A stretch of 64,000 bases of DNA from Candidatus Ulvibacter alkanivorans (GTDB lineage: Bacteria; Bacteroidota; Bacteroidia; Flavobacteriales; Flavobacteriaceae): NCBI RefSeq assembly GCF_003333325.1, contig NZ_QOLC01000025.1, forward strand, positions 27,804-91,803, written 5' to 3'. The notes under the pieces are model-generated. The model was not told where the DNA came from and did not search any database. It was given only the letters and a program-made list of their open reading frames with translations. Below, piece by piece: positions 1 through 64,000 of this stretch; position 1 is the stretch's first letter; each line of letters starts with the position of its first letter. The translations under genes were made by a program, and so were the position numbers.

Positions 1-1
1 T

Positions 2-754
2 ATACAAGCCCGACGCTTTAAAAAAGTACGGGAAGAACTAAATTATACGCAACAAGCGTTTGCCGAACTATTAGAGATTGGCTCAAGTACGGCTGATATT
101 GAAAGAGGAAAAACGAGAATAACCGGAAAAGTTGTAACCGAGCTGTTAGAGCGTTTTCAAATCAATCCGTTGTGGTTATTTGGTAAGAGTTTTACACAAT
201 ATATAGATGTCTCAGGCGGTAATGTAAGTCCTAAGGCCATAACAGTCGACAAGAACGATGAGGAAACCATCCTGTTGGTGAATCAAAAAGCGGCCGCAGG
301 ATATCCTCATAACATTCAAGATACCGAGTGGTATGATTCTCTGCCGGGCTTTACTATTCCGTTGCCACAATATCGTAACGCTACCTACCGCGGTTTTCAA
401 GTAGAGGGAGATAGTATGCTTCCTAACATTCGTCCTAACGAATGGGTACTGGGTCGAGCGGTCTCAAGTATCGCAGAGGCCGATAACAGTAGGATCTACA
501 TAGTGGTGCTACAAGATTCGGTCTTGGTTAAAAAGCTTCAGAAGATACATGGAAATGCTCAAAAAGTACGACTTATCTCCTTGAATAAGGAATACCTGCC
601 AATAGATGTGGATATATCCTCTATTCAAGAACTATGGTTGGTAAACAGTAAGCTAAGTTTTGGAGTGGATGAGCCTGACGATAGTAGCTTACTGCGTGAA
701 CTTCAACAGTCGATGCAAGAACTTAAAGGGCAAATAAACAATTTGCAAGCATAA
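2..754 (+). CDS. XRE-family HTH repressor with S24/LexA-like peptidase domain (5' partial)
   Basis: The gene begins before the window; the open frame runs from base 2 to the stop at 754 (250 residues visible), although the first in-frame initiation-like codon is a TTG at 170. The first 55 or so residues are the end of an XRE helix-turn-helix (YTQQAFAELLEIGSSTADIE, then ERGKTRI). The C-terminal half is an S24/LexA-like fold: an Ala-Gly pair in KAAAGYP that could be the self-cleavage site, the nucleophile serine in VEGDSM (codon 413-415) and a general-base lysine in VLVKKL. By family this is a DNA-binding repressor that may self-cleave on a stress signal. The tail ends in a short coiled coil. 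No target operator is visible here. The family call is firm; the regulon is unknown. Confidence 0.88.
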   Translation: MQARRFKKVREELNYTQQAFAELLEIGSSTADIERGKTRITGKVVTELLERFQINPLWLFGKSFTQYIDVSGGNVSPKAITVDKNDEETILLVNQKAAAGYPHNIQDTEWYDSLPGFTIPLPQYRNATYRGFQVEGDSMLPNIRPNEWVLGRAVSSIAEADNSRIYIVVLQDSVLVKKLQKIHGNAQKVRLISLNKEYLPIDVDISSIQELWLVNSKLSFGVDEPDDSSLLRELQQSMQELKGQINNLQA

Positions 755-786
755 AAAAACGGCTCCAATTAGAGCCGTTTTTTTTT
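753..786. terminator. Bidirectional intrinsic terminator
   Basis: A 7-bp stem ACGGCTC/GAGCCGT with a 6-base loop is flanked by an A run on the left and nine Ts on the right. It sits between the stop of the S24 repressor and the convergent lipoprotein gene, so it can end transcripts from both sides. Confidence 0.85.
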
Positions 787-800
787 AAATCTGCGAAGCG

Positions 801-1058
801 TTATGAAGCATCGTCATTTTCAGTTTTAATTTTCATTTTAGATTCTCCGTCTTCGGTTTTGATCTTAACCTCTTTATTTTCGGTTTCCATTTTTATCTTG
901 GTCTCATCACCGTCTTCTTTAACCTTGATATCGGCACCATCTTCTCTCATTTCTTCGATGACAGCTTCTTCTTCTGTCATTTCTTTATTCTCTCTACAAG
1001 AAGTAAAAGAAACGCTTAAGAACAGCGCAGATAATGTAATAAGGGCAATTTTCTTCAT
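801..1058 (-). CDS. Small acidic lipoprotein, tandem copy 1
   Basis: 85 residues. An N-terminal signal peptide (MKKIALITLSALFLSVS) ends in the lipobox FTSC followed by RE, so it should be exported and lipidated. The mature part is almost entirely charged, with imperfect alternating repeats around KIKxETE and KIKTEDGE that could form beta strands or a low-complexity linker. It is the last of three neighbouring minus-strand genes that share the plan MKK-signal-SCR(E/D)-acidic tail. I recognise no family function. The separate intergenic leaders (96 and 26 bases) leave open whether the three are one operon. Confidence 0.75.
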   Translation of the reverse strand: MKKIALITLSALFLSVSFTSCRENKEMTEEEAVIEEMREDGADIKVKEDGDETKIKMETENKEVKIKTEDGESKMKIKTENDDAS

Positions 1059-1154
1059 AATTTTAGTTTAAGTATTAATTGAGGTATTACCTTTTAGCGT
1101 CGTCTTTACCGCTTATAGGGATAATGTCCTCTCTTTACGAACTGGTTCCGAATT

Positions 1155-1337
1155 TTAATTGGCGTCAGTTGCCTCATCATCGACAACTTCTTCTATCTCA
1201 TCTTCGGCATCATCCAGAGCATCTTCCAAGTCATCTGCTACATCCTCAACATCGTCTGCCTTTGTCGTGTCTCTACAAGATACTAAGGAAGTGCTAAATG
1301 CTAGAATTAAAGCCAGACTTACAAGTATTTTTTTCAT
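1155..1337 (-). CDS. Small acidic lipoprotein, tandem copy 2
   Basis: 60 residues. Signal peptide MKKILVSLALILAFSTSL with lipobox VSC followed by RD. The mature segment is an extreme Asp/Glu-rich helix-like stretch (EDVADDLEDALDDAEDEIEE), with a strong predicted negative charge and heptad-like spacing of V/L/I. It lies 26 bases downstream of copy 3 and upstream of copy 1, and shares the SCR start of the mature chain with both. No function can be assigned. Such acidic helices could bind cations or act as a periplasmic spacer, which is inference only. Confidence 0.7.
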   Translation of the reverse strand: MKKILVSLALILAFSTSLVSCRDTTKADDVEDVADDLEDALDDAEDEIEEVVDDEATDAN

Positions 1338-1363
1338 AACGATAGTGTTAAAATTCGTGTATA

Positions 1364-1588
1364 CTAGTCGTCGTTACCAATTTTGTCGATCTCCTCGTTG
1401 ATCTCTTCATTAACTTCTTTGTCAACTTCTTTGGCCGTACGTTCTAAAATACCTTCACGTTCCTCCTCGGTTTCAACCTCTACTTCACGAATAACTTCTT
1501 TGGTTTCAGTTTTCGTTTCGGTTTCCCTACATGAAGTGGTTGCAAATGTGGCTAGAACAAGCGCTGCTACAATCCATACTTTTTTCAT
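1364..1588 (-). CDS. Small charged lipoprotein, tandem copy 3
   Basis: 74 residues. Signal peptide MKKVWIVAALVLATFAT with lipobox TSC followed by RE. The mature chain is Glu/Lys rich (ETKTETKEVIREVEVETEEE) and continues as a probable amphipathic helix. It is the first gene of the three-lipoprotein run and has the best upstream promoter candidate. The segment KEVIREVEV resembles the end of the membrane pyrophosphatase encoded at 26906-29407 ([13 protein letters not shown]). No known function is recognised. Confidence 0.72.
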   Translation of the reverse strand: MKKVWIVAALVLATFATTSCRETETKTETKEVIREVEVETEEEREGILERTAKEVDKEVNEEINEEIDKIGNDD

Positions 1589-1619
1589 AATACTATTAGT
1601 TTAGGTTTAATTATAGAAT

Positions 1620-1627
1620 CAAAATTA
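1620..1627 (-). promoter_or_regulatory. Candidate Bacteroidota -7 element
   Basis: On the minus strand this reads TAATTTTG, an exact match to TAnnTTTG, about 31 bases before the start codon of lipoprotein copy 3. No TTG lies 17-23 bases upstream, so the -33 half is missing or weak. Confidence 0.35.
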
Positions 1628-1711
1628 CTGATTTTAACATTCGACATATTGTAAAGTTTTATTAAATTTTCTGAAAGATACGAACCTATCAATTAGCTTT
1701 ATATCAAAAAC

Positions 1712-2365
1712 ATGAGCTTTAAAAAACTCTACGAATTCTTAGAGGTACTTCAGAAGAACAATTCAAAGGAATGGATGGACAGCAATAGAAACTACTATCA
1801 TGAGGTTAAGGGTTTTTATGTCGATTGGCTTACTACTATGAATGATAAACTCGCCACTATCGATCCTCATTATTTCGACACTCCGGGTAAAAAAGCGATC
1901 AATCGTATCAATAATAACTTAATGTTCCATCCCAATAGACCCATTTATAAAGATCATTTTGGCGCGGGTTTAGATCAAAAAAGCAAACAAGGTGATTTTT
2001 ATATCGAGTTAGGGAATCATTCTTCTTTTATTGGTGGCGGTTATTGGCATCCGTCCTCCAAAGCCTTACGGAGTATACGTGAGGCGATCGACTATAATGG
2101 AGAGGTGCTAAGGGATATTATAGAAAAAAGAAGTTTTAAAGACAGATTCGGTGGCTTGACACAAGACAACTCACTAAAGACCGCACCGAAAGGGTTCTCT
2201 AAAGAACATAAGCATATAGAGCTACTTAAAAGACGTTCGTTTGCGGTTACGACCCCAATCACCAGAGAAGAGGTATTTGCGCCCGATTTTGATGACCTTG
2301 TGATCCAGATCTATAAAGACATGCTTCCGTTTAGAAGGTACTTAAATAAGGCCGTCACTGTGTAA
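1712..2365 (+). CDS. DUF2461 family protein
   Basis: 217 residues, matching the usual length of the DUF2461 (TIGR02453) family. Recognisable conserved segments are the N-terminal FLEVLQKNNSKEWMD, the central RINNNLMFHPNRPIYKDHFG and the glycine-rich ELGNHSSFIGGGYWHP. No signal peptide or membrane segment is seen, so it should be cytosolic. The biochemical role of the family is not established. The 3' end overlaps the convergent waaA gene by 24 bases. It appears to be a single-gene unit. Confidence 0.88.
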   Translation: MSFKKLYEFLEVLQKNNSKEWMDSNRNYYHEVKGFYVDWLTTMNDKLATIDPHYFDTPGKKAINRINNNLMFHPNRPIYKDHFGAGLDQKSKQGDFYIELGNHSSFIGGGYWHPSSKALRSIREAIDYNGEVLRDIIEKRSFKDRFGGLTQDNSLKTAPKGFSKEHKHIELLKRRSFAVTTPITREEVFAPDFDDLVIQIYKDMLPFRRYLNKAVTV

Positions 2366-3595
2366 CTTTGCGATATAGTCCATAATTTTTTGAGTTGCTC
2401 CGGTGTTTTGATCTACGAAATGCGCGGCGATCATTCCTGTTTTGTTCCTAAAGCTGTCGTTTTCCATTAACTTATTCAATATTTCGCTGCATTCTTCCGA
2501 AGATTGAACAGAAAAAAGCCCCGCTAACGATCGCAATCTTTCTGCTTCCGGAAATTCGTCATAGTTCTTGCCAATCACGATCGGCACACCGAAAGTTGCC
2601 GCTTCCAATATATTATGCAATCCTGTACTACCCATTGCGCCTCCAATGTAAGCGACATTGGCGTAGCTATAGATCTTGGTGAGTAACCCTATGGTGTCTA
2701 CAATGAGCACGCTTGCCTGAGATAGATCATCATCGGTATGTTGTGAATATCGAACTGAAGTTTGTTTTAATTTTTTTCTGAAATTTTCAATCTTTTCATC
2801 TTCGATCTTGTGGGGTGCGACCACAACACGAAGTGTGTCTGGCATCGAATTCAAGTAGGGAAGGAGTACGGCTATATCTTCCGCCCAAGTGCTTCCGCAG
2901 ACAAGACATAAATGGTCTTGCTTAAATTGCTCCATAAACCCTAAACTGTTGTCTTGCGCGATTTGATGCGAAACCCTATCAAATCTTGTGTCGCCACTTA
3001 CCGATACATTAAGCAGATTGTGTTTTTTTAGTAATGCTTCGGAAGCTTTATCCTGTACAAAAATATGATGGAAGCTTTGCAGCGCTTTCCGCATAAAACC
3101 ACCATAGGATTTAAAGAACAGTTGTTCTTTTCTGAAAAGTCCCGATACCAGCAAGATAGGAATGTTCTCTTTCTGAAGCTCCAATAAATAATTGGGCCAA
3201 AATTCATATTTAATAAATAATACCAACGCTGGGTTAATCGCTTTTATAAAGCGTTTAGCGTTCGAGATAGTATCCATAGGTAAATATACCACCACATCTG
3301 CCAATGGTGTGTTCTTTTTGTTCTCGTAACCGGAAGGAGAGAAAAATGATACTACGATTTGATGATCGGGAAATTTCTTTTTAACAGCTTTAATAATAGG
3401 CACGCCTTGTTCAAACTCGCCTAAAGAGGCGCAGTGAAACCAAATGGACTTTCGAGTTGGGTCTAATGTGCTCTCTAAGGTGTCGAACACCTGAGTTCTG
3501 CCCTTTATAAACAATTTCATTTTGTTGCTAAAGAACTGAGCAACCCATAAATGAGCTGTAGTGATGTAGATAAGAAGCGTATACAATGATCGCAT
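2342..3595 (-). CDS. waaA: 3-deoxy-D-manno-octulosonic acid (Kdo) transferase
   Basis: 417 residues, normal for WaaA/KdtA, which moves Kdo from CMP-Kdo to lipid A at the inner face of the cytoplasmic membrane. A hydrophobic N-terminal segment (residues 1-20) is the membrane anchor. The GT30 acceptor motif ASLGEFEQG holds the likely catalytic Glu60. The donor-binding half contains the glycine-rich YIGGAMGSTGLHNILEAA and then FGVPIVIG. The gene is followed upstream, in the opposite orientation, by sugar-modifying genes (DegT-type aminotransferase, galE), a cell-envelope context. Its 3' end overlaps the DUF2461 gene. Confidence 0.93.
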   Translation of the reverse strand: MRSLYTLLIYITTAHLWVAQFFSNKMKLFIKGRTQVFDTLESTLDPTRKSIWFHCASLGEFEQGVPIIKAVKKKFPDHQIVVSFFSPSGYENKKNTPLADVVVYLPMDTISNAKRFIKAINPALVLFIKYEFWPNYLLELQKENIPILLVSGLFRKEQLFFKSYGGFMRKALQSFHHIFVQDKASEALLKKHNLLNVSVSGDTRFDRVSHQIAQDNSLGFMEQFKQDHLCLVCGSTWAEDIAVLLPYLNSMPDTLRVVVAPHKIEDEKIENFRKKLKQTSVRYSQHTDDDLSQASVLIVDTIGLLTKIYSYANVAYIGGAMGSTGLHNILEAATFGVPIVIGKNYDEFPEAERLRSLAGLFSVQSSEECSEILNKLMENDSFRNKTGMIAAHFVDQNTGATQKIMDYIAKLHSDGLI

Positions 3596-3756
3596 GACAA
3601 TGCTAAAATACCAAATTTGAGGGAGCTCGTTCGAAAATTGAATGTCTTTTTATTGGAAAAGAGGTAACATCAAAATAATACATATCTTCAAGGGGCAATT
3701 CATAAAAAACTAGCTACATTTTTGTAGTTTTACGAGATAATCGTTCAAGACAACTT

Positions 3757-4914
3757 ATGCGAAAAATACAAATGGTCGACCTTAAAGGTCAATATGAACA
3801 TATAAAAGAGCAAGTAAACCAATCTGTCCTAGATGCAATCGAGTCTACGGCCTATATAAATGGTCCTGAGGTGCATCAATTTCAGAAAGAACTGGAAGAT
3901 TACTTAGGCGTAAAACATGTAATTCCATGTGCCAATGGCACCGATGCATTACAGATCGCCATGATGGGCTTGGGCCTCGCGCCCGGAGATGAGGTGATCA
4001 CTGCCGATTTCACCTTTGCAGCAACTGTAGAAGTTATTGCCTTATTAGGACTAACACCGGTCTTGGTAGATGTAGACCCTGTTACTTTTAATATCGATGT
4101 GGAAGCAATAAGAAAAGCAATCACACCACGAACCAAAGCGATAGTGCCTATACATCTCTTCGGATTGGCAGCGGAAATGGATGCAATTATGGACATTGCC
4201 AAAGAACATGATCTATTTGTTATAGAAGATAATGCCCAAGGCATAGGAGGAACCTATACCACAAGGGATATGGCAAAATTAAAAACAGGAACTATTGGTC
4301 ACGTAGCGTCTACCTCATTCTTCCCTTCGAAGAATTTAGGCTGCTATGGTGATGGAGGAGCTATTTTCACCAATGATGACGATTTGGCGCATACCATTCG
4401 AGGTATTGTTAATCACGGTATGTACGAACGTTACCATCATGATGTGGTTGGAGTGAACTCTAGGTTAGATTCGATTCAAGCTACTATTTTGCGTGCTAAA
4501 CTACCTAATTTGGATAATTATAATGCCAAACGTAGAGATGCGGCACGAAAATATAGTAAGGCGTTCCAGGGAATCGATTCCATCGTAACCCCTACCGGAT
4601 TTTGTGATGCCGGTGCGACTATTTGCGATGTATGCGATTGTCATGTGTTTCACCAATATACATTGCGCGTACTCGATACCGATCGCGATGCATTGGTAAA
4701 GCACCTAAATGAAAATGATATTCCATGTGGGGTTTATTATCCTATCCCTTTGCATTTGCAAAAAGCGTACAGCGATGCACGCTATAATGAAGCAGATTTT
4801 ACCGTGACAAATCAGTTAGTGAAAGAAGTTATTTCACTTCCAATGCACACCGAACTTGATGATGAACAAATAAACTATATTACAAAGACTGTCATCGAAT
4901 TCGTAACTCGTTAA
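3757..4914 (+). CDS. DegT/DnrJ/EryC1/StrS-type PLP aminotransferase
   Basis: 385 residues. Members transfer an amino group to nucleotide-bound keto-sugars or act as related dehydratases in surface polysaccharide synthesis. The PLP lysine is Lys192 in FFPSKNLGCYGDGG; the cofactor pocket includes CANGTDALQIA (58-68) and the VIEDNAQ motif (155-161). It is followed 24 bases later by galE and probably co-transcribed with it. An oddity is a Cys-rich insertion near residues 283-295 (FCDAGATICDVCDCH) just before the conserved VFHQYT segment, giving four cysteines in 13 residues that could bind metal. Substrate is unknown. Confidence 0.92.
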   Translation: MRKIQMVDLKGQYEHIKEQVNQSVLDAIESTAYINGPEVHQFQKELEDYLGVKHVIPCANGTDALQIAMMGLGLAPGDEVITADFTFAATVEVIALLGLTPVLVDVDPVTFNIDVEAIRKAITPRTKAIVPIHLFGLAAEMDAIMDIAKEHDLFVIEDNAQGIGGTYTTRDMAKLKTGTIGHVASTSFFPSKNLGCYGDGGAIFTNDDDLAHTIRGIVNHGMYERYHHDVVGVNSRLDSIQATILRAKLPNLDNYNAKRRDAARKYSKAFQGIDSIVTPTGFCDAGATICDVCDCHVFHQYTLRVLDTDRDALVKHLNENDIPCGVYYPIPLHLQKAYSDARYNEADFTVTNQLVKEVISLPMHTELDDEQINYITKTVIEFVTR

Positions 4915-4938
4915 TCTAGATCGATAAACCCTAATTGT

Positions 4939-5958
4939 ATGAAAAAAATTCTTGTTACCGGCGGGTTGGGTTATATTGGTTCGCATACGGTGGTTGCCCT
5001 TCAAGAAGCAGGATTCGAGGTGGTTATTGTCGATAATCTCTCGAATTCAAGCATTAATGTGCTAGAGGGGATTACGAACATTACTAGTACCTCGCCTATT
5101 TTTGAGCGATTAGACCTTCGTGTAAAACAAGATGTGGTCGATTTCTTTAAACGACATACCGATATAGAGGGAATTATTCACTTTGCAGCCAGTAAAGCCG
5201 TTGGGGAAAGTGTCGAAAAACCTTTGCTATATTATGAGAATAATCTTAATACCTTAATTTATTTACTTCAGGAATGCATGGCGCATTCTATTCATAACTT
5301 TATTTTCAGTTCGTCTTGTACAGTGTATGGAGAGCCGGACAAGTTGCCCATAACCGAAAACGCAGCAGTAAAAGAGGCCATTTCTCCGTATGGCAACACT
5401 AAGCAAATAAGTGAGGAGATTATTCTTGATACTTGTCAAGTTTCAGAAATTAAATCGATCGCATTGCGATATTTTAATCCGATAGGAGCACATCACTCGG
5501 CCGAAATTGGAGAACTTCCAGTAGGAGTGCCTCAAAACCTCGTGCCCTTTATTACGCAAACTGCAGCCGGATTACGTGATACACTTTCTATTTTTGGAAA
5601 TGATTATCCAACCCCAGATGGCAGTTGTATACGAGATTATATTCACGTAATGGACCTGGCCCATGCGCACGTAGTGGCCCTTCAACGCTTACTAAGTGTT
5701 AAGAATACCGCTAATTACGAAATTTTTAATGTAGGTACGGGGCGTGGCAGTTCGGTGCTCGAAGTGGTTAACGCATTTGAAAAGGTTACCGGTGAGAAAT
5801 TAAACTATAAAATTGTCGATCGCCGCCCGGGCGATGTTGTTTCTGTGTATGCAGATACGACCAAGGCAAATACAACATTGGGCTGGAAGGCTGAACGATC
5901 TATGGAAGAAGCCTTGGCTTCAGCATGGAAATGGGAACAAAAAATTAGAAACCTCTAA
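4939..5958 (+). CDS. galE: UDP-glucose 4-epimerase
   Basis: 339 residues, the normal GalE size. It interconverts UDP-glucose and UDP-galactose in the cytosol. The NAD-binding motif GGLGYIGSH lies at residues 8-16. The catalytic serine is in FIFSSSCTVYG (121-131), and the Tyr151-x3-Lys155 pair is in SPYGNTK. The C-terminal GTGRGSSVLEVV and RPGD segments are typical of the subfamily. It lies between the DegT-type aminotransferase and a secreted amidohydrolase that starts two bases after its stop, so all three are likely one transcript. Confidence 0.95.
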   Translation: MKKILVTGGLGYIGSHTVVALQEAGFEVVIVDNLSNSSINVLEGITNITSTSPIFERLDLRVKQDVVDFFKRHTDIEGIIHFAASKAVGESVEKPLLYYENNLNTLIYLLQECMAHSIHNFIFSSSCTVYGEPDKLPITENAAVKEAISPYGNTKQISEEIILDTCQVSEIKSIALRYFNPIGAHHSAEIGELPVGVPQNLVPFITQTAAGLRDTLSIFGNDYPTPDGSCIRDYIHVMDLAHAHVVALQRLLSVKNTANYEIFNVGTGRGSSVLEVVNAFEKVTGEKLNYKIVDRRPGDVVSVYADTTKANTTLGWKAERSMEEALASAWKWEQKIRNL

Positions 5959-5960
5959 CT

Positions 5961-7238
5961 ATGAAAAATTATATATTATTTGTTATTGTGTTGTTTTGCT
6001 TCGGAATGCAAGCGCAACAAACGTATCTGCACTGCGGAAAGATAGTCGATACGAAGAATGGTCGCGTAATCGAAAATAAGACCTTGATCGTTTCAGAAGA
6101 CAAAATCGTGGCAATTGAAGATGGCTTTGTAAGTCCGTCTTCCGAAGAAGCCACGGTAATCGACCTGAAAAATAAGACCGTGCTACCCGGACTAATCGAT
6201 ATGCACGTTCACTTAGAGAATGAAACCAGTGCGAATAATTACTTAAAACCATTTATTCTGAATGAAGCCGACGTTGCGTTCAATGCAACCGATTATGCCT
6301 ATAGAACACTTTTGGCTGGCTTTACCACGGTTCGTGATCTTGGAGGTAGCGGTGTAAACGTATCGCTTCGGAATGCTATAAACAACGGTACTGTCACCGG
6401 TCCGCGAATTTATACTGCAGAAAAATCACTGGCAACTACAGGAGGACACGCCGACCCTACCAATGGTAGAAAACGGGAGCTTATGGGAGATCCTGGACCT
6501 GCCGAAGGAGTAGTGAACAGCGTAGAAGACGCTCGAAAGGCAGTCCGTCAACGGTATAAAAATGGTGCGGATTGGATAAAGATCACCGCTACCGGAGGTG
6601 TATTAAGTGTGGCTAAGAGTGGAAAGAATCCTCAGTTCTTAGAAGAAGAAATCGCAGCCATCGTACAAACTGCCAAGGATTACGGAATGTACGTGGCGGC
6701 ACATGCACATGGAGATGAAGGGATGCAACGCGCAATAAGAGCAGGAGTGAAAACCATAGAACATGGAACTTTAATGAGTAAAGAGACCATGCAACTCATG
6801 AAACAATACGATGCTTATTTAGTACCCACCATTACAGCGGGGAAGTATGTAAGTGAAAAGGCAAAGGTGCCTAATTATTATCCGGCGATAATTGTTCCTA
6901 AAGCCTTAGAAATTGGTCCGAAGATTCAAAACACCTTTGGTCAGGCATACGATACGGGTGTAAAGATCGCATTTGGAACCGATGCCGGTGTATTTCCACA
7001 TGGTGAGAACGGTAAAGAGTTCGGATATATGGTGGAAGCCGGTATGCCCGCAATGAAGGCCTTGCAATCGGCTACCATTACCAATGCCGAATTACTACAA
7101 GCTGAAGATGAGCTTGGCCAGCTCGAGGTAGGATTTTTGGCCGATATAGTGGCGGTAAATGAAGATCCTACAGAAAATATCAATACCATGGAAAATGTGA
7201 TATTTGTAATGAAGAATGGAGTGATTTATAAGCAATAA
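5961..7238 (+). CDS. Secreted amidohydrolase (imidazolonepropionase/prolidase-like)
   Basis: 425 residues. The signal peptide MKNYILFVIVLFCFGMQAQ predicts export to the periplasm. The metal-binding TIM barrel of the amidohydrolase superfamily is complete: His82 and His84 in LIDMHVHLE, a likely carboxylated Lys207 in WIKITATGG, His248 in AAHAHGDEG, His268 in TIEHGT and Asp341 in FGTDAG. This architecture matches secreted proteins annotated as Xaa-Pro dipeptidases or imidazolonepropionase-related hydrolases. The substrate is probably a peptide or cyclic amide, but this cannot be decided from sequence. It starts two bases after galE. Confidence 0.9.
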   Translation: MKNYILFVIVLFCFGMQAQQTYLHCGKIVDTKNGRVIENKTLIVSEDKIVAIEDGFVSPSSEEATVIDLKNKTVLPGLIDMHVHLENETSANNYLKPFILNEADVAFNATDYAYRTLLAGFTTVRDLGGSGVNVSLRNAINNGTVTGPRIYTAEKSLATTGGHADPTNGRKRELMGDPGPAEGVVNSVEDARKAVRQRYKNGADWIKITATGGVLSVAKSGKNPQFLEEEIAAIVQTAKDYGMYVAAHAHGDEGMQRAIRAGVKTIEHGTLMSKETMQLMKQYDAYLVPTITAGKYVSEKAKVPNYYPAIIVPKALEIGPKIQNTFGQAYDTGVKIAFGTDAGVFPHGENGKEFGYMVEAGMPAMKALQSATITNAELLQAEDELGQLEVGFLADIVAVNEDPTENINTMENVIFVMKNGVIYKQ

Positions 7239-7263
7239 TCAGGATTAACCTAGGTTTAACACC

Positions 7264-7292
7264 TTGATTTTGTGATTGCCAATTAGGTTTTG
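7264..7292 (+). promoter_or_regulatory. Candidate promoter for the small basic protein
   Basis: TTG at 7264-7266, a 17-base spacer and TAGGTTTT at 7284-7291 (one mismatch to TAnnTTTG) lie 27 bases before the ATG at 7319. A 10-bp perfect palindrome AACCTAGGTT (7247-7256) lies just upstream and could be an operator. Confidence 0.4.
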
Positions 7293-7318
7293 TTTCTTTG
7301 CACTTCATTAAAAATCAA

Positions 7319-7513
7319 ATGATGAAACTAGTTTCAGTAAAACGAAAAACGAAAAGAGAAAAACGATTTACAGAAAAAATGGGAATGTTAACGGCCAATG
7401 TGGTCTACATAAAAAAGACATTTATGAGCATCCCGTACAAAACAATCCATAAGTATCGAGAAACCTATTATGGTGAAATAAAAGATTGTGATATTTGTAG
7501 ACTAAGTGCTTAA
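7319..7513 (+). CDS. Small basic hypothetical protein
   Basis: 64 residues from the tandem ATG codons at 7319/7322; an upstream TTG at 7298 is a less likely start because it lies at the probable transcription start. The chain is strongly basic at the N-terminus (KRKTKREKRFTEK), has a middle VVYIKKTF stretch, and ends with a CDICRL pair of cysteines. No signal peptide or membrane helix. It has its own candidate promoter and a strong terminator, supporting a real short gene. I do not recognise a family. The basic composition suggests nucleic-acid or ribosome contact, which is speculative. Confidence 0.6.
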   Translation: MMKLVSVKRKTKREKRFTEKMGMLTANVVYIKKTFMSIPYKTIHKYRETYYGEIKDCDICRLSA

Positions 7514-7532
7514 TATCACTATCTCAAAAATT

Positions 7533-7569
7533 AAAAAGCCCTGTGAAAATTTTCACAGGGCTTTTTTTT
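7533..7569. terminator. Strong bidirectional terminator
   Basis: AGCCCTGTGAAA and its complement TTTCACAGGGCT form a 12-bp stem with a tiny loop, flanked by A and T runs. It ends both the small basic gene and the convergent fabD, whose stop codon lies in the distal T run. Confidence 0.92.
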
Positions 7570-8452
7570 AAGCGATAGTTGCTTTTTCGGTTTCGACACT
7601 TCTATCGATCTTTTTTACCAGCCCTTGAAGTACATTTCCCGGTCCAACTTCAATAAAATGTGTAGCGCCGTCTTTTATCATATTCTGTACGCTCTGTGTC
7701 CATTTCACTGGGGCGGTCAATTGGAAAATTAGATTCTTTTTTATTTCTGAAGGGTCTGTAACTGCGAAGGTAGATACGTTTTGATAAATTGGGCAGGCGG
7801 GATTCGAGAATTGAGTCGCTTCTATAGCAGCTGCCAATTCTTCGCGAGCCGGCTCCATTAACGGACTGTGAAAAGCGCCTCCTACTGGTAATAATAATGC
7901 ACGTTTTGCGCCGGCTTCTTTTAAGTTTTCGCAGGCATTGTTTACAGCTTCTACGGCACCGCTAATTACTAATTGTCCCGGGCAATTGTAATTTGCAGCA
8001 ACTACGGTCCCGTCGATGTCGGCACATATTGCCTCCACCAAATGGTCTTCCAGTCCTAGGACTGCAGCCATAGTAGATGGTTTTGCTTCACACGCTTTCT
8101 GCATAGCTAAGGCTCGTTTATACACTAATTGAAGCCCATCGCCAAAAGCTAATGTTTTGTTGGCTACCAGTGCGGAAATCTCCCCTAAACTGTGCCCGGC
8201 CACCATGTCGGGTTTAAACGCGTCGCCCATAACTGTTGCTAATATTGTAGAATGCAAGAAGATAGCAGGCTGTGTTACTTTGGTTTCCTTAAGATCGTCT
8301 GCAGATCCTTCGAACATTATTTTGGTGATGTCAAAGCCCAAAATATCGTTGGCTTGCTCAAACAATTGTCTGGCTTCTTGGGATGCATCGTATAGGTCCT
8401 TGCCCATTCCTGTAAATTGCGCTCCTTGTCCGGGGAAAATATATGCTTTCAT
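7568..8452 (-). CDS. fabD: Malonyl-CoA:ACP transacylase
   Basis: 294 residues, normal for FabD, which loads malonate from CoA onto acyl carrier protein for fatty acid synthesis in the cytosol. The substrate-entry motif PGQGAQFTGMG is at residues 7-17, the nucleophile Ser88 in AGHSLGE, and the catalytic histidine His195 in AFHSPLMEPA. The C-terminal FIEVGPGNVLQGL is also typical. It stands alone rather than beside fabH/acpP. Its 125-base upstream region holds the terminator of the preceding minus-strand gene and one copy of the TTCCGAAG word. Confidence 0.96.
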   Translation of the reverse strand: MKAYIFPGQGAQFTGMGKDLYDASQEARQLFEQANDILGFDITKIMFEGSADDLKETKVTQPAIFLHSTILATVMGDAFKPDMVAGHSLGEISALVANKTLAFGDGLQLVYKRALAMQKACEAKPSTMAAVLGLEDHLVEAICADIDGTVVAANYNCPGQLVISGAVEAVNNACENLKEAGAKRALLLPVGGAFHSPLMEPAREELAAAIEATQFSNPACPIYQNVSTFAVTDPSEIKKNLIFQLTAPVKWTQSVQNMIKDGATHFIEVGPGNVLQGLVKKIDRSVETEKATIA

Positions 8453-8510
8453 AAAGGTTGAATTTTTGGTTTTGATCCGAATGCGAATACGTATTGCTTC
8501 GGAATAGATT

Positions 8511-8556
8511 GTAAAAATAAAAATAAATTCCCCTATGCCATAAACAAAGGGGAATT
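8511..8556 (-). terminator. Intrinsic terminator of the stress-protein gene
   Basis: On the minus strand AATTCCCCT and AGGGGAATT form a 9-bp stem with a 13-base loop (plus coordinates 8526-8556), followed by a T-rich tract. It lies downstream of the 8578-9078 gene and upstream of fabD. Confidence 0.75.
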
Positions 8557-8577
8557 AAAGCTGTTTTGATATTGTGA

Positions 8578-9078
8578 TTAAATGTTGAGTTTTCCGGAAG
8601 TGCCAATATCTTTTTGATCTCCGGTCACTGCTGCCATGCCTAATTTAAACAACGTCACTAACTTATTGTGATCGTTGCTCCAATAGGCAGCTTCTCGAGG
8701 TGTGAACTTGATAGCCGATACGTTCTTGTCGTTGGGGCCATCAAACCAAGCATTGTCTAAGTCGCTGTATAATTCCTCAATTATAGGGTGGTCTGTGATT
8801 ATTATTGCCTCCCCGTAGATACTTAGAAACTTCATCGATCCGGTATCACTGTATAACAATTGCACCGCACTGCTGCGCGTAATGTCTGTATTGTGATCGC
8901 TGTCTGCGGCACTTAGAAACCAAATGGTTCCATCATCATCCACTCTTTTCGTGTGCATTGGCACGACAGAGATGGGTCGTTTACCTAGGTCGGTGGCCAT
9001 CATCGCTACTGTTACGTCTTCAACGATATTCGTTAATTTTTCTTTCGCTTCTTCGTTATATAAATTCTTTGTGCTCAT
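8578..9078 (-). CDS. General stress protein 26-like (pyridoxamine 5'-phosphate oxidase fold)
   Basis: 166 residues, the usual size of the GSP26/YdaG type split-barrel proteins that bind flavin or pyridoxal phosphate. Visible family features are the N-terminal strand region (VTVAMMATDLGKRPISVVPM), the GTIWFLSAADSDH segment and the late AWFDGPND and EAAYWSND motifs. No signal peptide is present. These proteins are linked to general and oxidative stress in other bacteria, but the ligand here cannot be inferred. It is a single-gene unit with its own terminator. Confidence 0.88.
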   Translation of the reverse strand: MSTKNLYNEEAKEKLTNIVEDVTVAMMATDLGKRPISVVPMHTKRVDDDGTIWFLSAADSDHNTDITRSSAVQLLYSDTGSMKFLSIYGEAIIITDHPIIEELYSDLDNAWFDGPNDKNVSAIKFTPREAAYWSNDHNKLVTLFKLGMAAVTGDQKDIGTSGKLNI

Positions 9079-9152
9079 AGTTTTCTTTTAAAGGTACTTA
9101 ATAAGGGTGTCTAAATGCCCCAAAGCTTTGCTAAACTATGTTGAAAGTTATG

Positions 9153-10001
9153 TTAAGAATACCGTTTTAGTATCGATTTTACCTGCGAAAGGTAACTGCT
9201 TCCGAAGAGATTTAAATGCACCAATAAATAATACAGCTGCCATATTGGGATGCGATCTTTCCAATTTTCTTGAAGTGGAAACTGAGAGTTGTAGCTGGTA
9301 AAAACTTGGGAAGGAAAGCCGCCAAACAATTGCATCATGGCAAGGTCCATCTCGCGAGGTCCGTAGGCGACAGCAGGATCGATTAGTGCCGGTTCTCCGT
9401 GATGGGAAACCATATAATTTCCACTCCAAAGATCTCCATGGAGTAGCGAAGGGGGTTCTTTGGGAATACGGTCTGAAATACTTCGAAAAAATTGAGCTTC
9501 ATCTCCTAGCTGGAACCCCTTATCGTATCCTAACTTCCATTGAGGCAAAAGACGTTGCTCTATGTAGAAGACAGAAGCACTTTCGCGATGTGCATTGTAT
9601 TGTGGGAGACTGCCTATGTAATTGTCATGATCGAGTCCAAAGGAAGCTGCAGTGTTCTTGTGTAGCTCTGCCAAACTATGACCGAACGTTTCCCAAAAAT
9701 TAGTGGTTGGCGTTTTAGAATCAATATGCTCCAATACTAAATAGGCTTTATCGTTGATACAGCCTCGGTTAATTACATTGGGAACAAAGAAAGTTTGTGT
9801 GTTCTGCAAGAGTTTTAGTCCTTTTTCTTCGGCTTCAAACATGCCCGGGAATTTGGAAGCACTGTTCGTTTTTAATACAAATGTTTCCGAAGCCGTTTTC
9901 AACAAGAACACATCGTTGATGTCTCCACCGCTTAATGATGTTACCTGCAAATTTTTTTTTGAAAGTGATTGTTCTAAATGCGCAATTACTTTTTTCATCA
10001 T
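9153..10001 (-). CDS. Fructosamine kinase family protein
   Basis: 283 residues from the ATG at 10001 (MMKKVIAHLEQ). The longer open frame to 10052 would overlap folA, so the internal start, seven bases after the folA stop, is chosen. The aminoglycoside phosphotransferase-like kinase fold is supported by TFVLKTNS with the ATP-contacting lysine, the catalytic loop HGDLWSGNYMV and the metal-binding region ALIDPAVAYGPREMDLAMM. The family phosphorylates protein-bound fructosamines (deglycation) or small ketosamines. It is likely co-transcribed with folA and the 2TM gene upstream. Confidence 0.9.
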   Translation of the reverse strand: MMKKVIAHLEQSLSKKNLQVTSLSGGDINDVFLLKTASETFVLKTNSASKFPGMFEAEEKGLKLLQNTQTFFVPNVINRGCINDKAYLVLEHIDSKTPTTNFWETFGHSLAELHKNTAASFGLDHDNYIGSLPQYNAHRESASVFYIEQRLLPQWKLGYDKGFQLGDEAQFFRSISDRIPKEPPSLLHGDLWSGNYMVSHHGEPALIDPAVAYGPREMDLAMMQLFGGFPSQVFTSYNSQFPLQENWKDRIPIWQLYYLLVHLNLFGSSYLSQVKSILKRYS

Positions 10002-10008
10002 TAGCGTG

Positions 10009-10494
10009 CTATGAGCTACGAACCCAAGTTTGATAAGTAAAGCCGTAGGCATGTCTTTCGTCGGCAGGGTGATAGTCTTCTTTGGTCAATTCCCAATCTT
10101 TCATCGGTATGTCTGGGAAATAGGTATCGGCATCAAAAGTTCCATGCACACGAGTCAACTCGATCTTATCGGCAACTTCCAATCCCATCGAATAGATCTC
10201 ACCACCGCCAATAATGAACGGTTGTGAGTCTTCTTTCGCCTTTTTTAGCGCTGCCTCCATACTGTGAACAACGACTGCACCGTCTTTTTGGTAATTACTA
10301 TTTCGTGTAATTACCACATGCGTACGATTGGGTAGCGGTTTGGGAAATGATTCGAAGGTCTTGCGACCCATTATAATAAAATGACCCGTGGTTAGCGCTT
10401 TAAATCGTTTAAAATCATCGGGTAAATGCCAAACCAGATCGTTGTTTTTGCCTAGTTCATTATTTTCACCTGCTGCTGCTATAATTGTAATCAT
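10009..10494 (-). CDS. folA: Dihydrofolate reductase
   Basis: 161 residues, the normal size. It reduces dihydrofolate to tetrahydrofolate with NADPH. Typical motifs are the N-terminal IIAAAGENNELGKNNDLVWHLPDD, the NADPH-binding MGRKTFESFPKPLPNR and the FIIGGGEIY loop. Its start codon overlaps the stop of the 2TM gene by four bases and it is followed closely by the fructosamine kinase, so these form a minus-strand operon. thyA, its metabolic partner, lies about 5 kb upstream on the same strand but in a separate unit. Confidence 0.96.
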   Translation of the reverse strand: MITIIAAAGENNELGKNNDLVWHLPDDFKRFKALTTGHFIIMGRKTFESFPKPLPNRTHVVITRNSNYQKDGAVVVHSMEAALKKAKEDSQPFIIGGGEIYSMGLEVADKIELTRVHGTFDADTYFPDIPMKDWELTKEDYHPADERHAYGFTYQTWVRSS

Positions 10495-10922
10495 TCTACG
10501 TCTGGAGGAAGTAAGTTCGGATCTTGATTTTTTTTTAAGTCGCTATTGGACGGAAGTTGAACCTCCTTGTCTACTTGCTTTTGTAGCTGCGACATGCGAT
10601 CTGCTTGTTGCGCCTTTAATTTTTCCAACTGTCGATCTTCCCACTCTTTACCCATGAATTTATTCATTATAAAAACGTTGAATGCATGAATTAAAAAGAG
10701 GAAGGCCCAAATTAGTATTGCCCAGACAAACCAATCTTTTATAAAAAATTCATTCCCGTAGCCCAATACCGGGTTAAGAATGATTAAAAAAACCGAACCG
10801 ACCAAGAAGATAATAAAATGGCGCATCAAGCGCTTCTTCTGTTTAATGCGTCTTCTGGCATATTCGTATTGCTCGCGCTGTTCCGAATCGATTCTTTCGC
10901 TTTTATTGGTTTTTGAAAACAT
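10491..10922 (-). CDS. 2TM domain-containing membrane protein
   Basis: 143 residues. A basic N-terminal segment (YARRRIKQKKRLMRH) precedes two transmembrane helices at about residues 35-55 and 65-87 (FIIFLVGSVFLIILNPVLG and WAILIWAFLFLIHAF), the hallmark of the 2TM domain family of Bacteroidota. After the second helix comes a cytosolic coiled tail with the GKEWEDRQ motif. Its function is unknown. In some relatives the same domain precedes LytTR regulators, but none is fused here. First gene of the 2TM-folA-fructosamine kinase operon. Confidence 0.85.
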   Translation of the reverse strand: MFSKTNKSERIDSEQREQYEYARRRIKQKKRLMRHFIIFLVGSVFLIILNPVLGYGNEFFIKDWFVWAILIWAFLFLIHAFNVFIMNKFMGKEWEDRQLEKLKAQQADRMSQLQKQVDKEVQLPSNSDLKKNQDPNLLPPDVE

Positions 10923-10976
10923 AGTTGGTTACTTTTATATCTATGGTAAAATTACCGAATTTTCAACGCTAAACCT

Positions 10977-12050
10977 ATGACTGCGCTAAAAAAAGAGTTT
11001 CCCGCACTTGATTCCTACACCTATTTAAATACTGCGTCCTGTGGCTTGCTGTCTCAAAGTTTGGTCGACTGGCGACACCAACATGACCGTAAGTTGCTAG
11101 CAGCCGGAAGCGAGTTTAGAGATCAACACAGAGCGCATGTAACTCGTATTAAATCGACGGTTGCCAGAATTTTCAATGCGTCGGAAAATGAGATTGCCTT
11201 GGTCCCCAACTTCTCATTTGGCTGTAATACGTTTTTAGAAGGGCTGCCAAGAAAACAAAAAATACTTTTACTAGATCAAGATTATCCGTCGGTAAATTGG
11301 GCGGTAGAACATCGGGATTTCGATGTTTGTTATGCAGCCATAGATGCGAACTTGGAACAGAATATCGAACAGGCGATTGCCACACACCAACCGGATGTCT
11401 TTATGTTTAGTATCGTACAGTATTTAAGCGGTATCAAGATCGATATGGAATTCTTGACGCGGATTAAAGCATACCATCCCAATTTATTACTAGTAGCCGA
11501 CGGAACTCAATATTTGGGAACCGAGCCCTTTTCATTTGCTGACAGTCCGTTCGATGTGCTTGGCGCCAGTGGTTATAAATGGTTGTTGGCCGGTTACGGG
11601 AATGGAATCTTTATGGTTAAGGAAGGGATACATCAACAGGTTTATCCCAGTACCATCGGATTTAATTCGGCTGAAGCTGCTTACAGTAAGCGCGAAGAGA
11701 TCGATTTTATTCGGCACTTCGAGCCGGGACATCAGGACACGCTAAATTTTGGTAGTTTAGAACAATCGCTTCTGTCTTTGGAATCAATTGGTCTCGCTAA
11801 GATTCAGGAAAAATTAAGCATGCTAAAACAGTATGCTTTCACAAAATTTTCCGAAGCAAACCTATTAGAACTTGCAATACTAGCACGAAAAGATCATGCT
11901 CCTATTTATACGATTAAAGGAAATGAAACCTTATTTCGACGTTTTAAAGAACACGGTATTATCTGTTCGCAACGTGGAAATGGGATACGTGTGAGTTTTC
12001 ATTATTACAACACCCAAAAGGATCTGGATCAATTGCTCGATTTGGTGTAA
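10977..12050 (+). CDS. Class V aminotransferase-fold PLP enzyme
   Basis: 357 residues. The fold is recognised by the N-terminal YLNTASCGLLS, the pocket aspartate in LLVADGTQYLG (residues 171-181) and the Schiff-base lysine Lys201 in GASGYKWLLAGYGNG. This resembles the cysteine desulfurase/isopenicillin-epimerase-like branch, but the cysteine-bearing loop of true IscS/SufS desulfurases is not seen, so the reaction is unknown. It is divergent from the 2TM operon and convergent with the DUF427 gene, with no bases between its stop and that gene's stop. Confidence 0.88.
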   Translation: MTALKKEFPALDSYTYLNTASCGLLSQSLVDWRHQHDRKLLAAGSEFRDQHRAHVTRIKSTVARIFNASENEIALVPNFSFGCNTFLEGLPRKQKILLLDQDYPSVNWAVEHRDFDVCYAAIDANLEQNIEQAIATHQPDVFMFSIVQYLSGIKIDMEFLTRIKAYHPNLLLVADGTQYLGTEPFSFADSPFDVLGASGYKWLLAGYGNGIFMVKEGIHQQVYPSTIGFNSAEAAYSKREEIDFIRHFEPGHQDTLNFGSLEQSLLSLESIGLAKIQEKLSMLKQYAFTKFSEANLLELAILARKDHAPIYTIKGNETLFRRFKEHGIICSQRGNGIRVSFHYYNTQKDLDQLLDLV

Positions 12051-12332
12051 TTATTCGATGACCGTAACGCCTTTCCAAAAGGCGATATAGTTTTCAATTT
12101 TTTTCGCTGCCTCCTTTGGATCAGGGTAGTACCATGCAGCGTCCCGATTTACTTTTCCCTGAACTTCTAATGAATAGTAGGAAGCTTCACCTTTCCAAGG
12201 ACAAGAAGTATGGGTATTGCTTTTTTTTAAATACATGTCATTTACAGCTTCGGGCGGAAAATAATGATTATTCTCTATCACGATAGTTGCATCGCTTTCG
12301 GCTATTATTGCGTTATTCCAAATGGCTTTCAT
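12051..12332 (-). CDS. DUF427 domain protein
   Basis: 93 residues, the standard length of the DUF427 family. Conserved segments are NHYFPPEAV, the THTSCPWKGEASYY motif and the C-terminal AAWYYPDPKEAAKKI. The family is small, cytosolic and of unknown function. It is the last gene of the minus-strand run egtB-egtD-DUF3124-DUF427 (16-base gap to the lipoprotein gene), so it may be co-transcribed with ergothioneine synthesis. Confidence 0.92.
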   Translation of the reverse strand: MKAIWNNAIIAESDATIVIENNHYFPPEAVNDMYLKKSNTHTSCPWKGEASYYSLEVQGKVNRDAAWYYPDPKEAAKKIENYIAFWKGVTVIE

Positions 12333-12348
12333 GGGTGGGTATTTTTAA

Positions 12349-12870
12349 TTATCGTTTTCGGATACCTCTGGTTGTAAATGAGAGCCCTTGTTGTCCCGCG
12401 GTCGATATCATAATTGCTTCAAAGAAGGGTTCAAGCCCATTTTTTTTCATACTCCAATCGAATACAAAATTAGCACCGGTTCCTCCGTCTTTGTCTTCTT
12501 CGTCTACAACAATTTCGATTGTTTCCATGGGTAACACATAGATTGTGTTATCCAAATAATTTCTAATCAGCGTTCCATGGGTGTCGTAATAATCGGCTTT
12601 AGAGATATAGATCGTGTCCTTTAAGCTAATATTTCGAATGCTTACGGTAGCCGTCAAGTTAAAGGTGAAATTCTTGTTTTGCTGGTATATTTCAGAATAG
12701 ACCGGTAGATACGTGCTTCCAAATGTCATTAGACTGTCAGCCTTTGTTGGAAGTCCTTCACGAACTACCCAATCGATTGTTTGATGGGTAGGCTCCAGCT
12801 CTTCCTTCTTAATCGGATTTTGGCAGCTAGTGAGTAGAACGAAAACACTTAAAAAGAGTAAAATTCTCAT
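12349..12870 (-). CDS. DUF3124 lipoprotein
   Basis: 173 residues from the ATG at 12870. The open frame reaches 12930 but would overlap egtD, and the internal start gives a proper signal peptide (MRILLFLSVFVLLTSC) with lipobox LTSC. The mature part is a beta-rich DUF3124 domain with the segments FNLTATVSIRNIS and YYDTHGTLIRNYLDNTIYVL, ending in GFSFTTRG-like sequence. It sits 10 bases after the egtD stop. Function unknown. The location hints at an envelope role beside ergothioneine synthesis, but this is only context. Confidence 0.85.
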   Translation of the reverse strand: MRILLFLSVFVLLTSCQNPIKKEELEPTHQTIDWVVREGLPTKADSLMTFGSTYLPVYSEIYQQNKNFTFNLTATVSIRNISLKDTIYISKADYYDTHGTLIRNYLDNTIYVLPMETIEIVVDEEDKDGGTGANFVFDWSMKKNGLEPFFEAIMISTAGQQGLSFTTRGIRKR

Positions 12871-12880
12871 AAGAGGTGGT

Positions 12881-13855
12881 TTATTTTTTACTAAAAATAT
12901 AATTTTTATAGTACTTCTTGCCGTCTGCATATTGGGCGACAGCTTTTAGTCCAGCTTCTCCGGCAAGCCAATCTACCGTTTTATCGTCATATTTTTGAGA
13001 TATTTCGGTATGAATAGTTTCCCATTGCTCAAAATCTATATGTAGTCCTAACGCAGGGATTTCGACTTGTTGGGCTTTCGTGGCCACCAAAAAGCTCTTT
13101 GCCGTGCCGGTTTCGGGATCGTATCGCTCCCAATGTTTAAAGGCTGCTACATCGAAATTAGCGCCTAATTCAGTATTGATCCTCACCAATAAATTCTTGT
13201 TAAATGCAGCCGTAACGCCTGTAGGGTCATTATAAGCGTCTAATATTGTTTGGGGGTCCTTTTTTTGGTCGAACCCCATAAACAGAAGATCTTCATCGCT
13301 CATTACATCCTTCAATTTGGTGAGGAATGAGATGGCTCTAGGGTGTAATAGATTCCCAATATTGGAGCCTAACACCATGATTACTTTTTTTCTTTCTGTA
13401 AAACTTTGAAGTCGCTCAAGCACTTGAAAATACTCTCCTTTTTCGGCGTCTACCCTCACTTTGGGCAGTTCTTGCGACAAGGTTTTGGTAAGACTGTCTA
13501 TGGCGTTCTGGCTAATATCTATGGGCTTATATCGAAAGTTAAAATCGTTTTCAGATAAATATCGTAATAGGATCTTAGTTTTTTTTCCATCTCCGGCACC
13601 TAGCTCTATAAGGTCGAATCCTTTGTTATTGCTTCGGAAAAATTCTGCAATGGCCTTGGTGTGGGTAGATAAGATCTCGAATTCGCAGTTAGTGAGATAA
13701 TATTCCGGAAGCTCCATGATCTCCTGAAACAATTTGTCGCCTTTTTTGTCGTAAATGTATTTTGAAGAAAGGTACTTGGGGTAACTACTAAGTCCGTCGT
13801 ACACCTCTTTCTTAAAAGGTGTGTCCAATGCTATTTCGCGTGAGGTTTCATTCAT
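12881..13855 (-). CDS. egtD: L-histidine N-alpha-methyltransferase
   Basis: 324 residues, the EgtD length. It transfers three methyl groups from SAM to histidine to give hercynine, the first committed step of ergothioneine synthesis. The N-terminal LPEYYLTNCEFEIL matches the conserved histidine-binding entry segment; the SAM site is LIELGAGDGKKT (residues 82-93). The segment GSNIGNL and the late SFLVAT are also family features. It follows egtB by 17 bases in the same operon. Specificity for histidine versus another amino acid rests on family membership. Confidence 0.92.
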   Translation of the reverse strand: MNETSREIALDTPFKKEVYDGLSSYPKYLSSKYIYDKKGDKLFQEIMELPEYYLTNCEFEILSTHTKAIAEFFRSNNKGFDLIELGAGDGKKTKILLRYLSENDFNFRYKPIDISQNAIDSLTKTLSQELPKVRVDAEKGEYFQVLERLQSFTERKKVIMVLGSNIGNLLHPRAISFLTKLKDVMSDEDLLFMGFDQKKDPQTILDAYNDPTGVTAAFNKNLLVRINTELGANFDVAAFKHWERYDPETGTAKSFLVATKAQQVEIPALGLHIDFEQWETIHTEISQKYDDKTVDWLAGEAGLKAVAQYADGKKYYKNYIFSKK

Positions 13856-13872
13856 AAATTAAGATATTGCGA

Positions 13873-15036
13873 TCATTTTGCCAATCGCAATCCTGTAAAT
13901 TGCCAGCGTAATTCAGGTTGAAAAAAGTTTCTATAAGTAGGTCTTGTGTGGTTGGGAGCTGTTGCTACAGAGCCTCCGCGTAAGACTTTTTGGTTTACCA
14001 TAAATTTCCCATTGTATTCGCCAATTGCTCCGGGGGGTTTTTTATAGCCCGGGTAGGGTAAATAGGCACTTTCGGTCCACTCCCAACGGTCCCCCCAAGA
14101 AAACTGATGTTGTGCGGCCTCCCATTCAAATTCGGTAGGTAGTCGGCAGTCTTTCCATTGGGCAAAAGCAAAAGCTTCATAGTAAGATAAATGCGTTACT
14201 GGGGCATCGAGTTCTAAGGGTTTTAAACCTTGTAAGGTGTAATGCTTCCATTCATCATCTATAGCATACCAATACATTGGGTGTCTAATGTTTTGTTGCT
14301 GTATCCATTCTAAACCATCGGCATGCCAATAATTAAAATTAGAATACCCTCCATCTTTAATAAAGGCAAGATATTCTCTATTCGTAACTAATTTATTCGA
14401 TATGCTGTATGAATGCAAATACACCTTGTGTCTGCCATGTTCGTTATCGTAACTAAAACTAGAAGGGTCGTTATGGCCTATTTCAAATATGCCTTCGGAA
14501 ACATTGATCCATTCCTGAGTGTTTTCTTGAAACTTGTTCTCGCTAAATGAATCGTTGTATTTGGGTTGTATAGGATTGTTTCCTAGAATGTACTTAATGT
14601 CGGTTAGTAACAGCTCTTGGTGTTGCTTTTCATGATGAATACCGATGCGTAGTAAATGTTCTACTTCATCTGTTATGGGCTGTTGCAATAGTTCCTTTAA
14701 CTCGTTCGTCACATAGTGGCGGTAGTCGTATACTTTTGCGACTCCCGGTCTCGTGAGGTTTCCGCGATCACTTCGTACAACCCGCTCTCCAACGGTCTCA
14801 TAATAACTATTAAAAAAATACGCAAAGTCTTTGTGAAAAAGCTGATAACCCGGTTTGTGATGTTTTAATATAAACTCTTCAAAGAACCATGACGTATGAC
14901 CTAAATGCCATTTGGGTGGAGAAACATCTAAAATTGGTTGTACTACATAATCCTCGATCTCCAATGGTTTACAGAGCGTTTCGGTTCGTTGGCGTGTTTC
15001 AGAAAAAAGCGTTAATAAATGGTCGGTTTCTATCAT
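13873..15036 (-). CDS. egtB: Ergothioneine synthesis sulfoxide synthase
   Basis: 387 residues with the EgtB architecture: an N-terminal DinB-like four-helix domain and a C-terminal formylglycine-enzyme/sulfatase-modifying fold. The non-haem iron ligands are visible: His47 in HLGHTSWFFE and His135/His139 in GIHHEKQHQEL. The C-terminal fold shows RLPTEFEWEAA, WGDRWEWTESAY and the closing RGGSVAT and FRxxFQP-like segments. It joins hercynine to a thiol donor using oxygen. No egtA, egtC or egtE is in the window, so the thiol donor (cysteine or gamma-glutamylcysteine) and the C-S lyase remain open. Confidence 0.93.
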   Translation of the reverse strand: MIETDHLLTLFSETRQRTETLCKPLEIEDYVVQPILDVSPPKWHLGHTSWFFEEFILKHHKPGYQLFHKDFAYFFNSYYETVGERVVRSDRGNLTRPGVAKVYDYRHYVTNELKELLQQPITDEVEHLLRIGIHHEKQHQELLLTDIKYILGNNPIQPKYNDSFSENKFQENTQEWINVSEGIFEIGHNDPSSFSYDNEHGRHKVYLHSYSISNKLVTNREYLAFIKDGGYSNFNYWHADGLEWIQQQNIRHPMYWYAIDDEWKHYTLQGLKPLELDAPVTHLSYYEAFAFAQWKDCRLPTEFEWEAAQHQFSWGDRWEWTESAYLPYPGYKKPPGAIGEYNGKFMVNQKVLRGGSVATAPNHTRPTYRNFFQPELRWQFTGLRLAK

Positions 15037-15040
15037 AAAA

Positions 15041-15078
15041 AAAGTGCCAGATCAACATTTGTATTGATACGACACTTT
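15041..15078 (-). terminator. Terminator-like hairpin directly before the egtB start
   Basis: On the minus strand AAAGTG and CACTTT pair as an outer 6-bp stem, then a 4/4 internal loop, an inner ATCAA/TTGAT stem and an 8-base loop, followed by seven Ts that run straight into the egtB ATG. It could be an upstream terminator or an attenuator. Confidence 0.45.
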
Positions 15079-15096
15079 AAATATACATATTATCTA

Positions 15097-15118
15097 AACT
15101 TCTAACTGTTTAGAAGTT
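15097..15118 (-). terminator. Hairpin downstream of the thyA operon
   Basis: AACTTCTAA and TTAGAAGTT form a 9-bp stem with a 4-base loop, 34 bases after the stop of the TonB-C protein. The following tract is AT-rich but has no long U run, so it is a moderate terminator candidate. Confidence 0.5.
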
Positions 15119-15151
15119 GTTAAAGGCGACTGCCTTCGGATTAAACGTTTC

Positions 15152-15583
15152 TTATTTTCCTGTTTTAAACGTAAAAGGAACTGTGTAGTTTATGGCTCTT
15201 GGCTTACCGCCCATCATCCCTGGTTTTGTCATTTTAGGAATCGCCATGATATTTCTTTTGGCTTCGTTTTGAAGTGCGGTGGTCCCACCGGTCACTTTTT
15301 TTATCTCAGGTAGTCCTTGCTCGTTTATAATAAAGTTGACGACCACTTTACCCTCTACATTGTTCTTGTATTCGGCTGCAGGATATTTGAAATTCTTTGC
15401 GATGTGCTGTGCTAATTTTTGCTTGAAACAGGCATTTCTTTGGTCTGCATTTCCACTACACCCCGGCCAGATAGGAGCAAGCTCCTTCATGGTCAATACA
15501 TTTTTTTCTACATCACCCCATTCTTCTTGGGCAAAAAGGGTTGTGCTAATTAGTAAACTGAGGATAAAAATTGTTTTCTTCAT
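15152..15583 (-). CDS. TonB C-terminal domain protein (energy transducer TonB-like)
   Basis: 143 residues from the ATG at 15583 (MKKTIFILSLLISTTLFAQ, a clean signal peptide); an ATG five codons upstream at 15598 is also possible. The last 75 residues form a TonB-C-like domain: GKVVVNFIINEQGLPEI, then KRNIMAIPKM and YTVPFTFK. A WPGC...N.RNACF segment with two cysteines precedes it, a pattern common in flavobacterial TonB-like periplasmic proteins. Unlike classical TonB there is a cleavable signal rather than an anchor and proline-rich linker, so it is probably a soluble periplasmic protein. It starts just after thyA. Confidence 0.82.
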   Translation of the reverse strand: MKKTIFILSLLISTTLFAQEEWGDVEKNVLTMKELAPIWPGCSGNADQRNACFKQKLAQHIAKNFKYPAAEYKNNVEGKVVVNFIINEQGLPEIKKVTGGTTALQNEAKRNIMAIPKMTKPGMMGGKPRAINYTVPFTFKTGK

Positions 15584-15606
15584 AAATCTAGATTTCATTT
15601 TGACAT

Positions 15607-16431
15607 TTAGATCGCTACGGCTGCTTTAATATGTGGATGCGGATCGTAATCGACCAAGGTAAAGTCATCAAAATTGAAGCCAAATATATATTTTATTGAT
15701 GGATTTAGCAACATTTTGGGTAGGGGACGTGGTTCTCGAGAAAGTTGAAGCTCAACTTGCTCCATGTGATTGCTGTAAATATGAGCATCACCAAAGGTAT
15801 GCACAAAGTCGCCGGCTTCATACCCACATACTTGTGCCATCATCATGGTGAGCAAGGCATAGGACGCAATATTAAACGGTACTCCTAGAAAAATATCGGC
15901 GCTACGCTGATATAACTGACACGATAATTTCCCATTGGCAACATAGAATTGAAAGAATGCATGACAAGGGGGGAGTGCCGCTTTTCCGTTGGCTACATTT
16001 TCTGAAAAGGACTTAGACGTGTCGGGAAGTACACTTGGATTCCACGCACTTACCAACATTCTACGACTGTCGGGATTCGTTTTTAAGGTCTCAATTATAT
16101 CGGCGATCTGATCGATCTCTTCGCTATTCCAATTTCGCCATTGGTGACCGTATACAGGGCCTAGATCTCCATTTTCGTCGGCCCATTCGTTCCAAATTCG
16201 AACGCCGTTATCCTGAAGGTACTTTACATTTGTATCACCATGTAAGAACCACAATAATTCGTGAACGATCGATTTTAAATGTAGTTTTTTGGTAGTTACC
16301 ATAGGAAACCCTTCGCTGAGGTCGAATCTCATTTGGTAACCAAACACACTTTTAGTGCCGGTGCCCGTTCGATCTTCTTTTTGGTTTCCATGTTCTAACA
16401 CATGTTTTAGTAGGTCGTGATATTGTTGCAT
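15607..16431 (-). CDS. thyA: Thymidylate synthase
   Basis: 274 residues. It converts dUMP to dTMP using methylenetetrahydrofolate and is cytosolic. The N-terminal [11 protein letters not shown], the catalytic Cys156 in [12 protein letters not shown], and the dUMP-binding [19 protein letters not shown] and HIYSNH segments are all intact. It is followed within a few bases by the TonB-C protein gene and preceded by an 87-base AT-rich region. Its product dihydrofolate is recycled by FolA, encoded elsewhere in this window. Confidence 0.97.
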
Positions 16432-16518
16432 AGCATTAATTTTCAGATTTTAAATGTAAAAAACCTGAAGTTGTTATAAAACTTGAAAAATAGACTTTTA
16501 TTATAAGTTATTAACGCC

Positions 16519-18264
16519 TTATCCAATTAGCATTCCTGCGATGGTCGCAGTAAGCAGTGCGGCAACGGTTCCTCCAATTAATGCTTTTACTCCAAAGCGT
16601 GCTAAGACCGTACGTTGGGTAGGTGCGAGAACCCCAATCCCTCCGATCTGAATACCAATGGAAGCAAAATTTGCAAATCCACATAAGGCATAGGTCGCGA
16701 TCACTATCGATCGATAGTTGCTAATGGCACCTGCTTGTTTGAGGTCGCTTAAAGATGCGTAGGCAAAGAATTCGTTCAAGATGGTCTTTTCTCCAAGCAG
16801 TTGGCCAACAACGGTAATATCTTCGGCGGGAACACCAATGATCCATGCTACCGGAGCGAATATGTTCCCTAGAATATACTGCATGGAAAAACCGTCATAT
16901 CTGCCTTCTGTAGCCGAAGCGATGGTGTCGTTCAATCCGGTTGGACCACCGATCCAGTCTACCGTGATCCAATTAAATACTGCAATTACCGCTGTAAAGA
17001 CAAGTAGCATTGCACCCACATTAACGGCTAGTTTTAATCCTTCAGTAGTACCTCGAGATATGGCATCTAACATGTTAGAACCGATCTTTTCTTTGCTAAT
17101 GTCTAGCTTTCGGTCTACGCTTTCAGTTTCAGGATAAAGCATTTTAGCAATAAGGATGGCTGCCGGTGCCGACATGATAGAAGCTGTAAGCAAATGCTTT
17201 GCAAATATGATCTTTTCCGCATCGCTATCACCACCCAAAAAAGCGATAAATGCAGCTAATACACCTCCTGCAATGGTTGCCATTCCGCCTACCATAAGAC
17301 ATAACATTTCCGACTTGGTCATACGGTCTAGATAGGGTTTTACTACCAAAGGCGCTTCTGTCTGTCCTATAAAAATATTGGCTGCTGCTGCTAAACTTTC
17401 AGCTCCAGACAAACGCATGGTCTTGCTCATAACCCAAGCAAATGCCTTTACGAACAGTTGAAGAATTCCGAGGTAATACAACAAAGAGGTAAACGCAGAA
17501 AAGAAAACGATGGTTGGTAATACCTTAAATGCAAAAATATATCCAAAGGTATCCATGTCGGTAACGAGACCGCCAAAAAGGAATTCGGCACCTTTCTCAC
17601 TAAAGTTCAAAAAGGTCACTACTTTGTCTGAGATCCAATCGAAGATGCTAGCGACGAAGGGCACTTTTAATACAAGTACAGCGAATACTAATTGAAGCGC
17701 CAATCCTGTTCCCACCAATCTCCAATCGATCTTTCGTCGATTACTACTTAACAGAAAGCATACGAGTAAGAGGAAGAACATTCCTAGCGCCCCCCGCCCA
17801 ATGCTATTCAAACTTACCCCTAGGCCTTGCGACGGATCAAGTGCTATGGTGTCAGTTTCTTCATCTGCAGTGACATTGGTGATTTCGGTAGCCGTTGGGG
17901 CTGTAAATTTATAGGTCACTTTGTTTTCCGAAAAGATCAAGGTGCTATCGGTCAACTCTTTGACACGGTATCTACGAATGGTATCATTAGGTGTGTTGTA
18001 AAATAATACCAATAAGTTATTCTGAAAGATATAGTCGCCGGATGCTTTTAGACTGTCTTTTGCGAGCAGACTATAATTGAATGTGCCATTCGATAAATTA
18101 AAGGTGTCTTCTGAAGAGTCCACTTCAAATAGGGACGATCCGCTCTCAGATTCGATGGCTGAAAATTGCCAGTTTTTTTCGATGGTTTGTGCAAAGCTAT
18201 TTCCGAAGAAAAATAAGGTGACGATGAAAAGCAAAAATTGCTGCGTAACGGAAGATTGATTCAT
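16519..18264 (-). CDS. CNT/NupC-type nucleoside transporter with extra N-terminal secreted domain
   Basis: 581 residues, about 170 longer than ordinary NupC proteins. Residues 1-25 are a signal peptide (FLLFIVTLFFFGNSFAQ). Residues 26 to about 125 form a beta-rich, lipocalin-like domain (NWQFSAIESESGSSLFEVD, later LVLFYNTPNDTIRRYRV) that should lie in the periplasm. Membrane segments start near residue 155 (ALGMFFLLLVCFLLSSN), with the CNT signature NIFIGQTEAPLVVKPYL and the late GFANFASIGIQIGG. It should import nucleosides by cation symport. Nearby thyA and a deoxynucleoside kinase fit salvage. Confidence 0.9.
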   Translation of the reverse strand: MNQSSVTQQFLLFIVTLFFFGNSFAQTIEKNWQFSAIESESGSSLFEVDSSEDTFNLSNGTFNYSLLAKDSLKASGDYIFQNNLLVLFYNTPNDTIRRYRVKELTDSTLIFSENKVTYKFTAPTATEITNVTADEETDTIALDPSQGLGVSLNSIGRGALGMFFLLLVCFLLSSNRRKIDWRLVGTGLALQLVFAVLVLKVPFVASIFDWISDKVVTFLNFSEKGAEFLFGGLVTDMDTFGYIFAFKVLPTIVFFSAFTSLLYYLGILQLFVKAFAWVMSKTMRLSGAESLAAAANIFIGQTEAPLVVKPYLDRMTKSEMLCLMVGGMATIAGGVLAAFIAFLGGDSDAEKIIFAKHLLTASIMSAPAAILIAKMLYPETESVDRKLDISKEKIGSNMLDAISRGTTEGLKLAVNVGAMLLVFTAVIAVFNWITVDWIGGPTGLNDTIASATEGRYDGFSMQYILGNIFAPVAWIIGVPAEDITVVGQLLGEKTILNEFFAYASLSDLKQAGAISNYRSIVIATYALCGFANFASIGIQIGGIGVLAPTQRTVLARFGVKALIGGTVAALLTATIAGMLIG

Positions 18265-18318
18265 TAATTACAGTTCATTTATCTAAAGCAGGCCAACTAG
18301 AAAGGCGTACTCGATCTA

Positions 18319-18948
18319 TTACTTTCGTTTTGAAATTTCGTCCCGTATGCGTGCCGCTTTTTCGTAGTCTTCGTTGGCAACCGCTTGGTCGAGCATTTTG
18401 TTGAGTTCTTTTAACGTATATTTAGTGTAGCTTTCGCCTTTTGGTGCGACCGATTCTTTGTCTTCGCCTGCAATTAGCTCTTCAATTACTGCATCTTCCT
18501 CTTTAGCGCTTTTTTGCTTCCTCTTTTTAGGCGTGGTTTTTAAATAAATTCCTGCCTTATCGAGAATTGCCTTATAGGTAAAAATAGGAGCGTTAAATCG
18601 TAATGCCAAGGCTATGGCGTCACTAGTTCGCGCATCGATGATCTCTTCTATCTTGTCGCGTTCGCATATGATGCTTGAATAGAAAACACCATCGACCAAC
18701 TTGTGAATGATCACTTGTTTGATCACGATCTCAAATCGGTCTGAAAAGTTTTTAAAAAGATCGTGAGTTAATGGGCGTGGAGGTTTAATTTCTTTTTCGA
18801 GAGCAATCGCGATCGATTGTGCTTCAAAAGCGCCGATAACAATAGGAAGTTTGCGATCACCGTCTTCTTCACTCAAAATAAGTGCGTAGGCGCCATTCTG
18901 TGTTTGGCTGTACGAAATTCCCTTAATATTTAGCTTTACTAAACTCAT
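18319..18948 (-). CDS. Bifunctional nuclease family protein (DUF151) with UVR motif
   Basis: 209 residues. The first 135 or so are a DUF151/bifunctional nuclease domain (LNIKGISYSQTQNGAYALIL, LPIVIGAFEAQSIAIALE, IDARTSDAIALALRFNAPIF). A charged linker rich in K/E follows, then a C-terminal UVR helix-hairpin (LDQAVANEDYEKAARIRDEI), the motif through which UvrB and UvrC interact. The combination is common in Bacteroidota. It suggests a nuclease or repair-associated factor, but activity in this lineage is not established. Cytosolic. It lies between the nucleoside transporter and a terminator that separates it from etfA. Confidence 0.9.
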   Translation of the reverse strand: MSLVKLNIKGISYSQTQNGAYALILSEEDGDRKLPIVIGAFEAQSIAIALEKEIKPPRPLTHDLFKNFSDRFEIVIKQVIIHKLVDGVFYSSIICERDKIEEIIDARTSDAIALALRFNAPIFTYKAILDKAGIYLKTTPKKRKQKSAKEEDAVIEELIAGEDKESVAPKGESYTKYTLKELNKMLDQAVANEDYEKAARIRDEISKRK

Positions 18949-18960
18949 GACATTCTAATA

Positions 18961-19009
18961 AAAAAGGCTGTTTAACAAGGACGTTTCCTCAATTAAACAG
19001 CCCTTTTTT
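18961..19009 (-). terminator. Terminator after etfBA
   Basis: An AAAGGCTGTTTAA arm pairs with TTAAACAGCCCTTT (one bulged C) around an 18-base loop, with T runs at both ends. It lies between the etfA stop and the DUF151 gene start, both on the minus strand. Confidence 0.8.
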
Positions 19010-19031
19010 CAAGGCACAAAGTAACAAAAAA

Positions 19032-20000
19032 TTACGCGTTTTGCGCCTTAAAGGCTTTTAATTTTTCGTTCAATTTAGGAAGTACCTCGAAGGCATCTCC
19101 AACAATTCCGTAGTCGGCAGCTTTAAAAAATGGTGCCTCGGGGTCGTTATTTATAACCACTTTTACCTTAGAAGCGTTAATTCCGGCCAAGTGTTGAATG
19201 GCTCCACTAATACCAACAGCAATGTATAAATTAGAGGCTACAGGTTTTCCTGTTTGCCCCACGTGTTCGCTATGAGGTCTCCAACCCATATCACTTACAG
19301 GTTTTGAACATGCAGTTGCAGCGCCGAGAATTTCTGCTAATTCTTCGATCATGCCCCAATTTTCGGGTCCTTTTAGTCCGCGCCCACCAGATACTACGAT
19401 CTCGGCATCGGCGATGGTTACCTTGTCTGTGGCCTTATCTACAGACACAACTTCTACCGAGAAATCTTCCGAAGAAAGCTCTGGAGAAAAGGCTTCGGTG
19501 CTAGCGTCTACATTACTTTCTTTAAGTCCGAAAGCATTTTTAGCCAAACCAATCACCTTTGTGTCGGTTGTAATTTCGGTAGTGGCAAATGCTTTATTGG
19601 TAAATACACTGTGCGTAACTTTAAATGGTGCTGTACTTACCGGAAGTTCGGTCACATTGGATACATATCCCGCGTCGAGGTTTACGGCAAGCATAGGCGC
19701 CATAAATTTGCTGTTTGCGCTGGATGTAAGTACCACGACCTGTGCTCCTTCGGCTTTGGCCGCCTGAGCAACCACATCGGCATAGGCTTCTGCATTGAAC
19801 GGACTAAGTTTATCGTTAGAAACTTCTAATACTTTATCGGCTCCATACTTCCCTAACTGGGAAGCATCACCTCCGTTAATTGCGATGGCGGTAACCGAAG
19901 TGCTCAAGGTTTCTGCGATTCCTTTGGCATACGAAACGGCTTCGAATGCAATCTTTTTAAATGTTCCTTCTTCTGATTCTGTATATACTAAAACTGACAT
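19032..20000 (-). CDS. etfA: Electron transfer flavoprotein, alpha subunit
   Basis: 322 residues, the normal EtfA length. With EtfB it accepts electrons from acyl-CoA dehydrogenases and passes them to ETF:quinone oxidoreductase. The C-terminal FAD domain is intact: SGGRGLKGPENWG, the ATACSKPVSDMGW segment, EHVGQTGKPVASNLYIAVGISGA and the closing NNDPEAPFFKAADYGIVGD. The N-terminal half is the more variable alpha/beta part. It follows etfB by 52 bases and is transcribed with it. The catabolic operons downstream (paa, branched-chain) would feed such a carrier. Confidence 0.96.
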   Translation of the reverse strand: MSVLVYTESEEGTFKKIAFEAVSYAKGIAETLSTSVTAIAINGGDASQLGKYGADKVLEVSNDKLSPFNAEAYADVVAQAAKAEGAQVVVLTSSANSKFMAPMLAVNLDAGYVSNVTELPVSTAPFKVTHSVFTNKAFATTEITTDTKVIGLAKNAFGLKESNVDASTEAFSPELSSEDFSVEVVSVDKATDKVTIADAEIVVSGGRGLKGPENWGMIEELAEILGAATACSKPVSDMGWRPHSEHVGQTGKPVASNLYIAVGISGAIQHLAGINASKVKVVINNDPEAPFFKAADYGIVGDAFEVLPKLNEKLKAFKAQNA

Positions 20001-20052
20001 ATAATTTAATTTTTTATTCCCGAAATGAATTGATGTTCTAAAATATCGGGAT

Positions 20053-20793
20053 TTAAATAACTTTTGCTTCGTTGTGTAAAAGGTCTATCAAGGTGTCGAC
20101 GTCATCTACTAATTTAACCGAACCTTTTGGCGCTGGTTTCTGAAAAGAAACTGTTTTGGTTTCTGCACTTGCGTCTACCGGTTCTTTTACATGAAGTGGT
20201 TTCGATCTTGCTTGCATGATTCCGCGCATGTTTGGTATGCGAAGGTCACTTTCTTCCACCAATCCTTTTTGTCCGCCTACCACTAACGGAAGTGAAGTAC
20301 TTACGGTTTCTTTCCCACCGTCGATCTCACGAATTGCGGTGGCGCTATTACCTTCAATCTCGAGGTTTATACAGGTATTGATAAAATTAGCATCGATTAA
20401 CTGTGCAAGCATACCTGGAACCATTCCACCGTTGTAGTCGATCGATTCGCGTCCTCCAATAATGAGGTCGTAGTTGCCTTCTTTAACCACATTTGCCAAC
20501 TGTTTCGCAACCGAAAAACCATCGGTAGCTTCAGTGTTTACTCGAATGGCCTCATCGGCACCAATAGCCAAGGCCTTTCGCAAGGTTGGTTCGGTTTCGG
20601 GTCCTCCTACATTTACAACATGCACAGTAGCACCTTGCTTTTCTTTAAACCACATGGCGCGAGTAAGTCCGAACTCATCGTTAGGGTTAATTACAAATTG
20701 AACTCCATTGGTATCGAATTTCGTATCGCTCTCTGTAAAATTAATTTTTGAGGTAGTGTCTGGTACGTGACTAATACACACTAATATTTTCAT
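20053..20793 (-). CDS. etfB: Electron transfer flavoprotein, beta subunit
   Basis: 246 residues. It binds AMP and completes the ETF heterodimer with EtfA. Visible features: N-terminal MKILVCISHVPDT, the AMP-loop region EAIRVNTEATDGFSVA, GRESIDYNGGMVPGMLAQL, and the family signature late in the chain around EESDLRIPNMRGIMQARSKPL. First gene of the etfBA pair. Its 5' leader contains an 8-bp inverted repeat at 20827-20857, and it is divergent from pdhB. No acyl-CoA dehydrogenase lies beside it. Confidence 0.96.
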   Translation of the reverse strand: MKILVCISHVPDTTSKINFTESDTKFDTNGVQFVINPNDEFGLTRAMWFKEKQGATVHVVNVGGPETEPTLRKALAIGADEAIRVNTEATDGFSVAKQLANVVKEGNYDLIIGGRESIDYNGGMVPGMLAQLIDANFINTCINLEIEGNSATAIREIDGGKETVSTSLPLVVGGQKGLVEESDLRIPNMRGIMQARSKPLHVKEPVDASAETKTVSFQKPAPKGSVKLVDDVDTLIDLLHNEAKVI

Positions 20794-20826
20794 AGTTGAT
20801 CGTAATTTTAATCTGTAAATAATTGG

Positions 20827-20857
20827 GTAATCTGTGGTTGAAAATGCTTCAGATTAC
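20827..20857. promoter_or_regulatory. Inverted repeat in the etfB leader
   Basis: GTAATCTG (20827-20834) and its exact complement CAGATTAC (20850-20857) flank a 15-base spacer, 33 bases before the etfB start. It could be an operator for a dimeric regulator or an mRNA hairpin. Confidence 0.4.
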
Positions 20858-20959
20858 AAGGCTACGAAGATACATATATATTTAATAATTTTGCTATGCA
20901 TGCATAATAAAATTGCGTTAAATCTTCTCAAAAAATGACTACACACATATAAATAATAC

Positions 20960-20967
20960 TATTTTTG
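20960..20967 (+). promoter_or_regulatory. Candidate -7 element for pdhB
   Basis: TATTTTTG is an exact TAnnTTTG match, 64 bases before the pdhB ATG. No TTG lies at the expected distance upstream, so only half of the consensus is present. Confidence 0.4.
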
Positions 20968-21031
20968 TGCTTTCTTGTTCGCAACGAGAGGGGTTCTATC
21001 CTTTTTCAGAAAAAATAAAGATCCGAAACAC

Positions 21032-22012
21032 ATGAAAACATTACAATTTAGAGAGGCTATCTGCGAGGCGATGAGTGAAGAAATGCGTCGTGATGAATCT
21101 ATCTACCTTATGGGAGAAGAAGTGGCCGAATACAATGGAGCATATAAAGCAAGTAAAGGAATGTTGGATGAATTTGGTGCCAAGCGGGTAATCGACACAC
21201 CCATATCGGAACTTGGCTTTTCGGGAATTGGTGTTGGATCTGCTATGAACGGGAACCGACCTATCATCGAATTTATGACCTTTAACTTTTCACTGGTAGG
21301 GATCGATCAAATTATTAACAACGCCGCCAAGATGCGACAAATGAGCGGCGGTCAAATCAATATTCCAATCGTTTTTAGAGGACCTACCGCTTCTGCCGGG
21401 CAGTTGGCGGCAACACACTCTCAAGCTTTCGAGAGCTGGTTTGCAAACACCCCCGGTCTTAAAGTAGTAGTGCCTAGTAATCCGGCCGATGCCAAAGGAT
21501 TGCTTAAAAGTGCTATTCGAGATGATGACCCGGTGATCTTTATGGAAAGCGAGCAAATGTATGGGGACAAAGGAGAAGTGCCTGAAGGGGAATATCTTAT
21601 TCCTTTAGGTGTGGCCGATATTAAGCGGAAAGGCGATGATGTGACTATTGTTTCCTTCGGAAAAATTATAAAAGAAGCGTATAAGGCTGCCGAAACACTT
21701 TCCGAAGAAGGCATTGAATGTGAAATCATCGACCTTCGAACAGTGCGCCCAATGGATCATGACGCTATCTTAGAATCGGTTAAGAAGACAAATCGGTTGG
21801 TAATCCTAGAAGAAGCCTGGCCATTTGGAAATGTGGCAACAGAAATTACCTATCAAGTGCAAAGCAAAGCATTCGATTATTTAGACGCTCCTATCGTAAA
21901 ATTAAATACCGCAGATACTCCGGCTCCTTATTCGCCGGTATTGTTAAAAGAATGGCTTCCTAACAGCGAGGATGTAATAAAGGCTGTGAAAAAAGTGTTA
22001 TACAAAGAGTAG
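21032..22012 (+). CDS. pdhB: Pyruvate dehydrogenase E1 component, beta subunit
   Basis: 326 residues from the ATG at 21032 (MKTLQFREAICEAM); the frame is open 57 bases further but the upstream residues are not family-like. With the alpha subunit it decarboxylates pyruvate using thiamine diphosphate. Landmarks are YLMGEEVAEYNGAYKASKG (TPP-side glutamate region), RVIDTPISELGFSGIGVGSA, ATHSQAFESWFANTPGLKVV and EIIDLRTVRPMD. Bacteroidota often encode pdhB apart from pdhA and the E2 gene, and neither is adjacent here. It may share a transcript with the downstream DUF5686 gene (65-base gap). Confidence 0.94.
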   Translation: MKTLQFREAICEAMSEEMRRDESIYLMGEEVAEYNGAYKASKGMLDEFGAKRVIDTPISELGFSGIGVGSAMNGNRPIIEFMTFNFSLVGIDQIINNAAKMRQMSGGQINIPIVFRGPTASAGQLAATHSQAFESWFANTPGLKVVVPSNPADAKGLLKSAIRDDDPVIFMESEQMYGDKGEVPEGEYLIPLGVADIKRKGDDVTIVSFGKIIKEAYKAAETLSEEGIECEIIDLRTVRPMDHDAILESVKKTNRLVILEEAWPFGNVATEITYQVQSKAFDYLDAPIVKLNTADTPAPYSPVLLKEWLPNSEDVIKAVKKVLYKE

Positions 22013-22077
22013 GTTTACGACCTACACTTCAGTATACATACAATTCTAATCACGTCACCCGAATCTACATAGTCTTT

Positions 22078-24555
22078 ATGAAGCAAATACTTTTTTTCTT
22101 GTTTATGGGACTGGCCACTGTTGCCATGGCCCAAACCAAGGTAAGTGGTGTGATTAAAGATACCGCTGGAACACCTATTGCATTTGCTAACGTTATATTT
22201 AAAGATTCTAACGAAGGAACCATTTCGAACGAAGAAGGGCGGTTCTACCTCGAAAGTGATGATAACTATACAGAGGTCGTATTTTCATTTATAGGTTTTA
22301 GCAGTACCGAAGTAACGCTTACAGACCGAAGCACCTACAATATGGAGATCGTTCTAGAGGAAGAAGCAGCAGCCTTAGATGAGGTTGTGATCTTTACAGG
22401 GAAACAATCTAAAAAGAACAATCCTGCTATCGATATTCTTCGCAAGATCTGGGAAAATAGGAGAGAAAATGGCGTTAAAAAGTTTAAGCAATACCAATAC
22501 GACAAGTACGAAAAATTAGAGTTCGATCTCAATACCATCGACAGCGCTTTAATTAACAGTCGAGTGTTCAACGGGATGGAATTTATCTTCGATCAAACCG
22601 ATACTTCAAATATTACCGGAAACACCTACTTGCCTATCTTTATTAATGAAGCCTATGCTAAGGTCTACGGCGACAATCTATTGAATGAAGAAAAAGAGGT
22701 CTTAGAAGGGAATAAGAACTCCGGATTTGACAACAATAACACACTTATCGCTTTTATCAAGGACCTCTACAGCGAATACAATGTGTACGACAATTACCTC
22801 AAATTTTTCGACAAGGCCTTCACAAGTCCGTTATCAACCACCGGTATCGATGTTTATAACTACGTGCTTTTAGACAGTGCCTATCGCGATAATAAATGGT
22901 GCTATAACATCGTCTACTACCCGAGGAGAAAGAACGAGCTAACTTTTAAAGGTGATTTTTGGGTGAACGATAGCACTTGGGCTATCAAGGAGATCAACCT
23001 TCAGGCGTCTAAAAGTGCCAATTTAAACTGGGTCCGTGAAGTGTATATCGAACAAGAGTTCGATGTATTGAACGATTCAACTTTTTTAATTACTCGGGAT
23101 TATTTTTTAAGTGACTTTAGTTTCAGAAAAAAAGAAGGCGCCAGAGGTGTCTATGGCAAGCGAACCACTTTATACGATAATTACGAATTCGACATTAAAA
23201 AGGACAAATCCTTTTACAAAGAACAGGTAGACCCATATCAATATGAAGTCTACAACCGTCCCGACGACTATTGGGAAGAAAAACGCATGGAATCCTTAAG
23301 CAAGGATGAGAAAGGAGTGTATAAAATGCTCGACACCTTAAAAACGGTTCCTCGATTTAAAACACTGTACAATTTAGGGGCAGTTCTAGCCACCGGCTAT
23401 TATGAAACCAATAATTTTGACGTTGGCCCGGTGTTTTCCATTTTTGGCTTCAACGAAGCAGAAGGACTCCGAATTCGACTCGGAGGCCGCACCTATTTTA
23501 GTCAGAACGACCCTTGGCGTATCGAAGGGTTTGGTGCCTACGGATTTAAAGACGAACGATTCAAGTACGGTATTTCGGCCAAATGGTTGCTGGACCGAAC
23601 TTCGAGGCTTACGGTTTTTGCAGGCAACCGAAAGGATGTCGAACAAACAGGGGCTAGTCTCACTAACAGCAACGATGTACTAGGAAGAAGTCTTGCTTCA
23701 TCCTCTTTGATCTCGGTAGGTGCAAACGATCGTTTAAGCAGGATCAATCTAACGACCGTAGGTTTTGAAGTGGAGCCGGTAAAGAATCTTGTTCTCCGTC
23801 TTACGGGTTCTTACCGTAATTTAGAATCGGCAACAGACACATTTAGCATCGATTATTTTGATGAAGACGGCACCATTAGAAGCACTGTTTCCCAGCCAGA
23901 GATCGAATTGGCTTTTAACTACACCCCACGCAGAAAAACATCGGGCTATGGGGTAGAACGAACCATAATCAATGACGGAGATTTTCCTGTTTTTTATGTG
24001 GCGTATACCTATGGATTAAAGGATGTGTTGAACGGCGATTTTGAGTATAAAAAATTACAAGGTCTCTATACCAGACCATGGAATATTGGTGGTCTAGGGC
24101 GTTTGCTTACCACGGTTGAGGTTGGAAAGATCTTCGATCCGGTACCACTAAGTTTGTTAAGTCCCATCCCTGGTAACCAAACATATTTTAGTTTGTACAA
24201 CACCTTTACGCAATTGGATTATTACGAATTTGTTAGCGATACCTATGCCTCTCTTCATGTTCAACATAACTTTGGCGGGCGCTTATTTTCACGTATTCCA
24301 GGTTTGCGTAAGCTCAATCTAAGAGAAGTAATTGGCTTTAGGGCAGTGTACGGAGAGATTTCCGAAGAAAATATCGCGCTAAATGCATCCAACATCATTT
24401 ACCAAGCACCAGGTGATATCTATTATGAATACAGTGTTGGTATTGGTAATATCTTTAAGATTTTTCGCCTCGATTTTAATTTTCGAGGAAATTATCTAAA
24501 CAATCCCGATGCTCGAAAATTTGGAGTTACCGGTGTATTTGGATTCTCCTTTTAA
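22078..24555 (+). CDS. DUF5686 outer-membrane protein with carboxypeptidase-regulatory-like N-domain
   Basis: 825 residues. Signal peptide MKQILFFLFMGLATVAMAQ; residues 20-105 are a CarboxypepD_reg-like beta domain (VSGVIKDTAGTPIAFANVIF, SNEEGRFYLES). A long DUF5686 region with periplasmic and beta-barrel sequence follows, and the chain ends in a terminal strand finishing with Phe (GVTGVFGFSF), as in outer-membrane barrels. It has no TonB plug, so it is not a classical TonB-dependent receptor. The family is widespread in Bacteroidota and its role is unknown, possibly envelope assembly or import. Confidence 0.87.
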   Translation: MKQILFFLFMGLATVAMAQTKVSGVIKDTAGTPIAFANVIFKDSNEGTISNEEGRFYLESDDNYTEVVFSFIGFSSTEVTLTDRSTYNMEIVLEEEAAALDEVVIFTGKQSKKNNPAIDILRKIWENRRENGVKKFKQYQYDKYEKLEFDLNTIDSALINSRVFNGMEFIFDQTDTSNITGNTYLPIFINEAYAKVYGDNLLNEEKEVLEGNKNSGFDNNNTLIAFIKDLYSEYNVYDNYLKFFDKAFTSPLSTTGIDVYNYVLLDSAYRDNKWCYNIVYYPRRKNELTFKGDFWVNDSTWAIKEINLQASKSANLNWVREVYIEQEFDVLNDSTFLITRDYFLSDFSFRKKEGARGVYGKRTTLYDNYEFDIKKDKSFYKEQVDPYQYEVYNRPDDYWEEKRMESLSKDEKGVYKMLDTLKTVPRFKTLYNLGAVLATGYYETNNFDVGPVFSIFGFNEAEGLRIRLGGRTYFSQNDPWRIEGFGAYGFKDERFKYGISAKWLLDRTSRLTVFAGNRKDVEQTGASLTNSNDVLGRSLASSSLISVGANDRLSRINLTTVGFEVEPVKNLVLRLTGSYRNLESATDTFSIDYFDEDGTIRSTVSQPEIELAFNYTPRRKTSGYGVERTIINDGDFPVFYVAYTYGLKDVLNGDFEYKKLQGLYTRPWNIGGLGRLLTTVEVGKIFDPVPLSLLSPIPGNQTYFSLYNTFTQLDYYEFVSDTYASLHVQHNFGGRLFSRIPGLRKLNLREVIGFRAVYGEISEENIALNASNIIYQAPGDIYYEYSVGIGNIFKIFRLDFNFRGNYLNNPDARKFGVTGVFGFSF

Positions 24556-24565
24556 TTACTTTTTT

Positions 24566-24584
24566 CACTTCGGAAGCGGAAGTG
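24566..24584. repeat. Short hairpin containing one TTCCGAAG-word copy
   Basis: CACTTC and GAAGTG pair around a 7-base loop, 11 bases after the DUF5686 stop, followed by a short T-rich stretch. It could be a weak terminator. The arm and loop include CTTCGGAA at 24568-24575. The rest of the 178-base gap before the MATE gene shows only a small CGCC/GGCG hairpin near 24690. Confidence 0.4.
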
Positions 24585-24733
24585 TTATTTCAAAATCCAA
24601 AAATTAGTTTACCTTTATCCTATTATGAAGCTGCCTGTTATTGTATAACGACCGCATCTGAAAGAATTATTCTACCGGATGGCCATCGCCCATGAGGCGA
24701 AATTCTACTATACATAAATTTTAATTGCAAAGC

Positions 24734-26140
24734 ATGGCTTCATCAAATTTCACTGCTACAACTGTATTTCAACTTATAAAAGATGCTATTTCCGGTAAGG
24801 AGATAGATTATACCAAAGGCAGCATTCGCAAAGCGATCATTCTGCTGTCCATACCCATGATACTCGAAATGTGTATGGAGTCCATTTTCGCCTTGGTCGA
24901 TATTGCATACGTTTCTCAGGTAAGCACAAACGCGGTAGCGACCATCGGGCTAACCGAGTCTGTGTTAACGTTGGTTTACGCTGTCGCAGTAGGGCTTAGT
25001 ATGGCAGCTACCGCGGTTGTCGCACGACGAATAGGCGAAAAAGATAAAGAAGGAGCCAATCGTGCCTCAGTACAAGTAATTTTTCTCGGTATAGCCGTTG
25101 CAGCTGTGGTAAGTTGCATTGGGATCATGTACCCGAAAGAGATTTTGCAACTTATGGGTGCGGAAGCTTCTTTAGTAGAAGAAGGGTATCGCTATACTCA
25201 GATCCTTTTTGGCGGCAATATCACAATTGTATTACTCTTTTTGATCAATGCTATATTTCGCGGTGCGGGCAATGCTTCCATCGCTATGTGGGTCTTGATC
25301 CTTTCCAATGGATTGAATATAATTCTAGACCCCATATTTATATTTGGTTGGGGCCCAATCCCTGAGTACGGTGTGGCCGGTGCCGCAATTGCCACTACTA
25401 TTGGTAGAGGAACAGCCGTACTGTTTCAGCTGTATCTTTTGTTCTTCGGAAGCACCCGCATAAAATTAGCCCTGCATCATATTAAATTAAATCTCACGAT
25501 AATGTTCAACCTTATTCGTGTGTCCTTGGGTGGGATAGGACAATTCTTAATTGGAACCTCCAGTTGGATCTTTTTGATGAGGATCATGAGTGAATTTGGG
25601 AGCGAAGTGTTGGCCGGTTATACCATCGCTATTCGTGTCATGATGTTTACCCTAATGCCGGCCTGGGGAATGAGTAATGCAGCCGCAACTTTAGTAGGTC
25701 AAAATCTCGGAGCCAATCAACCAGATCGCGCCGAGATCTCGGTTTGGAAAACCAGTAAATATAATGCTTGGTTTATGGCTGTAATATCTGTGCTTTATTT
25801 GGTGTTTGCAGCGCGTATTATTAGCTGGTTTAGTGATGAGCAGGACGTGGTGTATTACGGAGCGCTTAGTTTACAGATCATTACCGCCGGCTATGTGTTC
25901 TATGCCTATGGTATGACCATCACCAATGCGTTTAATGGTGCAGGGGACACCAAGACACCAACCATTATTAATTTCTTTTGTTTTTGGCTAATTCAGTTGC
26001 CGTTTGCATACACTGCTGCTCTTTTATGGGATTGGGGGCCTATTGGAGTTTTTACTGCAATTACGTTAGCAGAAGTATTAATTGCAATTATTGCGATTCT
26101 TTGGTTTAAAAAAGGTTCTTGGAAGTTAACAAAGGTGTAA
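24734..26140 (+). CDS. MATE family efflux transporter
   Basis: 468 residues from the ATG at 24734; a TTG three codons upstream is less likely. About twelve membrane segments are visible as two homologous halves, with a cytosolic N-terminal segment of about 35 residues. Family features include MILEMCMESIFALVDIAYVS in helix 1, GAGNASIAMWVLILSNGLNIILDPIFIFGW, and the second-half NAAATLVGQNLGA and NAFNGAGDTKTP. It should export cationic organic compounds by Na+ or H+ antiport, but the substrate is not predictable. It is upstream of ppa with a 129-base gap holding the ppa promoter. Confidence 0.94.
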   Translation: MASSNFTATTVFQLIKDAISGKEIDYTKGSIRKAIILLSIPMILEMCMESIFALVDIAYVSQVSTNAVATIGLTESVLTLVYAVAVGLSMAATAVVARRIGEKDKEGANRASVQVIFLGIAVAAVVSCIGIMYPKEILQLMGAEASLVEEGYRYTQILFGGNITIVLLFLINAIFRGAGNASIAMWVLILSNGLNIILDPIFIFGWGPIPEYGVAGAAIATTIGRGTAVLFQLYLLFFGSTRIKLALHHIKLNLTIMFNLIRVSLGGIGQFLIGTSSWIFLMRIMSEFGSEVLAGYTIAIRVMMFTLMPAWGMSNAAATLVGQNLGANQPDRAEISVWKTSKYNAWFMAVISVLYLVFAARIISWFSDEQDVVYYGALSLQIITAGYVFYAYGMTITNAFNGAGDTKTPTIINFFCFWLIQLPFAYTAALLWDWGPIGVFTAITLAEVLIAIIAILWFKKGSWKLTKV

Positions 26141-26209
26141 GTTGATTACGAGTTGTAAAAAGCATTCTACTTATTGTGCTTTAATAGGTGTTTTTCGGTG
26201 AAAGATCCG

Positions 26210-26217
26210 TACTTTTG
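26210..26217 (+). promoter_or_regulatory. Candidate -7 element for ppa
   Basis: TACTTTTG is an exact TAnnTTTG match, 52 bases before the ppa ATG. No TTG lies 17-23 bases upstream (TTTTT occupies that place). A small CCCC/GGGG hairpin lies in the predicted leader at about 26220-26239. Confidence 0.45.
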
Positions 26218-26269
26218 CACCCCCAAAAAATGACAGGGGAGTGTAATCTTTTCAGAATAAATAAATAAA

Positions 26270-26797
26270 ATGACAGTAGACAAAAAAGGAAGCTTCGATG
26301 TATTGATCGAAATTCCCAAAGGAAGCCGAAATAAATACGAATACGATTTTGAACTAAAGAAAATACGATTCGATCGTATGCTATTCTCTTCTATGATGTA
26401 TCCGGCCGATTATGGCTTTATTCCGGAGACCTTGGCATTAGACGGTGACCCGCTAGATGTATTGGTGCTTGGTAGCGAACCTACCTTCCCCATGTGTGTG
26501 ATGGAAGTAAAACCCATTGGTGTTTTTCACATGGCCGATGAAAAAGGTCCGGATGAAAAGGTGATTTGTGTACCCGTTTCAGACCCTATCTGGAATAGCT
26601 TGAACGACTTGTCCGATATGAACCCACACATCGTCAAAGAGATCGAGCACTTTTTTCAGGTCTATAAGGATCTAGAGAAGAAGCGCGTCGATGTAGGAGG
26701 ATGGGGCGATGCCAAAGAAGCGTACGATATCTTATATAAATGTATCGATCGATACGATAACAGTGTACATAAAAAGAACAAGAACTTCACCATATAA
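26270..26797 (+). CDS. ppa: Inorganic pyrophosphatase, soluble family I
   Basis: 175 residues, the normal size of family I enzymes, which hydrolyse cytosolic pyrophosphate with Mg2+. The N-terminal VLIEIPKGSRNKYEYDFE carries the substrate lysine and arginine. The signature LDGDPLDVLVLG provides the metal-binding aspartates, and YPADYGFIPET is the conserved entrance loop. It has its own candidate promoter and terminator. It sits immediately upstream of the membrane-bound pyrophosphatase hppA, so cytosolic and membrane PPi removal are encoded side by side. Confidence 0.97.
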   Translation: MTVDKKGSFDVLIEIPKGSRNKYEYDFELKKIRFDRMLFSSMMYPADYGFIPETLALDGDPLDVLVLGSEPTFPMCVMEVKPIGVFHMADEKGPDEKVICVPVSDPIWNSLNDLSDMNPHIVKEIEHFFQVYKDLEKKRVDVGGWGDAKEAYDILYKCIDRYDNSVHKKNKNFTI

Positions 26798-26818
26798 TTC
26801 ACTATTTGGAAAGATCTC

Positions 26819-26852
26819 AACCCCTTCGAATTACAATTCTTAGGGGTTTTTT
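26819..26852 (+). terminator. Terminator after ppa
   Basis: AACCCCT and AGGGGTT form a 7-bp stem with a 16-base loop followed by six Ts. A weak -7-like TACTTTAG (26870-26877) follows and may serve hppA. Confidence 0.75.
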
Positions 26853-26905
26853 AATTCTCTTTAATTTCTTACTTTAGCTGCCGATTTAACAAAACCTTTA
26901 ACTAC

Positions 26906-29407
26906 ATGGAACAGAACATTATTTATGTACCCATTGGCCTTGCGATCTTAGGATTGTTGTTCATGCTCATCAGGATGAGCTGGGTAAAAAAACAACCTGC
27001 AGGAAGTGAACGCATGCAGTCTATATCTAAAAGTATTAAAGAAGGAGCCTTGGCGTTTTTAAATGCTGAATACAGGCTCTTACTTATTTTCGCTGTGATC
27101 GCAAGTATATTATTATATGTGGTTTCCGCATTGGTCGACACTACTAGTTGGATGATCGTACCTGCTTTTATTTTTGGAGCAATTTTCTCGGCATTGGCCG
27201 GTAATATCGGTATGCGAATCGCTACAGAAGCCAATGCAAGAACAGCAGAAGCTGCTAAAACTAGCTTGCCACAAGCCTTAAAAGTTTCTTTTGGCGGTGG
27301 TACTGTTATGGGACTTGGTGTTGCAGGATTGGCCGTACTGGGATTAAGTTTGTTCTTTTTGTTCTTCTTAGGGCAGTTCATCACCGAGGGTGGTGATTTT
27401 TATAACGACATGACCATCGTACTGGAAGCCCTAGCCGGTTTCTCTCTAGGAGCAGAGAGTATTGCACTTTTCGCTCGTGTGGGTGGTGGAATTTATACCA
27501 AAGCGGCCGATGTAGGTGCCGACCTTGTAGGTAAGGTGGAAGCAGGCATCCCTGAGGATGATCCGCGTAATCCAGCAACCATCGCAGATAACGTTGGTGA
27601 TAATGTTGGTGATGTTGCCGGTATGGGCGCCGATCTATTCGGGTCCTACGTAGCGACTGTACTTGCAGCAATGGTGTTAGGTAATTACGTAATTCGAGAT
27701 ATTAGCATTTCGAATGCCGAACAATTTACCGATGCCTTTAACAATATGGGACCTATCTTACTTCCGTTGGTAATTGCCGGTGTGGGAGTGTTAGCTTCTA
27801 TAATTGGAACGTTCTTAGTAAAAATTAAGAGCAACGATGCAAAAGAACCAACCGTACAACGCGCTTTAGATACGGGAAACTGGGTAGCTATTATTCTAAC
27901 TTTAGCCGCTAGTTGGTTTTTGATCGATTGGATGTTGCCTGCAGAGATGAACATGAAATTCTTCGGTGAAGGATATCAAACCATCCCTTCTATTAATGTG
28001 TTCTGGTCTGCCTGTATCGGATTGGCGGTAGGAGCTTTGATCTCGTATGTAACAGCACATTATACCAGTCTCGGTAAAAAACCGGTAATGGATATTGTAA
28101 AAAATTCTTCTACAGGAGCTGCCACTAATATTATTGCAGGTCTTGCAGTTGGGATGAAATCAACGTTTTGGTCGGTATTGCTTTTTGCTGCCGCAATCTA
28201 TGGCTCGTATGAGTTTGCCGGATTCTATGGTGTGGCATTAGCCGCTTCTGCAATGATGGCAACCACCGCCATGCAATTAGCGATCGATGCTTTTGGTCCT
28301 ATTGCCGATAACGCAGGAGGTGTTGCCGAAATGAGTGAACTTGAAGATCACGTTCGTGAACGTACCGATATTTTAGACTCGGTTGGAAATACTACCGCAG
28401 CCGTAGGAAAAGGATTTGCGATCGCGTCTGCTGCCCTAACAGCATTGGCACTTTTTGCTGCCTATGTAACCTTTACCGGCATCGACGGAATTAACATCTT
28501 CCGCGCCGACGTATTAGCGATGCTATTTGTTGGTGGAATGATACCGGTTGTATTTTCCGCCCTTGCCATGAAATCGGTAGGAAAAGCTGCTATGGAAATG
28601 GTTCAAGAAGTGCGCCGTCAATTCCGCGAAATTCCTGGAATTATGGAAGGAACAGGGACACCCGAATACGCAAAATGTGTCGATATTTCTACCAAAGCGG
28701 CCTTAAAAGAAATGATCCTGCCTGGACTACTTACTATTATTACACCTATCGTTATCGGACTCGTTTTTGGTGCTGAACCCTTAGGAGGATATATGGCCGG
28801 AGTTTGTGTTAGTGGAGTGATGTGGGCCATCTTCCAAAACAATGCCGGAGGCGCTTGGGACAACGCCAAGAAATCGTTTGAAGCAGGTGTGATGATCGAT
28901 GGAGAAATGACCTACAAGGGAAGTGATGCGCATAAAGCCGCTGTCACTGGAGATACTGTTGGAGATCCTTTTAAAGATACATCGGGACCTTCTATGAACA
29001 TCTTAATTAAGCTAACTTGTTTGGTTGGATTGGTGATCGCGCCTATCCTCGGTGGACATTCTGCTTCAGAAAGTGCAGAAGCAATGAATACTTCGGAAGC
29101 GATGTACTTTATCGATGAGGATGGTAACAAGACCTTGCTAACAGACAAGCAAGCAACTCAACTTTCCGAAGCAAACAGATCGGAAATTAATAAAGAAATA
29201 ATCGTAAATATGACTTCGGAAGGCGATGTTACAACCGCAGAAGTTACGATCGAAACAACCATAGATGGTGAGACAACTACCGAAACAAAGACTTTTACCG
29301 GAACAGAAGAAGAAGTGCGTGCTCAAGTTGATGCATTAAAAGAATCAACGACAAAAGTGACCAAAAAAGAAGTGATCAAAGAAGTAGAAGTGATCGAAGA
29401 GAACTAA
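26906..29407 (+). CDS. hppA: Membrane-bound ion-translocating pyrophosphatase with extra C-terminal tail
   Basis: 833 residues; typical bacterial HppA is about 650-750. Sixteen or so membrane helices occupy residues 1-717. The PPi site is intact: DVGADLVGK (202-210), [19 protein letters not shown] (218-236) and the later DNAGGVAEM. At the K+-dependence position the sequence is [10 protein letters not shown] (Ala498, Gly501), the pattern of K+-dependent enzymes, which include Na+ pumps; ion specificity is not settled. A 116-residue hydrophilic tail (718-833), rich in E/T/K and ending [13 protein letters not shown], is added. In this family the C-terminus faces away from the cytoplasm, so the tail should be periplasmic. 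Confidence 0.95.
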
Positions 29408-29429
29408 GCATATTCGTTAAAGTATTTTT

Positions 29430-29459
29430 AAAACCCTGCCCTTCGAGCAGGGTTTTTTT
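29430..29459 (+). terminator. Terminator after hppA
   Basis: AAACCCTGC and GCAGGGTTT form a 9-bp stem with a 7-base loop, followed by further Ts. Confidence 0.88.
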
Positions 29460-29485
29460 ATGGTTTGTAGTATCTTGTATCTAGG

Positions 29486-30751
29486 ATGAACTACGACGAT
29501 ATTATTACATTAGGAATTGCGTTTGGTCTTGGGATGCTCGTTGGGCTGCAACGCGAGCGAACCGACAGCAAAATTGCCGGCGTTCGAACTTTTACATTGA
29601 TCGCTATTTTAGGAACCGTTACCGGTTTTCTAACACGAGAATATGACAATCCTTTTATTCTTCCTGCCTTTGGTATCGCGATTACTGCCTTCATGGTGAT
29701 CGCCAATGTAATAAAACTTAAAAAGCTAGATGGAGCCGATGTAGGCCAAACCACCGAAGTGGCCGCATTGCTTATGTTTGCGATAGGAGCATATTTGGTG
29801 TTGGGAAGTCAAATAATAGCGGTTATAGTGGGTGGCGCTTTAGCTATACTGCTCTATGTAAAAGAACACCTCCACGATTTTATAGATCGACTAAAAGAGA
29901 AAGACCTGGCCGCTATAATGACCTTTGCAGGTATCTCCTTGGTGGTACTGCCCATACTTCCAGATGAGACCTTTGGACCTTTAGATGTTTTAAACCCGAA
30001 GAATATATGGCTTATGGTCACGCTTATCGTTGGAATAAGCGTTGTAGGTTACTTTATTTACAAGTTTGTAGGTAAGAAAGTAGGGATCGTTTCTAATGGG
30101 GTCTTAGGGGGTATGATCAGTAGTACTGCGACAACAGTGAGTTACTCGAGAATGACGGCCAATGCAAAGAATATTCATAAAATGGCAGCCTTTGTCATCA
30201 CAGCTGCATCAGCCATTGCGCTTGCGCGTGTTTTAATTGAGGTAGGCATCGTAATCCCTGAAAAGCTGCCGCAAATTATGCTGCCTATTCTAGTAGAATT
30301 TGTCATAATGATCTTGTTATGCGTAGGACTATTTTACCTAATCAATAATGACGAGGAGGGTGAAGAAATGCCCGAACCAAAGAACCCGGCTCAATTTAAG
30401 AGCGCACTGATTTTTGGCTTGTTGTACGGACTAATACTTTTGGCAGTTGCCTTCACAAAAGAAGAGTTTGGGAACAGTGCCCTCTATATAGTTTCAATTA
30501 TTAGTGGGTTAACCGATGTTGATGCGATCACATTATCGCTTTCGCAACTAATGAAAGACGACGGACTTCAAACAGAAACAGGGTGGCGGCTTATACTGCT
30601 GGCGTCCCTCTCTAATTTAGTGTTTAAAGGTATTATGGCAGCCGTTCTAGGAACCCGAAAATTGGCAAAATGGGTTGCCATCACTTTTGGTATCTCTATT
30701 ATTACAGGTTTATTAATCATGTGGCTGTGGCCCGAAGCGTGGCATTTCTAA
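29486..30751 (+). CDS. MgtC/SapB-type plus DUF4010 membrane protein
   Basis: 421 residues. The N-terminal part is an MgtC/SapB-like domain (ITLGIAFGLGMLVGLQRER and then GVRTFTLIAILGTVTGFL). The remainder is a multi-helix DUF4010 region with GGMISSTATTVSYSRM, ISGLTDVDAITLSLSQLM and a closing helix ending in GLLIMWLWPEAW. About a dozen membrane segments are expected. MgtC relatives act in Mg2+ or envelope homeostasis, but the function of the combined family is unknown. It is followed three bases later by the App1-type phosphatase gene, so the two form an operon. Confidence 0.88.
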   Translation: MNYDDIITLGIAFGLGMLVGLQRERTDSKIAGVRTFTLIAILGTVTGFLTREYDNPFILPAFGIAITAFMVIANVIKLKKLDGADVGQTTEVAALLMFAIGAYLVLGSQIIAVIVGGALAILLYVKEHLHDFIDRLKEKDLAAIMTFAGISLVVLPILPDETFGPLDVLNPKNIWLMVTLIVGISVVGYFIYKFVGKKVGIVSNGVLGGMISSTATTVSYSRMTANAKNIHKMAAFVITAASAIALARVLIEVGIVIPEKLPQIMLPILVEFVIMILLCVGLFYLINNDEEGEEMPEPKNPAQFKSALIFGLLYGLILLAVAFTKEEFGNSALYIVSIISGLTDVDAITLSLSQLMKDDGLQTETGWRLILLASLSNLVFKGIMAAVLGTRKLAKWVAITFGISIITGLLIMWLWPEAWHF

Positions 30752-30754
30752 TAT

Positions 30755-31759
30755 ATGGGTTGGTTTTCTAAAGATCCGTTGCAAATTATTGCCTTTCATA
30801 GCTATGGAACCGATACGCATCTCTATGCGCGCGGTAGAGCAATTGAAGATGAATCTATCGATCTCTCTAAAAAAGGGCTATTACGTCTTCTAATAAATAG
30901 TTACAAGCGATTCGAGACCGATGAAGTTAAAAACACCAAATTAAAGCTCACATTATCCGACGGTCGAACCTTTTATACCACTACCGATAAACATGGGTAT
31001 TTTTTGGTCGATGTGCAAACAAACGGACTCGAAGCGCTTACCAATAACGAAGGTTGGTTGCCCTACGTGATAAGCTACGACAATCAGCCAAAAAACAGAA
31101 GTATCAAAAACAACAATCGCTTTCCGGGCGAAATGTTGATCCCTTCAAATACTGCAACGTTTGGGATCGCAAGCGACATCGACGACACTATCTTACATAC
31201 CGGAGTTACTTCTAAACTAAAATGGCGATTGTTGCTCAACACCTTTTTTAAACGCGCCGAACGACGTAGTCCGTTAGAAGGTGCTTCAGACTTTTATCAC
31301 ATGTTGCACCGTGGGGTTTCCGGTGAGAATAGTAATCCGTTATTCTATGTGAGTCATAGTCCCTGGAACTTGTACCGTTATCTAGAACTTTTCTTGAAGA
31401 AGAATAACTTTCCGAAGGGACCCATATTGTTAAGACGGTTTAGCGCTATCTTCGGAAAGAAATCCAAAAGCGAAAAACCTCAAAAACAAAAGGAAATTAT
31501 CAACTTGCTACAAACCTACCCAAAAATGCCGTTTATCTTGATTGGCGATAGTGGCGAGCATGATGCCGATATCTACATTGAAATAGCACAATCGCATCCC
31601 GATCGTATCCTAGCCATTTATTTGCGAAGTGTAAAACACCATAAACGAATGATGCGTATTCGCGGCTTGTTCGATTCGTATAAAACAACACCGGCCTTGC
31701 TCGTAGAAGATAGCCAAGAGGCTATAGAGCACGCTAGGGAACACAAGTTTATTCGCTAA
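30755..31759 (+). CDS. App1-type phosphatidate phosphatase family protein (DUF2183)
   Basis: 334 residues. The N-terminal third is a beta-rich domain (KLKLTLSDGRTFYTTTDKHG). The catalytic DUF2183 domain is a HAD-like phosphatase: DIDDTILHTG supplies the DxDxT nucleophile, SHSPWNLYRYLELF is the second motif, and LIGDSGEHDADIYIEI carries the acidic motif. Yeast App1 dephosphorylates phosphatidic acid, so lipid phosphate is the likely substrate class; none is shown for bacteria here. No signal peptide is present. It is co-transcribed with the DUF4010 gene, and its 3' end overlaps ppk1 by 11 bases. Confidence 0.88.
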   Translation: MGWFSKDPLQIIAFHSYGTDTHLYARGRAIEDESIDLSKKGLLRLLINSYKRFETDEVKNTKLKLTLSDGRTFYTTTDKHGYFLVDVQTNGLEALTNNEGWLPYVISYDNQPKNRSIKNNNRFPGEMLIPSNTATFGIASDIDDTILHTGVTSKLKWRLLLNTFFKRAERRSPLEGASDFYHMLHRGVSGENSNPLFYVSHSPWNLYRYLELFLKKNNFPKGPILLRRFSAIFGKKSKSEKPQKQKEIINLLQTYPKMPFILIGDSGEHDADIYIEIAQSHPDRILAIYLRSVKHHKRMMRIRGLFDSYKTTPALLVEDSQEAIEHAREHKFIR

Positions 31760-33785
31760 GCTTCTTAAAATACTCGTAAGTGTCTAATTGTGCTTGAACG
31801 GGCTTTTTATCATTTTGAACATACAAATTCTTCTGATCCGCATCGATTATACGAGCCTTTACATTGTCGTTTAATTGAATGTCGATAAGTTCACGTACGA
31901 TCTGCTTCAACTTTTTATCAAACACCGGTGTAACCACTTCGATACGGTGGTTGAGGTTTCGGGTCATCCAATCGGCAGAACCGAAATACAGTTGCTCGTC
32001 ACCATCATTTCCGAAGATATACACCCGCCCATGCTCTAAGAAACGATCTACGATAGAGGTAACGTAAATATTCTCGCTTTGTCCTTTGATACCCGCGACC
32101 AACGAACAGATCCCACGAATTAACAAGCGAATTTGTACTCCTGCATTGCTTGCACGATATAACAGTTTGATCATGTCATTGTCCTGTAGGCTGTTCATCT
32201 TTAAGATGATATACGCATCTTTTCCTTGTTTGGCCAGATCGATCTCCCGATTTACCATTTCAATAAAACGTACACGCGTGGTAAATGGAGATACCAGCAA
32301 GCGCTTTGTCTTGGGAAAGATAATGGTGCCATCTAGCACCAAGAACACTTTATTAAGCTCTTTAGTGATCTTTTTGTGGGTGGTCATCAATCCGAAGTCG
32401 GTATACAAAGTTGCTGTGTTCTCGTTGAAGTTTCCGGTAGCGATATAACCAAAGCGTTTTTTAGTTCCATCTTTAACCCGCTCAATACACAATATCTTAG
32501 AATGTACTTTAATATCCGGATAGCTATAAATTACGTTGGCGCCATTTTCTTTAAAGATCGAACCCCACTTTAGGTTGTTCTTTTCGTCAAATCGTGCTTT
32601 TACTTCTATAAAGACGGTCACATCCTTGCCGTTCTTAGCAGCAAGTGCAATTGCATCGTTTAATCGAGATTCTTTAGCGGCTCTGTAAATGGTTATTTTG
32701 ATCTTTGTAACATGAGGATCTACAGCGGCTTCTTCAACCAAACGAATCACAGGTTCAAACGATTGATACGGATAATGCAAGAGATGATCTGAGGCTTCGA
32801 TCGCCTCGAACATAGAATCGTATTGTGATAACATGGGGTGATCAATAGGCGGAAGTTTGTCTATAGAGAGCGCTTTGTCGGTAGGATTCGGAAAACTGAA
32901 GAAATCCTTAAAGTTATGATAGGCACCTCCTTCGATGATATCGGCATTGAAAACATCCAACGATTTTTTTAAAATATCTCTAAAGGATTGGGGCATTTTT
33001 TCGTCTATAAGTAGACGCGTTGCTTGTCCGGTAGATCGTTTTGGCAACGACGCTTTTATTTTTTCCATTAAATTGCCGGAGAACTCATCTTCTATGTACA
33101 GCTCGGCGTCTCGCGATTTCTTAATGGCAAAAAAGGTTAAGTCTTTTTCCATTTCCGGGCTTTGCCGCAAACAGTATTTTAAGATGTCGTCTATAAAGGT
33201 GATGTAGTATTTTCCGTTTTGCTTCGGAAACACAAAAAATCGAGGTTCATCTTCAGGGATCTCTACAAGTGCAAACTCTTCTTTAGAAAGTATGGCTGCC
33301 AGATACAGGCTTTCGTTCTTTACAAAAACTTCATCTTCACCGGAGCAAGGATTACAAGCAATAGTGATCTTGTCTTTTAAGATCTCATCGTAATAATTTT
33401 GAGCCACTAGCCGCTGCGTGGCCGAAAATGAGCTATGATTAATCAAATAGATGTTTTCTTCTTCTAACTTCGGAATGATGTCGTTATAAAAAATTGTTCC
33501 GAACTCCTGCTGTTGCAAGTGAACTTGCTTTTTTATTTCCTTAAGTACTTTGTTGGGTTTGGTAATTAACTTTTTCCGAAGGGGTTTTTCTATTTTTTTG
33601 ATCTGACGGATGTCAGACACACGAACCCTAAAAAACTCATCTAAGTTAGATGAAAAGATCGCTAGAAATTTAATGCGTTCATACAACGGGTTGCGCGAAT
33701 CGGCTGCTTCTTGAAGCACACGATGATTAAATCGAAGCCAAGACAGATCGCGATGATAGTATTTGGTATTGTAAAGTGACGCCAT
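31749..33785 (-). CDS. ppk1: Polyphosphate kinase 1
   Basis: 678 residues, the normal PPK1 length. It reversibly polymerises the gamma phosphate of ATP into polyphosphate. The N-terminal domain begins YYHRDLSWLRFNHRVLQEA. The head domain precedes the two phospholipase-D-like C domains, with the phosphohistidine region KVHSKILCIER and FGYIATGNFNENTATLYTD, and a later FLEHGRVYIFGN carrying the second histidine. It is convergent with the App1 gene and upstream of the deoxynucleoside kinase with a 53-base gap. The neighbouring pyrophosphatases make this a phosphate-metabolism neighbourhood. Confidence 0.96.
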   Translation of the reverse strand: MASLYNTKYYHRDLSWLRFNHRVLQEAADSRNPLYERIKFLAIFSSNLDEFFRVRVSDIRQIKKIEKPLRKKLITKPNKVLKEIKKQVHLQQQEFGTIFYNDIIPKLEEENIYLINHSSFSATQRLVAQNYYDEILKDKITIACNPCSGEDEVFVKNESLYLAAILSKEEFALVEIPEDEPRFFVFPKQNGKYYITFIDDILKYCLRQSPEMEKDLTFFAIKKSRDAELYIEDEFSGNLMEKIKASLPKRSTGQATRLLIDEKMPQSFRDILKKSLDVFNADIIEGGAYHNFKDFFSFPNPTDKALSIDKLPPIDHPMLSQYDSMFEAIEASDHLLHYPYQSFEPVIRLVEEAAVDPHVTKIKITIYRAAKESRLNDAIALAAKNGKDVTVFIEVKARFDEKNNLKWGSIFKENGANVIYSYPDIKVHSKILCIERVKDGTKKRFGYIATGNFNENTATLYTDFGLMTTHKKITKELNKVFLVLDGTIIFPKTKRLLVSPFTTRVRFIEMVNREIDLAKQGKDAYIILKMNSLQDNDMIKLLYRASNAGVQIRLLIRGICSLVAGIKGQSENIYVTSIVDRFLEHGRVYIFGNDGDEQLYFGSADWMTRNLNHRIEVVTPVFDKKLKQIVRELIDIQLNDNVKARIIDADQKNLYVQNDKKPVQAQLDTYEYFKKLSE

Positions 33786-33838
33786 AGTTGTTATGGCAAA
33801 TTAAGTTAATTACAACCGAAGTGACTGTTTGTAAAATG

Positions 33839-34459
33839 TTAAGTTTTGAAGAGCCCATGCAATTCGGCATCGATCTTATTGATGACATCTCCCAGGTCTT
33901 CCGGATTGTCGACAAAATTGAGGTTGTCTACATTCAAAATAATTAGATTGCCCTTGTCGTATTCATGAACCCAGGCTTCATAGCGCTCGTTTAGCCTGCT
34001 TAAATAGTCGATACTAATAGAGTTTTCGTAATCTCTTCCACGCTTATGGATCTGGTTTACAAGATTAGGGATCGAACTGCGTAAATAAATAAGTAGATCG
34101 GGCCCTTCGGTCACACTTTCCATTAAGTCGAACAACGACCGATAGTTCTCATAATCTCGATTGGTCATGAGTCCCATAGCATGTAAATTGGGCGCAAAAA
34201 TATAAGCGTCCTCATAAATGGTACGATCTTGAATAATGTCTTTTCCACTTTTGCGAATATCGAGGATTTGACGGAAACGACTGTTCAAAAAGTAGATCTG
34301 AAGATTAAAGGACCATCGTTCCATCTGATTGTAAAAATCATCGAGATACGGATTGTCCTCCACGTCTTCAAAATGGGCCTTCCATTTATAATGTTTGGCT
34401 AATAAGCGGGTTAAGGTGGTTTTTCCAGAACCTATGTTTCCGGCAATCGCAACATGCAT
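33839..34459 (-). CDS. Deoxynucleoside kinase
   Basis: 206 residues, matching bacterial dGK/dAK-type kinases. The P-loop GNIGSGKTTL is at residues 7-16. A substrate-binding segment follows in YLDDFYNQMERW, the DRS-like motif is QDRTIYEDAYIFA, and the lid region is YLRSSIPNLVNQIHKRGRDYE. It phosphorylates deoxynucleosides for salvage in the cytosol; base preference is not clear from sequence. The gene begins four bases after the stop of the secreted protein upstream, so these two are in one operon leading toward ppk1. Confidence 0.92.
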   Translation of the reverse strand: MHVAIAGNIGSGKTTLTRLLAKHYKWKAHFEDVEDNPYLDDFYNQMERWSFNLQIYFLNSRFRQILDIRKSGKDIIQDRTIYEDAYIFAPNLHAMGLMTNRDYENYRSLFDLMESVTEGPDLLIYLRSSIPNLVNQIHKRGRDYENSISIDYLSRLNERYEAWVHEYDKGNLIILNVDNLNFVDNPEDLGDVINKIDAELHGLFKT

Positions 34460-34463
34460 ATAT

Positions 34464-35240
34464 CTACTTCTTTGGTTGGGTTAGTGAAAAGGCGTATAAA
34501 AATTTACTGTCATAAATATACAGGAAATCTTGCGTAAGCTGCAAGTCTTTTATTGTGTTTTCGGGCAGCGGATTTTTTAATGGTTGAACGGTGTTTTCAG
34601 CGATCAAATACAGCTCATTATTTTTTAAAGCGACTACCTTTTCTTCTTGTTGAACAATCCGCTCAAATTGTTGTCCGTCCATTTTAGACAGTAGACTGCC
34701 ATAAATATTAAAGGTGCGCATTGAATTATTGGTAAGGGCAAAGCAATAATTAAAATTGCTGGCTTGCGAGATAAGCTCACCCGAAAATGGCTGGGAAACC
34801 GTGACCTTAGTATTGTTACGGTAGTTATACAATTCGATTTGCTGGGTGTCTACATTAAAGATCCATAGCCTATTATTTCCTGCATTCGTAGCGGTATGTA
34901 CATTAATAAACTGAGGAAGATTATTAAAGTTGATGCGCTCTATTTCATTTAATCGATTGTCTACAAAGACGACCGTATTCACATCGCGATAAAAAACAAC
35001 CACTTTTAAAGGATTAATGATATCGACCGACGTGATTGGACCTAATTGAAAATCGTTGAACACGAACGCACCTTCTGCACCATTTTTATGCAATACTTGG
35101 TCTTTAATGTAGTAGGTGTTCTTATAAGGGTCGATACCCACGAAGGTATCTGCTTCGAGCGCTATTTTTGAAACCTCTTGCAAGTTTTGTGCAAATCCTG
35201 CCAGGGTAGAAAAGCATAAGAAAAGAATGAGTACCTTCAT
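34464..35240 (-). CDS. Secreted beta-propeller-like hypothetical protein
   Basis: 258 residues from the ATG at 35240, which gives a good signal peptide (MKVLILFLCFSTLAGFAQ); the frame stays open upstream to 35285. The mature chain consists of repeated beta-strand units of about 40 residues with aromatic and asparagine turns (VVFVDNRLNEIERINF, NRLWIFNVDTQQIELYNY, LYIYDSKFLYAF), suggesting a propeller-like fold. I do not recognise a named family. It ends four bases before the deoxynucleoside kinase start, so expression is linked, though the functional link is unclear. Confidence 0.75.
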   Translation of the reverse strand: MKVLILFLCFSTLAGFAQNLQEVSKIALEADTFVGIDPYKNTYYIKDQVLHKNGAEGAFVFNDFQLGPITSVDIINPLKVVVFYRDVNTVVFVDNRLNEIERINFNNLPQFINVHTATNAGNNRLWIFNVDTQQIELYNYRNNTKVTVSQPFSGELISQASNFNYCFALTNNSMRTFNIYGSLLSKMDGQQFERIVQQEEKVVALKNNELYLIAENTVQPLKNPLPENTIKDLQLTQDFLYIYDSKFLYAFSLTQPKK

Positions 35241-35331
35241 AGCGTGTGAAGATACAAAATGCCTGCCAAAGCGTCTTTGTAACACAGTCTAAAATAGATC
35301 GTCTTTTTGAAAGAGAATTAAAATCAATGAT

Positions 35332-36156
35332 ATGAAACTACACTACCTTTTATTTAGTTGTTGCTTTTTACTAAGCATCGCTGGCTTTTCACAACAATTC
35401 GAAGGCATTGCCACTTACAAAACGCATCGTGATCTGGATCTAAAGCTCGATAGTACCCAAGTAAGCAGCGAAATGCAACAACAATTAGAAGCACAGCTTC
35501 GGAAACAATTTCAGAAAGAATACACCCTCACATTTTCCACCACCGAATCGTTATACGTTGAAAACCCATCGTTAGATGCACCACAACCGGCCTCGGCAGG
35601 TGGACTTAGCATCGTAATGAGTGGAAATTCGGATGTTTTATACCGAAACACCAAAGCACAATCTTATGTGACCCAAACCGAGATCATGGGAAAGCCGTTT
35701 CTGGTTAAAGACAAATTGGATACACCCGAATGGAAACTGGAAAAGGAGACCAAGAACATTGGTGCCTATACTTGTTTTAAAGCAACCTATGAACGCGAAG
35801 TGACCGAATCTTCTTTTAGCAGTGATTCCGACACCCTCGTTGAAACTACCAAACTTATCACAACAACGGCTTGGTATACACCGCAAATACCGGTGCAACA
35901 CGGTCCTTCCGACTATTGGGGATTACCGGGGCTGGTACTGGAAATTAATGACGGGAACCAGTCTATCTTGTGTACTAAGATCGTTCTTAATCCCGAAAAG
36001 GAGATCGTTATCGATCCTCCTACCAAAGGCAAAGAGGTGGATCAAAAAACCTTCGATGAGATCAGGGAAAAGAAGGAAAAGGAAATGATGGAAACCATGC
36101 GGGATAATAGAAGTAGGAACGATGGTAATACCTTCAGCATTCGAATTGGAGGATAA
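35332..36156 (+). CDS. GLPGLI family secreted protein, copy 1
   Basis: 274 residues. Signal peptide with the hydrophobic core YLLFSCCFLLSIAGFSQQ. The defining motif appears as DYWGLPGLVLEIN near residue 200, preceded by TTAWYTPQIPVQHGPSDYW. The C-terminus is highly charged (REKKEKEMMETMRDNRSRND). The family (TIGR01200) is restricted to Bacteroidota and often encoded beside outer-membrane receptors. Its function is unknown; export across the inner membrane is clear. It is the first of two tandem copies upstream of a large outer-membrane receptor. Confidence 0.92.
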   Translation: MKLHYLLFSCCFLLSIAGFSQQFEGIATYKTHRDLDLKLDSTQVSSEMQQQLEAQLRKQFQKEYTLTFSTTESLYVENPSLDAPQPASAGGLSIVMSGNSDVLYRNTKAQSYVTQTEIMGKPFLVKDKLDTPEWKLEKETKNIGAYTCFKATYEREVTESSFSSDSDTLVETTKLITTTAWYTPQIPVQHGPSDYWGLPGLVLEINDGNQSILCTKIVLNPEKEIVIDPPTKGKEVDQKTFDEIREKKEKEMMETMRDNRSRNDGNTFSIRIGG

Positions 36157-36171
36157 TCTTTCCGAAGCATT

Positions 36172-36204
36172 AAACCATTGCCCTTTAAAAATGTCCAATG
36201 GTTT
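36172..36204 (+). terminator. Inverted repeat between the two GLPGLI genes
   Basis: AAACCATTG and CAATGGTTT form a 9-bp perfect stem with a 15-base loop, followed by TTG. It could partly terminate transcription after GLPGLI copy 1 or stabilise its mRNA end. A TTCCGAAG word (36160-36167) lies between the stop codon and this hairpin. Confidence 0.5.
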
Positions 36205-36253
36205 TGTAACAATTACCGGTTATTCTTACTAACAGGTACCTAAAAAACAGTTT

Positions 36254-37138
36254 ATGAGATTGGTTTCCTTTTTGGTGATAGCATGCTTCACAAGTATCAC
36301 CTTCGCACAAAATATTAGTGGACGCGCTTATTACGAATCGAAAACTACCGTCGATATGGACAATTTCGGTGGACGAGAGATGAGCGAGGACATGAAAAAA
36401 CAGATTGCCGAACGAATGAAAAGTATGTTGGAAAAAACCTTCATTCTTACTTTTAATAATAAAGAATCGATCTACAAAGAAGAGGAAATGTTAGAAACGG
36501 GTGCAGGAAACGGAGGCTTCCGAATGATGATGGGAAGTTTTACGCCGGGCGATCAATACAAGAACCTTGAGACGAACCAGATTATTGAGGAGCGTGAATT
36601 CTTCGGAAAACAATTCCTTATCAACGATACGATTCCATCATTGGAATGGGAGATCACAAAAGAATCAAAACAAATAGGACAGTATATCGCTATTAAGGCG
36701 ACTGCGGTAAAACCTATCGATGAAAATGACTTTAGCATGGCGCGACGCAGAGGAGGTCGCGACGACGATGAGAAGCAAGAAGGCGAAACCGCAACCGACT
36801 CTACGAAGACCGCTACCGATGATCCGTTTAATGAGATCGAGGTGCCGAAAGAAGTGATTGTTACAGCTTGGTTTACTCCGCAAATACCGGTAGGAAACGG
36901 ACCCGGTGATTACGCAGGCCTGCCGGGATTAATTCTTGAACTTAATTTTTATCGCACCACCATCCTGTGCTCAAAAATCGTGCTTAATGTGAAAGATGCC
37001 GAATCGATCGAAGCACCGTCAAAAGGAACAGAAGTAACACGTGACGAGTACAACTCCATCGTAAAGGAAAAGATGGAGGAAATGCGTGAGAATTTTAGAG
37101 GGCGAGGGGGTCGAAGAGGGGGTCGTTTTGGCGGCTAG
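36254..37138 (+). CDS. GLPGLI family secreted protein, copy 2
   Basis: 294 residues, a diverged paralogue of the preceding gene. Signal peptide MRLVSFLVIACFTSITFAQ. The motif is DYAGLPGLILELN with the same upstream TAWFTPQIPVGNGPGDY. Compared with copy 1 it carries an acidic/threonine-rich insertion (DDDEKQEGETATDSTKTA), and its tail ends in Gly/Arg repeats (FRGRGGRRGGRFGG). The receptor gene starts 61 bases downstream, so these three genes look like an export or uptake unit. Molecular role unknown. Confidence 0.92.
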   Translation: MRLVSFLVIACFTSITFAQNISGRAYYESKTTVDMDNFGGREMSEDMKKQIAERMKSMLEKTFILTFNNKESIYKEEEMLETGAGNGGFRMMMGSFTPGDQYKNLETNQIIEEREFFGKQFLINDTIPSLEWEITKESKQIGQYIAIKATAVKPIDENDFSMARRRGGRDDDEKQEGETATDSTKTATDDPFNEIEVPKEVIVTAWFTPQIPVGNGPGDYAGLPGLILELNFYRTTILCSKIVLNVKDAESIEAPSKGTEVTRDEYNSIVKEKMEEMRENFRGRGGRRGGRFGG

Positions 37139-37199
37139 ATCCAGATATAGACCATGTGAACATACAATTATTCTAGGTAGATAAACCAACCAACTACAA

Positions 37200-39926
37200 A
37201 TGAAAAAAATACTCTGGGCAATCTTATTGCTGCTTACCGTATCCCTTTCAGCACAAACTATTAAAGTAAAAGGTGTAATCAAGGATAGTATCGGGGACCC
37301 CCTCGAATTGGCTAACGTGATCGCCACCGAAAAAGAATCGGGTGCGATCGAATCGTATGCGATTACGAACTTCGAAGGGCGGTTTCAATTGGACCTTACC
37401 AAAAATAAAACCTATGTACTTCGTGCTAGTTTTCTTGGGTATGAAACTCAGGAAAAATCGCTTACGGTTGCGGATGATTCAGAAGACATAGACCTAAACT
37501 TTACCTTAAATTCTTTGGCCGATGAATTAGAAGGCGTCGAGATCACTTACGAAATGCCGGTGACCGTGAAAGGCGATACTATAGTCTACAATGCCGATTC
37601 GTTCCGTACCGGGGAAGAACGAAAACTGGGCGACGTTATGAAGAATTTACCCGGGGTCGAGGTGAACGATGCCGGTGAGATAGAGGTGGAAGGCAAAGCC
37701 GTAACCAAAGTAATGGTAGAAGGGAAGGATTTCTTCGATGGTGATTCTAAACTAGCAACTAAAAATATTCCTGCAGATGCGGTAGATAAGGTTGAAGTGC
37801 TACGAAATTACAACGAGGTCGATCAAATGCGTGGCTTGGGCAATGACCAAGATAATGTGGCGATCAATATTCGACTTAAGGAAGGTAAAAAGAACTTTTG
37901 GTTTGGTGAGGTTACAGCCGGTGGTGGCCTGGTTGGTGATGATGAAGCAGGTTATCTGGTACATCCTAAATTGTTCTATTACAGTCCGAAATACAGCATC
38001 AACTTGATCACCGATTTTAATAACATTGGGGAAGTGCCTTTTACATTTCGAGACTATTTTAATTTTACGGGTGGATTCCGAAACTTCAATCGAGGGGGAG
38101 GGACTAACTTTAATATTAGTGATAGCGGACTCGGATTTGCCGTAACTCAAAACAACAGAGCAAACGAATTAGAAACAAAATTCCTAGCCGGGAATTTTAG
38201 CTGGGCCGTTAATAAGAAATGGGACCTGAGCGGATTTTCAATTCTATCTGACAATAAAACGAACATCGTAAATAATTCGATACGACAGTATATCGCTTCC
38301 GGAAGTACCGAGATCTCAAGTAGTGAGACCGATCAACGTAACCAGCTGGGAATGGTCAAATTGAGTAGTGTCTACAAACCAAGCACCGATTTTCAGATGG
38401 ACTATGATGTGTTGGTAAAAGCATCAAAGCAGACCGAAGATGCCGGTGTGTTCTCGCAATTTGACGGGCGAGATAACTCCATTTCCGAAGCAAAAGAAAA
38501 CAAACCGTTTTCTATAAATCAGAATATGAATCTGTACTATACGCTGGATGATAAGAACATCTTTGCGGGACAAGTACAACACTTATGGCAGGATGAAGAT
38601 CCATTCTATAACGCCATTGTCGATCTACTGCCTTTTGGCGGAATTCTACCGGTAGATACCACGCAAAACCGATTTAACATAAATCAAGCGAAGAACATTC
38701 GAACCAGCAAAATAGATGCAAAAGTAGATTATTACTATGTTCTTAATAATACGAGTAATTTGAATGTTACCCTAGGTACGACCTACAGCAATCAGCAATT
38801 CGACTCTAATATTTTTCAATTGCTTGGTAACGGTGACAGGTTAGATTTTTCACAAACACCTCCAATCGATGGAGAAACATTACCACTTACCAACGATGTA
38901 ACCTATACTTTTAGTGATGTCTTTTTAGGGTTGCATTACAAAGTAAAGACAGGAGCATTTATTTTTACCCCCGGATTAACACTGCATAATTACAACCTAA
39001 AGACCGATCAGTTAAACACTAGCAACTCACAGAACGATTGGATGGTGCTGCCCGATGTGAATGCCATTTGGGAGATCAAAAAAAGTGAGAACTTGCGTTT
39101 TAATTATGCTGTATCTGCCGAATACACCGATGTGAACGATTATGCAGAAGCCTTTGTTTTTAATAATTATAACAGACTTTTTAGAGGAAATCGAAACTTA
39201 GAAAATGCGCTGAGTCATAATTACAATCTAACGTATTTTAGCTTTAACCTTTTTAACTATACGAATATTAGCGGTTCGCTTAACTATAGCAGGCGAATTA
39301 ACGGTTATAAGAGCAACACCCAGATCATAGCGATCAACCAAGTGAGCTCGCCATTCAATATCGATAGCAATTTCCCAGATGAGACCTATTCGGCTGTGGG
39401 AAGATTCAGCAAACGAATTAAAAAGATACAGTTCAATGCCAGTGCAAATGTATCATTGGCAAAATCGAACAATGTGGTGAACGACATAGTTCGCGAAAGT
39501 GAGAGTTTTACGCAAAACTATCGAGGAAGCGTTCGAACCAATTTTAGAAATTGGCCCAATTTCGAAGGTGGCTATGTGCTAAGTGTGAATAATTATGACA
39601 ACGGCGGGTTGGAGCAAAAATTCTATACGCACCGCCCTTTTGTTAACGTAGATCTGCGCTTTTTAAAAGATTTTACTTTCGATGCCGAGTGGGAATATTA
39701 CAAATACACCAACGAGGGCAATACGGTAGATAATTCGTATTCGTTCGTAAATGCCAACTTGTATTATCGTAAAGGCGAAAGTCCATGGGAATTCCAATTA
39801 CAAGCGACCAATATACTCGATACGGAAGCGATTAACAGCGATAGTTTTAACGAGCAATTCAACACCACTTCACAGTATTTCGTGCTTCCTCGCATCTTTA
39901 TGTTTGTGGTCAAGTACGAATTGTAG
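37200..39926 (+). CDS. TonB-receptor-like outer-membrane beta-barrel protein
   Basis: 908 residues. Signal peptide MKKILWAILLLLTVSLSAQ, then a CarboxypepD_reg-like domain (VKGVIKDSIGDPLELANVIA). A plug-like region follows with VKGDTIVYNADSFRTGEERK, LPGVEVNDAGEIEVEGK and PADAVDKVEVLRNYN. The remainder is a long barrel rich in aromatic strands with terminal FMFVVKYEL. It resembles the outer-membrane beta-barrel family commonly paired with GLPGLI proteins rather than SusC-type receptors, and no SusD partner is present. The ligand is unknown; the GLPGLI pair upstream is probably functionally linked. Confidence 0.9.
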   Translation: MKKILWAILLLLTVSLSAQTIKVKGVIKDSIGDPLELANVIATEKESGAIESYAITNFEGRFQLDLTKNKTYVLRASFLGYETQEKSLTVADDSEDIDLNFTLNSLADELEGVEITYEMPVTVKGDTIVYNADSFRTGEERKLGDVMKNLPGVEVNDAGEIEVEGKAVTKVMVEGKDFFDGDSKLATKNIPADAVDKVEVLRNYNEVDQMRGLGNDQDNVAINIRLKEGKKNFWFGEVTAGGGLVGDDEAGYLVHPKLFYYSPKYSINLITDFNNIGEVPFTFRDYFNFTGGFRNFNRGGGTNFNISDSGLGFAVTQNNRANELETKFLAGNFSWAVNKKWDLSGFSILSDNKTNIVNNSIRQYIASGSTEISSSETDQRNQLGMVKLSSVYKPSTDFQMDYDVLVKASKQTEDAGVFSQFDGRDNSISEAKENKPFSINQNMNLYYTLDDKNIFAGQVQHLWQDEDPFYNAIVDLLPFGGILPVDTTQNRFNINQAKNIRTSKIDAKVDYYYVLNNTSNLNVTLGTTYSNQQFDSNIFQLLGNGDRLDFSQTPPIDGETLPLTNDVTYTFSDVFLGLHYKVKTGAFIFTPGLTLHNYNLKTDQLNTSNSQNDWMVLPDVNAIWEIKKSENLRFNYAVSAEYTDVNDYAEAFVFNNYNRLFRGNRNLENALSHNYNLTYFSFNLFNYTNISGSLNYSRRINGYKSNTQIIAINQVSSPFNIDSNFPDETYSAVGRFSKRIKKIQFNASANVSLAKSNNVVNDIVRESESFTQNYRGSVRTNFRNWPNFEGGYVLSVNNYDNGGLEQKFYTHRPFVNVDLRFLKDFTFDAEWEYYKYTNEGNTVDNSYSFVNANLYYRKGESPWEFQLQATNILDTEAINSDSFNEQFNTTSQYFVLPRIFMFVVKYEL

Positions 39927-39994
39927 CCCATTATTTTAGGCAAGGCATAAACAAAGAAAATGACGATTTTGTATCTTTCTGAAAAACTTCAGCC

Positions 39995-40609
39995 ATGCGT
40001 AATATTTTCTTCGGAATCATCCTCGCCGTCATTATCTTTTTTGGCTTGCGTTACTGTGAGCATCACAAAGATGAACGAGAACAGTTGGAAGCGAATACGG
40101 CGCTTATCGAAAAACAACTTAAAAATGTTGGAAAGCTAATCGTAACGGAAGGAAGCTATGCGCAAGTCTTTAGTTATGAAGATTCGAAGCGGTTTTACTT
40201 CGATGTGCTGTCGGCACGAAAAAAGGCCTTGGTCGTCGTTAATGCCGATGCTAGCATCGCATACGATTTAAGTGCGGTAGAGACCAAAGTAGACGAGGCT
40301 AACAAAACGGTCTATATATTGTCCATTCCCGAACCCGAACTTACCATCAATCCCAATATCGAATACTACGATGTGACCCAAGACTATCTCAATCAGTTTG
40401 AGGCTTCAGATTACAACAAGATTAAAACACGAGTCGAAAGATCACTGCGAGAAAAGATCGAAAATTCGGAATTGGTAACCAATGCCCAAAACCGACTTAT
40501 TTCAGAATTACAAAAGATCTATATCCTAACCAATTCTATGGGCTGGAGCCTGCGATACCAAGGAGAACCGGTACAAACAGAAGATGATCTGGAAAAGATT
40601 AAAATGTAA
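39995..40609 (+). CDS. DUF4230 domain protein
   Basis: 204 residues. An N-terminal hydrophobic segment (IFFGIILAVIIFFGLRYCEHH) is a membrane anchor or uncleaved signal. The rest is a DUF4230 domain with KNVGKLIVTEGSYAQVFSYED, KALVVVNADASIAYDLSAVE and the late NSELVTNAQNRLISELQKI. The family occurs in Bacteroidota and Firmicutes and has no established function. The gene is convergent with the rhodanese and downstream of the receptor with a 68-base gap. No terminator was clear between the receptor and this gene. Confidence 0.87.
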   Translation: MRNIFFGIILAVIIFFGLRYCEHHKDEREQLEANTALIEKQLKNVGKLIVTEGSYAQVFSYEDSKRFYFDVLSARKKALVVVNADASIAYDLSAVETKVDEANKTVYILSIPEPELTINPNIEYYDVTQDYLNQFEASDYNKIKTRVERSLREKIENSELVTNAQNRLISELQKIYILTNSMGWSLRYQGEPVQTEDDLEKIKM

Positions 40610-40629
40610 ACACCGTTAACGTTGAATGC

Positions 40630-40935
40630 TTAAAGCTTCTTTTGAAGGCTTAACCATCCGCCACCATTCGTGGCTTCCACACCGTGCTTTTCTAGAATTT
40701 TGACTGCGCGTCCACTGCGAATACCACTCGCGCAACAAGTAATAATGGGTCGATCGAGTCGCTTTAGCTCTTCAATTCGGTCTTCTACTTGTTGCACAGG
40801 TATGTGCATGGAGCCCGGAATAGCACCATTAGCATATTCTTCCTTAGTACGAACATCCAAGATTACTGCATCGCGATCTTTAAATTGTTGTATTTTTTTT
40901 GCTTTATGTCCAAATAAAAAATCAAAAAATCCCAT
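40630..40935 (-). CDS. Rhodanese-like domain protein
   Basis: 101 residues, a single-domain rhodanese. The active-site loop is CASGIRS with persulfide-forming Cys68 and Arg73; upstream are VILDVRTKEEYANGAIPGSMHIP and the QQVEDRIEEL helix. The very N-terminus (MGFFDFLFGHKAKK) is typical of flavobacterial single-domain rhodaneses. It probably transfers sulfane sulfur in the cytosol, with acceptor unknown. It lies 25 bases after the aromatic amino acid hydroxylase on the same strand, so it may be co-transcribed. Confidence 0.9.
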   Translation of the reverse strand: MGFFDFLFGHKAKKIQQFKDRDAVILDVRTKEEYANGAIPGSMHIPVQQVEDRIEELKRLDRPIITCCASGIRSGRAVKILEKHGVEATNGGGWLSLQKKL

Positions 40936-40960
40936 AATATGTTTTGTTTTTGTTGCCTGT

Positions 40961-42748
40961 TTAATTGATGCTTTTTGGCACCTTTTTTTCCAGTAAGAGC
41001 AATCCGTCGTCGATCAGGTGTGCTACAGTAGGGCGACGTGATTTAAGGTTGATAAGATAATTGAGAACACGCTCAGAAAAACTTGAATCGTCCCGAGCGA
41101 CTAATTCATAGATCTCTAATGGCAGTAACCAATCATTGGGGTGTGACGCTTGTACATCTGCAAAGATGGGAGGTAAAACAGCATCCTTGTCGTCTGTAGA
41201 GACCCCGTCCTTTAACTTTTCTCGTAGATCTCGCACCGATTTATACAAGGCATTCAATGCAACTTCCGATTCCGTAAGCGTAGGACGCGCAGTGGTGCTC
41301 TTGCTAACATGTGTTACTAGATCGAACGAAAGATAATCGGCAGCACCCGCAAAGGCACTCAAGATCTCTTTTCCTACCGCCATGTCGAAATCTCCCATAT
41401 CCGGACTAAATAGGATCTCATCCTTATAACTCACCGTACAATTGGTAAACTGAATGAGCATTAGTTCACCGCGAAGATTTCGCATTCCCGTAACATTCAA
41501 ACCTTCAACCGTAATACCACTTTCAAATTCGAAGGCAATTGGTTTACCGTCATAAAAATTATAAGCTTGTAGGTCACGCGGACCCATATTCTCAATCGCC
41601 AAGTTGATACCCTTCAACTTACCTAAAGGCGATCTAAATCCGTTGGCGTGCCGACTCACCCCGTGGCCGATCACTTCTTTTTCTCGATAGGACAAAGCTG
41701 TTTCTCCTTCGGTCTCAAAGTACACCACTTCGTTGTCTTCATTTTGTATCATACGCGTAAATCGACCACTAATTTGTAAGCCGGTACTTATTTCAATAGT
41801 ACCAATTTGTTTCGATTCTATCAGCTTGTGTAATCCGCGCCAACCGCCTTTTCGCACTGCCATAGTGTTGGCGAATTCTTCTAGTACTTCTTGAAGATAG
41901 GCAAAATCTGGCGTGACATATAACTGTGGTTGCGGTTTTGTAATGTCAAAATCCTGATAGGCCGCATCTATCGAGTATGGTATTTTCTTAACCTCCTCCT
42001 TCATGCACCAGGTGCTTTCACCTATAGACGACAATAGACCCGCGCCATAGATCTTTGGGTGGTCTACCGTGCCTACCAAACCATATTCCACGGTCCACCA
42101 ATGTAAGTTGCGAATTAGCGAGATTTCCGAAGGTGCAACCTCTTTTTGTTGCAATTCTAATACTTCTTTTTCTGCCGCTGCTATCATTGCATCACTGCTG
42201 TCTTCCGAAGCCTTTAAAATAGACAAAGCGCGTACCGCTTCGTATAATTCCATATCATGAGCGCTCGATATGGCCTTGGCGCCAATCTCTCCAAAGCGTC
42301 GCAGATACTCGGCATAATCCGGACTGGCAATAATAGGAGCATGCCCCGCTCCCTCATGAATAATGTCCGGCGCCGGCGTATATTCAATATGTTCTAACTG
42401 CCGTATGTCACTGGCGATCACCAAGACCTTATACGCCTGAAACTCCATAAACGCATTGGGAGGTATAAATCCGTCCACCGCGACCGCAGCCCAACCTATT
42501 TCTTTTAAGATACGATTCATCCCATACATCGAGGGGATCGCTTCTATAGAAATTCCTGTTTTTTCAAGTCCATCTACATAACTCGCATGGGCAACCTTGC
42601 TCAAATAATCAACATTTTTTCGCATCACATACCGCCATACCGCCTGATTTATGGGCGTGTATTGCTCATAGTCCTGCGGTTTGATGTACTGCTTTAAATG
42701 CGGTGGTAACCGATCTAATAATTCGTTGGTTTCAATTCGTTGCTCCAT
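40961..42748 (-). CDS. Aromatic amino acid hydroxylase (long form)
   Basis: 595 residues, about twice the length of the short bacterial phenylalanine hydroxylase. The biopterin-dependent catalytic domain fills the first 300 or so residues, with iron ligands His131 and His136 in IIHEGAGHAP and Glu221 in WWTVEYGL. The C-terminal half (about 310-595) has no hydroxylase motif but conserved segments such as GPRDLQAYNFYDGKPIAFEF, and is found in the Bacteroidota form of the enzyme. It should hydroxylate phenylalanine to tyrosine (or a related substrate). It is divergent from the TetR-paa cluster. Confidence 0.9.
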   Translation of the reverse strand: MEQRIETNELLDRLPPHLKQYIKPQDYEQYTPINQAVWRYVMRKNVDYLSKVAHASYVDGLEKTGISIEAIPSMYGMNRILKEIGWAAVAVDGFIPPNAFMEFQAYKVLVIASDIRQLEHIEYTPAPDIIHEGAGHAPIIASPDYAEYLRRFGEIGAKAISSAHDMELYEAVRALSILKASEDSSDAMIAAAEKEVLELQQKEVAPSEISLIRNLHWWTVEYGLVGTVDHPKIYGAGLLSSIGESTWCMKEEVKKIPYSIDAAYQDFDITKPQPQLYVTPDFAYLQEVLEEFANTMAVRKGGWRGLHKLIESKQIGTIEISTGLQISGRFTRMIQNEDNEVVYFETEGETALSYREKEVIGHGVSRHANGFRSPLGKLKGINLAIENMGPRDLQAYNFYDGKPIAFEFESGITVEGLNVTGMRNLRGELMLIQFTNCTVSYKDEILFSPDMGDFDMAVGKEILSAFAGAADYLSFDLVTHVSKSTTARPTLTESEVALNALYKSVRDLREKLKDGVSTDDKDAVLPPIFADVQASHPNDWLLPLEIYELVARDDSSFSERVLNYLINLKSRRPTVAHLIDDGLLLLEKKVPKSIN

Positions 42749-42803
42749 AGAATTTCAAAATTAATACTTTTTTAACCACCTACCGTTTTCTTGGTAGAGT
42801 TAG

Positions 42804-42925
42804 TTGGGCGTTCCCACGTTTTTTTATGTCGTAGAAAAAGATATAAAAAAACATGGGCGGGCTTTCGGTAGTCGCTTCTGCCGCAGCCAGAGAGCTCCAA
42901 CAAGACCTCAATCCCTAACGCAGCC
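42804..42925. repeat. Interspersed intergenic repeat, copy 1 (GGGCGTT...TAACGC family)
   Basis: The element starts TTGGGCGTTCCC and ends CCCTAACGCAG. It contains an internal hairpin (CCCACGTTTTTTTA pairing with TAAAAAAACATGGG, one mismatch), then GGGCGGGCTTTCGG, a TGCCGC block and CAATCCCTAACGC. Copy 2 lies at 55231. Ends are imperfect inverted repeats around GCGTT/AACGC. It fills most of the 261-base gap between the hydroxylase and the TetR gene. It resembles REP-type elements and codes for nothing visible. Confidence 0.7.
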
Positions 42926-43009
42926 CAGCAATAAAATAGATCGTAACCTGCTTATTTCTGCCTAAACTCAGAATCCAATACACCTATTTTTTTCGCTACC
43001 TTTACACAA

Positions 43010-43588
43010 ATGAAGACGCTTACACGAAAGCAAGAAATTGTTGCTACCGCCTCCAAACTATTTAAAGAAAAAGGCTATAATGCTGTTTCCATGCGAGACA
43101 TTGCGCAGGCTATGGGAATAAAAGCCGCTAGCTTGTACAACCATATTAGTGGCAAACAAGAGATCCTTTCTACACTCATTCTCGAAGTGGCCATAGAATT
43201 TACAAACGGCATGCAAACGGTACTCGCCGAAGAATCGTCTCCTGTTCAACAAATAGAACGCATTATCGAAATGCATATCGATATTACCGTTAATTATTCC
43301 GAAGGACTTGCGGCACTAAATAACGACTGGATGCACCTTGAGAATGATGAGTTGAGGTCCTTTATTCGCATGCGCGAAGACTACGAAGAGAACTTCAGGC
43401 AGATCATCAAGCGCGGAATTGCCGCAGGAGAAATTCAAGCACGACAACCGGAGGTGATCTTGTTTTCCATACTCTCAACCTTACGTACATTATACCTCTG
43501 GTATCAAAAACGCGGAAAGCTGGATGTGAACGTGTTGAAGCAAGATATGGTCGCCGTTTTTCTGCACGGTATCGTTAACAAACTTTAA
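43010..43588 (+). CDS. TetR/AcrR family regulator, probable phenylacetate regulator
   Basis: 192 residues. The N-terminal TetR helix-turn-helix is clear: RKQEIVATASKLFKEKGYNA and then MRDIAQAMGIKAASLYNHI. The C-terminal ligand domain (about 60-192) is all-helical. Its position 57 bases before paaE, with a perfect palindrome in that gap, argues that it represses the paa operon and responds to phenylacetyl-CoA, like PaaR of other bacteria that lack PaaX. The ligand is inference. Its own promoter is weak by consensus (TACCTTTA near the ATG), and read-through into paaE is possible. Confidence 0.88.
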   Translation: MKTLTRKQEIVATASKLFKEKGYNAVSMRDIAQAMGIKAASLYNHISGKQEILSTLILEVAIEFTNGMQTVLAEESSPVQQIERIIEMHIDITVNYSEGLAALNNDWMHLENDELRSFIRMREDYEENFRQIIKRGIAAGEIQARQPEVILFSILSTLRTLYLWYQKRGKLDVNVLKQDMVAVFLHGIVNKL

Positions 43589-43589
43589 C

Positions 43590-43620
43590 TTGTAAAAGTA
43601 ACTAACAATCGTTAGTTTTG
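43590..43620 (+). promoter_or_regulatory. paa operon promoter with overlapping TetR-type operator
   Basis: TTG at 43590-43592, a 20-base spacer and TAGTTTTG at 43613-43620 match the Bacteroidota consensus exactly. The perfect palindrome AACTAAC-AATC-GTTAGTT (43600-43617) overlaps the -7 element, so a bound regulator would block transcription. The paaE GTG is 25 bases after the -7 element. Confidence 0.75.
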
Positions 43621-43644
43621 TAACAATTAAACGACAAATAGCCC

Positions 43645-44718
43645 GTGGCAAAGTTTTATAAGATCAAGGTAAAAGATGTGTACAAAGAGACCGACGATTG
43701 TTCGGTTATCGTATTCGATGTTCCCGAAGAACACAAAGAGGCGTTTCACTTTCGTCAAGGACAGCATTTAACCTTAAAAGCAGATATCGACGGGCAAGAT
43801 ACCCGACGGTCCTACAGTTTGTGCTCCAGCCCGGTAGATGGACAGTGGCGTGTGGCAGTAAAACAGATCCCCGAAGGGAAATTCTCTACCTATGTAAACA
43901 ACAGCCTTCAACCCGGAGATACACTTGAAGTAATGGCGCCTAGCGGTACGTTCGGTGTAGATGTACAGCCGGACACACCTAAGAACTATTTGTTTTTTGC
44001 TGCAGGTAGTGGGATCACACCGGTACTGTCAATGATCAAAACACATTTGTACGAAGAACCAAACGCTACTTGTAAGTTGTTTTATGTGAATAAGACCGCA
44101 AAATCGATTATCTTTAAGGAAGAATTAGAACAATTGCGCAATGCAAACTTCGGAAGACTGGAGATCTACTATTTCTTGACCAAAGAAAAACGAGATATCG
44201 AATTGTTTAGCGGAAGGTTTGATGACGAGAAGATGGATGTGCTAACAAAAACCTTTATCGATATTCCGGATACCAGTGAGGTCTTCTTATGTGGCCCCGA
44301 AGACATGGTGCAGTATGTAAGCAATTATCTTGTCGAAGCCGGATTGCCAAAAGAGTTGGTGCACTTCGAACTATTTGTTACAGGCCTTTCCGAAGAAGAC
44401 AAGAAAAGAGCCGAACGACTGGCACAACAAAAAGTGGAAGGAACAGAAGTTGTAATTGTAGACGGAGGAAAAGAGTTTCAGTTCGTCATGACAAGTGCCT
44501 ATGATAACATACTTGATGCTGCCTTAGGAGCCGGTGCCGACTTGCCATTCGCCTGTAAAGGCGGCGTGTGTAGCACCTGTAAATGCCAGGTAGTAGAAGG
44601 TGAGGTAGAGATGAAAATCAATTATGCCTTAGAAGATAAGGAGGTCGCCCAAGATTACGTGTTAAGTTGTCAAGCGGTGCCCTTAAGTGACAAAGTAAAA
44701 GTCGATTTTGACGTGTAG
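43645..44718 (+). CDS. paaE: Phenylacetyl-CoA epoxidase reductase subunit
   Basis: 357 residues starting at a GTG (VAKFYKIKV); no ATG gives a complete N-terminus. It passes electrons from NADPH through FAD and a 2Fe-2S cluster to the diiron epoxidase PaaAC. The FAD-binding RRSYSLCSSP, the NADP region FFAAGSGITPVLSMI and LCGPEDM are visible. The plant-type ferredoxin cluster cysteines are Cys304, Cys309, Cys312 (CKGGVCSTC) and Cys342. Unusually, paaE comes first in the operon, ahead of paaABCD. Confidence 0.95.
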   Translation: MAKFYKIKVKDVYKETDDCSVIVFDVPEEHKEAFHFRQGQHLTLKADIDGQDTRRSYSLCSSPVDGQWRVAVKQIPEGKFSTYVNNSLQPGDTLEVMAPSGTFGVDVQPDTPKNYLFFAAGSGITPVLSMIKTHLYEEPNATCKLFYVNKTAKSIIFKEELEQLRNANFGRLEIYYFLTKEKRDIELFSGRFDDEKMDVLTKTFIDIPDTSEVFLCGPEDMVQYVSNYLVEAGLPKELVHFELFVTGLSEEDKKRAERLAQQKVEGTEVVIVDGGKEFQFVMTSAYDNILDAALGAGADLPFACKGGVCSTCKCQVVEGEVEMKINYALEDKEVAQDYVLSCQAVPLSDKVKVDFDV

Positions 44719-44791
44719 TCGAGATCGCAACATATAGCAATGCTCGATTGTAGTGCAATGAGGAGGCGAGCAAATTAAAAATGTAAGAATT

Positions 44792-45751
44792 ATGAGCAAC
44801 GAACAAGTTAAGAATCTAGAAGAAATTTTTGAAGCGCGAATTGCGCGCGATGAAAAGATCGAACCAAAAGATTGGATGCCGGAGAAGTATCGACAAACAC
44901 ACATTCGACAAATCTCACAACATGCGCATTCTGAAATTATTGGAATGCTTCCCGAAGGTAACTGGATCACCAGAGCACCATCACTGCGAAGAAAAGCAGC
45001 TTTGTTAGCAAAAGTGCAGGACGAAGCAGGGCACGGCCTATATTTATACTCTGCCTGTGAGACCTTAGGGATCTCACGCGAAGAATTATACGAGCAATTG
45101 CACTCCGGGAAAGCAAAATACTCCTCCATTTTTAATTACCCTACCGTGACTTGGGCAGATATGGGCGCGATTGGGTGGCTGGTAGATGGAGCCGCAATTA
45201 TCAACCAAGTGCCACTGTGTAATACCTCTTTTGGACCATATGCACGCGCCATGGTGCGAGTGTGTAAGGAAGAAAGTTTTCATCAAAGACAAGGCTACGA
45301 GATTATGTTAACGCTTTGTAATGGGACACCCGAACAAAAAGAGATGGCACAAGACGCATTAAATCGTTGGTGGTGGCCAAGCCTTATGATGTTAGGGCCA
45401 ACCGATGATATGTCGGTACACACCGAACAATCCATGAAATGGAAATTAAAACGAAAAACTAACGATGAACTGCGACAGCAATTTATCGATCAAACCGTGC
45501 CTCAAGCAGACATCCTCGGACTCACAATTCCGGATCCCGATCTAAAATGGAATGAAGAAACGGGACATTATGACTTTGGAGAGATCGATTGGGATGAATT
45601 TTGGCAGGTAGTAAAAGGTCATGGTCCTTGCAATAAGGAGCGTATGAAAGCACGTGTAGATGCCTGGGAGGATGGTGCGTGGGTGCGTGATGCTGCAATG
45701 GCGTATGCCGAAAAACAAGAAGAACGCGCCGAAAACAAGAAGGCAAGTTAA
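44792..45751 (+). CDS. paaA: 1,2-phenylacetyl-CoA epoxidase, catalytic subunit
   Basis: 319 residues. This ferritin-like diiron subunit inserts one oxygen atom into the aromatic ring of phenylacetyl-CoA. Iron-ligand motifs are visible: [18 protein letters not shown] (ExxH) and [14 protein letters not shown] (second ExxH). The substrate-contact segment [25 protein letters not shown] is near the N-terminus. The C-terminus is charged. It lies 73 bases after paaE and 57 bases before paaB in the same operon. Confidence 0.97.
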
Positions 45752-45808
45752 CATCCTTCCTTGATGGAAGAACAGTAAAGAAAAATGAATACGACAAAAT
45801 AATACCTT

Positions 45809-46096
45809 ATGTCTAAAAAGAATTGGCCCCTTTGGGAAATATTTGTTAGAAGTAAAAACGGTCTGGAGCATCGTCACTTCGGAAGTTTGCATGCCGCAGA
45901 CGCAGAAATGGCACTTGAGAATGCCCGAGATGTATATACACGCCGAAACGAAGGCGTGAGTATTTGGGTCGTTGAAAGTAAACACATTACCGCTTCAAAT
46001 CCGGAAGATAATGGCGAACTTTTCGAACCTGCACAAGATAAGGTGTACCGTCACCCTACCTTCTACGATCTTCCAGATGATGTAAAACATATGTAA
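45809..46096 (+). CDS. paaB: 1,2-phenylacetyl-CoA epoxidase subunit PaaB
   Basis: 95 residues, the normal size. This small subunit is needed for assembly or electron transfer in the epoxidase complex. Typical sequence: WPLWEIFVRSKNGLEHRHFG, then HAADAEMALENARDVYTRR, GVSIWVVES and the closing YRHPTFYDLPDDVKHM. It is flanked by paaA and paaC with short gaps (57 and 15 bases). Confidence 0.96.
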   Translation: MSKKNWPLWEIFVRSKNGLEHRHFGSLHAADAEMALENARDVYTRRNEGVSIWVVESKHITASNPEDNGELFEPAQDKVYRHPTFYDLPDDVKHM

Positions 46097-46111
46097 AGCG
46101 CCTAACCGACG

Positions 46112-46864
46112 ATGAATCAAGATTTGTACAATTATATAATAGGCATTGCCGACAACACCCTTATTCTAGCACAACGACTTGGGGAATTATGCGGTCATGG
46201 CCCAAGCTTAGAAACCGATATTGCACTTACCAATATATCGTTAGACATGTTGGGTCAAACGCGAAGTTATTACCAATACGCAGCAAAAGTTGCCGGTGGT
46301 GATAAAACCGAGGACGATATTGCTTTTTTGCGTATCGAACGCGAATACAGAAATGTGTTAATGGTTGAACAACCTAATACCCATTTCGGATTTGTGATCG
46401 CACGTCAGTTTTTATTCGATGTGTATCACTTAATGCTAATGGAAGGACTTCAAAACAGTAAGGATGAAACGCTGGTTGCCATCGCTAATAAAGGAATAAA
46501 AGAAGTGAGCTATCACAAGCGATTTTCTTCAGACTGGATACGACGATTGGGCGATGGAACCGAAGAGAGTAAAGCGAAGATCCAAGAAGCGATCGACTCG
46601 CTTTGGCGCTATACCGACGAACTTTTCGATCATACCGAATCAGACGAAAAAATGATCGCTGAAGGCATTGGTGTTGACGTTTCAAAACTGAAAGAGACGT
46701 ATTATGAAAACGTTTCCGAAGTGCTAAAAGAAGCAACCCTAGAGGTGCCGGAACGTAAATACTTTACGCGCGGAGGTAAAAACGGAGTCCATACCGAACA
46801 TATGGGTTATTTGTTAGCCGATTTGCAGTATATGCAGCGCACCTACCCAAATATGACGTGGTAG
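46112..46864 (+). CDS. paaC: 1,2-phenylacetyl-CoA epoxidase subunit PaaC
   Basis: 250 residues. The structural, ferritin-like partner of PaaA, forming the heterotetrameric or larger PaaAC core; it lacks a working diiron site in studied relatives. Features: the N-terminal ADNTLILAQRLGELCGHGP, DIALTNISLDMLGQTRSYY, and the late YFTRGGKNGVHTEHMGYLLAD. It is followed by a 114-base gap before paaD with no recognisable gene, promoter or hairpin. Confidence 0.96.
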   Translation: MNQDLYNYIIGIADNTLILAQRLGELCGHGPSLETDIALTNISLDMLGQTRSYYQYAAKVAGGDKTEDDIAFLRIEREYRNVLMVEQPNTHFGFVIARQFLFDVYHLMLMEGLQNSKDETLVAIANKGIKEVSYHKRFSSDWIRRLGDGTEESKAKIQEAIDSLWRYTDELFDHTESDEKMIAEGIGVDVSKLKETYYENVSEVLKEATLEVPERKYFTRGGKNGVHTEHMGYLLADLQYMQRTYPNMTW

Positions 46865-46978
46865 TTCGTGCAGCAGTTTCTATTTGACACAATGAATAGG
46901 AACAATCCCCCAAATTTTTTAGGCTTAAACAGTAGCAGGGCCAGTCGTCTTGAATAAAAGATTAGAAAGTAAATAAAA

Positions 46979-47479
46979 TTGATAACCGAAACAGCACATA
47001 TCGATTCCCATCTTATACCGGTACTGGAAACGGTTTCAGATCCGGAGATTCCTGTGTTGTCGGTATTGGATTTGGGCGTAATTCGTGAAGCCACAGAGAA
47101 GGACGGACACGTAACTATTAAATTAACACCCACCTACTCGGGCTGTCCCGCCATGGATGTAATAGGCGATGATCTTAGAAAAGCTTTTTCCGAAGTGGGA
47201 AAAACCGCAAGTATTGAACTAGTATTGGCACCGGCATGGAGCACCGATTGGATTAGTGAGGAGGGATTAAAGAAAATGGAAGCATACGGGATCGCACGTC
47301 CGCTAAGCGAAACGGCCGATAAGGATGTGCTTTTGGGCAACAAGAAATTAGTGCGTTGTACCAATTGTGGAAGTACCAATACACATCTGGTAAGTCAGTT
47401 TGGGTCGACCGCATGCAAAGCACTTTTTAAATGTGACGATTGTCAAGAACCATTCGATTATTTTAAATGTTTAAAGTAG
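46979..47479 (+). CDS. paaD: Phenylacetate degradation protein PaaD
   Basis: 166 residues from a TTG at 46979 (ITETAHIDSH); the next ATG is far inside the conserved domain, so a TTG start is required. Residues about 10-90 are a MIP18/DUF59 domain of iron-sulfur cluster assembly type (DPEIPVLSVLDLGVIREA, PTYSGCPAMDVIGDD). The C-terminus has a zinc-ribbon-like set of cysteines (CTNCGSTN and CDDCQEPFDYFKC). PaaD is thought to help mature the epoxidase iron centres. Between paaC and paaG in the operon. Confidence 0.95.
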   Translation: MITETAHIDSHLIPVLETVSDPEIPVLSVLDLGVIREATEKDGHVTIKLTPTYSGCPAMDVIGDDLRKAFSEVGKTASIELVLAPAWSTDWISEEGLKKMEAYGIARPLSETADKDVLLGNKKLVRCTNCGSTNTHLVSQFGSTACKALFKCDDCQEPFDYFKCLK

Positions 47480-47526
47480 TAGGCAAACACAACTATGTGG
47501 TTGCAGCTTAATATAGACTAACAATA

Positions 47527-48309
47527 ATGAGTAGATCAATAGAAAAAAATATAAACAACGGCGTTGCAACCTTAACTTTAAATCGCCCAGAAACATTCAA
47601 TAGCTTTAATCGAGAGATGGCGTTGTTGCTTCAGGAAGCGCTTAAAGCGTGCGAGAACGATTCAGACATTAGAGCGATCGTATTAGTTGGGAATGGCAAG
47701 GCGTTTTGCGCGGGACAAGATCTTAAAGAGGTGACAACCCCCGACCTCAATCCGGGTTTTAAGAAGATACTCGAAGAACACTATAATCCCATTATCAAAC
47801 AAATAAGAACTATTGAAAAACCCATTATTGCTGCAGTAAATGGGGTGGCAGCAGGTGCTGGTGCTAATATTGCATTGGCGTGTGATATTGTCTTGGCTTC
47901 GGAAAAAGCGAGCTTTATTCAAGCCTTTAGTAAAATAGGATTGATCCCTGATAGTGGTGGAACGTTCTTTTTACCACGAATAATTGGTTTTCAGAAGGCA
48001 TCGGCCTTAATGATGTTAGGCGATAAGGTAACTGCCCAAGAAGCAGAGCAGCTGGGAATGGTGTATAAGGTGATTGCTTCGGAAGAATTTATGGAAACTG
48101 TACAAACATTGGCCACTACCGTGGCACAAATGCCAACCAAGGCCTTAGGACTTACAAAGCGGTTGATGAATGCATCTATGACCAATGATCTTAGCGCACA
48201 ACTGGCAATGGAGTCGAAATTGCAAATAGAATCTGCTCAAAGTGAGGACTACCAAGAAGGAGTAAATGCGTTCGTCGAAAAACGCAAACCGAAATTTAAA
48301 GGAAAATAA
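47527..48309 (+). CDS. paaG: Enoyl-CoA hydratase/isomerase, ring-epoxide isomerase
   Basis: 260 residues with the crotonase fold. The most likely role is isomerising ring-1,2-epoxyphenylacetyl-CoA to the oxepin form, the step after PaaABCE. The oxyanion-hole segments are KAFCAGQDLKEV and AAVNGVAAGAGANIALACDIV. The catalytic aspartate is in GLIPDSGGTFFLPR, a PaaG-like position. PaaF, the other crotonase here, is encoded further downstream, so role assignment between the two rests on similarity and order. A half-site ACTAACAAT lies just before its ATG. Confidence 0.88.
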   Translation: MSRSIEKNINNGVATLTLNRPETFNSFNREMALLLQEALKACENDSDIRAIVLVGNGKAFCAGQDLKEVTTPDLNPGFKKILEEHYNPIIKQIRTIEKPIIAAVNGVAAGAGANIALACDIVLASEKASFIQAFSKIGLIPDSGGTFFLPRIIGFQKASALMMLGDKVTAQEAEQLGMVYKVIASEEFMETVQTLATTVAQMPTKALGLTKRLMNASMTNDLSAQLAMESKLQIESAQSEDYQEGVNAFVEKRKPKFKGK

Positions 48310-48351
48310 TATTCAATAGCAGAGAAAAAAGAGAACAGAGAACTAAAATAT

Positions 48352-49524
48352 ATGATCAAGAAAGTTGGGATAATTGGAAGTGGAACTATGGGTTCTGGAA
48401 TCGCGCAAGTAGCTGCTACTGCAGGTTGCACGGTTAAACTCTACGATACTTCGACCGAAGCACTTCAAAAAGCCGAACTGGCCCTTAAGAAGATAATGAG
48501 TCGTCTGGTGGAAAAGGGTCGTATCGACAGTGATGAGAAGAACAGGATAGAAAGCAATATAAGCTATGTCAATTCATTAAAAGAGTTGGGAGATTCAGAT
48601 CTTACGATCGAAGCCATAGTGGAGAGCTTAAAGATTAAGAAGCAAGTATTTCAAGAATTAGAAGGTTATGTGTCGAAACGAACCATCATTGCTTCAAACA
48701 CCTCTTCGTTGTCTATTGCTTCCATTGCTGCTGCTTTAGATAAGCCGTCTCGTTGCGTCGGAATCCACTTCTTTAATCCGGCACCTCTTATGAAGCTAGT
48801 TGAGGTGATTCCATCGATACAGACTTCAGAGAAGATATTACAACAATCGGTGGCGACGATCAAAGAATGGGGTAAGACGGTTGCGGTGGCCAAAGACACG
48901 CCTGGATTTATCGTAAATCGCGTTGCACGACCCTTCTACGGCGAATCATTGCGCATTTATGAAGAAGGTATAGCCGATTTCCCAACCATCGATTGGGCGT
49001 TGAAATCGTTAGGAGGATTTAGGATGGGACCCTTTGAGCTCATGGATTTTATTGGAAATGATGTAAATTATACGGTAACCGAAACAGTTTTTGAAGCTTT
49101 TTATTACGACCCGCGTTATAAGCCTTCATTTACTCAAAAACGGTTTGCAGAAGCAGGTTACCTTGGAAGAAAAAGTGGAAAGGGATACTATGATTACACA
49201 ACCGATGCCGATAATCCAACACCAACGGAGGATGTAGCCTTGGCACATCATATTTTTGACAGGGTGTTGGTAATGCTCATTAATGAAGCCGCCGATGCAT
49301 TGTTTTGGAATATTGCTTCTGCAGAAGACATCGATAACGCAATGACCAAGGGAGTAAATTATCCTAAGGGATTACTGGCGTGGGCCGATGAGAAAGGCAT
49401 CGATTGGTGTGTGGAAAAATTAGATGATCTCTATAATGAGTACCACGAAGATCGATATCGTTGTTCACCCATCTTACGAAAAATGAAGAACGAAGGAAAG
49501 ACATTTTTTAACGAAACGAATTAA
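48352..49524 (+). CDS. paaH: 3-hydroxyacyl-CoA dehydrogenase
   Basis: 390 residues. It oxidises 3-hydroxyadipyl-CoA with NAD+. The N-terminal Rossmann motif is GIIGSGTMGSGIAQVAATAG. The hydroxyacyl-CoA signature includes NTSSLSIASIA and GIHFFNPAPLMKLVEVI with the catalytic histidine, then KDTPGFIVNRVARPFYGE. A second 3HCDH C-terminal repeat follows (LMINEAADALFWNIASAEDID). Its stop is immediately followed by the paaI start, indicating translational coupling. Confidence 0.94.
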   Translation: MIKKVGIIGSGTMGSGIAQVAATAGCTVKLYDTSTEALQKAELALKKIMSRLVEKGRIDSDEKNRIESNISYVNSLKELGDSDLTIEAIVESLKIKKQVFQELEGYVSKRTIIASNTSSLSIASIAAALDKPSRCVGIHFFNPAPLMKLVEVIPSIQTSEKILQQSVATIKEWGKTVAVAKDTPGFIVNRVARPFYGESLRIYEEGIADFPTIDWALKSLGGFRMGPFELMDFIGNDVNYTVTETVFEAFYYDPRYKPSFTQKRFAEAGYLGRKSGKGYYDYTTDADNPTPTEDVALAHHIFDRVLVMLINEAADALFWNIASAEDIDNAMTKGVNYPKGLLAWADEKGIDWCVEKLDDLYNEYHEDRYRCSPILRKMKNEGKTFFNETN

Positions 49525-49962
49525 ATGAATACCGATCCACATTTGAACAAAAAGCTTAAAGCTGAGGAGATACCGAAAAAAATGCTCAATCAAGATGCAT
49601 TTAGTCAATGGTTAGGCATCGAGATCTTAGAAGTGGAAAAAGGACGCTGTAAAGTTGCGATGACACTCCGAAAAGAGATGTTGAACAGCATGGGAAAAGC
49701 ACATGGCGGTATAAGCTACTCTCTAGCCGACACAGCCTTTGGTTTTGCTGCAAATACGCACGGAAAATTTGCGGTGTCTATCGAGACGTCTATAAATCAC
49801 ATTGAAGCATTGAATGAGGGCGATTACCTAACCGCCGAATCGGTTATTGAAAAAGTAAATACCAAACTAGGATTCAACATTGTCGAAGTGAAGCGAGGCG
49901 ATGAGCTTGTCGCACTGTTTAAAGGTGTGGTGTATCGAACAGCAAAGGATTGGGAGAACTAA
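49525..49962 (+). CDS. paaI: Hydroxyphenylacetyl-CoA thioesterase
   Basis: 145 residues, a hotdog-fold thioesterase that removes CoA from dead-end (hydroxy)phenylacetyl-CoA intermediates. The active-site helix segment is AHGGISYSLADTAFGFAAN, and the central strands include VSIETSINHIEALNEGDYL. It begins on the base after the paaH stop codon. Cytosolic, likely tetrameric by family. Confidence 0.94.
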   Translation: MNTDPHLNKKLKAEEIPKKMLNQDAFSQWLGIEILEVEKGRCKVAMTLRKEMLNSMGKAHGGISYSLADTAFGFAANTHGKFAVSIETSINHIEALNEGDYLTAESVIEKVNTKLGFNIVEVKRGDELVALFKGVVYRTAKDWEN

Positions 49963-50019
49963 AACAATTGGGTAGGTCGCAAAATGAACAAGTAAGTTGT
50001 ACTTAAAAAAAATAAAATT

Positions 50020-51231
50020 TTGAAAGAATCATATATCATTGACGGGATACGTACTCCCATTGGAAATTATAAAGGAAGCTTAAGCACGATTCGAACCGAT
50101 GATCTTGCGGCCTTGGTCATAGAAACCGTTGTGAAACGAAATCCAAACATCCCCAAGGAAGCATTCGACGATGTGATATTAGGCTGTGCCAACCAAGCGG
50201 GAGAAGACAATAGAAATGTGGCTCGAATGGCGCTGCTGCTGGCAGGACTGCCCTTCACCGTACCCGGTGAAACAGTCAATAGACTGTGCAGCAGCGGCCT
50301 CTCTGCTATCATTCACGCCAATAGGGCGATAAAAGCAGGGGATGGAGACCTCTTTATTTCAGGAGGTGTAGAGAATATGACTAGAGGTCCTTACGTGATC
50401 GCAAAACCTTCATCTGCATTTGGAACCGATGCTAAAATGTACGACTCAAGTTTTGGCTGGCGCTTCGTTAACAAAAAGATGCACGATATGTACGGAACAG
50501 ACGGCATGGGAAACACTGCCGAAAATCTGGTTGAAAAACACAAGATCACACGAGAAGATCAGGATGCATTCGCGTATTGGAGTCAGATGAAAGCTGCAAA
50601 AGCACAAGCATCCGGCAGATTGGCAAAAGAAATTGTGGCGGTTGAAATTCCACAACGCAAAAAAGATCCGATCATTTTCAAGGACGACGAGTTCATTAAG
50701 CCTAATACCACTAAAGAAATTCTGGCAAAATTGCGCCCTGCTTTCAAAAAAGACGGAAGTGTAACAGCCGGTAATGCTTCCGGATTGAACGATGGAGCTG
50801 CAGCAACTATAATTGCTTCGGAAGCTGCTGTTAAAAATTACAATCTGAATCCGTTAGCGCGCATTGTAAGTTCAGCAGTGGTTGGTGTAGAGCCGCGAAT
50901 TATGGGAATAGGCCCGGTAGAAGCGAGTAATAAAGCGCTAGAAAAAGCCGGACTGACCATGCAAGATATGGACGTTATCGAACTAAATGAAGCATTTGCC
51001 TCTCAAGCCTTGGCTTGTATCCGTGAGTGGGGTCTTAAAGATGATGACCCAAGGATCAACCCTAATGGTGGCTCCATTGCCATTGGTCATCCATTGGGAG
51101 TAACCGGAGCACGCTTAGCGTATTCTGCCGCACTCGAATTAAAGGAAACCGGTAAACGATATGCATTAATAACTATGTGTGTTGGTGTCGGACAAGGTTA
51201 TGCGGCAGTGATCGAAAATGTTTCTAACTAA
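50020..51231 (+). CDS. paaJ: 3-oxoadipyl-CoA/3-oxo-5,6-dehydrosuberyl-CoA thiolase
   Basis: 403 residues from a TTG at 50020 (KESYIIDGIRTPIG, the normal start region of thiolases). It cleaves 3-oxoadipyl-CoA to succinyl-CoA and acetyl-CoA. Catalytic residues are Cys90 in NRLCSSGLSAI, the histidine in GHPLGVTGAR and the second cysteine in MCVGVGQGYA. The N-terminal initiation codon is unusual but the family alignment starts exactly there. It precedes paaZ by 50 bases. Confidence 0.94.
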   Translation: MKESYIIDGIRTPIGNYKGSLSTIRTDDLAALVIETVVKRNPNIPKEAFDDVILGCANQAGEDNRNVARMALLLAGLPFTVPGETVNRLCSSGLSAIIHANRAIKAGDGDLFISGGVENMTRGPYVIAKPSSAFGTDAKMYDSSFGWRFVNKKMHDMYGTDGMGNTAENLVEKHKITREDQDAFAYWSQMKAAKAQASGRLAKEIVAVEIPQRKKDPIIFKDDEFIKPNTTKEILAKLRPAFKKDGSVTAGNASGLNDGAAATIIASEAAVKNYNLNPLARIVSSAVVGVEPRIMGIGPVEASNKALEKAGLTMQDMDVIELNEAFASQALACIREWGLKDDDPRINPNGGSIAIGHPLGVTGARLAYSAALELKETGKRYALITMCVGVGQGYAAVIENVSN

Positions 51232-51281
51232 TAATTTAATTTTTTATCCGGAAATGGGATCAAAAAGTATAAAGACAACCT

Positions 51282-53825
51282 ATGAATAAAACGCAACATT
51301 ACGTACAAGGACAATGGACCGAAGGTAAAGGTGAGGGGAGTCCAATATTAGACTCTGTCACAGGAGAACATTTCACCTCGGTGACTACCGAAGGCTTGGA
51401 CATTCCGGAGATACTGAATTATGGAAGAGAAAACGGCAACACGCTGCGTAAAATGACCTTTCAGGAGCGTGGTAACATGCTTAAAAGCTTAGCGCTGTAC
51501 TTGACAAAACGAAAGCAACAATTTTACGACATCAGTTATCGAACCGGAGCTACTAAAATTGATAGTTGGATCGATATTGAAGGAGGCTTCGGAAACTTGT
51601 TCGCCAATGCATCACTTCGGAAACTATTTCCTAATCAATCGTATCACGTAGAAGGCGATCCTATCGATCTTTCTCGAGGGGGACGATTTATGGCCCATCA
51701 TATCATGGTGCCGCGTGAAGGTGTTGCCGTTCATATCAATGCCTTTAACTTCCCGGTTTGGGGAATGCTGGAAAAATGCGCCGTCAATTGGATGGCAGGA
51801 ATGCCGGCAGTAGTGCTTCCGGCCCCACAAACAGCCTACTTGACCGAAGCAGTTGTAAAAGAAATTATCTCTTCAGGAATTCTTCCTGAAGGTGCATTGC
51901 AATTAATTAGCGGAACCGCAAAATCCATACTCGATACGGTCGAGTCACAAGATGTCGTGACCTTTACAGGCTCGGCGAGCACGGGTAAAATTCTAAAAAA
52001 ACATCCTAGACTCATAGAAGAATCGGTGCCATTTACGATGGAAGCCGATTCCCTTAACGCAGCGATCTTAGGCGAAGATGCAGTACCTGGCACCCCTGAG
52101 TTCGATCTGTTTATTAAGGAGGTGCGTAACGAAATGACGGTTAAATGTGGACAAAAATGTACGGCAATCCGTCGTATAATTGTTCCGGAAAAATTAGTGG
52201 AAGATGTCCAGATCGCGTTAGGCAAGCAACTAGACAAGGTCACCATTGGAGATCCGCGATTAAAAGAGGTTCGTATGGGCGCATTAGTTAGTGATGCCCA
52301 ACGCCAATCGGTTAAAGAACAAATTGAAAAGATCACACAAACAGCACAGATCGTTTACGGTGATTTTGACGATGCTAAAACCGTAGGTGCCGATGCCCAA
52401 AAAGGCGCATTTGTAAAACCTATTTTGCTGCGTGAAGATGATCCTTTACATAACGAAGCAGCACATATTACAGAAGCCTTCGGACCAGTTAGTACTTTAA
52501 TGCCCTACAGCACCTTAGAAGATGCAATTAAACTGTCCAAAATGGGCAAAGGGTCACTGGTAAGCTCGATCGTTACCAACGATGATACCATCGCGAAAGA
52601 ATATACAGTTTCGGCTGCGACACATCACGGTAGAATACTTATTTTGAATCGTGAAAGCGCCAAACAAAGTACGGGGCACGGTTCACCCTTACCGAACTTG
52701 ATCCATGGTGGTCCCGGACGCGCCGGTGGAGGTGAAGAAATGGGAGGTATGCGCGGTATAAAACATTATTTGCAACGTTGCGCCATCCAAGGATCTCCAA
52801 CCACCCTAACCGAAGTAACCGGTATTTACCAACCCAAGGCAGCCTATAAAAAGACCGAGCAACATCCGTTCGCATATCATTGGGAAGACATTCAGCCGGG
52901 AATGTCATTAGAAACACACAAGCGAACGATCACAGATACCGACATTGTAAACTTCGGAAACCTAACGTGGGATCATTTCTATGCACACACCGACATCACT
53001 TCTTTGGACGGAAGCATTTTTGAAAAACGAACCGCCCATGGATATTTTATCATTTCGGCCGCTGCAGGACTGTTTGTCTATCCCAACAAAGGACCGGTTG
53101 CCGCGAACTACGGACTGGAAGAGTGTAGGTTCTTACGCCCAATTTATCACAACGATACTGTCTATGTCCGACTTACCTGTAAACAAAAGATCGATCGTGA
53201 CCAACGCGGTACCGAATTACCCTCGGGGATCGTAAAATGGTATGTGGAAGTATTCGACGCCAATGTCGATGTCGACGCCCAAGGCAACCCTAAGTCGGAA
53301 GACGAGAATCCGTTGGTGGCCATTGCAACCATACTTACTATGGTTCAGAAGAAACAAACAGTGTTTACTGAGATGACTTCAAAAAACATTAAGAAATACC
53401 TCGATACGCTTTCCGAAGAAACCAAACCACGTTGGGGAACAATGACCGCACAAGGAATGATAGAACATTTGGAGTATACCTATCGTATTGCGGCGAACGA
53501 GATCCAAGATTTTGAGATCGCTACACCCGATAAGTACCTTGAAAAGACCCACGCCACACTCTACAATTATGAAAAGATGCCTAGAGATTACAATTTTCCA
53601 CTTTCCGAAGCATCGAGAATGGATGAACTGAAACATCCCGATCTGGAAACAGCTAAAACTAAAATGTTGGAAGCACGTGAAGAGTATCTAAAGTATTTTA
53701 AAGAGAACCCGGACGCACGTACCAAGAACGTCGTATTTGGCGAATTAAATAAATTTGAATGGTACTTGCTAGAACGCAAACACCTTAATCATCACTTTGA
53801 GCAATTCGGTTTGCTCGATTCATAA
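51282..53825 (+). CDS. paaZ: Bifunctional ring-opening PaaZ with an additional C-terminal DinB/DUF1569-like domain
   Basis: 847 residues; ordinary PaaZ is about 680. Residues 1-515 are an aldehyde dehydrogenase with general base Glu254 and nucleophile Cys293 (KCGQKCTAI). Residues about 530-690 are the MaoC-type oxepin-CoA hydrolase ([24 protein letters not shown]). It opens oxepin-CoA and oxidises the aldehyde. Residues about 697-847 are an extra helical domain with [10 protein letters not shown] (His729) and [14 protein letters not shown] (His834, His837, His838), resembling DUF1569/DinB-type proteins. The fusion is in frame with no stop or frameshift. Confidence 0.93.
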
Positions 53826-53863
53826 AAACAAAATACGAATAAGCGCAACTAAGCGAAAATACT

Positions 53864-54616
53864 ATGACAAAACCATACGTAAAACAAGACATACAACAAG
53901 GAATAGCAACCATCGAGTTCTTTCATCCTGCACACAATAGCTTGCCGGGAGATATACTTGCAAAACTGGCACAGACCATTACAGATGCGGGTACGAACGA
54001 TGAAGTGAAAGTGATCGTACTAAAAAGTGGTGGAGACCGGACTTTCTGCGCAGGTGCGAGCTTTAAAGAGCTTATAAGCATCAACGATGCCGGAACAGGA
54101 AAAGTATTCTTTAGCGGCTTTGCAAACGTGATCAATGCCATGCGAAAATGTCCAAAGTTTATCATCGGTCGTATTCAAGGAAAAACCGTTGGTGGAGGCG
54201 TCGGAGTAGCTTCAGCTACCGATTATTGCATGGCGACAAAATTTGCAGCCATCAAATTAAGCGAATTGAACATTGGGATCGGACCCTTTGTGGTAGGGCC
54301 GGCCGTAGAACGAAAACTCGGACTTAGCGGAATGTCACAAATAGCCATAGATGCCAATAGCTTTTATGAGGCCGAATGGGCACGCCAAAAAGGACTTTAT
54401 GCCAAGGTATTCGATTCTACCGAAGCACTCGATGAAGCAGTACAAGCATTTGCCGAGCATTTGTGTACCTACAACCCGGAAGCCATGAAAGAAATGAAAA
54501 AAGTATTTTGGAGAGGTACCGAAGACTGGGACGAATTACTAGCCGAACGCGCTGTAATTAGCGGACGCTTGGTGTTGAGCGATTTTACAAAAGAAAAATT
54601 AAAAAGATTTGAATAA
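53864..54616 (+). CDS. paaF: Enoyl-CoA hydratase, probable 2,3-dehydroadipyl-CoA hydratase
   Basis: 250 residues, crotonase family. It likely hydrates 2,3-dehydroadipyl-CoA before PaaH. The oxyanion-hole regions are TFCAGASFKEL and IQGKTVGGGVGVASATDYCM. The glutamate-bearing helix around LSELNIGIGPFVVGPAVERKLG differs from paaG, supporting a different role, though the usual PaaF catalytic glutamates are not fully conserved by eye. Between paaZ and paaY. Assignment is by position and family. Confidence 0.82.
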   Translation: MTKPYVKQDIQQGIATIEFFHPAHNSLPGDILAKLAQTITDAGTNDEVKVIVLKSGGDRTFCAGASFKELISINDAGTGKVFFSGFANVINAMRKCPKFIIGRIQGKTVGGGVGVASATDYCMATKFAAIKLSELNIGIGPFVVGPAVERKLGLSGMSQIAIDANSFYEAEWARQKGLYAKVFDSTEALDEAVQAFAEHLCTYNPEAMKEMKKVFWRGTEDWDELLAERAVISGRLVLSDFTKEKLKRFE

Positions 54617-54633
54617 CAACAGCCTATCCCATC

Positions 54634-55230
54634 ATGATCTATAGCTTTAAAGGACATATCCCGGTGGTGCACGAAAGTAGCTTTGTTCATCCGTTGGCTG
54701 CCGTGACCGGCAATGTCATCATTGGGAAAAATTGCTATGTGGGACCGGGTGCCGCCATTCGTGGCGACTGGGGAGAGATCATCCTTGAAGACGGTGTCAA
54801 TGTTCAGGAAAATTGTACCGTGCATATGTTCCCGGGCAAAAGCATAGTGTTGTCCAGTGGAGCACATGTGGGACACGGCGCGATTATTCATGGGGCCAAC
54901 CTGGGGCGCAATTGCCTTATTGGAATGAACAGCGTGATCATGGATGATGCCGAAATTGGTGAAGAATGCATCGTAGGAGCAATGGCCTTTGTTAAAGCCG
55001 AAACCAAGTTTGCAAAACGACAATTGATCGTGGGCAATCCGGCCAAAGCGATCAAAGAAGTTTCCGAAGAAATGGTCGCTTGGAAAACAGCCGGCACCAA
55101 ATTGTACCAACAGTTGCCAACCGACTGTCACGAGAGCTTGCGAGAAGTAGAACCGCTTCGATCGCTTCCGGAAACTAGACCCGAGCAGGAATCGTTTTAT
55201 GATACACTGCGCGATTTTATGAAGAAGTAA
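54634..55230 (+). CDS. paaY: Hexapeptide-repeat protein PaaY
   Basis: 198 residues with a left-handed beta-helix of hexapeptide repeats (GNVIIGKNCYVGPGAAIRGDWG, then IVLSSGAHVGHGAIIHG). The zinc-binding histidines of gamma-class carbonic-anhydrase-like PaaY are visible in CTVHMF and GHGAIIHG. In studied bacteria it is a thioesterase that clears inhibitory CoA adducts of the pathway. Last gene of the paa operon; the repeat element begins on the base after its stop codon. Confidence 0.93.
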   Translation: MIYSFKGHIPVVHESSFVHPLAAVTGNVIIGKNCYVGPGAAIRGDWGEIILEDGVNVQENCTVHMFPGKSIVLSSGAHVGHGAIIHGANLGRNCLIGMNSVIMDDAEIGEECIVGAMAFVKAETKFAKRQLIVGNPAKAIKEVSEEMVAWKTAGTKLYQQLPTDCHESLREVEPLRSLPETRPEQESFYDTLRDFMKK

Positions 55231-55320
55231 TTGGGCGTTACCCGCCAATGGCGGGTCAGGCCTTCCGCTGTATCTTTTTTGGCCTTACCAAAAAAGGATG
55301 CCGCTGCAGTCCTTAACGCG
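55231..55320. repeat. Interspersed intergenic repeat, copy 2 (GGGCGTT...TAACGC family)
   Basis: It starts TTGGGCGTTACCC, has a CCCGCC/GGCGGG hairpin (55241-55255), then CAGGCCTTCCGCTG, a long ATCTTTTTTGG/CCAAAAAAGGAT hairpin, a TGCCGCTGCAGTCC block and ends TTAACGCG. Order and end words match copy 1 at 42804, while the interior is different enough to show age. It starts directly after the paaY stop and may act as its terminator. Confidence 0.75.
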
Positions 55321-55445
55321 GACTACAGATGAAGAAATGGAAACGAGATTGGAAAATAAAACGAATTGAAGAAATGAATCCAAGCTGGGATGATATTAGT
55401 AAGAATTGGAATTTAAACTATAACACAACAAGAAATGAGCGATGA
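55317..55445 (+). pseudogene. 3' remnant of a GIY-YIG nuclease-like gene
   Basis: Directly after the repeat end, an open frame (CGC GGA CTA CAG ATG ...) encodes KKWKRDWKIKRIEEMNPSWDD and ISKNWN, then stops at 55445. From family knowledge this matches the last 30-40 residues of small bacterial GIY-YIG proteins (K..W.R.WKI.LIE..NP.W.DL...W). The catalytic N-terminal part is missing and an in-frame TAA lies at 55314, inside the repeat. The frame overlaps the start of the E2 gene by 11 bases. It could instead be a genuine 38-residue peptide starting at 55329, but that is less likely. Confidence 0.5.
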
Positions 55446-56736
55446 TAAGAAATCCCTGTCTACACAGGAATTTAAAATGCCGAAAATGGGGGAAAGCATT
55501 ACCGAAGGTACCATCATTAATTGGTTGGTGCAAGAAGGTGAGTCTTTCGATACAGGCGATATACTCGTTGAAGTAGCAACCGATAAGGTCGATAACGAAG
55601 TTCCCGCACCTTCAGCAGGAAAACTTATTGAACATAAGGTCGCTGCCAAAGATGTTGTCCCGGTGGGAGAAGTGATCGCTATCCTAGAACTTTCCGAAGC
55701 CCCGAAAAAAACCGTTTCCAAGACCAAATCCAAAGCAACAGCACCCAAAACAAAACAAGAACAGAAAAAGAAAAAAGCCACCAAACCTACCGCAACAACA
55801 TTTCAAGTAAAGGAAAATGTGTTTATATCACCGCTAATAGACAGTATAGCACGCAAACACCATGTTAGTTATGAAGAATTGGCTCGTATCCCCGGAACCG
55901 GGACGGATGGCCGACTTAGAAAAAGCGATTTGTTGCAGTATTTAGACGAGGGGAGACCGTATCAGTTTGCACAGGCGACGACCGCACCTTCCGGATTCCA
56001 AATCCCCGATCTAAAATTCGATAAAGGAAAAGGAAAAGTGGTTCCTATGGATCGAATGCGCCAAATGATCTCCGATCATATGGTGTTTTCTGCAACGACA
56101 GCACCTCATGTCACTGCTTATGTCGAAGCCGACCTAACCAATATGGTCAAGTGGCGTAATGCAAATAAAGAAGCATTTCAGAGCAAATACAACGAAAAAC
56201 TAACATTTACTCCCTTATTTATCGAGGCAGTTGCGAATGCGATCACCGACTTCCCCATGATCAATTCATCCTTGGATGGCACCGATATTATTGTAAAAGA
56301 AGAGATCAATATTGGCATGGCAACCGCATTGCCTTCGGGAAATCTTATCGTGCCCGTAGTTAAAGATGCCAACAAAAAGGACTTACAGCAGTTGGCGGCA
56401 GCCACTAACGAATTGGTAGGCAAAGCCCGTGAAAATAAACTTAAAGGCGACGACACCAAAGGCAGTACTTTTACAATTAGCAATGTGGGTACCTTTGGCA
56501 GTCTTATGGGGACTCCCATTATTAATCAACCGGAGGCAGCCATCTTAGCGACCGGCATTATAAAAAAACGAGCCGAGGTCATGGAGCGTCCCGATGGTGA
56601 TAGCATCGAGATACGACAAATGATGTATCTGTCCTTGTCGTTCGACCATCGTATAGTCGATGGCTATTTAGCCGGGTCGTTCTTACGACGTATTGCCGAC
56701 AATATGGAACAATTTGATACCAAGCGAACCATTTAA
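55435..56736 (+). CDS. 2-oxo acid dehydrogenase E2 (branched-chain type dihydrolipoyl acyltransferase)
   Basis: 433 residues: one lipoyl domain with lipoylated Lys51 (VEVATDKVDNEVPAP), a basic linker, a short peripheral-subunit-binding domain near residues 125-165 (FISPLIDSIARKHHVSYEEL), and a catalytic domain ending DHRIVDGYLAG with His405 and Asp409. It transfers acyl groups to CoA in the branched-chain 2-oxo acid dehydrogenase complex. It is followed by ilvE and the fused E1, so transamination and decarboxylation are encoded together. It starts 205 bases after paaY, separated by the repeat and gene remnant. Confidence 0.92.
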   Translation: MSDDKKSLSTQEFKMPKMGESITEGTIINWLVQEGESFDTGDILVEVATDKVDNEVPAPSAGKLIEHKVAAKDVVPVGEVIAILELSEAPKKTVSKTKSKATAPKTKQEQKKKKATKPTATTFQVKENVFISPLIDSIARKHHVSYEELARIPGTGTDGRLRKSDLLQYLDEGRPYQFAQATTAPSGFQIPDLKFDKGKGKVVPMDRMRQMISDHMVFSATTAPHVTAYVEADLTNMVKWRNANKEAFQSKYNEKLTFTPLFIEAVANAITDFPMINSSLDGTDIIVKEEINIGMATALPSGNLIVPVVKDANKKDLQQLAAATNELVGKARENKLKGDDTKGSTFTISNVGTFGSLMGTPIINQPEAAILATGIIKKRAEVMERPDGDSIEIRQMMYLSLSFDHRIVDGYLAGSFLRRIADNMEQFDTKRTI

Positions 56737-56771
56737 ATAAAAATAGAACACACGTAAAATACCCGATACCC

Positions 56772-57839
56772 ATGATTGATGCGAAGCATAATATAACTGT
56801 TACCAAGACTTCAGATTCAAAAGTAAATACAATAGACTTTAATAACATTCCATTAGGTCGAGCCTTTACCGACCATATGTTTGTATGCGATTATAACAAT
56901 GGGCAATGGAACAATCCACGAGTGGAGCCACTTGCCGCAATCCCCACTCACCCAGCCGCCATGGCCTTGCACTACGGTCAAGCTATATTCGAAGGCATGA
57001 AAGCAACACGAGATGAGAAGGGTGCCCCCATATTGTTTCGTCCAAAAAAGAATGCCGAACGACTTAATTTTAGTGCACAACGCATGGGAATGCCCGATTT
57101 TCCGGAAACACTTTTCGTAGAGGGGTTAAAAGAATTGGTAGATGTGGAACGAGACTGGATCCCGCCACAGGAAGGAAGTGCTTTGTATTTAAGACCCTTT
57201 ATGTATGCAGACGAGCCCTTTATTGGAATGCGAGCTGCCACCAGTTATAAATTTATGATCATTGCTTCTCCGGCAGGACCGTTTTTTAGCAAACGGATAA
57301 AATTATACGCAGAGAAGAAATACATTCGCGCAGCCGAGGGGGGAACGGGCGAAGCCAAGGCAGCAGGGAATTACGCAGCAGCTATTAGACCTACAGAAAT
57401 TGCAAAGGCCAAAGGGTATGATCAAGTATTGTGGTTAGACGCTTATGAACATAAGTATATTCAAGAAGTAGGGACCATGAATATCTTCTTTAAGATAGAC
57501 GGAAAATTTATTACACCTAAACTGGACGGAGCTATCCTTAATGGGATTACCCGAATGAGTGTGTTGGAGCTACTTAAAGACAAGGGATACGAAGTTACCG
57601 AACGCGCCATAACTATAGACGAAATAAAAAAAGCTTCCGAAGAAGGTACCTTGGAAGAAGCATTTGGTACAGGCACAGCAGTTGGAATTGCATACATTCA
57701 AGAGATTGGATACGGTGATGAAACCATTCATGTATCTGATGAAAGTCCGGTGGGACTAGAGATCAACAATACATTAAACGATTTAAAAGCCGGGAAGATA
57801 GAAGATAAATTCAACTGGTTATTGAAAGTGAAAAATTAA
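56772..57839 (+). CDS. ilvE: Branched-chain amino acid aminotransferase
   Basis: 355 residues, fold type IV PLP aminotransferase. The N-terminal PLGRAFTDHMFVCDYNNGQW and AAMALHYGQAIFEGMKA segments are typical. The PLP lysine is in GEAKAAGNYAAAI, and the C-terminal NGITRMSVLELL binds the cofactor phosphate region. It interconverts Val/Leu/Ile and their 2-oxo acids. Its place between E2 and E1 of the branched-chain dehydrogenase points to catabolism rather than biosynthesis. The next gene starts eight bases after its stop. Confidence 0.94.
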   Translation: MIDAKHNITVTKTSDSKVNTIDFNNIPLGRAFTDHMFVCDYNNGQWNNPRVEPLAAIPTHPAAMALHYGQAIFEGMKATRDEKGAPILFRPKKNAERLNFSAQRMGMPDFPETLFVEGLKELVDVERDWIPPQEGSALYLRPFMYADEPFIGMRAATSYKFMIIASPAGPFFSKRIKLYAEKKYIRAAEGGTGEAKAAGNYAAAIRPTEIAKAKGYDQVLWLDAYEHKYIQEVGTMNIFFKIDGKFITPKLDGAILNGITRMSVLELLKDKGYEVTERAITIDEIKKASEEGTLEEAFGTGTAVGIAYIQEIGYGDETIHVSDESPVGLEINNTLNDLKAGKIEDKFNWLLKVKN

Positions 57840-57847
57840 AAAGTAGG

Positions 57848-59905
57848 ATGAAAGGAATAATGAAAGAAGCGTATAAAAAAGCATTTTCGAACCTCTGCAC
57901 GGCAAAGGCGATGACCGAGTTGTACGAAGCCAATTTTAAATTGGTCTCAAAATACGTTCATGCTACCTCGAGAGGGCACGAAGTTATCCAGACCGCTGTT
58001 GGAATGCAATTGCTTCCCCAGGATTATATGTTTCCCTACTATCGCGATGACTCGATGCTATTAGCTATAGGAATGGAACCTAGAGACCTTATGTTACAAG
58101 TACTCGCGAAAGGCGATGATCCTTTTTCGGGAGGACGCACCTATTATTCGCATCCAAGCTTAAAAGAAGACGATAAACCAAAGATCCCACACCAGAGTAG
58201 TGCTACCGGGATGCAGGCAATTCCTGCCACAGGAGTAGCGATGGGGATGTGGTATAAAGAAACTGAAAACTTGAACGATCTAGATATAGATCAACCCATT
58301 GTGGTTTGCTCCCTAGGAGATGCTTCAGTTACCGAAGGAGAGATCGCAGAGGCATTTCAAATGGCTGCGTTAAAACAACTGCCAATCTTGTATCTGGTGC
58401 AGGACAACGGTTGGGATATTTCTGCTAACGAAGCAGAGACCCGCGCACAAAATGCAGCCGAATATGCGGCAGGATTTCACGGTCTGGAAGCAATTTCTAT
58501 TGACGGAACCGATTTTGAAGAGAGTTATTCGACCATAGAAAAGGTGATAGCCACTATTAGAACTGAGAGGCGTCCATTTTTGGTGCATGCGAAAGTTCCA
58601 CTTTTAAACCATCACACCTCTGGTGTACGTATGGAATTTTATCGCGATGATCTGGAAGAAGCCAGAAGCCGAGATCCATACCCTAAGATGAAACAACTCT
58701 TGAGCGAACAAGGTTTTACCGAAAAAGAGCTTGAAGCGATCGAAGCAAAAGCGATCAATAAAGTAAACGCAGATTTTGAAAGTGCTCAAAAAGCAGAAGA
58801 CCCAAAACCGGAAGACCTATTTACACACGATTTTGCACCAACACCTATTACAGAAGAGCAGGGCGAACGTTCTCCCGAAGGAGGCGAGAAGGTGGTCATG
58901 GTAGATTGTGCACTTTTTGCGATCGAAGAATTGATGGCAAAGCACAAAGAATGTTTATTATACGGCCAGGATGTTGGAGGCCGATTGGGAGGTGTTTTTA
59001 GAGAAGCAGCCACCTTGGCACAAAAATTTGGAGACAATCGTGTTTTTAATACGCCTATTCAAGAGGCCTTTATTGTTGGATCCACCGTGGGTATGAGTGC
59101 CGTAGGGCTAAAGCCCATTGTTGAGGTTCAGTTTGCCGACTATATTTGGCCGGGTCTCAACCAGTTATTTACTGAAGTGAGTAGAAGTAATTACTTATCG
59201 AACGGAAAATGGCCGGTCTCGATGATTTTACGAGTTCCTATAGGTGCCTACGGAAGTGGAGGTCCTTATCATTCGTCTTCGGTGGAAAGCGTGGTAACCA
59301 ACATTCGTGGACTTAAGATCGCTTACCCGAGCAATGGTGCCGATCTAAAAGGGTTAATGAAAGCAGCGTATTACGATCCGAACCCTGTAGTTATTTTTGA
59401 GCATAAAGGTTTATATTGGAGCAAGGTAAAAGGCACAAAAGGCGCTACTTCCTTAGAACCTGCAGAAGATTACGTGCTGCCATTTGGAAAGGCATGGGTG
59501 CTTCAGGAAATCTGGAAGCAAGAGGAAGAAGAGACTGTTTCAATTATAACCTATGGGATGGGGGTGCATTGGGCGATGAATGCTTCCGAAGCATTAGGTC
59601 TTACAAACACCATAGAGATAGTCGACCTTCGTACGTTACATCCATTAGATTATGACACCGTGCTCAAGTCGGTTAAAAAATGTGGGAAATGTCTGGTGGT
59701 GACCGAGGAACCTTCAGAAAATAGTTTTTCAAGAGCCTTACAAGGTCGTATTCAAGAGGAATGTTTTCAAGAATTAGATGCTCCGGTCATGATCATAGGC
59801 AGTGAAAACATGCCTGCTATTCCATTGAACTCGGTGTTGGAAGAGACCATGATCCCTTCCGTAGAAAAAGTAAAAAATAAAATAATAGAACTAATTAATT
59901 ATTAA
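57848..59905 (+). CDS. 2-oxo acid dehydrogenase E1, alpha-beta fusion
   Basis: 685 residues: residues 1 to about 330 are the E1 alpha domain with the TPP motif GDASVTEGEIAEAF and the phosphorylation-loop-like SHPSLKEDDKPKIPHQSSATG. Residues about 345-685 are the E1 beta domain with LLYGQDVGGRLGGVF, FNTPIQEAFIVGSTVGMSAVG, YGSGGPYHSSSVESV and IVDLRTLHPLDYDTV. The single-chain form is common in Bacteroidota. It decarboxylates branched 2-oxo acids and loads the acyl group on E2. An ATG nine bases into ATGAAAGGAATAATG is an equally usable start. Confidence 0.93.
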   Translation: MKGIMKEAYKKAFSNLCTAKAMTELYEANFKLVSKYVHATSRGHEVIQTAVGMQLLPQDYMFPYYRDDSMLLAIGMEPRDLMLQVLAKGDDPFSGGRTYYSHPSLKEDDKPKIPHQSSATGMQAIPATGVAMGMWYKETENLNDLDIDQPIVVCSLGDASVTEGEIAEAFQMAALKQLPILYLVQDNGWDISANEAETRAQNAAEYAAGFHGLEAISIDGTDFEESYSTIEKVIATIRTERRPFLVHAKVPLLNHHTSGVRMEFYRDDLEEARSRDPYPKMKQLLSEQGFTEKELEAIEAKAINKVNADFESAQKAEDPKPEDLFTHDFAPTPITEEQGERSPEGGEKVVMVDCALFAIEELMAKHKECLLYGQDVGGRLGGVFREAATLAQKFGDNRVFNTPIQEAFIVGSTVGMSAVGLKPIVEVQFADYIWPGLNQLFTEVSRSNYLSNGKWPVSMILRVPIGAYGSGGPYHSSSVESVVTNIRGLKIAYPSNGADLKGLMKAAYYDPNPVVIFEHKGLYWSKVKGTKGATSLEPAEDYVLPFGKAWVLQEIWKQEEEETVSIITYGMGVHWAMNASEALGLTNTIEIVDLRTLHPLDYDTVLKSVKKCGKCLVVTEEPSENSFSRALQGRIQEECFQELDAPVMIIGSENMPAIPLNSVLEETMIPSVEKVKNKIIELINY

Positions 59906-59936
59906 AAAAACCCCTCATTTTGAGGGGTTTTTTATT
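59904..59936. terminator. Bidirectional terminator
   Basis: AAACCCCTCA and TGAGGGGTTT form a 10-bp stem with a 2-base core loop, flanked by A and T runs. It ends the E2-ilvE-E1 operon and the convergent DUF4136 gene. Confidence 0.9.
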
Positions 59937-59940
59937 GTCC

Positions 59941-60480
59941 TTACTTTTTCATTGCTCCCGGAGGATATTCTGCTAATATTTCTCGGACGATTTCTTGAAT
60001 TCGTTCTTCACGTGCTTCAACATCACTGCCAGTGATGAGTCTTGCACTTCCAATTCCTTGCCACACCAATTCGTTTGTATTTGCATCGATAAGATCGATA
60101 TAAAGGCTTCCTTCGGTAGATCGCGATACGGTGTTACCATAAAAACCTCCATACCACCAAGGATTCCATCCCCAGCCATAACCAAATGCATTGTTGTATA
60201 CATCGATGCGCTCACGTTCTTTGGTAAAAATACTTACCATAAGATCTGGTGAATTTGATTTGTTCAAGCCTTTGGCCGAAAGTTCGGCATCGATGGCTCT
60301 AAGGATTCGTTTTTTATCTAAATCTGAAATTTCTGCTTTGTCAACGCCGGGCTTATAAAAAGCAAAGGAGTTGTACGAATTAAAATCTACTTTTCGGTCG
60401 TAATCGGTAGCAACACGAACGGTACTACACGAAGCAAAGACAAAAAGCAGCAGTAAGGGTAAAAATTTAAAAGCTTTCAT
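59941..60480 (-). CDS. DUF4136 lipoprotein
   Basis: 179 residues. Signal peptide MKAFKFLPLLLLFVFASC with lipobox FASC. The mature chain starts STVRVATDYDRKVDFNSYNSF, the typical opening of DUF4136, with the pattern SDLDKKRILRAIDAELSAKG, a Trp/Gly-rich middle (GWGWNPWWYGGFYG) and ITGSDVEAREERIQEIVREILAEYPP. The family is a periplasmic or outer-membrane lipoprotein of unknown function. It lies five bases after the hutU stop on the same strand, so it may be co-transcribed. Confidence 0.92.
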   Translation of the reverse strand: MKAFKFLPLLLLFVFASCSTVRVATDYDRKVDFNSYNSFAFYKPGVDKAEISDLDKKRILRAIDAELSAKGLNKSNSPDLMVSIFTKERERIDVYNNAFGYGWGWNPWWYGGFYGNTVSRSTEGSLYIDLIDANTNELVWQGIGSARLITGSDVEAREERIQEIVREILAEYPPGAMKK

Positions 60481-60485
60481 AGGGT

Positions 60486-62498
60486 TTACGTGTTTTTTAA
60501 TAAATCATCATCAACGAAATTTGGAAGCGTAACTTTAAGTTGTGGATTATGTTTCATAGCCCTTTTGATTGCAAAAATAGCTTCATCATTTCGCGCCCAA
60601 CTGCGGCGTGCTATTCCGTTATTTACATCCCAGAATAACATAGATTCTAAGCGTCGTTGGGCATCACTAGTACCATCAAGAACCATACCGAAACCACCGT
60701 TGATAACTTCTCCCCAGCCTACGCCACCACCGTTATGAATGCTAACCCATGTAGCGCCTCTAAAACTATCTCCTATAACATTCTGAATGGCCATATCGGC
60801 TGTAAATCGACTTCCATCGTAGATGTTTGAAGTTTCACGATAAGGAGAATCGGTGCCGGATACATCATGGTGGTCGCGCCCAAGAATGACCGAACCTATT
60901 TTTCCTTCAGCAATCGCTTTATTGAAGGCAGATGCAATTTGAACCCTGCCGTCACTGTCTGCATACAAGATTCGAGCTTGTGAACCAACAACCAATTTAT
61001 TCTGTTGGGCTCCCTTGATCCATTGTATATTATCGGCCATTTGTTGTTGGATCTCTTCCGGAGCTGTCTGTTTTAATTTTTCAAGGACCTCACAGGCAAT
61101 AGCATCGGTTTTTTCAAGATCTTCTGCTTTACCTGAAGCACATACCCACCTAAAAGGCCCGAAACCATAATCAAAACACATTGGTCCCATAATATCTTGT
61201 ACATAAGAAGGGTATCTGAACTCCGATTTAGATTTTGATGTATCTGAATTAGTATCGTCTGTGGTCATTATAGCAGCTCCAGCTCTAGAAGCTTCCAAAA
61301 GAAAAGCGTTTCCGTAATCAAAGAAATAAGTGCCTTTCTGCGTATGCTTATTTATAGCCGCTACTTGTCGGCGTAGACTTTCTTGTACTTTCTTTTTAAA
61401 GGTCTCAGGGTCGTTCGCCATTAGTTCATTCGCTTCGGCGTAACGTAATCCCGCCGGATAATAACCGCCTGCCCAAGGATTGTGCAACGAAGTTTGATCG
61501 CTTCCAAGGTCAATATGTACCTCTTCCTCAGCAAAACGTTCCCAAACATCGACTACGTTGCCATCGTAAGCGATCGATACTGCTTCTTTGTTAGCTACGG
61601 CCTTTTTAACACGATCCACCAATTCGCTTAGGTCACTTATTACCTCATCTACCCAGCCTTGTTCATGCCGTGTTTGGGTTGCTTTTTTATTGACCTCGGC
61701 ACATACGGTAACGCAACCTGCTATATTCCCCGCTTTTGGCTGTGCACCACTCATGCCGCCTAGGCCAGAAGTAACGAACAATCCACCGGAAGGCGATTTA
61801 CCTATTTTTCGGAATCCATTTAAGACTGTGATAGTGGTCCCATGTACAATGCCTTGAGGACCAATATACATATAACTACCGGCAGTCATTTGGCCGTACT
61901 GTGTAACTCCAAGTGCATTGAATTTTTCCCAATCATCGGGTTGTGAGTAATTAGGAATCATCATACCGTTGGTAACTACGACTCTTGGTGCATCGGGATG
62001 TGAAGGGAATAGTCCCATTGGGTGTCCCGAATACATGACCAAGGTTTGTTCGTTGGTCATTTCAGAAAGGTACTGCATCGTTAATCGATATTGTGCCCAG
62101 TTTTGAAAAACTGCCCCATTACCACCATAGGTTATAAGCTCGTGTGGGTGCTGTGCTACAGCATGATCTAAATTATTTTGGATCATTAACATGATCGCTT
62201 TGGCCTGGTTACAGCGTCCGGGGTATTCGGAAAGGGGACGCGCTACAATTTTGTGAGTAGGTCGAAGGCGGTACATATAAATACGACCGTATGCTTCCAA
62301 TTCCTTTTTGAATTCAGGAAGCAATAAAGCATGATGTTGTGCATTAAAATAGCGCAACGCATTTTGCAAGGCCAAGGTTGTCTCTTCTTCGGAAAGAATC
62401 TTTTTACGCTTGGGGGCGTGGTTTATTGAAGTGTCGTAGACGGGAGCCTCTGGCAATTGGTCGGGTATACCTGCACATATTTCTTCTTGAAAGGTCAT
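60486..62498 (-). CDS. hutU: Urocanate hydratase
   Basis: 670 residues, longer than the roughly 555-residue Proteobacterial and Bacillus enzymes. It converts urocanate to imidazolonepropionate in histidine breakdown. Family landmarks: YGGNGAVFQNWAQYRLTMQY, LYSGHPMGLFPSH-like sequence, MYIGPQGIVHGTTIT, GLGGMSGAQPKAGNIAG, and the C-terminal HNGGGVGWGEVINGGFGMV. The extra length lies mainly in the N-terminal 80 or so residues and in mid-chain insertions. No hutH, hutI or hutG is in the window, so the pathway is split. Confidence 0.95.
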   Translation of the reverse strand: MTFQEEICAGIPDQLPEAPVYDTSINHAPKRKKILSEEETTLALQNALRYFNAQHHALLLPEFKKELEAYGRIYMYRLRPTHKIVARPLSEYPGRCNQAKAIMLMIQNNLDHAVAQHPHELITYGGNGAVFQNWAQYRLTMQYLSEMTNEQTLVMYSGHPMGLFPSHPDAPRVVVTNGMMIPNYSQPDDWEKFNALGVTQYGQMTAGSYMYIGPQGIVHGTTITVLNGFRKIGKSPSGGLFVTSGLGGMSGAQPKAGNIAGCVTVCAEVNKKATQTRHEQGWVDEVISDLSELVDRVKKAVANKEAVSIAYDGNVVDVWERFAEEEVHIDLGSDQTSLHNPWAGGYYPAGLRYAEANELMANDPETFKKKVQESLRRQVAAINKHTQKGTYFFDYGNAFLLEASRAGAAIMTTDDTNSDTSKSKSEFRYPSYVQDIMGPMCFDYGFGPFRWVCASGKAEDLEKTDAIACEVLEKLKQTAPEEIQQQMADNIQWIKGAQQNKLVVGSQARILYADSDGRVQIASAFNKAIAEGKIGSVILGRDHHDVSGTDSPYRETSNIYDGSRFTADMAIQNVIGDSFRGATWVSIHNGGGVGWGEVINGGFGMVLDGTSDAQRRLESMLFWDVNNGIARRSWARNDEAIFAIKRAMKHNPQLKVTLPNFVDDDLLKNT

Positions 62499-62548
62499 AC
62501 AATATTAGTTGTTTATGATTCTAGATACGGATCTCCTAGCGTATGAGA

Positions 62549-62719
62549 TTATTTTTTTTGATTGGTTTTTTTGTTGAATCCGTAGGGACAATGGCGACAA
62601 CCACTTTCGCAACAATAGCCTCGTTTTAAATGATACTGTGCCGTAAAGCACTTATAGCCTTCTGGAGTTAAATAAAAGTCACCTTCTTCTATCTCTATTT
62701 TTTTCTTCGGAAACAGCAT
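62549..62719 (-). CDS. DUF5522 small Cys-rich protein
   Basis: 56 residues. The family core is LTPEGYKCFTAQYHLKRGYC followed by CESGCRHCPYGF, with five cysteines in a pattern suited to binding zinc or an iron-sulfur centre. The ends are basic (LFPKKK at the start, NKKTNQKK at the end). No signal peptide. Such proteins are found in Bacteroidota, including as a domain of longer proteins, and have no known function. It is 51 bases downstream of nothing coding on its strand other than hutU's start region. TATTTTTG lies four bases before the ATG, suggesting a very short leader. Confidence 0.85.
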   Translation of the reverse strand: MLFPKKKIEIEEGDFYLTPEGYKCFTAQYHLKRGYCCESGCRHCPYGFNKKTNQKK

Positions 62720-62763
62720 AGTACAAAAATAGAAATAGTTATGCTTTTTATTATCTTCAAGCA

Positions 62764-63090
62764 GTGATTGTTTTAGCCCATCGATTTTTTTTCAGAAAAG
62801 GTTTTCTAGCCATAGCCTTATGGCCCTTTATTTTTATTAAACACAAGCATTTAAAAGAGGATGCGGTGTTTATAAATCACGAAAGAATTCATCTGCGACA
62901 ACAAATCGAGCTGCTTGTGGTCTTCTTTTATGTTTGGTATGTACTAGAATTTTTCTTTAGATGGTTGCAATACAAGCATCGTTATAAAGCGTATAGAAAT
63001 ATAAGTTTTGAACGGGAAGCCTATAAAAATGAAAAAGATTTGTACTATTTTAAGAAACGAACTTTTTGGAAGTTTCTGGACTATTTTTAA
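62764..63090 (+). CDS. Small membrane protein with HExxH motif
   Basis: 108 residues from a GTG at 62764. A hydrophobic N-terminal stretch (FLAIALWPFIFIK) and one clear membrane helix (LLVVFFYVWYVLEFFFRWL) flank the motif FINHERIHLRQQIEL, a perfect HExxH. A possible third ligand glutamate is in SFEREAYKNE about 47 residues later, giving an HExxH...E plan like gluzincin metallopeptidases or M56-type proteins. I recall similar uncharacterised proteins in Bacteroidota but no named function. The C-terminus is basic and aromatic. Its 3' end overlaps the convergent gene by four bases. Confidence 0.75.
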   Translation: MIVLAHRFFFRKGFLAIALWPFIFIKHKHLKEDAVFINHERIHLRQQIELLVVFFYVWYVLEFFFRWLQYKHRYKAYRNISFEREAYKNEKDLYYFKKRTFWKFLDYF

Positions 63091-63458
63091 TGGTCTATCG
63101 TCGTTTGTATCGAGTCGGAAACCTTTTTATTTTTCAAGTTTAAGTGAGCTTGGCGAAGACCGGTAGGTAAGTTGAATTTCCGAGTTTTTTCCGAAGCATT
63201 CATAACAAAATAACTTGTGTTGTCAATAGAACTATCGATAACTTCTCGTTTTGCAAGTACGATTTCTTTTTTTAGGAATGTTTGATCTGAGGAAGAATTT
63301 GTTGTTTTAGCTGGGACGAAAACGGGTGTCATCTCCTTAGAAATTTCTTTTTGCTTTTTTAGTACTATGGAAGCTGAGGCTAATGAATCCTGATTTGTTT
63401 GACCAATAGCGAATGAACAAATTAAGAACACGCCTACTATAAGGGCTAATTGTTTCAT
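63087..63458 (-). CDS. Secreted hypothetical protein
   Basis: 123 residues from the ATG at 63458, which gives the signal peptide MKQLALIVGVFLICSFAIG; the frame remains open to 63482 but overlaps the upstream gene. The mature part is hydrophilic with Ser/Lys-rich segments (ASIVLKKQKEISKEM, VMNASEKTRKFNLPTG) and no recognised domain. It starts seven bases after the stop of the upstream secreted protein, so the two are probably co-expressed. Confidence 0.65.
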   Translation of the reverse strand: MKQLALIVGVFLICSFAIGQTNQDSLASASIVLKKQKEISKEMTPVFVPAKTTNSSSDQTFLKKEIVLAKREVIDSSIDNTSYFVMNASEKTRKFNLPTGLRQAHLNLKNKKVSDSIQTTIDH

Positions 63459-63465
63459 GCTTGTT

Positions 63466-63978
63466 TTAATATAAGGCAACATAAGAAAACTGTAGATTCA
63501 TTAAATTTCCACCTGTGTCATTAATAATATGGAATCGAATATTTCCGGTTTGAGCTTCAGCAAAGGTTGTAAAACTATAGCCATACGCCGGTCCGGAGGG
63601 TAAATTTGGATAGGTAACATAAATTGTCGAGGATGTAGTTACATTCGTATCGGCAACGTCGATCGTAAGATACGTAGCATTAGCAATATTAAATGGGCCA
63701 ACAAAATACTTACCAATTGAAGTGATTTGAGAAGTATTTAAAAACCCGGGCCCCCATGATGGAGGTGCGCTTGTTCCTTTGGATACCAAAATTTTATCAA
63801 CGCCCCCGGCTTGGTTCCCCGGCATCAATGCGCCATCGATTCGAACATTTCCGTTTACGTGAAGGGTTTCCGTCGGGCTTGTAGTGTTTATTCCTACCTG
63901 GGCATGTGCTTCAGAAAGAAAAAAACAGGCAAAGATGAAAATGAAGACCGCCGTTTTTCGTGAGATTACAGTTTTCAT
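63466..63978 (-). CDS. Secreted protein with phage-tail-like VGINTxxPTETLHVNG repeat opening
   Basis: 170 residues from the ATG at 63978 (MKTVISRKTAVF, a signal peptide with core FIFIFACFFLSEAHA); a TTG at 63990 is in frame but unlikely. The mature chain starts QVGINTTSPTETLHVNGNVR, a sequence common in flavobacterial cell-surface and tail-fibre-like proteins, then a PGNQAGG segment and a beta-rich end. No T9SS sorting domain is present at the C-terminus. Function unknown; it may be a surface structure or adhesin-like protein. The window ends 22 bases beyond its start. Confidence 0.7.
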   Translation of the reverse strand: MKTVISRKTAVFIFIFACFFLSEAHAQVGINTTSPTETLHVNGNVRIDGALMPGNQAGGVDKILVSKGTSAPPSWGPGFLNTSQITSIGKYFVGPFNIANATYLTIDVADTNVTTSSTIYVTYPNLPSGPAYGYSFTTFAEAQTGNIRFHIINDTGGNLMNLQFSYVALY

Positions 63979-64000
63979 AATTGGCAACAATTTATTATGA

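What the first reader, a model, noticed from the sequence alone, without database searches (positions are those of the whole stretch)
2495..63196. Octamer TTCCGAAG is about 30-fold over-represented and may be a DNA uptake or genome-organising word
Seen directly: 55 copies by hand count in 64 kb, about one per 1.2 kb, against about two expected for both strands at about 40% GC. Orientation is balanced (28 versus 27). The word occurs in different reading frames: Ser-Glu (6140, 11849), Phe-Gly (25444, 52952), Leu-Arg-Lys/Asn (6366, 35497, 51615), Phe-Pro-Lys (31410, 62705). Three copies are intergenic (8497, 24568, 36160). Frame independence argues for selection on DNA rather than protein. Known parallels: the uptake sequences of Neisseria and Haemophilus have similar density and no strong strand bias, whereas Chi and KOPS words are usually strand-skewed. 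I know of no uptake sequence described for Bacteroidota. The function is inference; HIP1-like mutation bias, a methylation or recombination word, or nucleoid-protein binding are alternatives.
Basis: partly seen in the sequence, partly recalled or inferred. Interest (0 to 1): 0.92.

Follow-up and report, generated by a model that had tools for sequence, protein, structure and literature searches.

The report
Candidate DNA uptake word in Flavobacteriaceae
A short DNA word repeated about once per kilobase through the chromosomes of one group of flavobacteria looks like a self-recognition tag for taking up DNA, of a kind well known in Haemophilus and Neisseria.

Summary
TTCCGAAG occurs 55 times in the window (28+/27-) against 2.8 in dinucleotide shuffles. 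Codon shuffles that keep the proteins give 3.4 coding copies against 51.

The word is clade-wide. Thirteen related genomes (Ulvibacter, Cochleicola, Aequorivita, others) hold 617-2,099 copies; the richest family genome holds 2,678. Of 397 family genomes 25 reach 700 copies, and 29 of the first 41 rows lie below control. On 1.04 Mb of the richest genome all six frames are enriched 9-24 fold and no replication-strand bias appears. The word is directional, with an A-rich 3' flank, arises by point mutation, and is absent from two defence islands. This resembles a DNA uptake sequence.

Two features differ. Nearby copies are mostly divergent (1,100 v 341 pairs over 50 genomes), near 90 bp in the richest genome. 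And 13 of 15 word-rich genomes show no secretin of type IV pili, though DUF5689 (18 of 19) and ComEC (20 of 20), used in Riemerella transformation, are present. Uptake itself is inferred.

The parts
2495..2502 (+). word TTCCGAAG
3037..3044 (-). word TTCCGAAG
5999..6006 (-). word TTCCGAAG; left arm of divergent pair with 6140
6140..6147 (+). word TTCCGAAG; right arm of divergent pair with 5999
6366..6373 (-). word TTCCGAAG
8497..8504 (-). word TTCCGAAG, intergenic
9200..9207 (+). word TTCCGAAG
9885..9892 (+). word TTCCGAAG
11849..11856 (+). word TTCCGAAG
13632..13639 (-). word TTCCGAAG
14493..14500 (-). word TTCCGAAG
18201..18208 (+). word TTCCGAAG
19467..19474 (+). word TTCCGAAG
21655..21662 (-). 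word TTCCGAAG; left arm of divergent pair with 21700
21700..21707 (+). word TTCCGAAG; right arm of divergent pair with 21655
24360..24367 (+). word TTCCGAAG
24568..24575 (-). word TTCCGAAG, intergenic
25444..25451 (-). word TTCCGAAG
29091..29098 (-). word TTCCGAAG; left arm of divergent pair with 29164
29164..29171 (+). word TTCCGAAG; right arm of divergent pair with 29091
29214..29221 (-). word TTCCGAAG
31410..31417 (+). word TTCCGAAG
31450..31457 (-). word TTCCGAAG
32009..32016 (+). word TTCCGAAG
33222..33229 (-). word TTCCGAAG
33468..33475 (-). word TTCCGAAG; left arm of divergent pair with 33574
33574..33581 (+). word TTCCGAAG; right arm of divergent pair with 33468
35497..35504 (-). word TTCCGAAG
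36160..36167 (+). word TTCCGAAG, intergenic
36601..36608 (-). word TTCCGAAG
38483..38490 (+). word TTCCGAAG
40009..40016 (-). word TTCCGAAG
42125..42132 (+). word TTCCGAAG
42203..42210 (+). word TTCCGAAG
43297..43304 (+). word TTCCGAAG
44148..44155 (-). word TTCCGAAG; left arm of divergent pair with 44388
44388..44395 (+). word TTCCGAAG; right arm of divergent pair with 44148
45877..45884 (-). word TTCCGAAG
46714..46721 (+). word TTCCGAAG
47188..47195 (+). word TTCCGAAG
47897..47904 (-). word TTCCGAAG
48077..48084 (-). word TTCCGAAG
50816..50823 (-). word TTCCGAAG
51587..51594 (-). word TTCCGAAG
51615..51622 (-). word TTCCGAAG
52952..52959 (-). word TTCCGAAG
53411..53418 (+). word TTCCGAAG
53603..53610 (+). 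word TTCCGAAG
55062..55069 (+). word TTCCGAAG
55692..55699 (+). word TTCCGAAG
57635..57642 (+). word TTCCGAAG
59584..59591 (+). word TTCCGAAG
62387..62394 (-). word TTCCGAAG
62705..62712 (-). word TTCCGAAG, outside my called genes
63189..63196 (+). word TTCCGAAG, outside my called genes

Best explanation
TTCCGAAG is the core of a DNA uptake sequence of the Ulvibacter/Cochleicola/Aequorivita group of Flavobacteriaceae. Shown: a directional, genome-wide, strand-neutral, frame-independent word, (Y)TTCYGAAG(M) with an A-rich 3' flank, that arises by point mutation, is kept at orthologous positions above background, is missing from two defence islands, and pairs divergently with other copies. Inferred: a surface protein reads the word on free DNA, DNA carrying it is preferentially taken up and recombined, and this bias makes the word accumulate.
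For: Over-representation: 55 v 2.8 in the window; 787 v 66 on 1.04 Mb of G083; 617-2,099 copies in 13 related genomes and 2,678 in G083, near the published one copy per kb of USS/DUS (PMC1626085). No strand switch across the turn of GC skew. All six frames enriched 9-24 fold, coding 742 v 62.8 in codon shuffles. Single-mismatch forms outside position 4 are 0.4-2.2 fold, against 12 fold for the perfect word. A-rich tract 3' of the core in coding and intergenic copies; Pasteurellaceae USS have AT-rich tracts 3' of the core (PMC1626085). In genes the reverse complement is commoner, 583 v 470, p 0.0006, as published for most Pasteurellaceae tested (PMC2346458). 1 of 54 words overlaps an alignment gap. 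The two longest word-free gaps of G083 are defence islands. Word sites are conserved 32% v 7.6% of control 8-mers. Transformation genes of the Riemerella type: DUF5689 in 18 of 19 word-rich genomes, ComEC in 20 of 20, DUF5689 beside a CarboxypepD_reg barrel-sized gene in G083.
Against: No uptake or transformation result for this clade was found. The same two genes are in word-poor relatives (DUF5689 18 of 20, ComEC 17 of 18), so they do not predict the word. Secretin, the outer-membrane pore of known uptake-sequence machines, matched in only 2 of 15 rich genomes (several are drafts). The word is rarer between genes than in them (0.45 v 0.79 per kb), opposite to USS/DUS. Divergent pairing near 90 bp is not among the USS features I read of; in H. 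influenzae two USS within 100 bp do not detectably raise uptake (PMC7811141, passages). The orientation bias at gene ends is not significant (228 v 195, p 0.12). Spacing is not clearly more regular than random. The word-rich label needs 7 changes on the gene tree, at least 6 forced by supported branches, so its spread is not one simple clade on that gene. Aequorivita sinensis is nearly poor (254 v 152). Absence from defence islands is expected of any old chromosomal word.
Confidence: 0.6

Rival explanations
1. The word is the binding site of an abundant chromosome-organising or DNA-bridging protein that binds two inverted sites about 90 bp apart, wrapping or looping the DNA between them; selection is for nucleoid structure, not uptake.
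For: Divergent pairs are a natural footprint of a two-fold symmetric DNA-looping protein (inference): G083 pairs under 300 bp are 123 divergent v 31 convergent, peak at 80-100 bp; 95 of 786 sites have CTTCRGAA 75-105 bp upstream v 11 downstream; more divergent than convergent in 43 of 50 enriched genomes. Fairly even distribution along 1.04 Mb, 19-41 copies per 40 kb except the last stretch with 6.
Against: A strong perfect-match preference is atypical of intracellular binding sites (PMC1626085). The word is confined to part of the family, while core nucleoid proteins would be shared (inference). Only a minority of copies have a near partner (95 of 786). I did not search for a candidate protein.
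Confidence: 0.22
2. The word is a recombination or repair signal of the Chi type, or a translocase-guiding word of the KOPS type.
For: Asymmetric octamer spread through the chromosome.
Against: Such words are expected to be replication-strand skewed (recalled). G083 shows 175+/144- in the first 440 kb, where GC skew is negative (p 0.09), and 230+/238- in the rest, where it is mostly positive (p 0.75); G003 91+/91- over 400 kb of one skew sign. Enrichment of about 12 fold and one copy per 1.3 kb are high for Chi (recalled).
Confidence: 0.08
3. HIP1-like: a word kept by a mutation, repair or methylation process without a protein that reads free DNA.
For: Another strong repeated word, a palindrome, exists in a Dokdonia assembly of the family, so repeated words may have several causes here.
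Against: TTCCGAAG is directional with a one-sided A-rich flank and prefers divergent pairs, which mutation pressure does not predict (inference). Methylation of a site does not by itself enrich it (inference).
Confidence: 0.06
4. A by-product of codon use or of a favoured dipeptide (Ser-Glu).
For: Ser-Glu contexts are common among coding copies.
Against: Codon shuffles that keep every protein give 62.8 v 742 in G083 and 3.4 v 51 in the window; all six frames are enriched; intergenic copies exist with the same flank.
Confidence: 0.01

Closest known systems
Uptake signal sequences of Pasteurellaceae (Hin type AAGTGCGGT, Apl type ACAAGCGGT)
   Same: About one copy per kb, balanced strands, AT-rich tract on the 3' side, origin by point mutation, reverse complement commoner inside genes, clade-specific word (PMC1626085, PMC2346458).
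   Different: Unrelated core; commoner in genes than between them; divergent pairs near 90 bp and not overlapping terminator pairs; no secretin match in 13 of 15 genomes.
DNA uptake sequence (DUS) dialects of Neisseriaceae, read by pilin ComP
   Same: Density, strand balance, group-limited word.
   Different: DUS has no flanking motif (PMC1626085) and is read by type IV pili (recalled; ComP is named in the reference list of PMC7965970); here there is an A-rich flank and mostly no detected pilus.
Riemerella anatipestifer transformation machine (Flavobacteriia)
   Same: DUF5689 surface protein next to a CarboxypepD_reg outer-membrane barrel, plus ComEC: the first and third found in nearly all word-rich genomes tested, the adjacency seen in G083 only (PMC8459023).
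   Different: No uptake word is reported there in what I read. PMC7965970 (one section and passages) lists only top raw k-mers, all A/T-dominated, for Riemerella and F. johnsoniae and leaves the question open, though R. columbina prefers its own DNA.
HIP1 of cyanobacteria (recalled)
   Same: Genome-wide repeated octamer of disputed function.
   Different: HIP1 is a palindrome; this word is directional with a one-sided flank.

Membership tests
DNA uptake sequence (USS/DUS) | DNA carrying the word is preferentially taken up or transformed | not testable with these tools
   Needs an uptake experiment.
DNA uptake sequence (USS/DUS) | Genome-wide over-representation, near one copy per kb | tested here: met
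   Window 55 in 64 kb v 2.8; G083 2,678 in 3.8 Mb, control 245; 787 v 66 on 1.04 Mb.
DNA uptake sequence (USS/DUS) | No replication-strand bias | tested here: met
   No strand change across the turn of GC skew in G083; 91+/91- in G003.
DNA uptake sequence (USS/DUS) | Frame-independent enrichment in coding DNA | tested here: met
   All six frames 9-24 fold over codon shuffles in G083.
DNA uptake sequence (USS/DUS) | Perfect copies far outnumber single-mismatch copies | tested here: inconclusive
   787 perfect v 1,582 single-mismatch of all kinds (967 without position 4), so not met in absolute numbers; relative to expectation 12 fold v 0.4-2.2 fold, except position 4 T (5.4 fold) and A (2.5 fold).
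DNA uptake sequence (USS/DUS) | Arises by point mutation, not insertion | tested here: met
   1 of 54 words (1.9%) overlaps a gap in G083/G003 ortholog alignments; control 8-mers 0.5%.
DNA uptake sequence (USS/DUS) | 3' AT-rich tract (Pasteurellaceae type) | tested here: met
   A-rich +8 to about +22 in G083, coding and intergenic; shorter (+8 to +10) in G003.
DNA uptake sequence (USS/DUS) | Preference for non-coding DNA, very close terminator-like inverted pairs | tested here: not met
   0.45 per kb between genes v 0.79 in genes; on the G083 contig no divergent pair starts closer than 12 bp and no convergent pair closer than 37 bp.
DNA uptake sequence (USS/DUS) | Type IV pilus uptake machine with secretin | tested here: not met
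   Secretin PF00263 in 2 of 15 word-rich genomes; strong PF00437 ATPase only in the same two, one marginal hit over the cut-off in G002. A feature of the known cases rather than of the definition.
Chi / KOPS type words | Replication-strand skew | tested here: not met
HIP1 type word | Palindromic, undirected | tested here: not met
   Directional flanks.

The most novel reading that the evidence does not exclude
A DNA uptake sequence read without a type IV pilus: a two-fold symmetric outer-membrane complex (DUF5689 surface protein with a TonB-dependent-transporter-like barrel) grips two inverted copies of TTCYGAAG about 90 bp apart, with A-rich flanks pointing outwards, and draws in the loop between them. 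Uptake specificity would then have evolved on a third, unrelated kind of machine, and the genome would have been shaped into divergent pairs by the geometry of that machine.
Probability: 0.25. Interest if true: 0.95.

Novelty: new variant of a known kind. Interest (0 to 1): 0.82.

Why it matters
In the passages I read, uptake sequences are described for Pasteurellaceae and Neisseriaceae. A third, independent case in another phylum, in organisms that mostly show no pilus secretin, would separate what is general about such words from what the pilus imposes. It gives a direct handle on the poorly understood Flavobacteriaceae transformation machine: the word is a ready probe for its DNA receptor.

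Tried and rejected
Coding bias: rejected by codon shuffles. Chi/KOPS: rejected by strand neutrality across a turn of GC skew. Terminator or hairpin role: copies are mostly inside genes, and very close inverted pairs are rare. Helical phasing of pair distances: no clear periodicity near 10.5 bp. Regular spacing as in USS: not clearly seen, also after merging clusters. Outward orientation at gene ends: suggestive in G083 alone, not significant when pooled. Linking the word to presence or absence of transformation genes: no discrimination, rich and poor genomes both carry the two tested. Pairing bias within the window itself: not demonstrable, 5 divergent v 4 convergent pairs under 300 bp; degenerate partners 12 upstream v 9 downstream.

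Literature: the word's letters are in 1,097 papers, of which I saw a listing of 20, none by title about genome words. CTTCGGAA plus flavobacteri gave 2 papers, not read. Other searches for uptake words in this phylum: 3 papers; 1,975, 30 listed; 0; 83, 15 listed; 2. The library holds open-licence papers only. A structure prediction of the DUF5689 protein was considered and not run; a PDB sequence search with it found nothing.

Full report
Observation. The word TTCCGAAG is present 55 times in the window at the coordinates given, 28 on + and 27 on -. Dinucleotide shuffles give a mean of 2.78 and never more than 8. It is the most over-represented 8-mer under a first-order model; under the highest-order model it is 55 v 47, since its sub-words are abundant through it. 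A shuffle that keeps every protein and the overall codon use gives 3.4 coding copies against 51. The base before the word is never G (33 T, 16 C, 6 A).

Where the window comes from. It is a chromosome stretch of a Flavobacteriaceae bacterium: Pfam hits are ordinary core genes and it holds a Flavo-1 RNA. No whole genome is held for it. Of 22 window proteins, 19 had a hit among the loci I held, and 13 of these had their best hit in five loci of one group (a MAG labelled Zunongwangia 5, Cochleicola 3, Ulvibacter 2, two uncultured Flavobacteriaceae 3). In a tree of the proton-pumping pyrophosphatase (71 rows) the smallest well-supported set with the window has 14 rows, 12 of them word-rich; 16 rows were labelled rich by a ratio over 2.2 to the reversed-word control, three of them with low absolute counts; the label needs 7 changes on the tree against 14.6 for shuffled labels, and at least 6 are forced by supported branches. 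So richness is clustered round the window but is not one clade on that gene.

Genome-wide counts. Thirteen related genomes reached through loci hold 617-2,099 copies: Ulvibacter litoralis 2,099 (reversed-word control 257), UBA4166 1,976 (302), Cochleicola gelatinilyticus 1,495 (187), four Aequorivita 728-949, the MAG labelled Zunongwangia 714, four uncultured Flavobacteriaceae 725-1,167, and a Marixanthomonas MAG 617 (168). Aequorivita sinensis is a weak case, 254 v 152, and one genome inside the supported set is not rich, 241 v 232 (L004). Kordia periserrulae, Mesonia aquimarina, a Polaribacter, a Cellulophaga and the Dokdonia assembly are below control. Of 397 genomes drawn evenly from the family, 25 hold 700 or more copies, one of them (G116) at only 1.9 times control; 29 of the first 41 rows are below control; the richest is G083 with 2,678 in 3.8 Mb (control 245) (my reading of the table). 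Of 30 enriched genomes tested with the window's DUF5686 protein, 19 have a match at 73-86% identity (one partial), 8 at 56-66%, and 3 only weak partial hits. The strong signal mostly follows the window's relatives, with weaker enrichment outside.

Properties on a megabase scale. I read 1,039,744 bases of G083. There are 787 copies against 66 expected from trinucleotides, 405+/382-. Cumulative GC skew turns at about 500 kb; the word is 175+/144- in the first 440 kb (p 0.09) and 230+/238- in the rest (p 0.75), so no replication-strand bias is shown. In coding DNA there are 742 copies against 62.8 in codon shuffles, and each of the six frames is enriched 9.2 to 23.6 fold; between genes there are 45 copies, a lower density (0.45 v 0.79 per kb). 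Single-mismatch variants are near expectation (0.4-2.2 fold) except at position 4, where TTCTGAAG is 5.4 fold and TTCAGAAG 2.5 fold. In Cochleicola (400 kb) TTCCGAAG is 182 v 23 and TTCTGAAG 156 v 24, so the core is better written TTCYGAAG. In the window itself TTCTGAAG is rare, 8 copies.

Extended motif. The word has a direction: pyrimidine before it, A or C after it, then an A-rich tract to about +22 in G083, on the 3' side only, in coding and intergenic copies alike. In Cochleicola the tract is shorter, +8 to +10.

Divergent pairs. In G083, pairs of copies under 300 bp apart are 123 divergent (CTTCGGAA...TTCCGAAG), 31 convergent and 123 same-strand (1:1:2 expected without preference), with a peak at 80-100 bp, 25 divergent v 1 convergent. 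CTTCRGAA lies 75-105 bp upstream of 95 of 786 words and downstream of 11. Some listed pairs come from duplicated genes (one search shows at least one such case); I did not remove them. In Cochleicola the relaxed word gives 52 v 17 under 300 bp, and in a pool of stretches from other rich genomes the exact word gives 33 v 9. Over 50 enriched genomes the relaxed pattern with 65-95 bases between gives 1,100 divergent and 341 convergent; 43 of 50 have more divergent, 3 equal, 4 fewer; without G083 885 v 306. The sharp 90-bp peak was seen clearly only in G083; elsewhere the divergent excess is broad. In the window alone the numbers are too small (5 v 4).

Comparison with uptake sequences. [quoted passage not shown] PMC2346458 (abstract and findings section read) reports that inside most Pasteurellaceae genomes tested the reverse complement is commoner in genes and lies towards the 5' end, the USS towards the 3' end. 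Here the reverse complement is commoner, 583 v 470, p 0.0006; the end bias points the same way but is not significant (228 v 195). Against: USS and DUS prefer non-coding DNA and are spaced more regularly than random; this word does not prefer non-coding DNA and its spacing is not clearly regular.

Machine. PMC8459023 (abstract and three sections read) found that transformation of Riemerella anatipestifer needs ComEC, DprA, ComF, RecA and four proteins unlike known competence proteins, among them a DUF5689 surface protein and an adjacent outer-membrane protein with a carboxypeptidase-regulatory domain. In word-rich genomes DUF5689 is found in 18 of 19 and ComEC in 20 of 20; in word-poor ones 18 of 20 and 17 of 18. 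In G083 the DUF5689 gene (L091:14448-15863) lies next to a barrel-sized CarboxypepD_reg protein gene (L091:15887-18682) and, beyond it on the other strand, a nuclease-family gene. Secretin matched in 2 of 15 rich genomes; a strong PF00437 ATPase only in the same two, with one marginal hit in G002. So if the word is an uptake sequence, it is mostly not read by a type IV pilus.

Verdict. The word is real, group-wide and selected or driven at DNA level. A DNA uptake sequence is the best single explanation (0.6), with a chromosome-organising site as the main rival (0.22). I do not file it as a member of the USS/DUS families, since uptake is untested and two of their usual features are not met. It works like one on most counts that sequence can test. 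I found no paper describing an uptake word for this phylum in the library searched.

Noticed in passing
G017 (uncultured Dokdonia assembly); L078, L138, L139: A different genome-wide word: the perfect palindrome GCTTTCGCGAAAGC occurs 878 times in 4.8 Mb with 0 for the reversed control; 25 and 7 copies in two Leeuwenhoekiella, 0-3 in the 17 other genomes tested. Of 13 places of its inner 10-mer read, 7 are between genes and 6 inside ORFs. Unexplained; a search for papers with TTTCGCGAAA and Dokdonia found none.
   Followed up: partly
L047:1-21310 and L064:1-22430: The palindrome GCAATTGC is over-represented in Aequorivita sinensis and in an uncultured Flavobacteriaceae (12 copies in each locus v about 1 expected).
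   Followed up: no
window, whole: ATCGAT and related words (ATCGAT 134 v 44, ATCGCGAT 20 v 2.5 under a first-order model) are also over-represented in the window; not examined further.
   Followed up: no
window 55250-55328 (-): Flavo-1 small RNA, 53 bits against a gathering score of 42.
   Followed up: no
L131:2648-20000 and L132:1-9415: A 26.8-kb stretch of G083 without any copy of the word, looking like a defence island: Schlafen-type helicase with GIY-YIG, HamA next to a helicase, MazG, HsdR_N-like and TIR proteins (10 of 25 ORFs scanned).
   Followed up: partly
L091:18814-19872: A gene of the endonuclease/exonuclease/phosphatase family (PF19580) lies just beyond the DUF5689 and barrel genes of G083; a possible nuclease partner of DNA uptake.
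   Followed up: no
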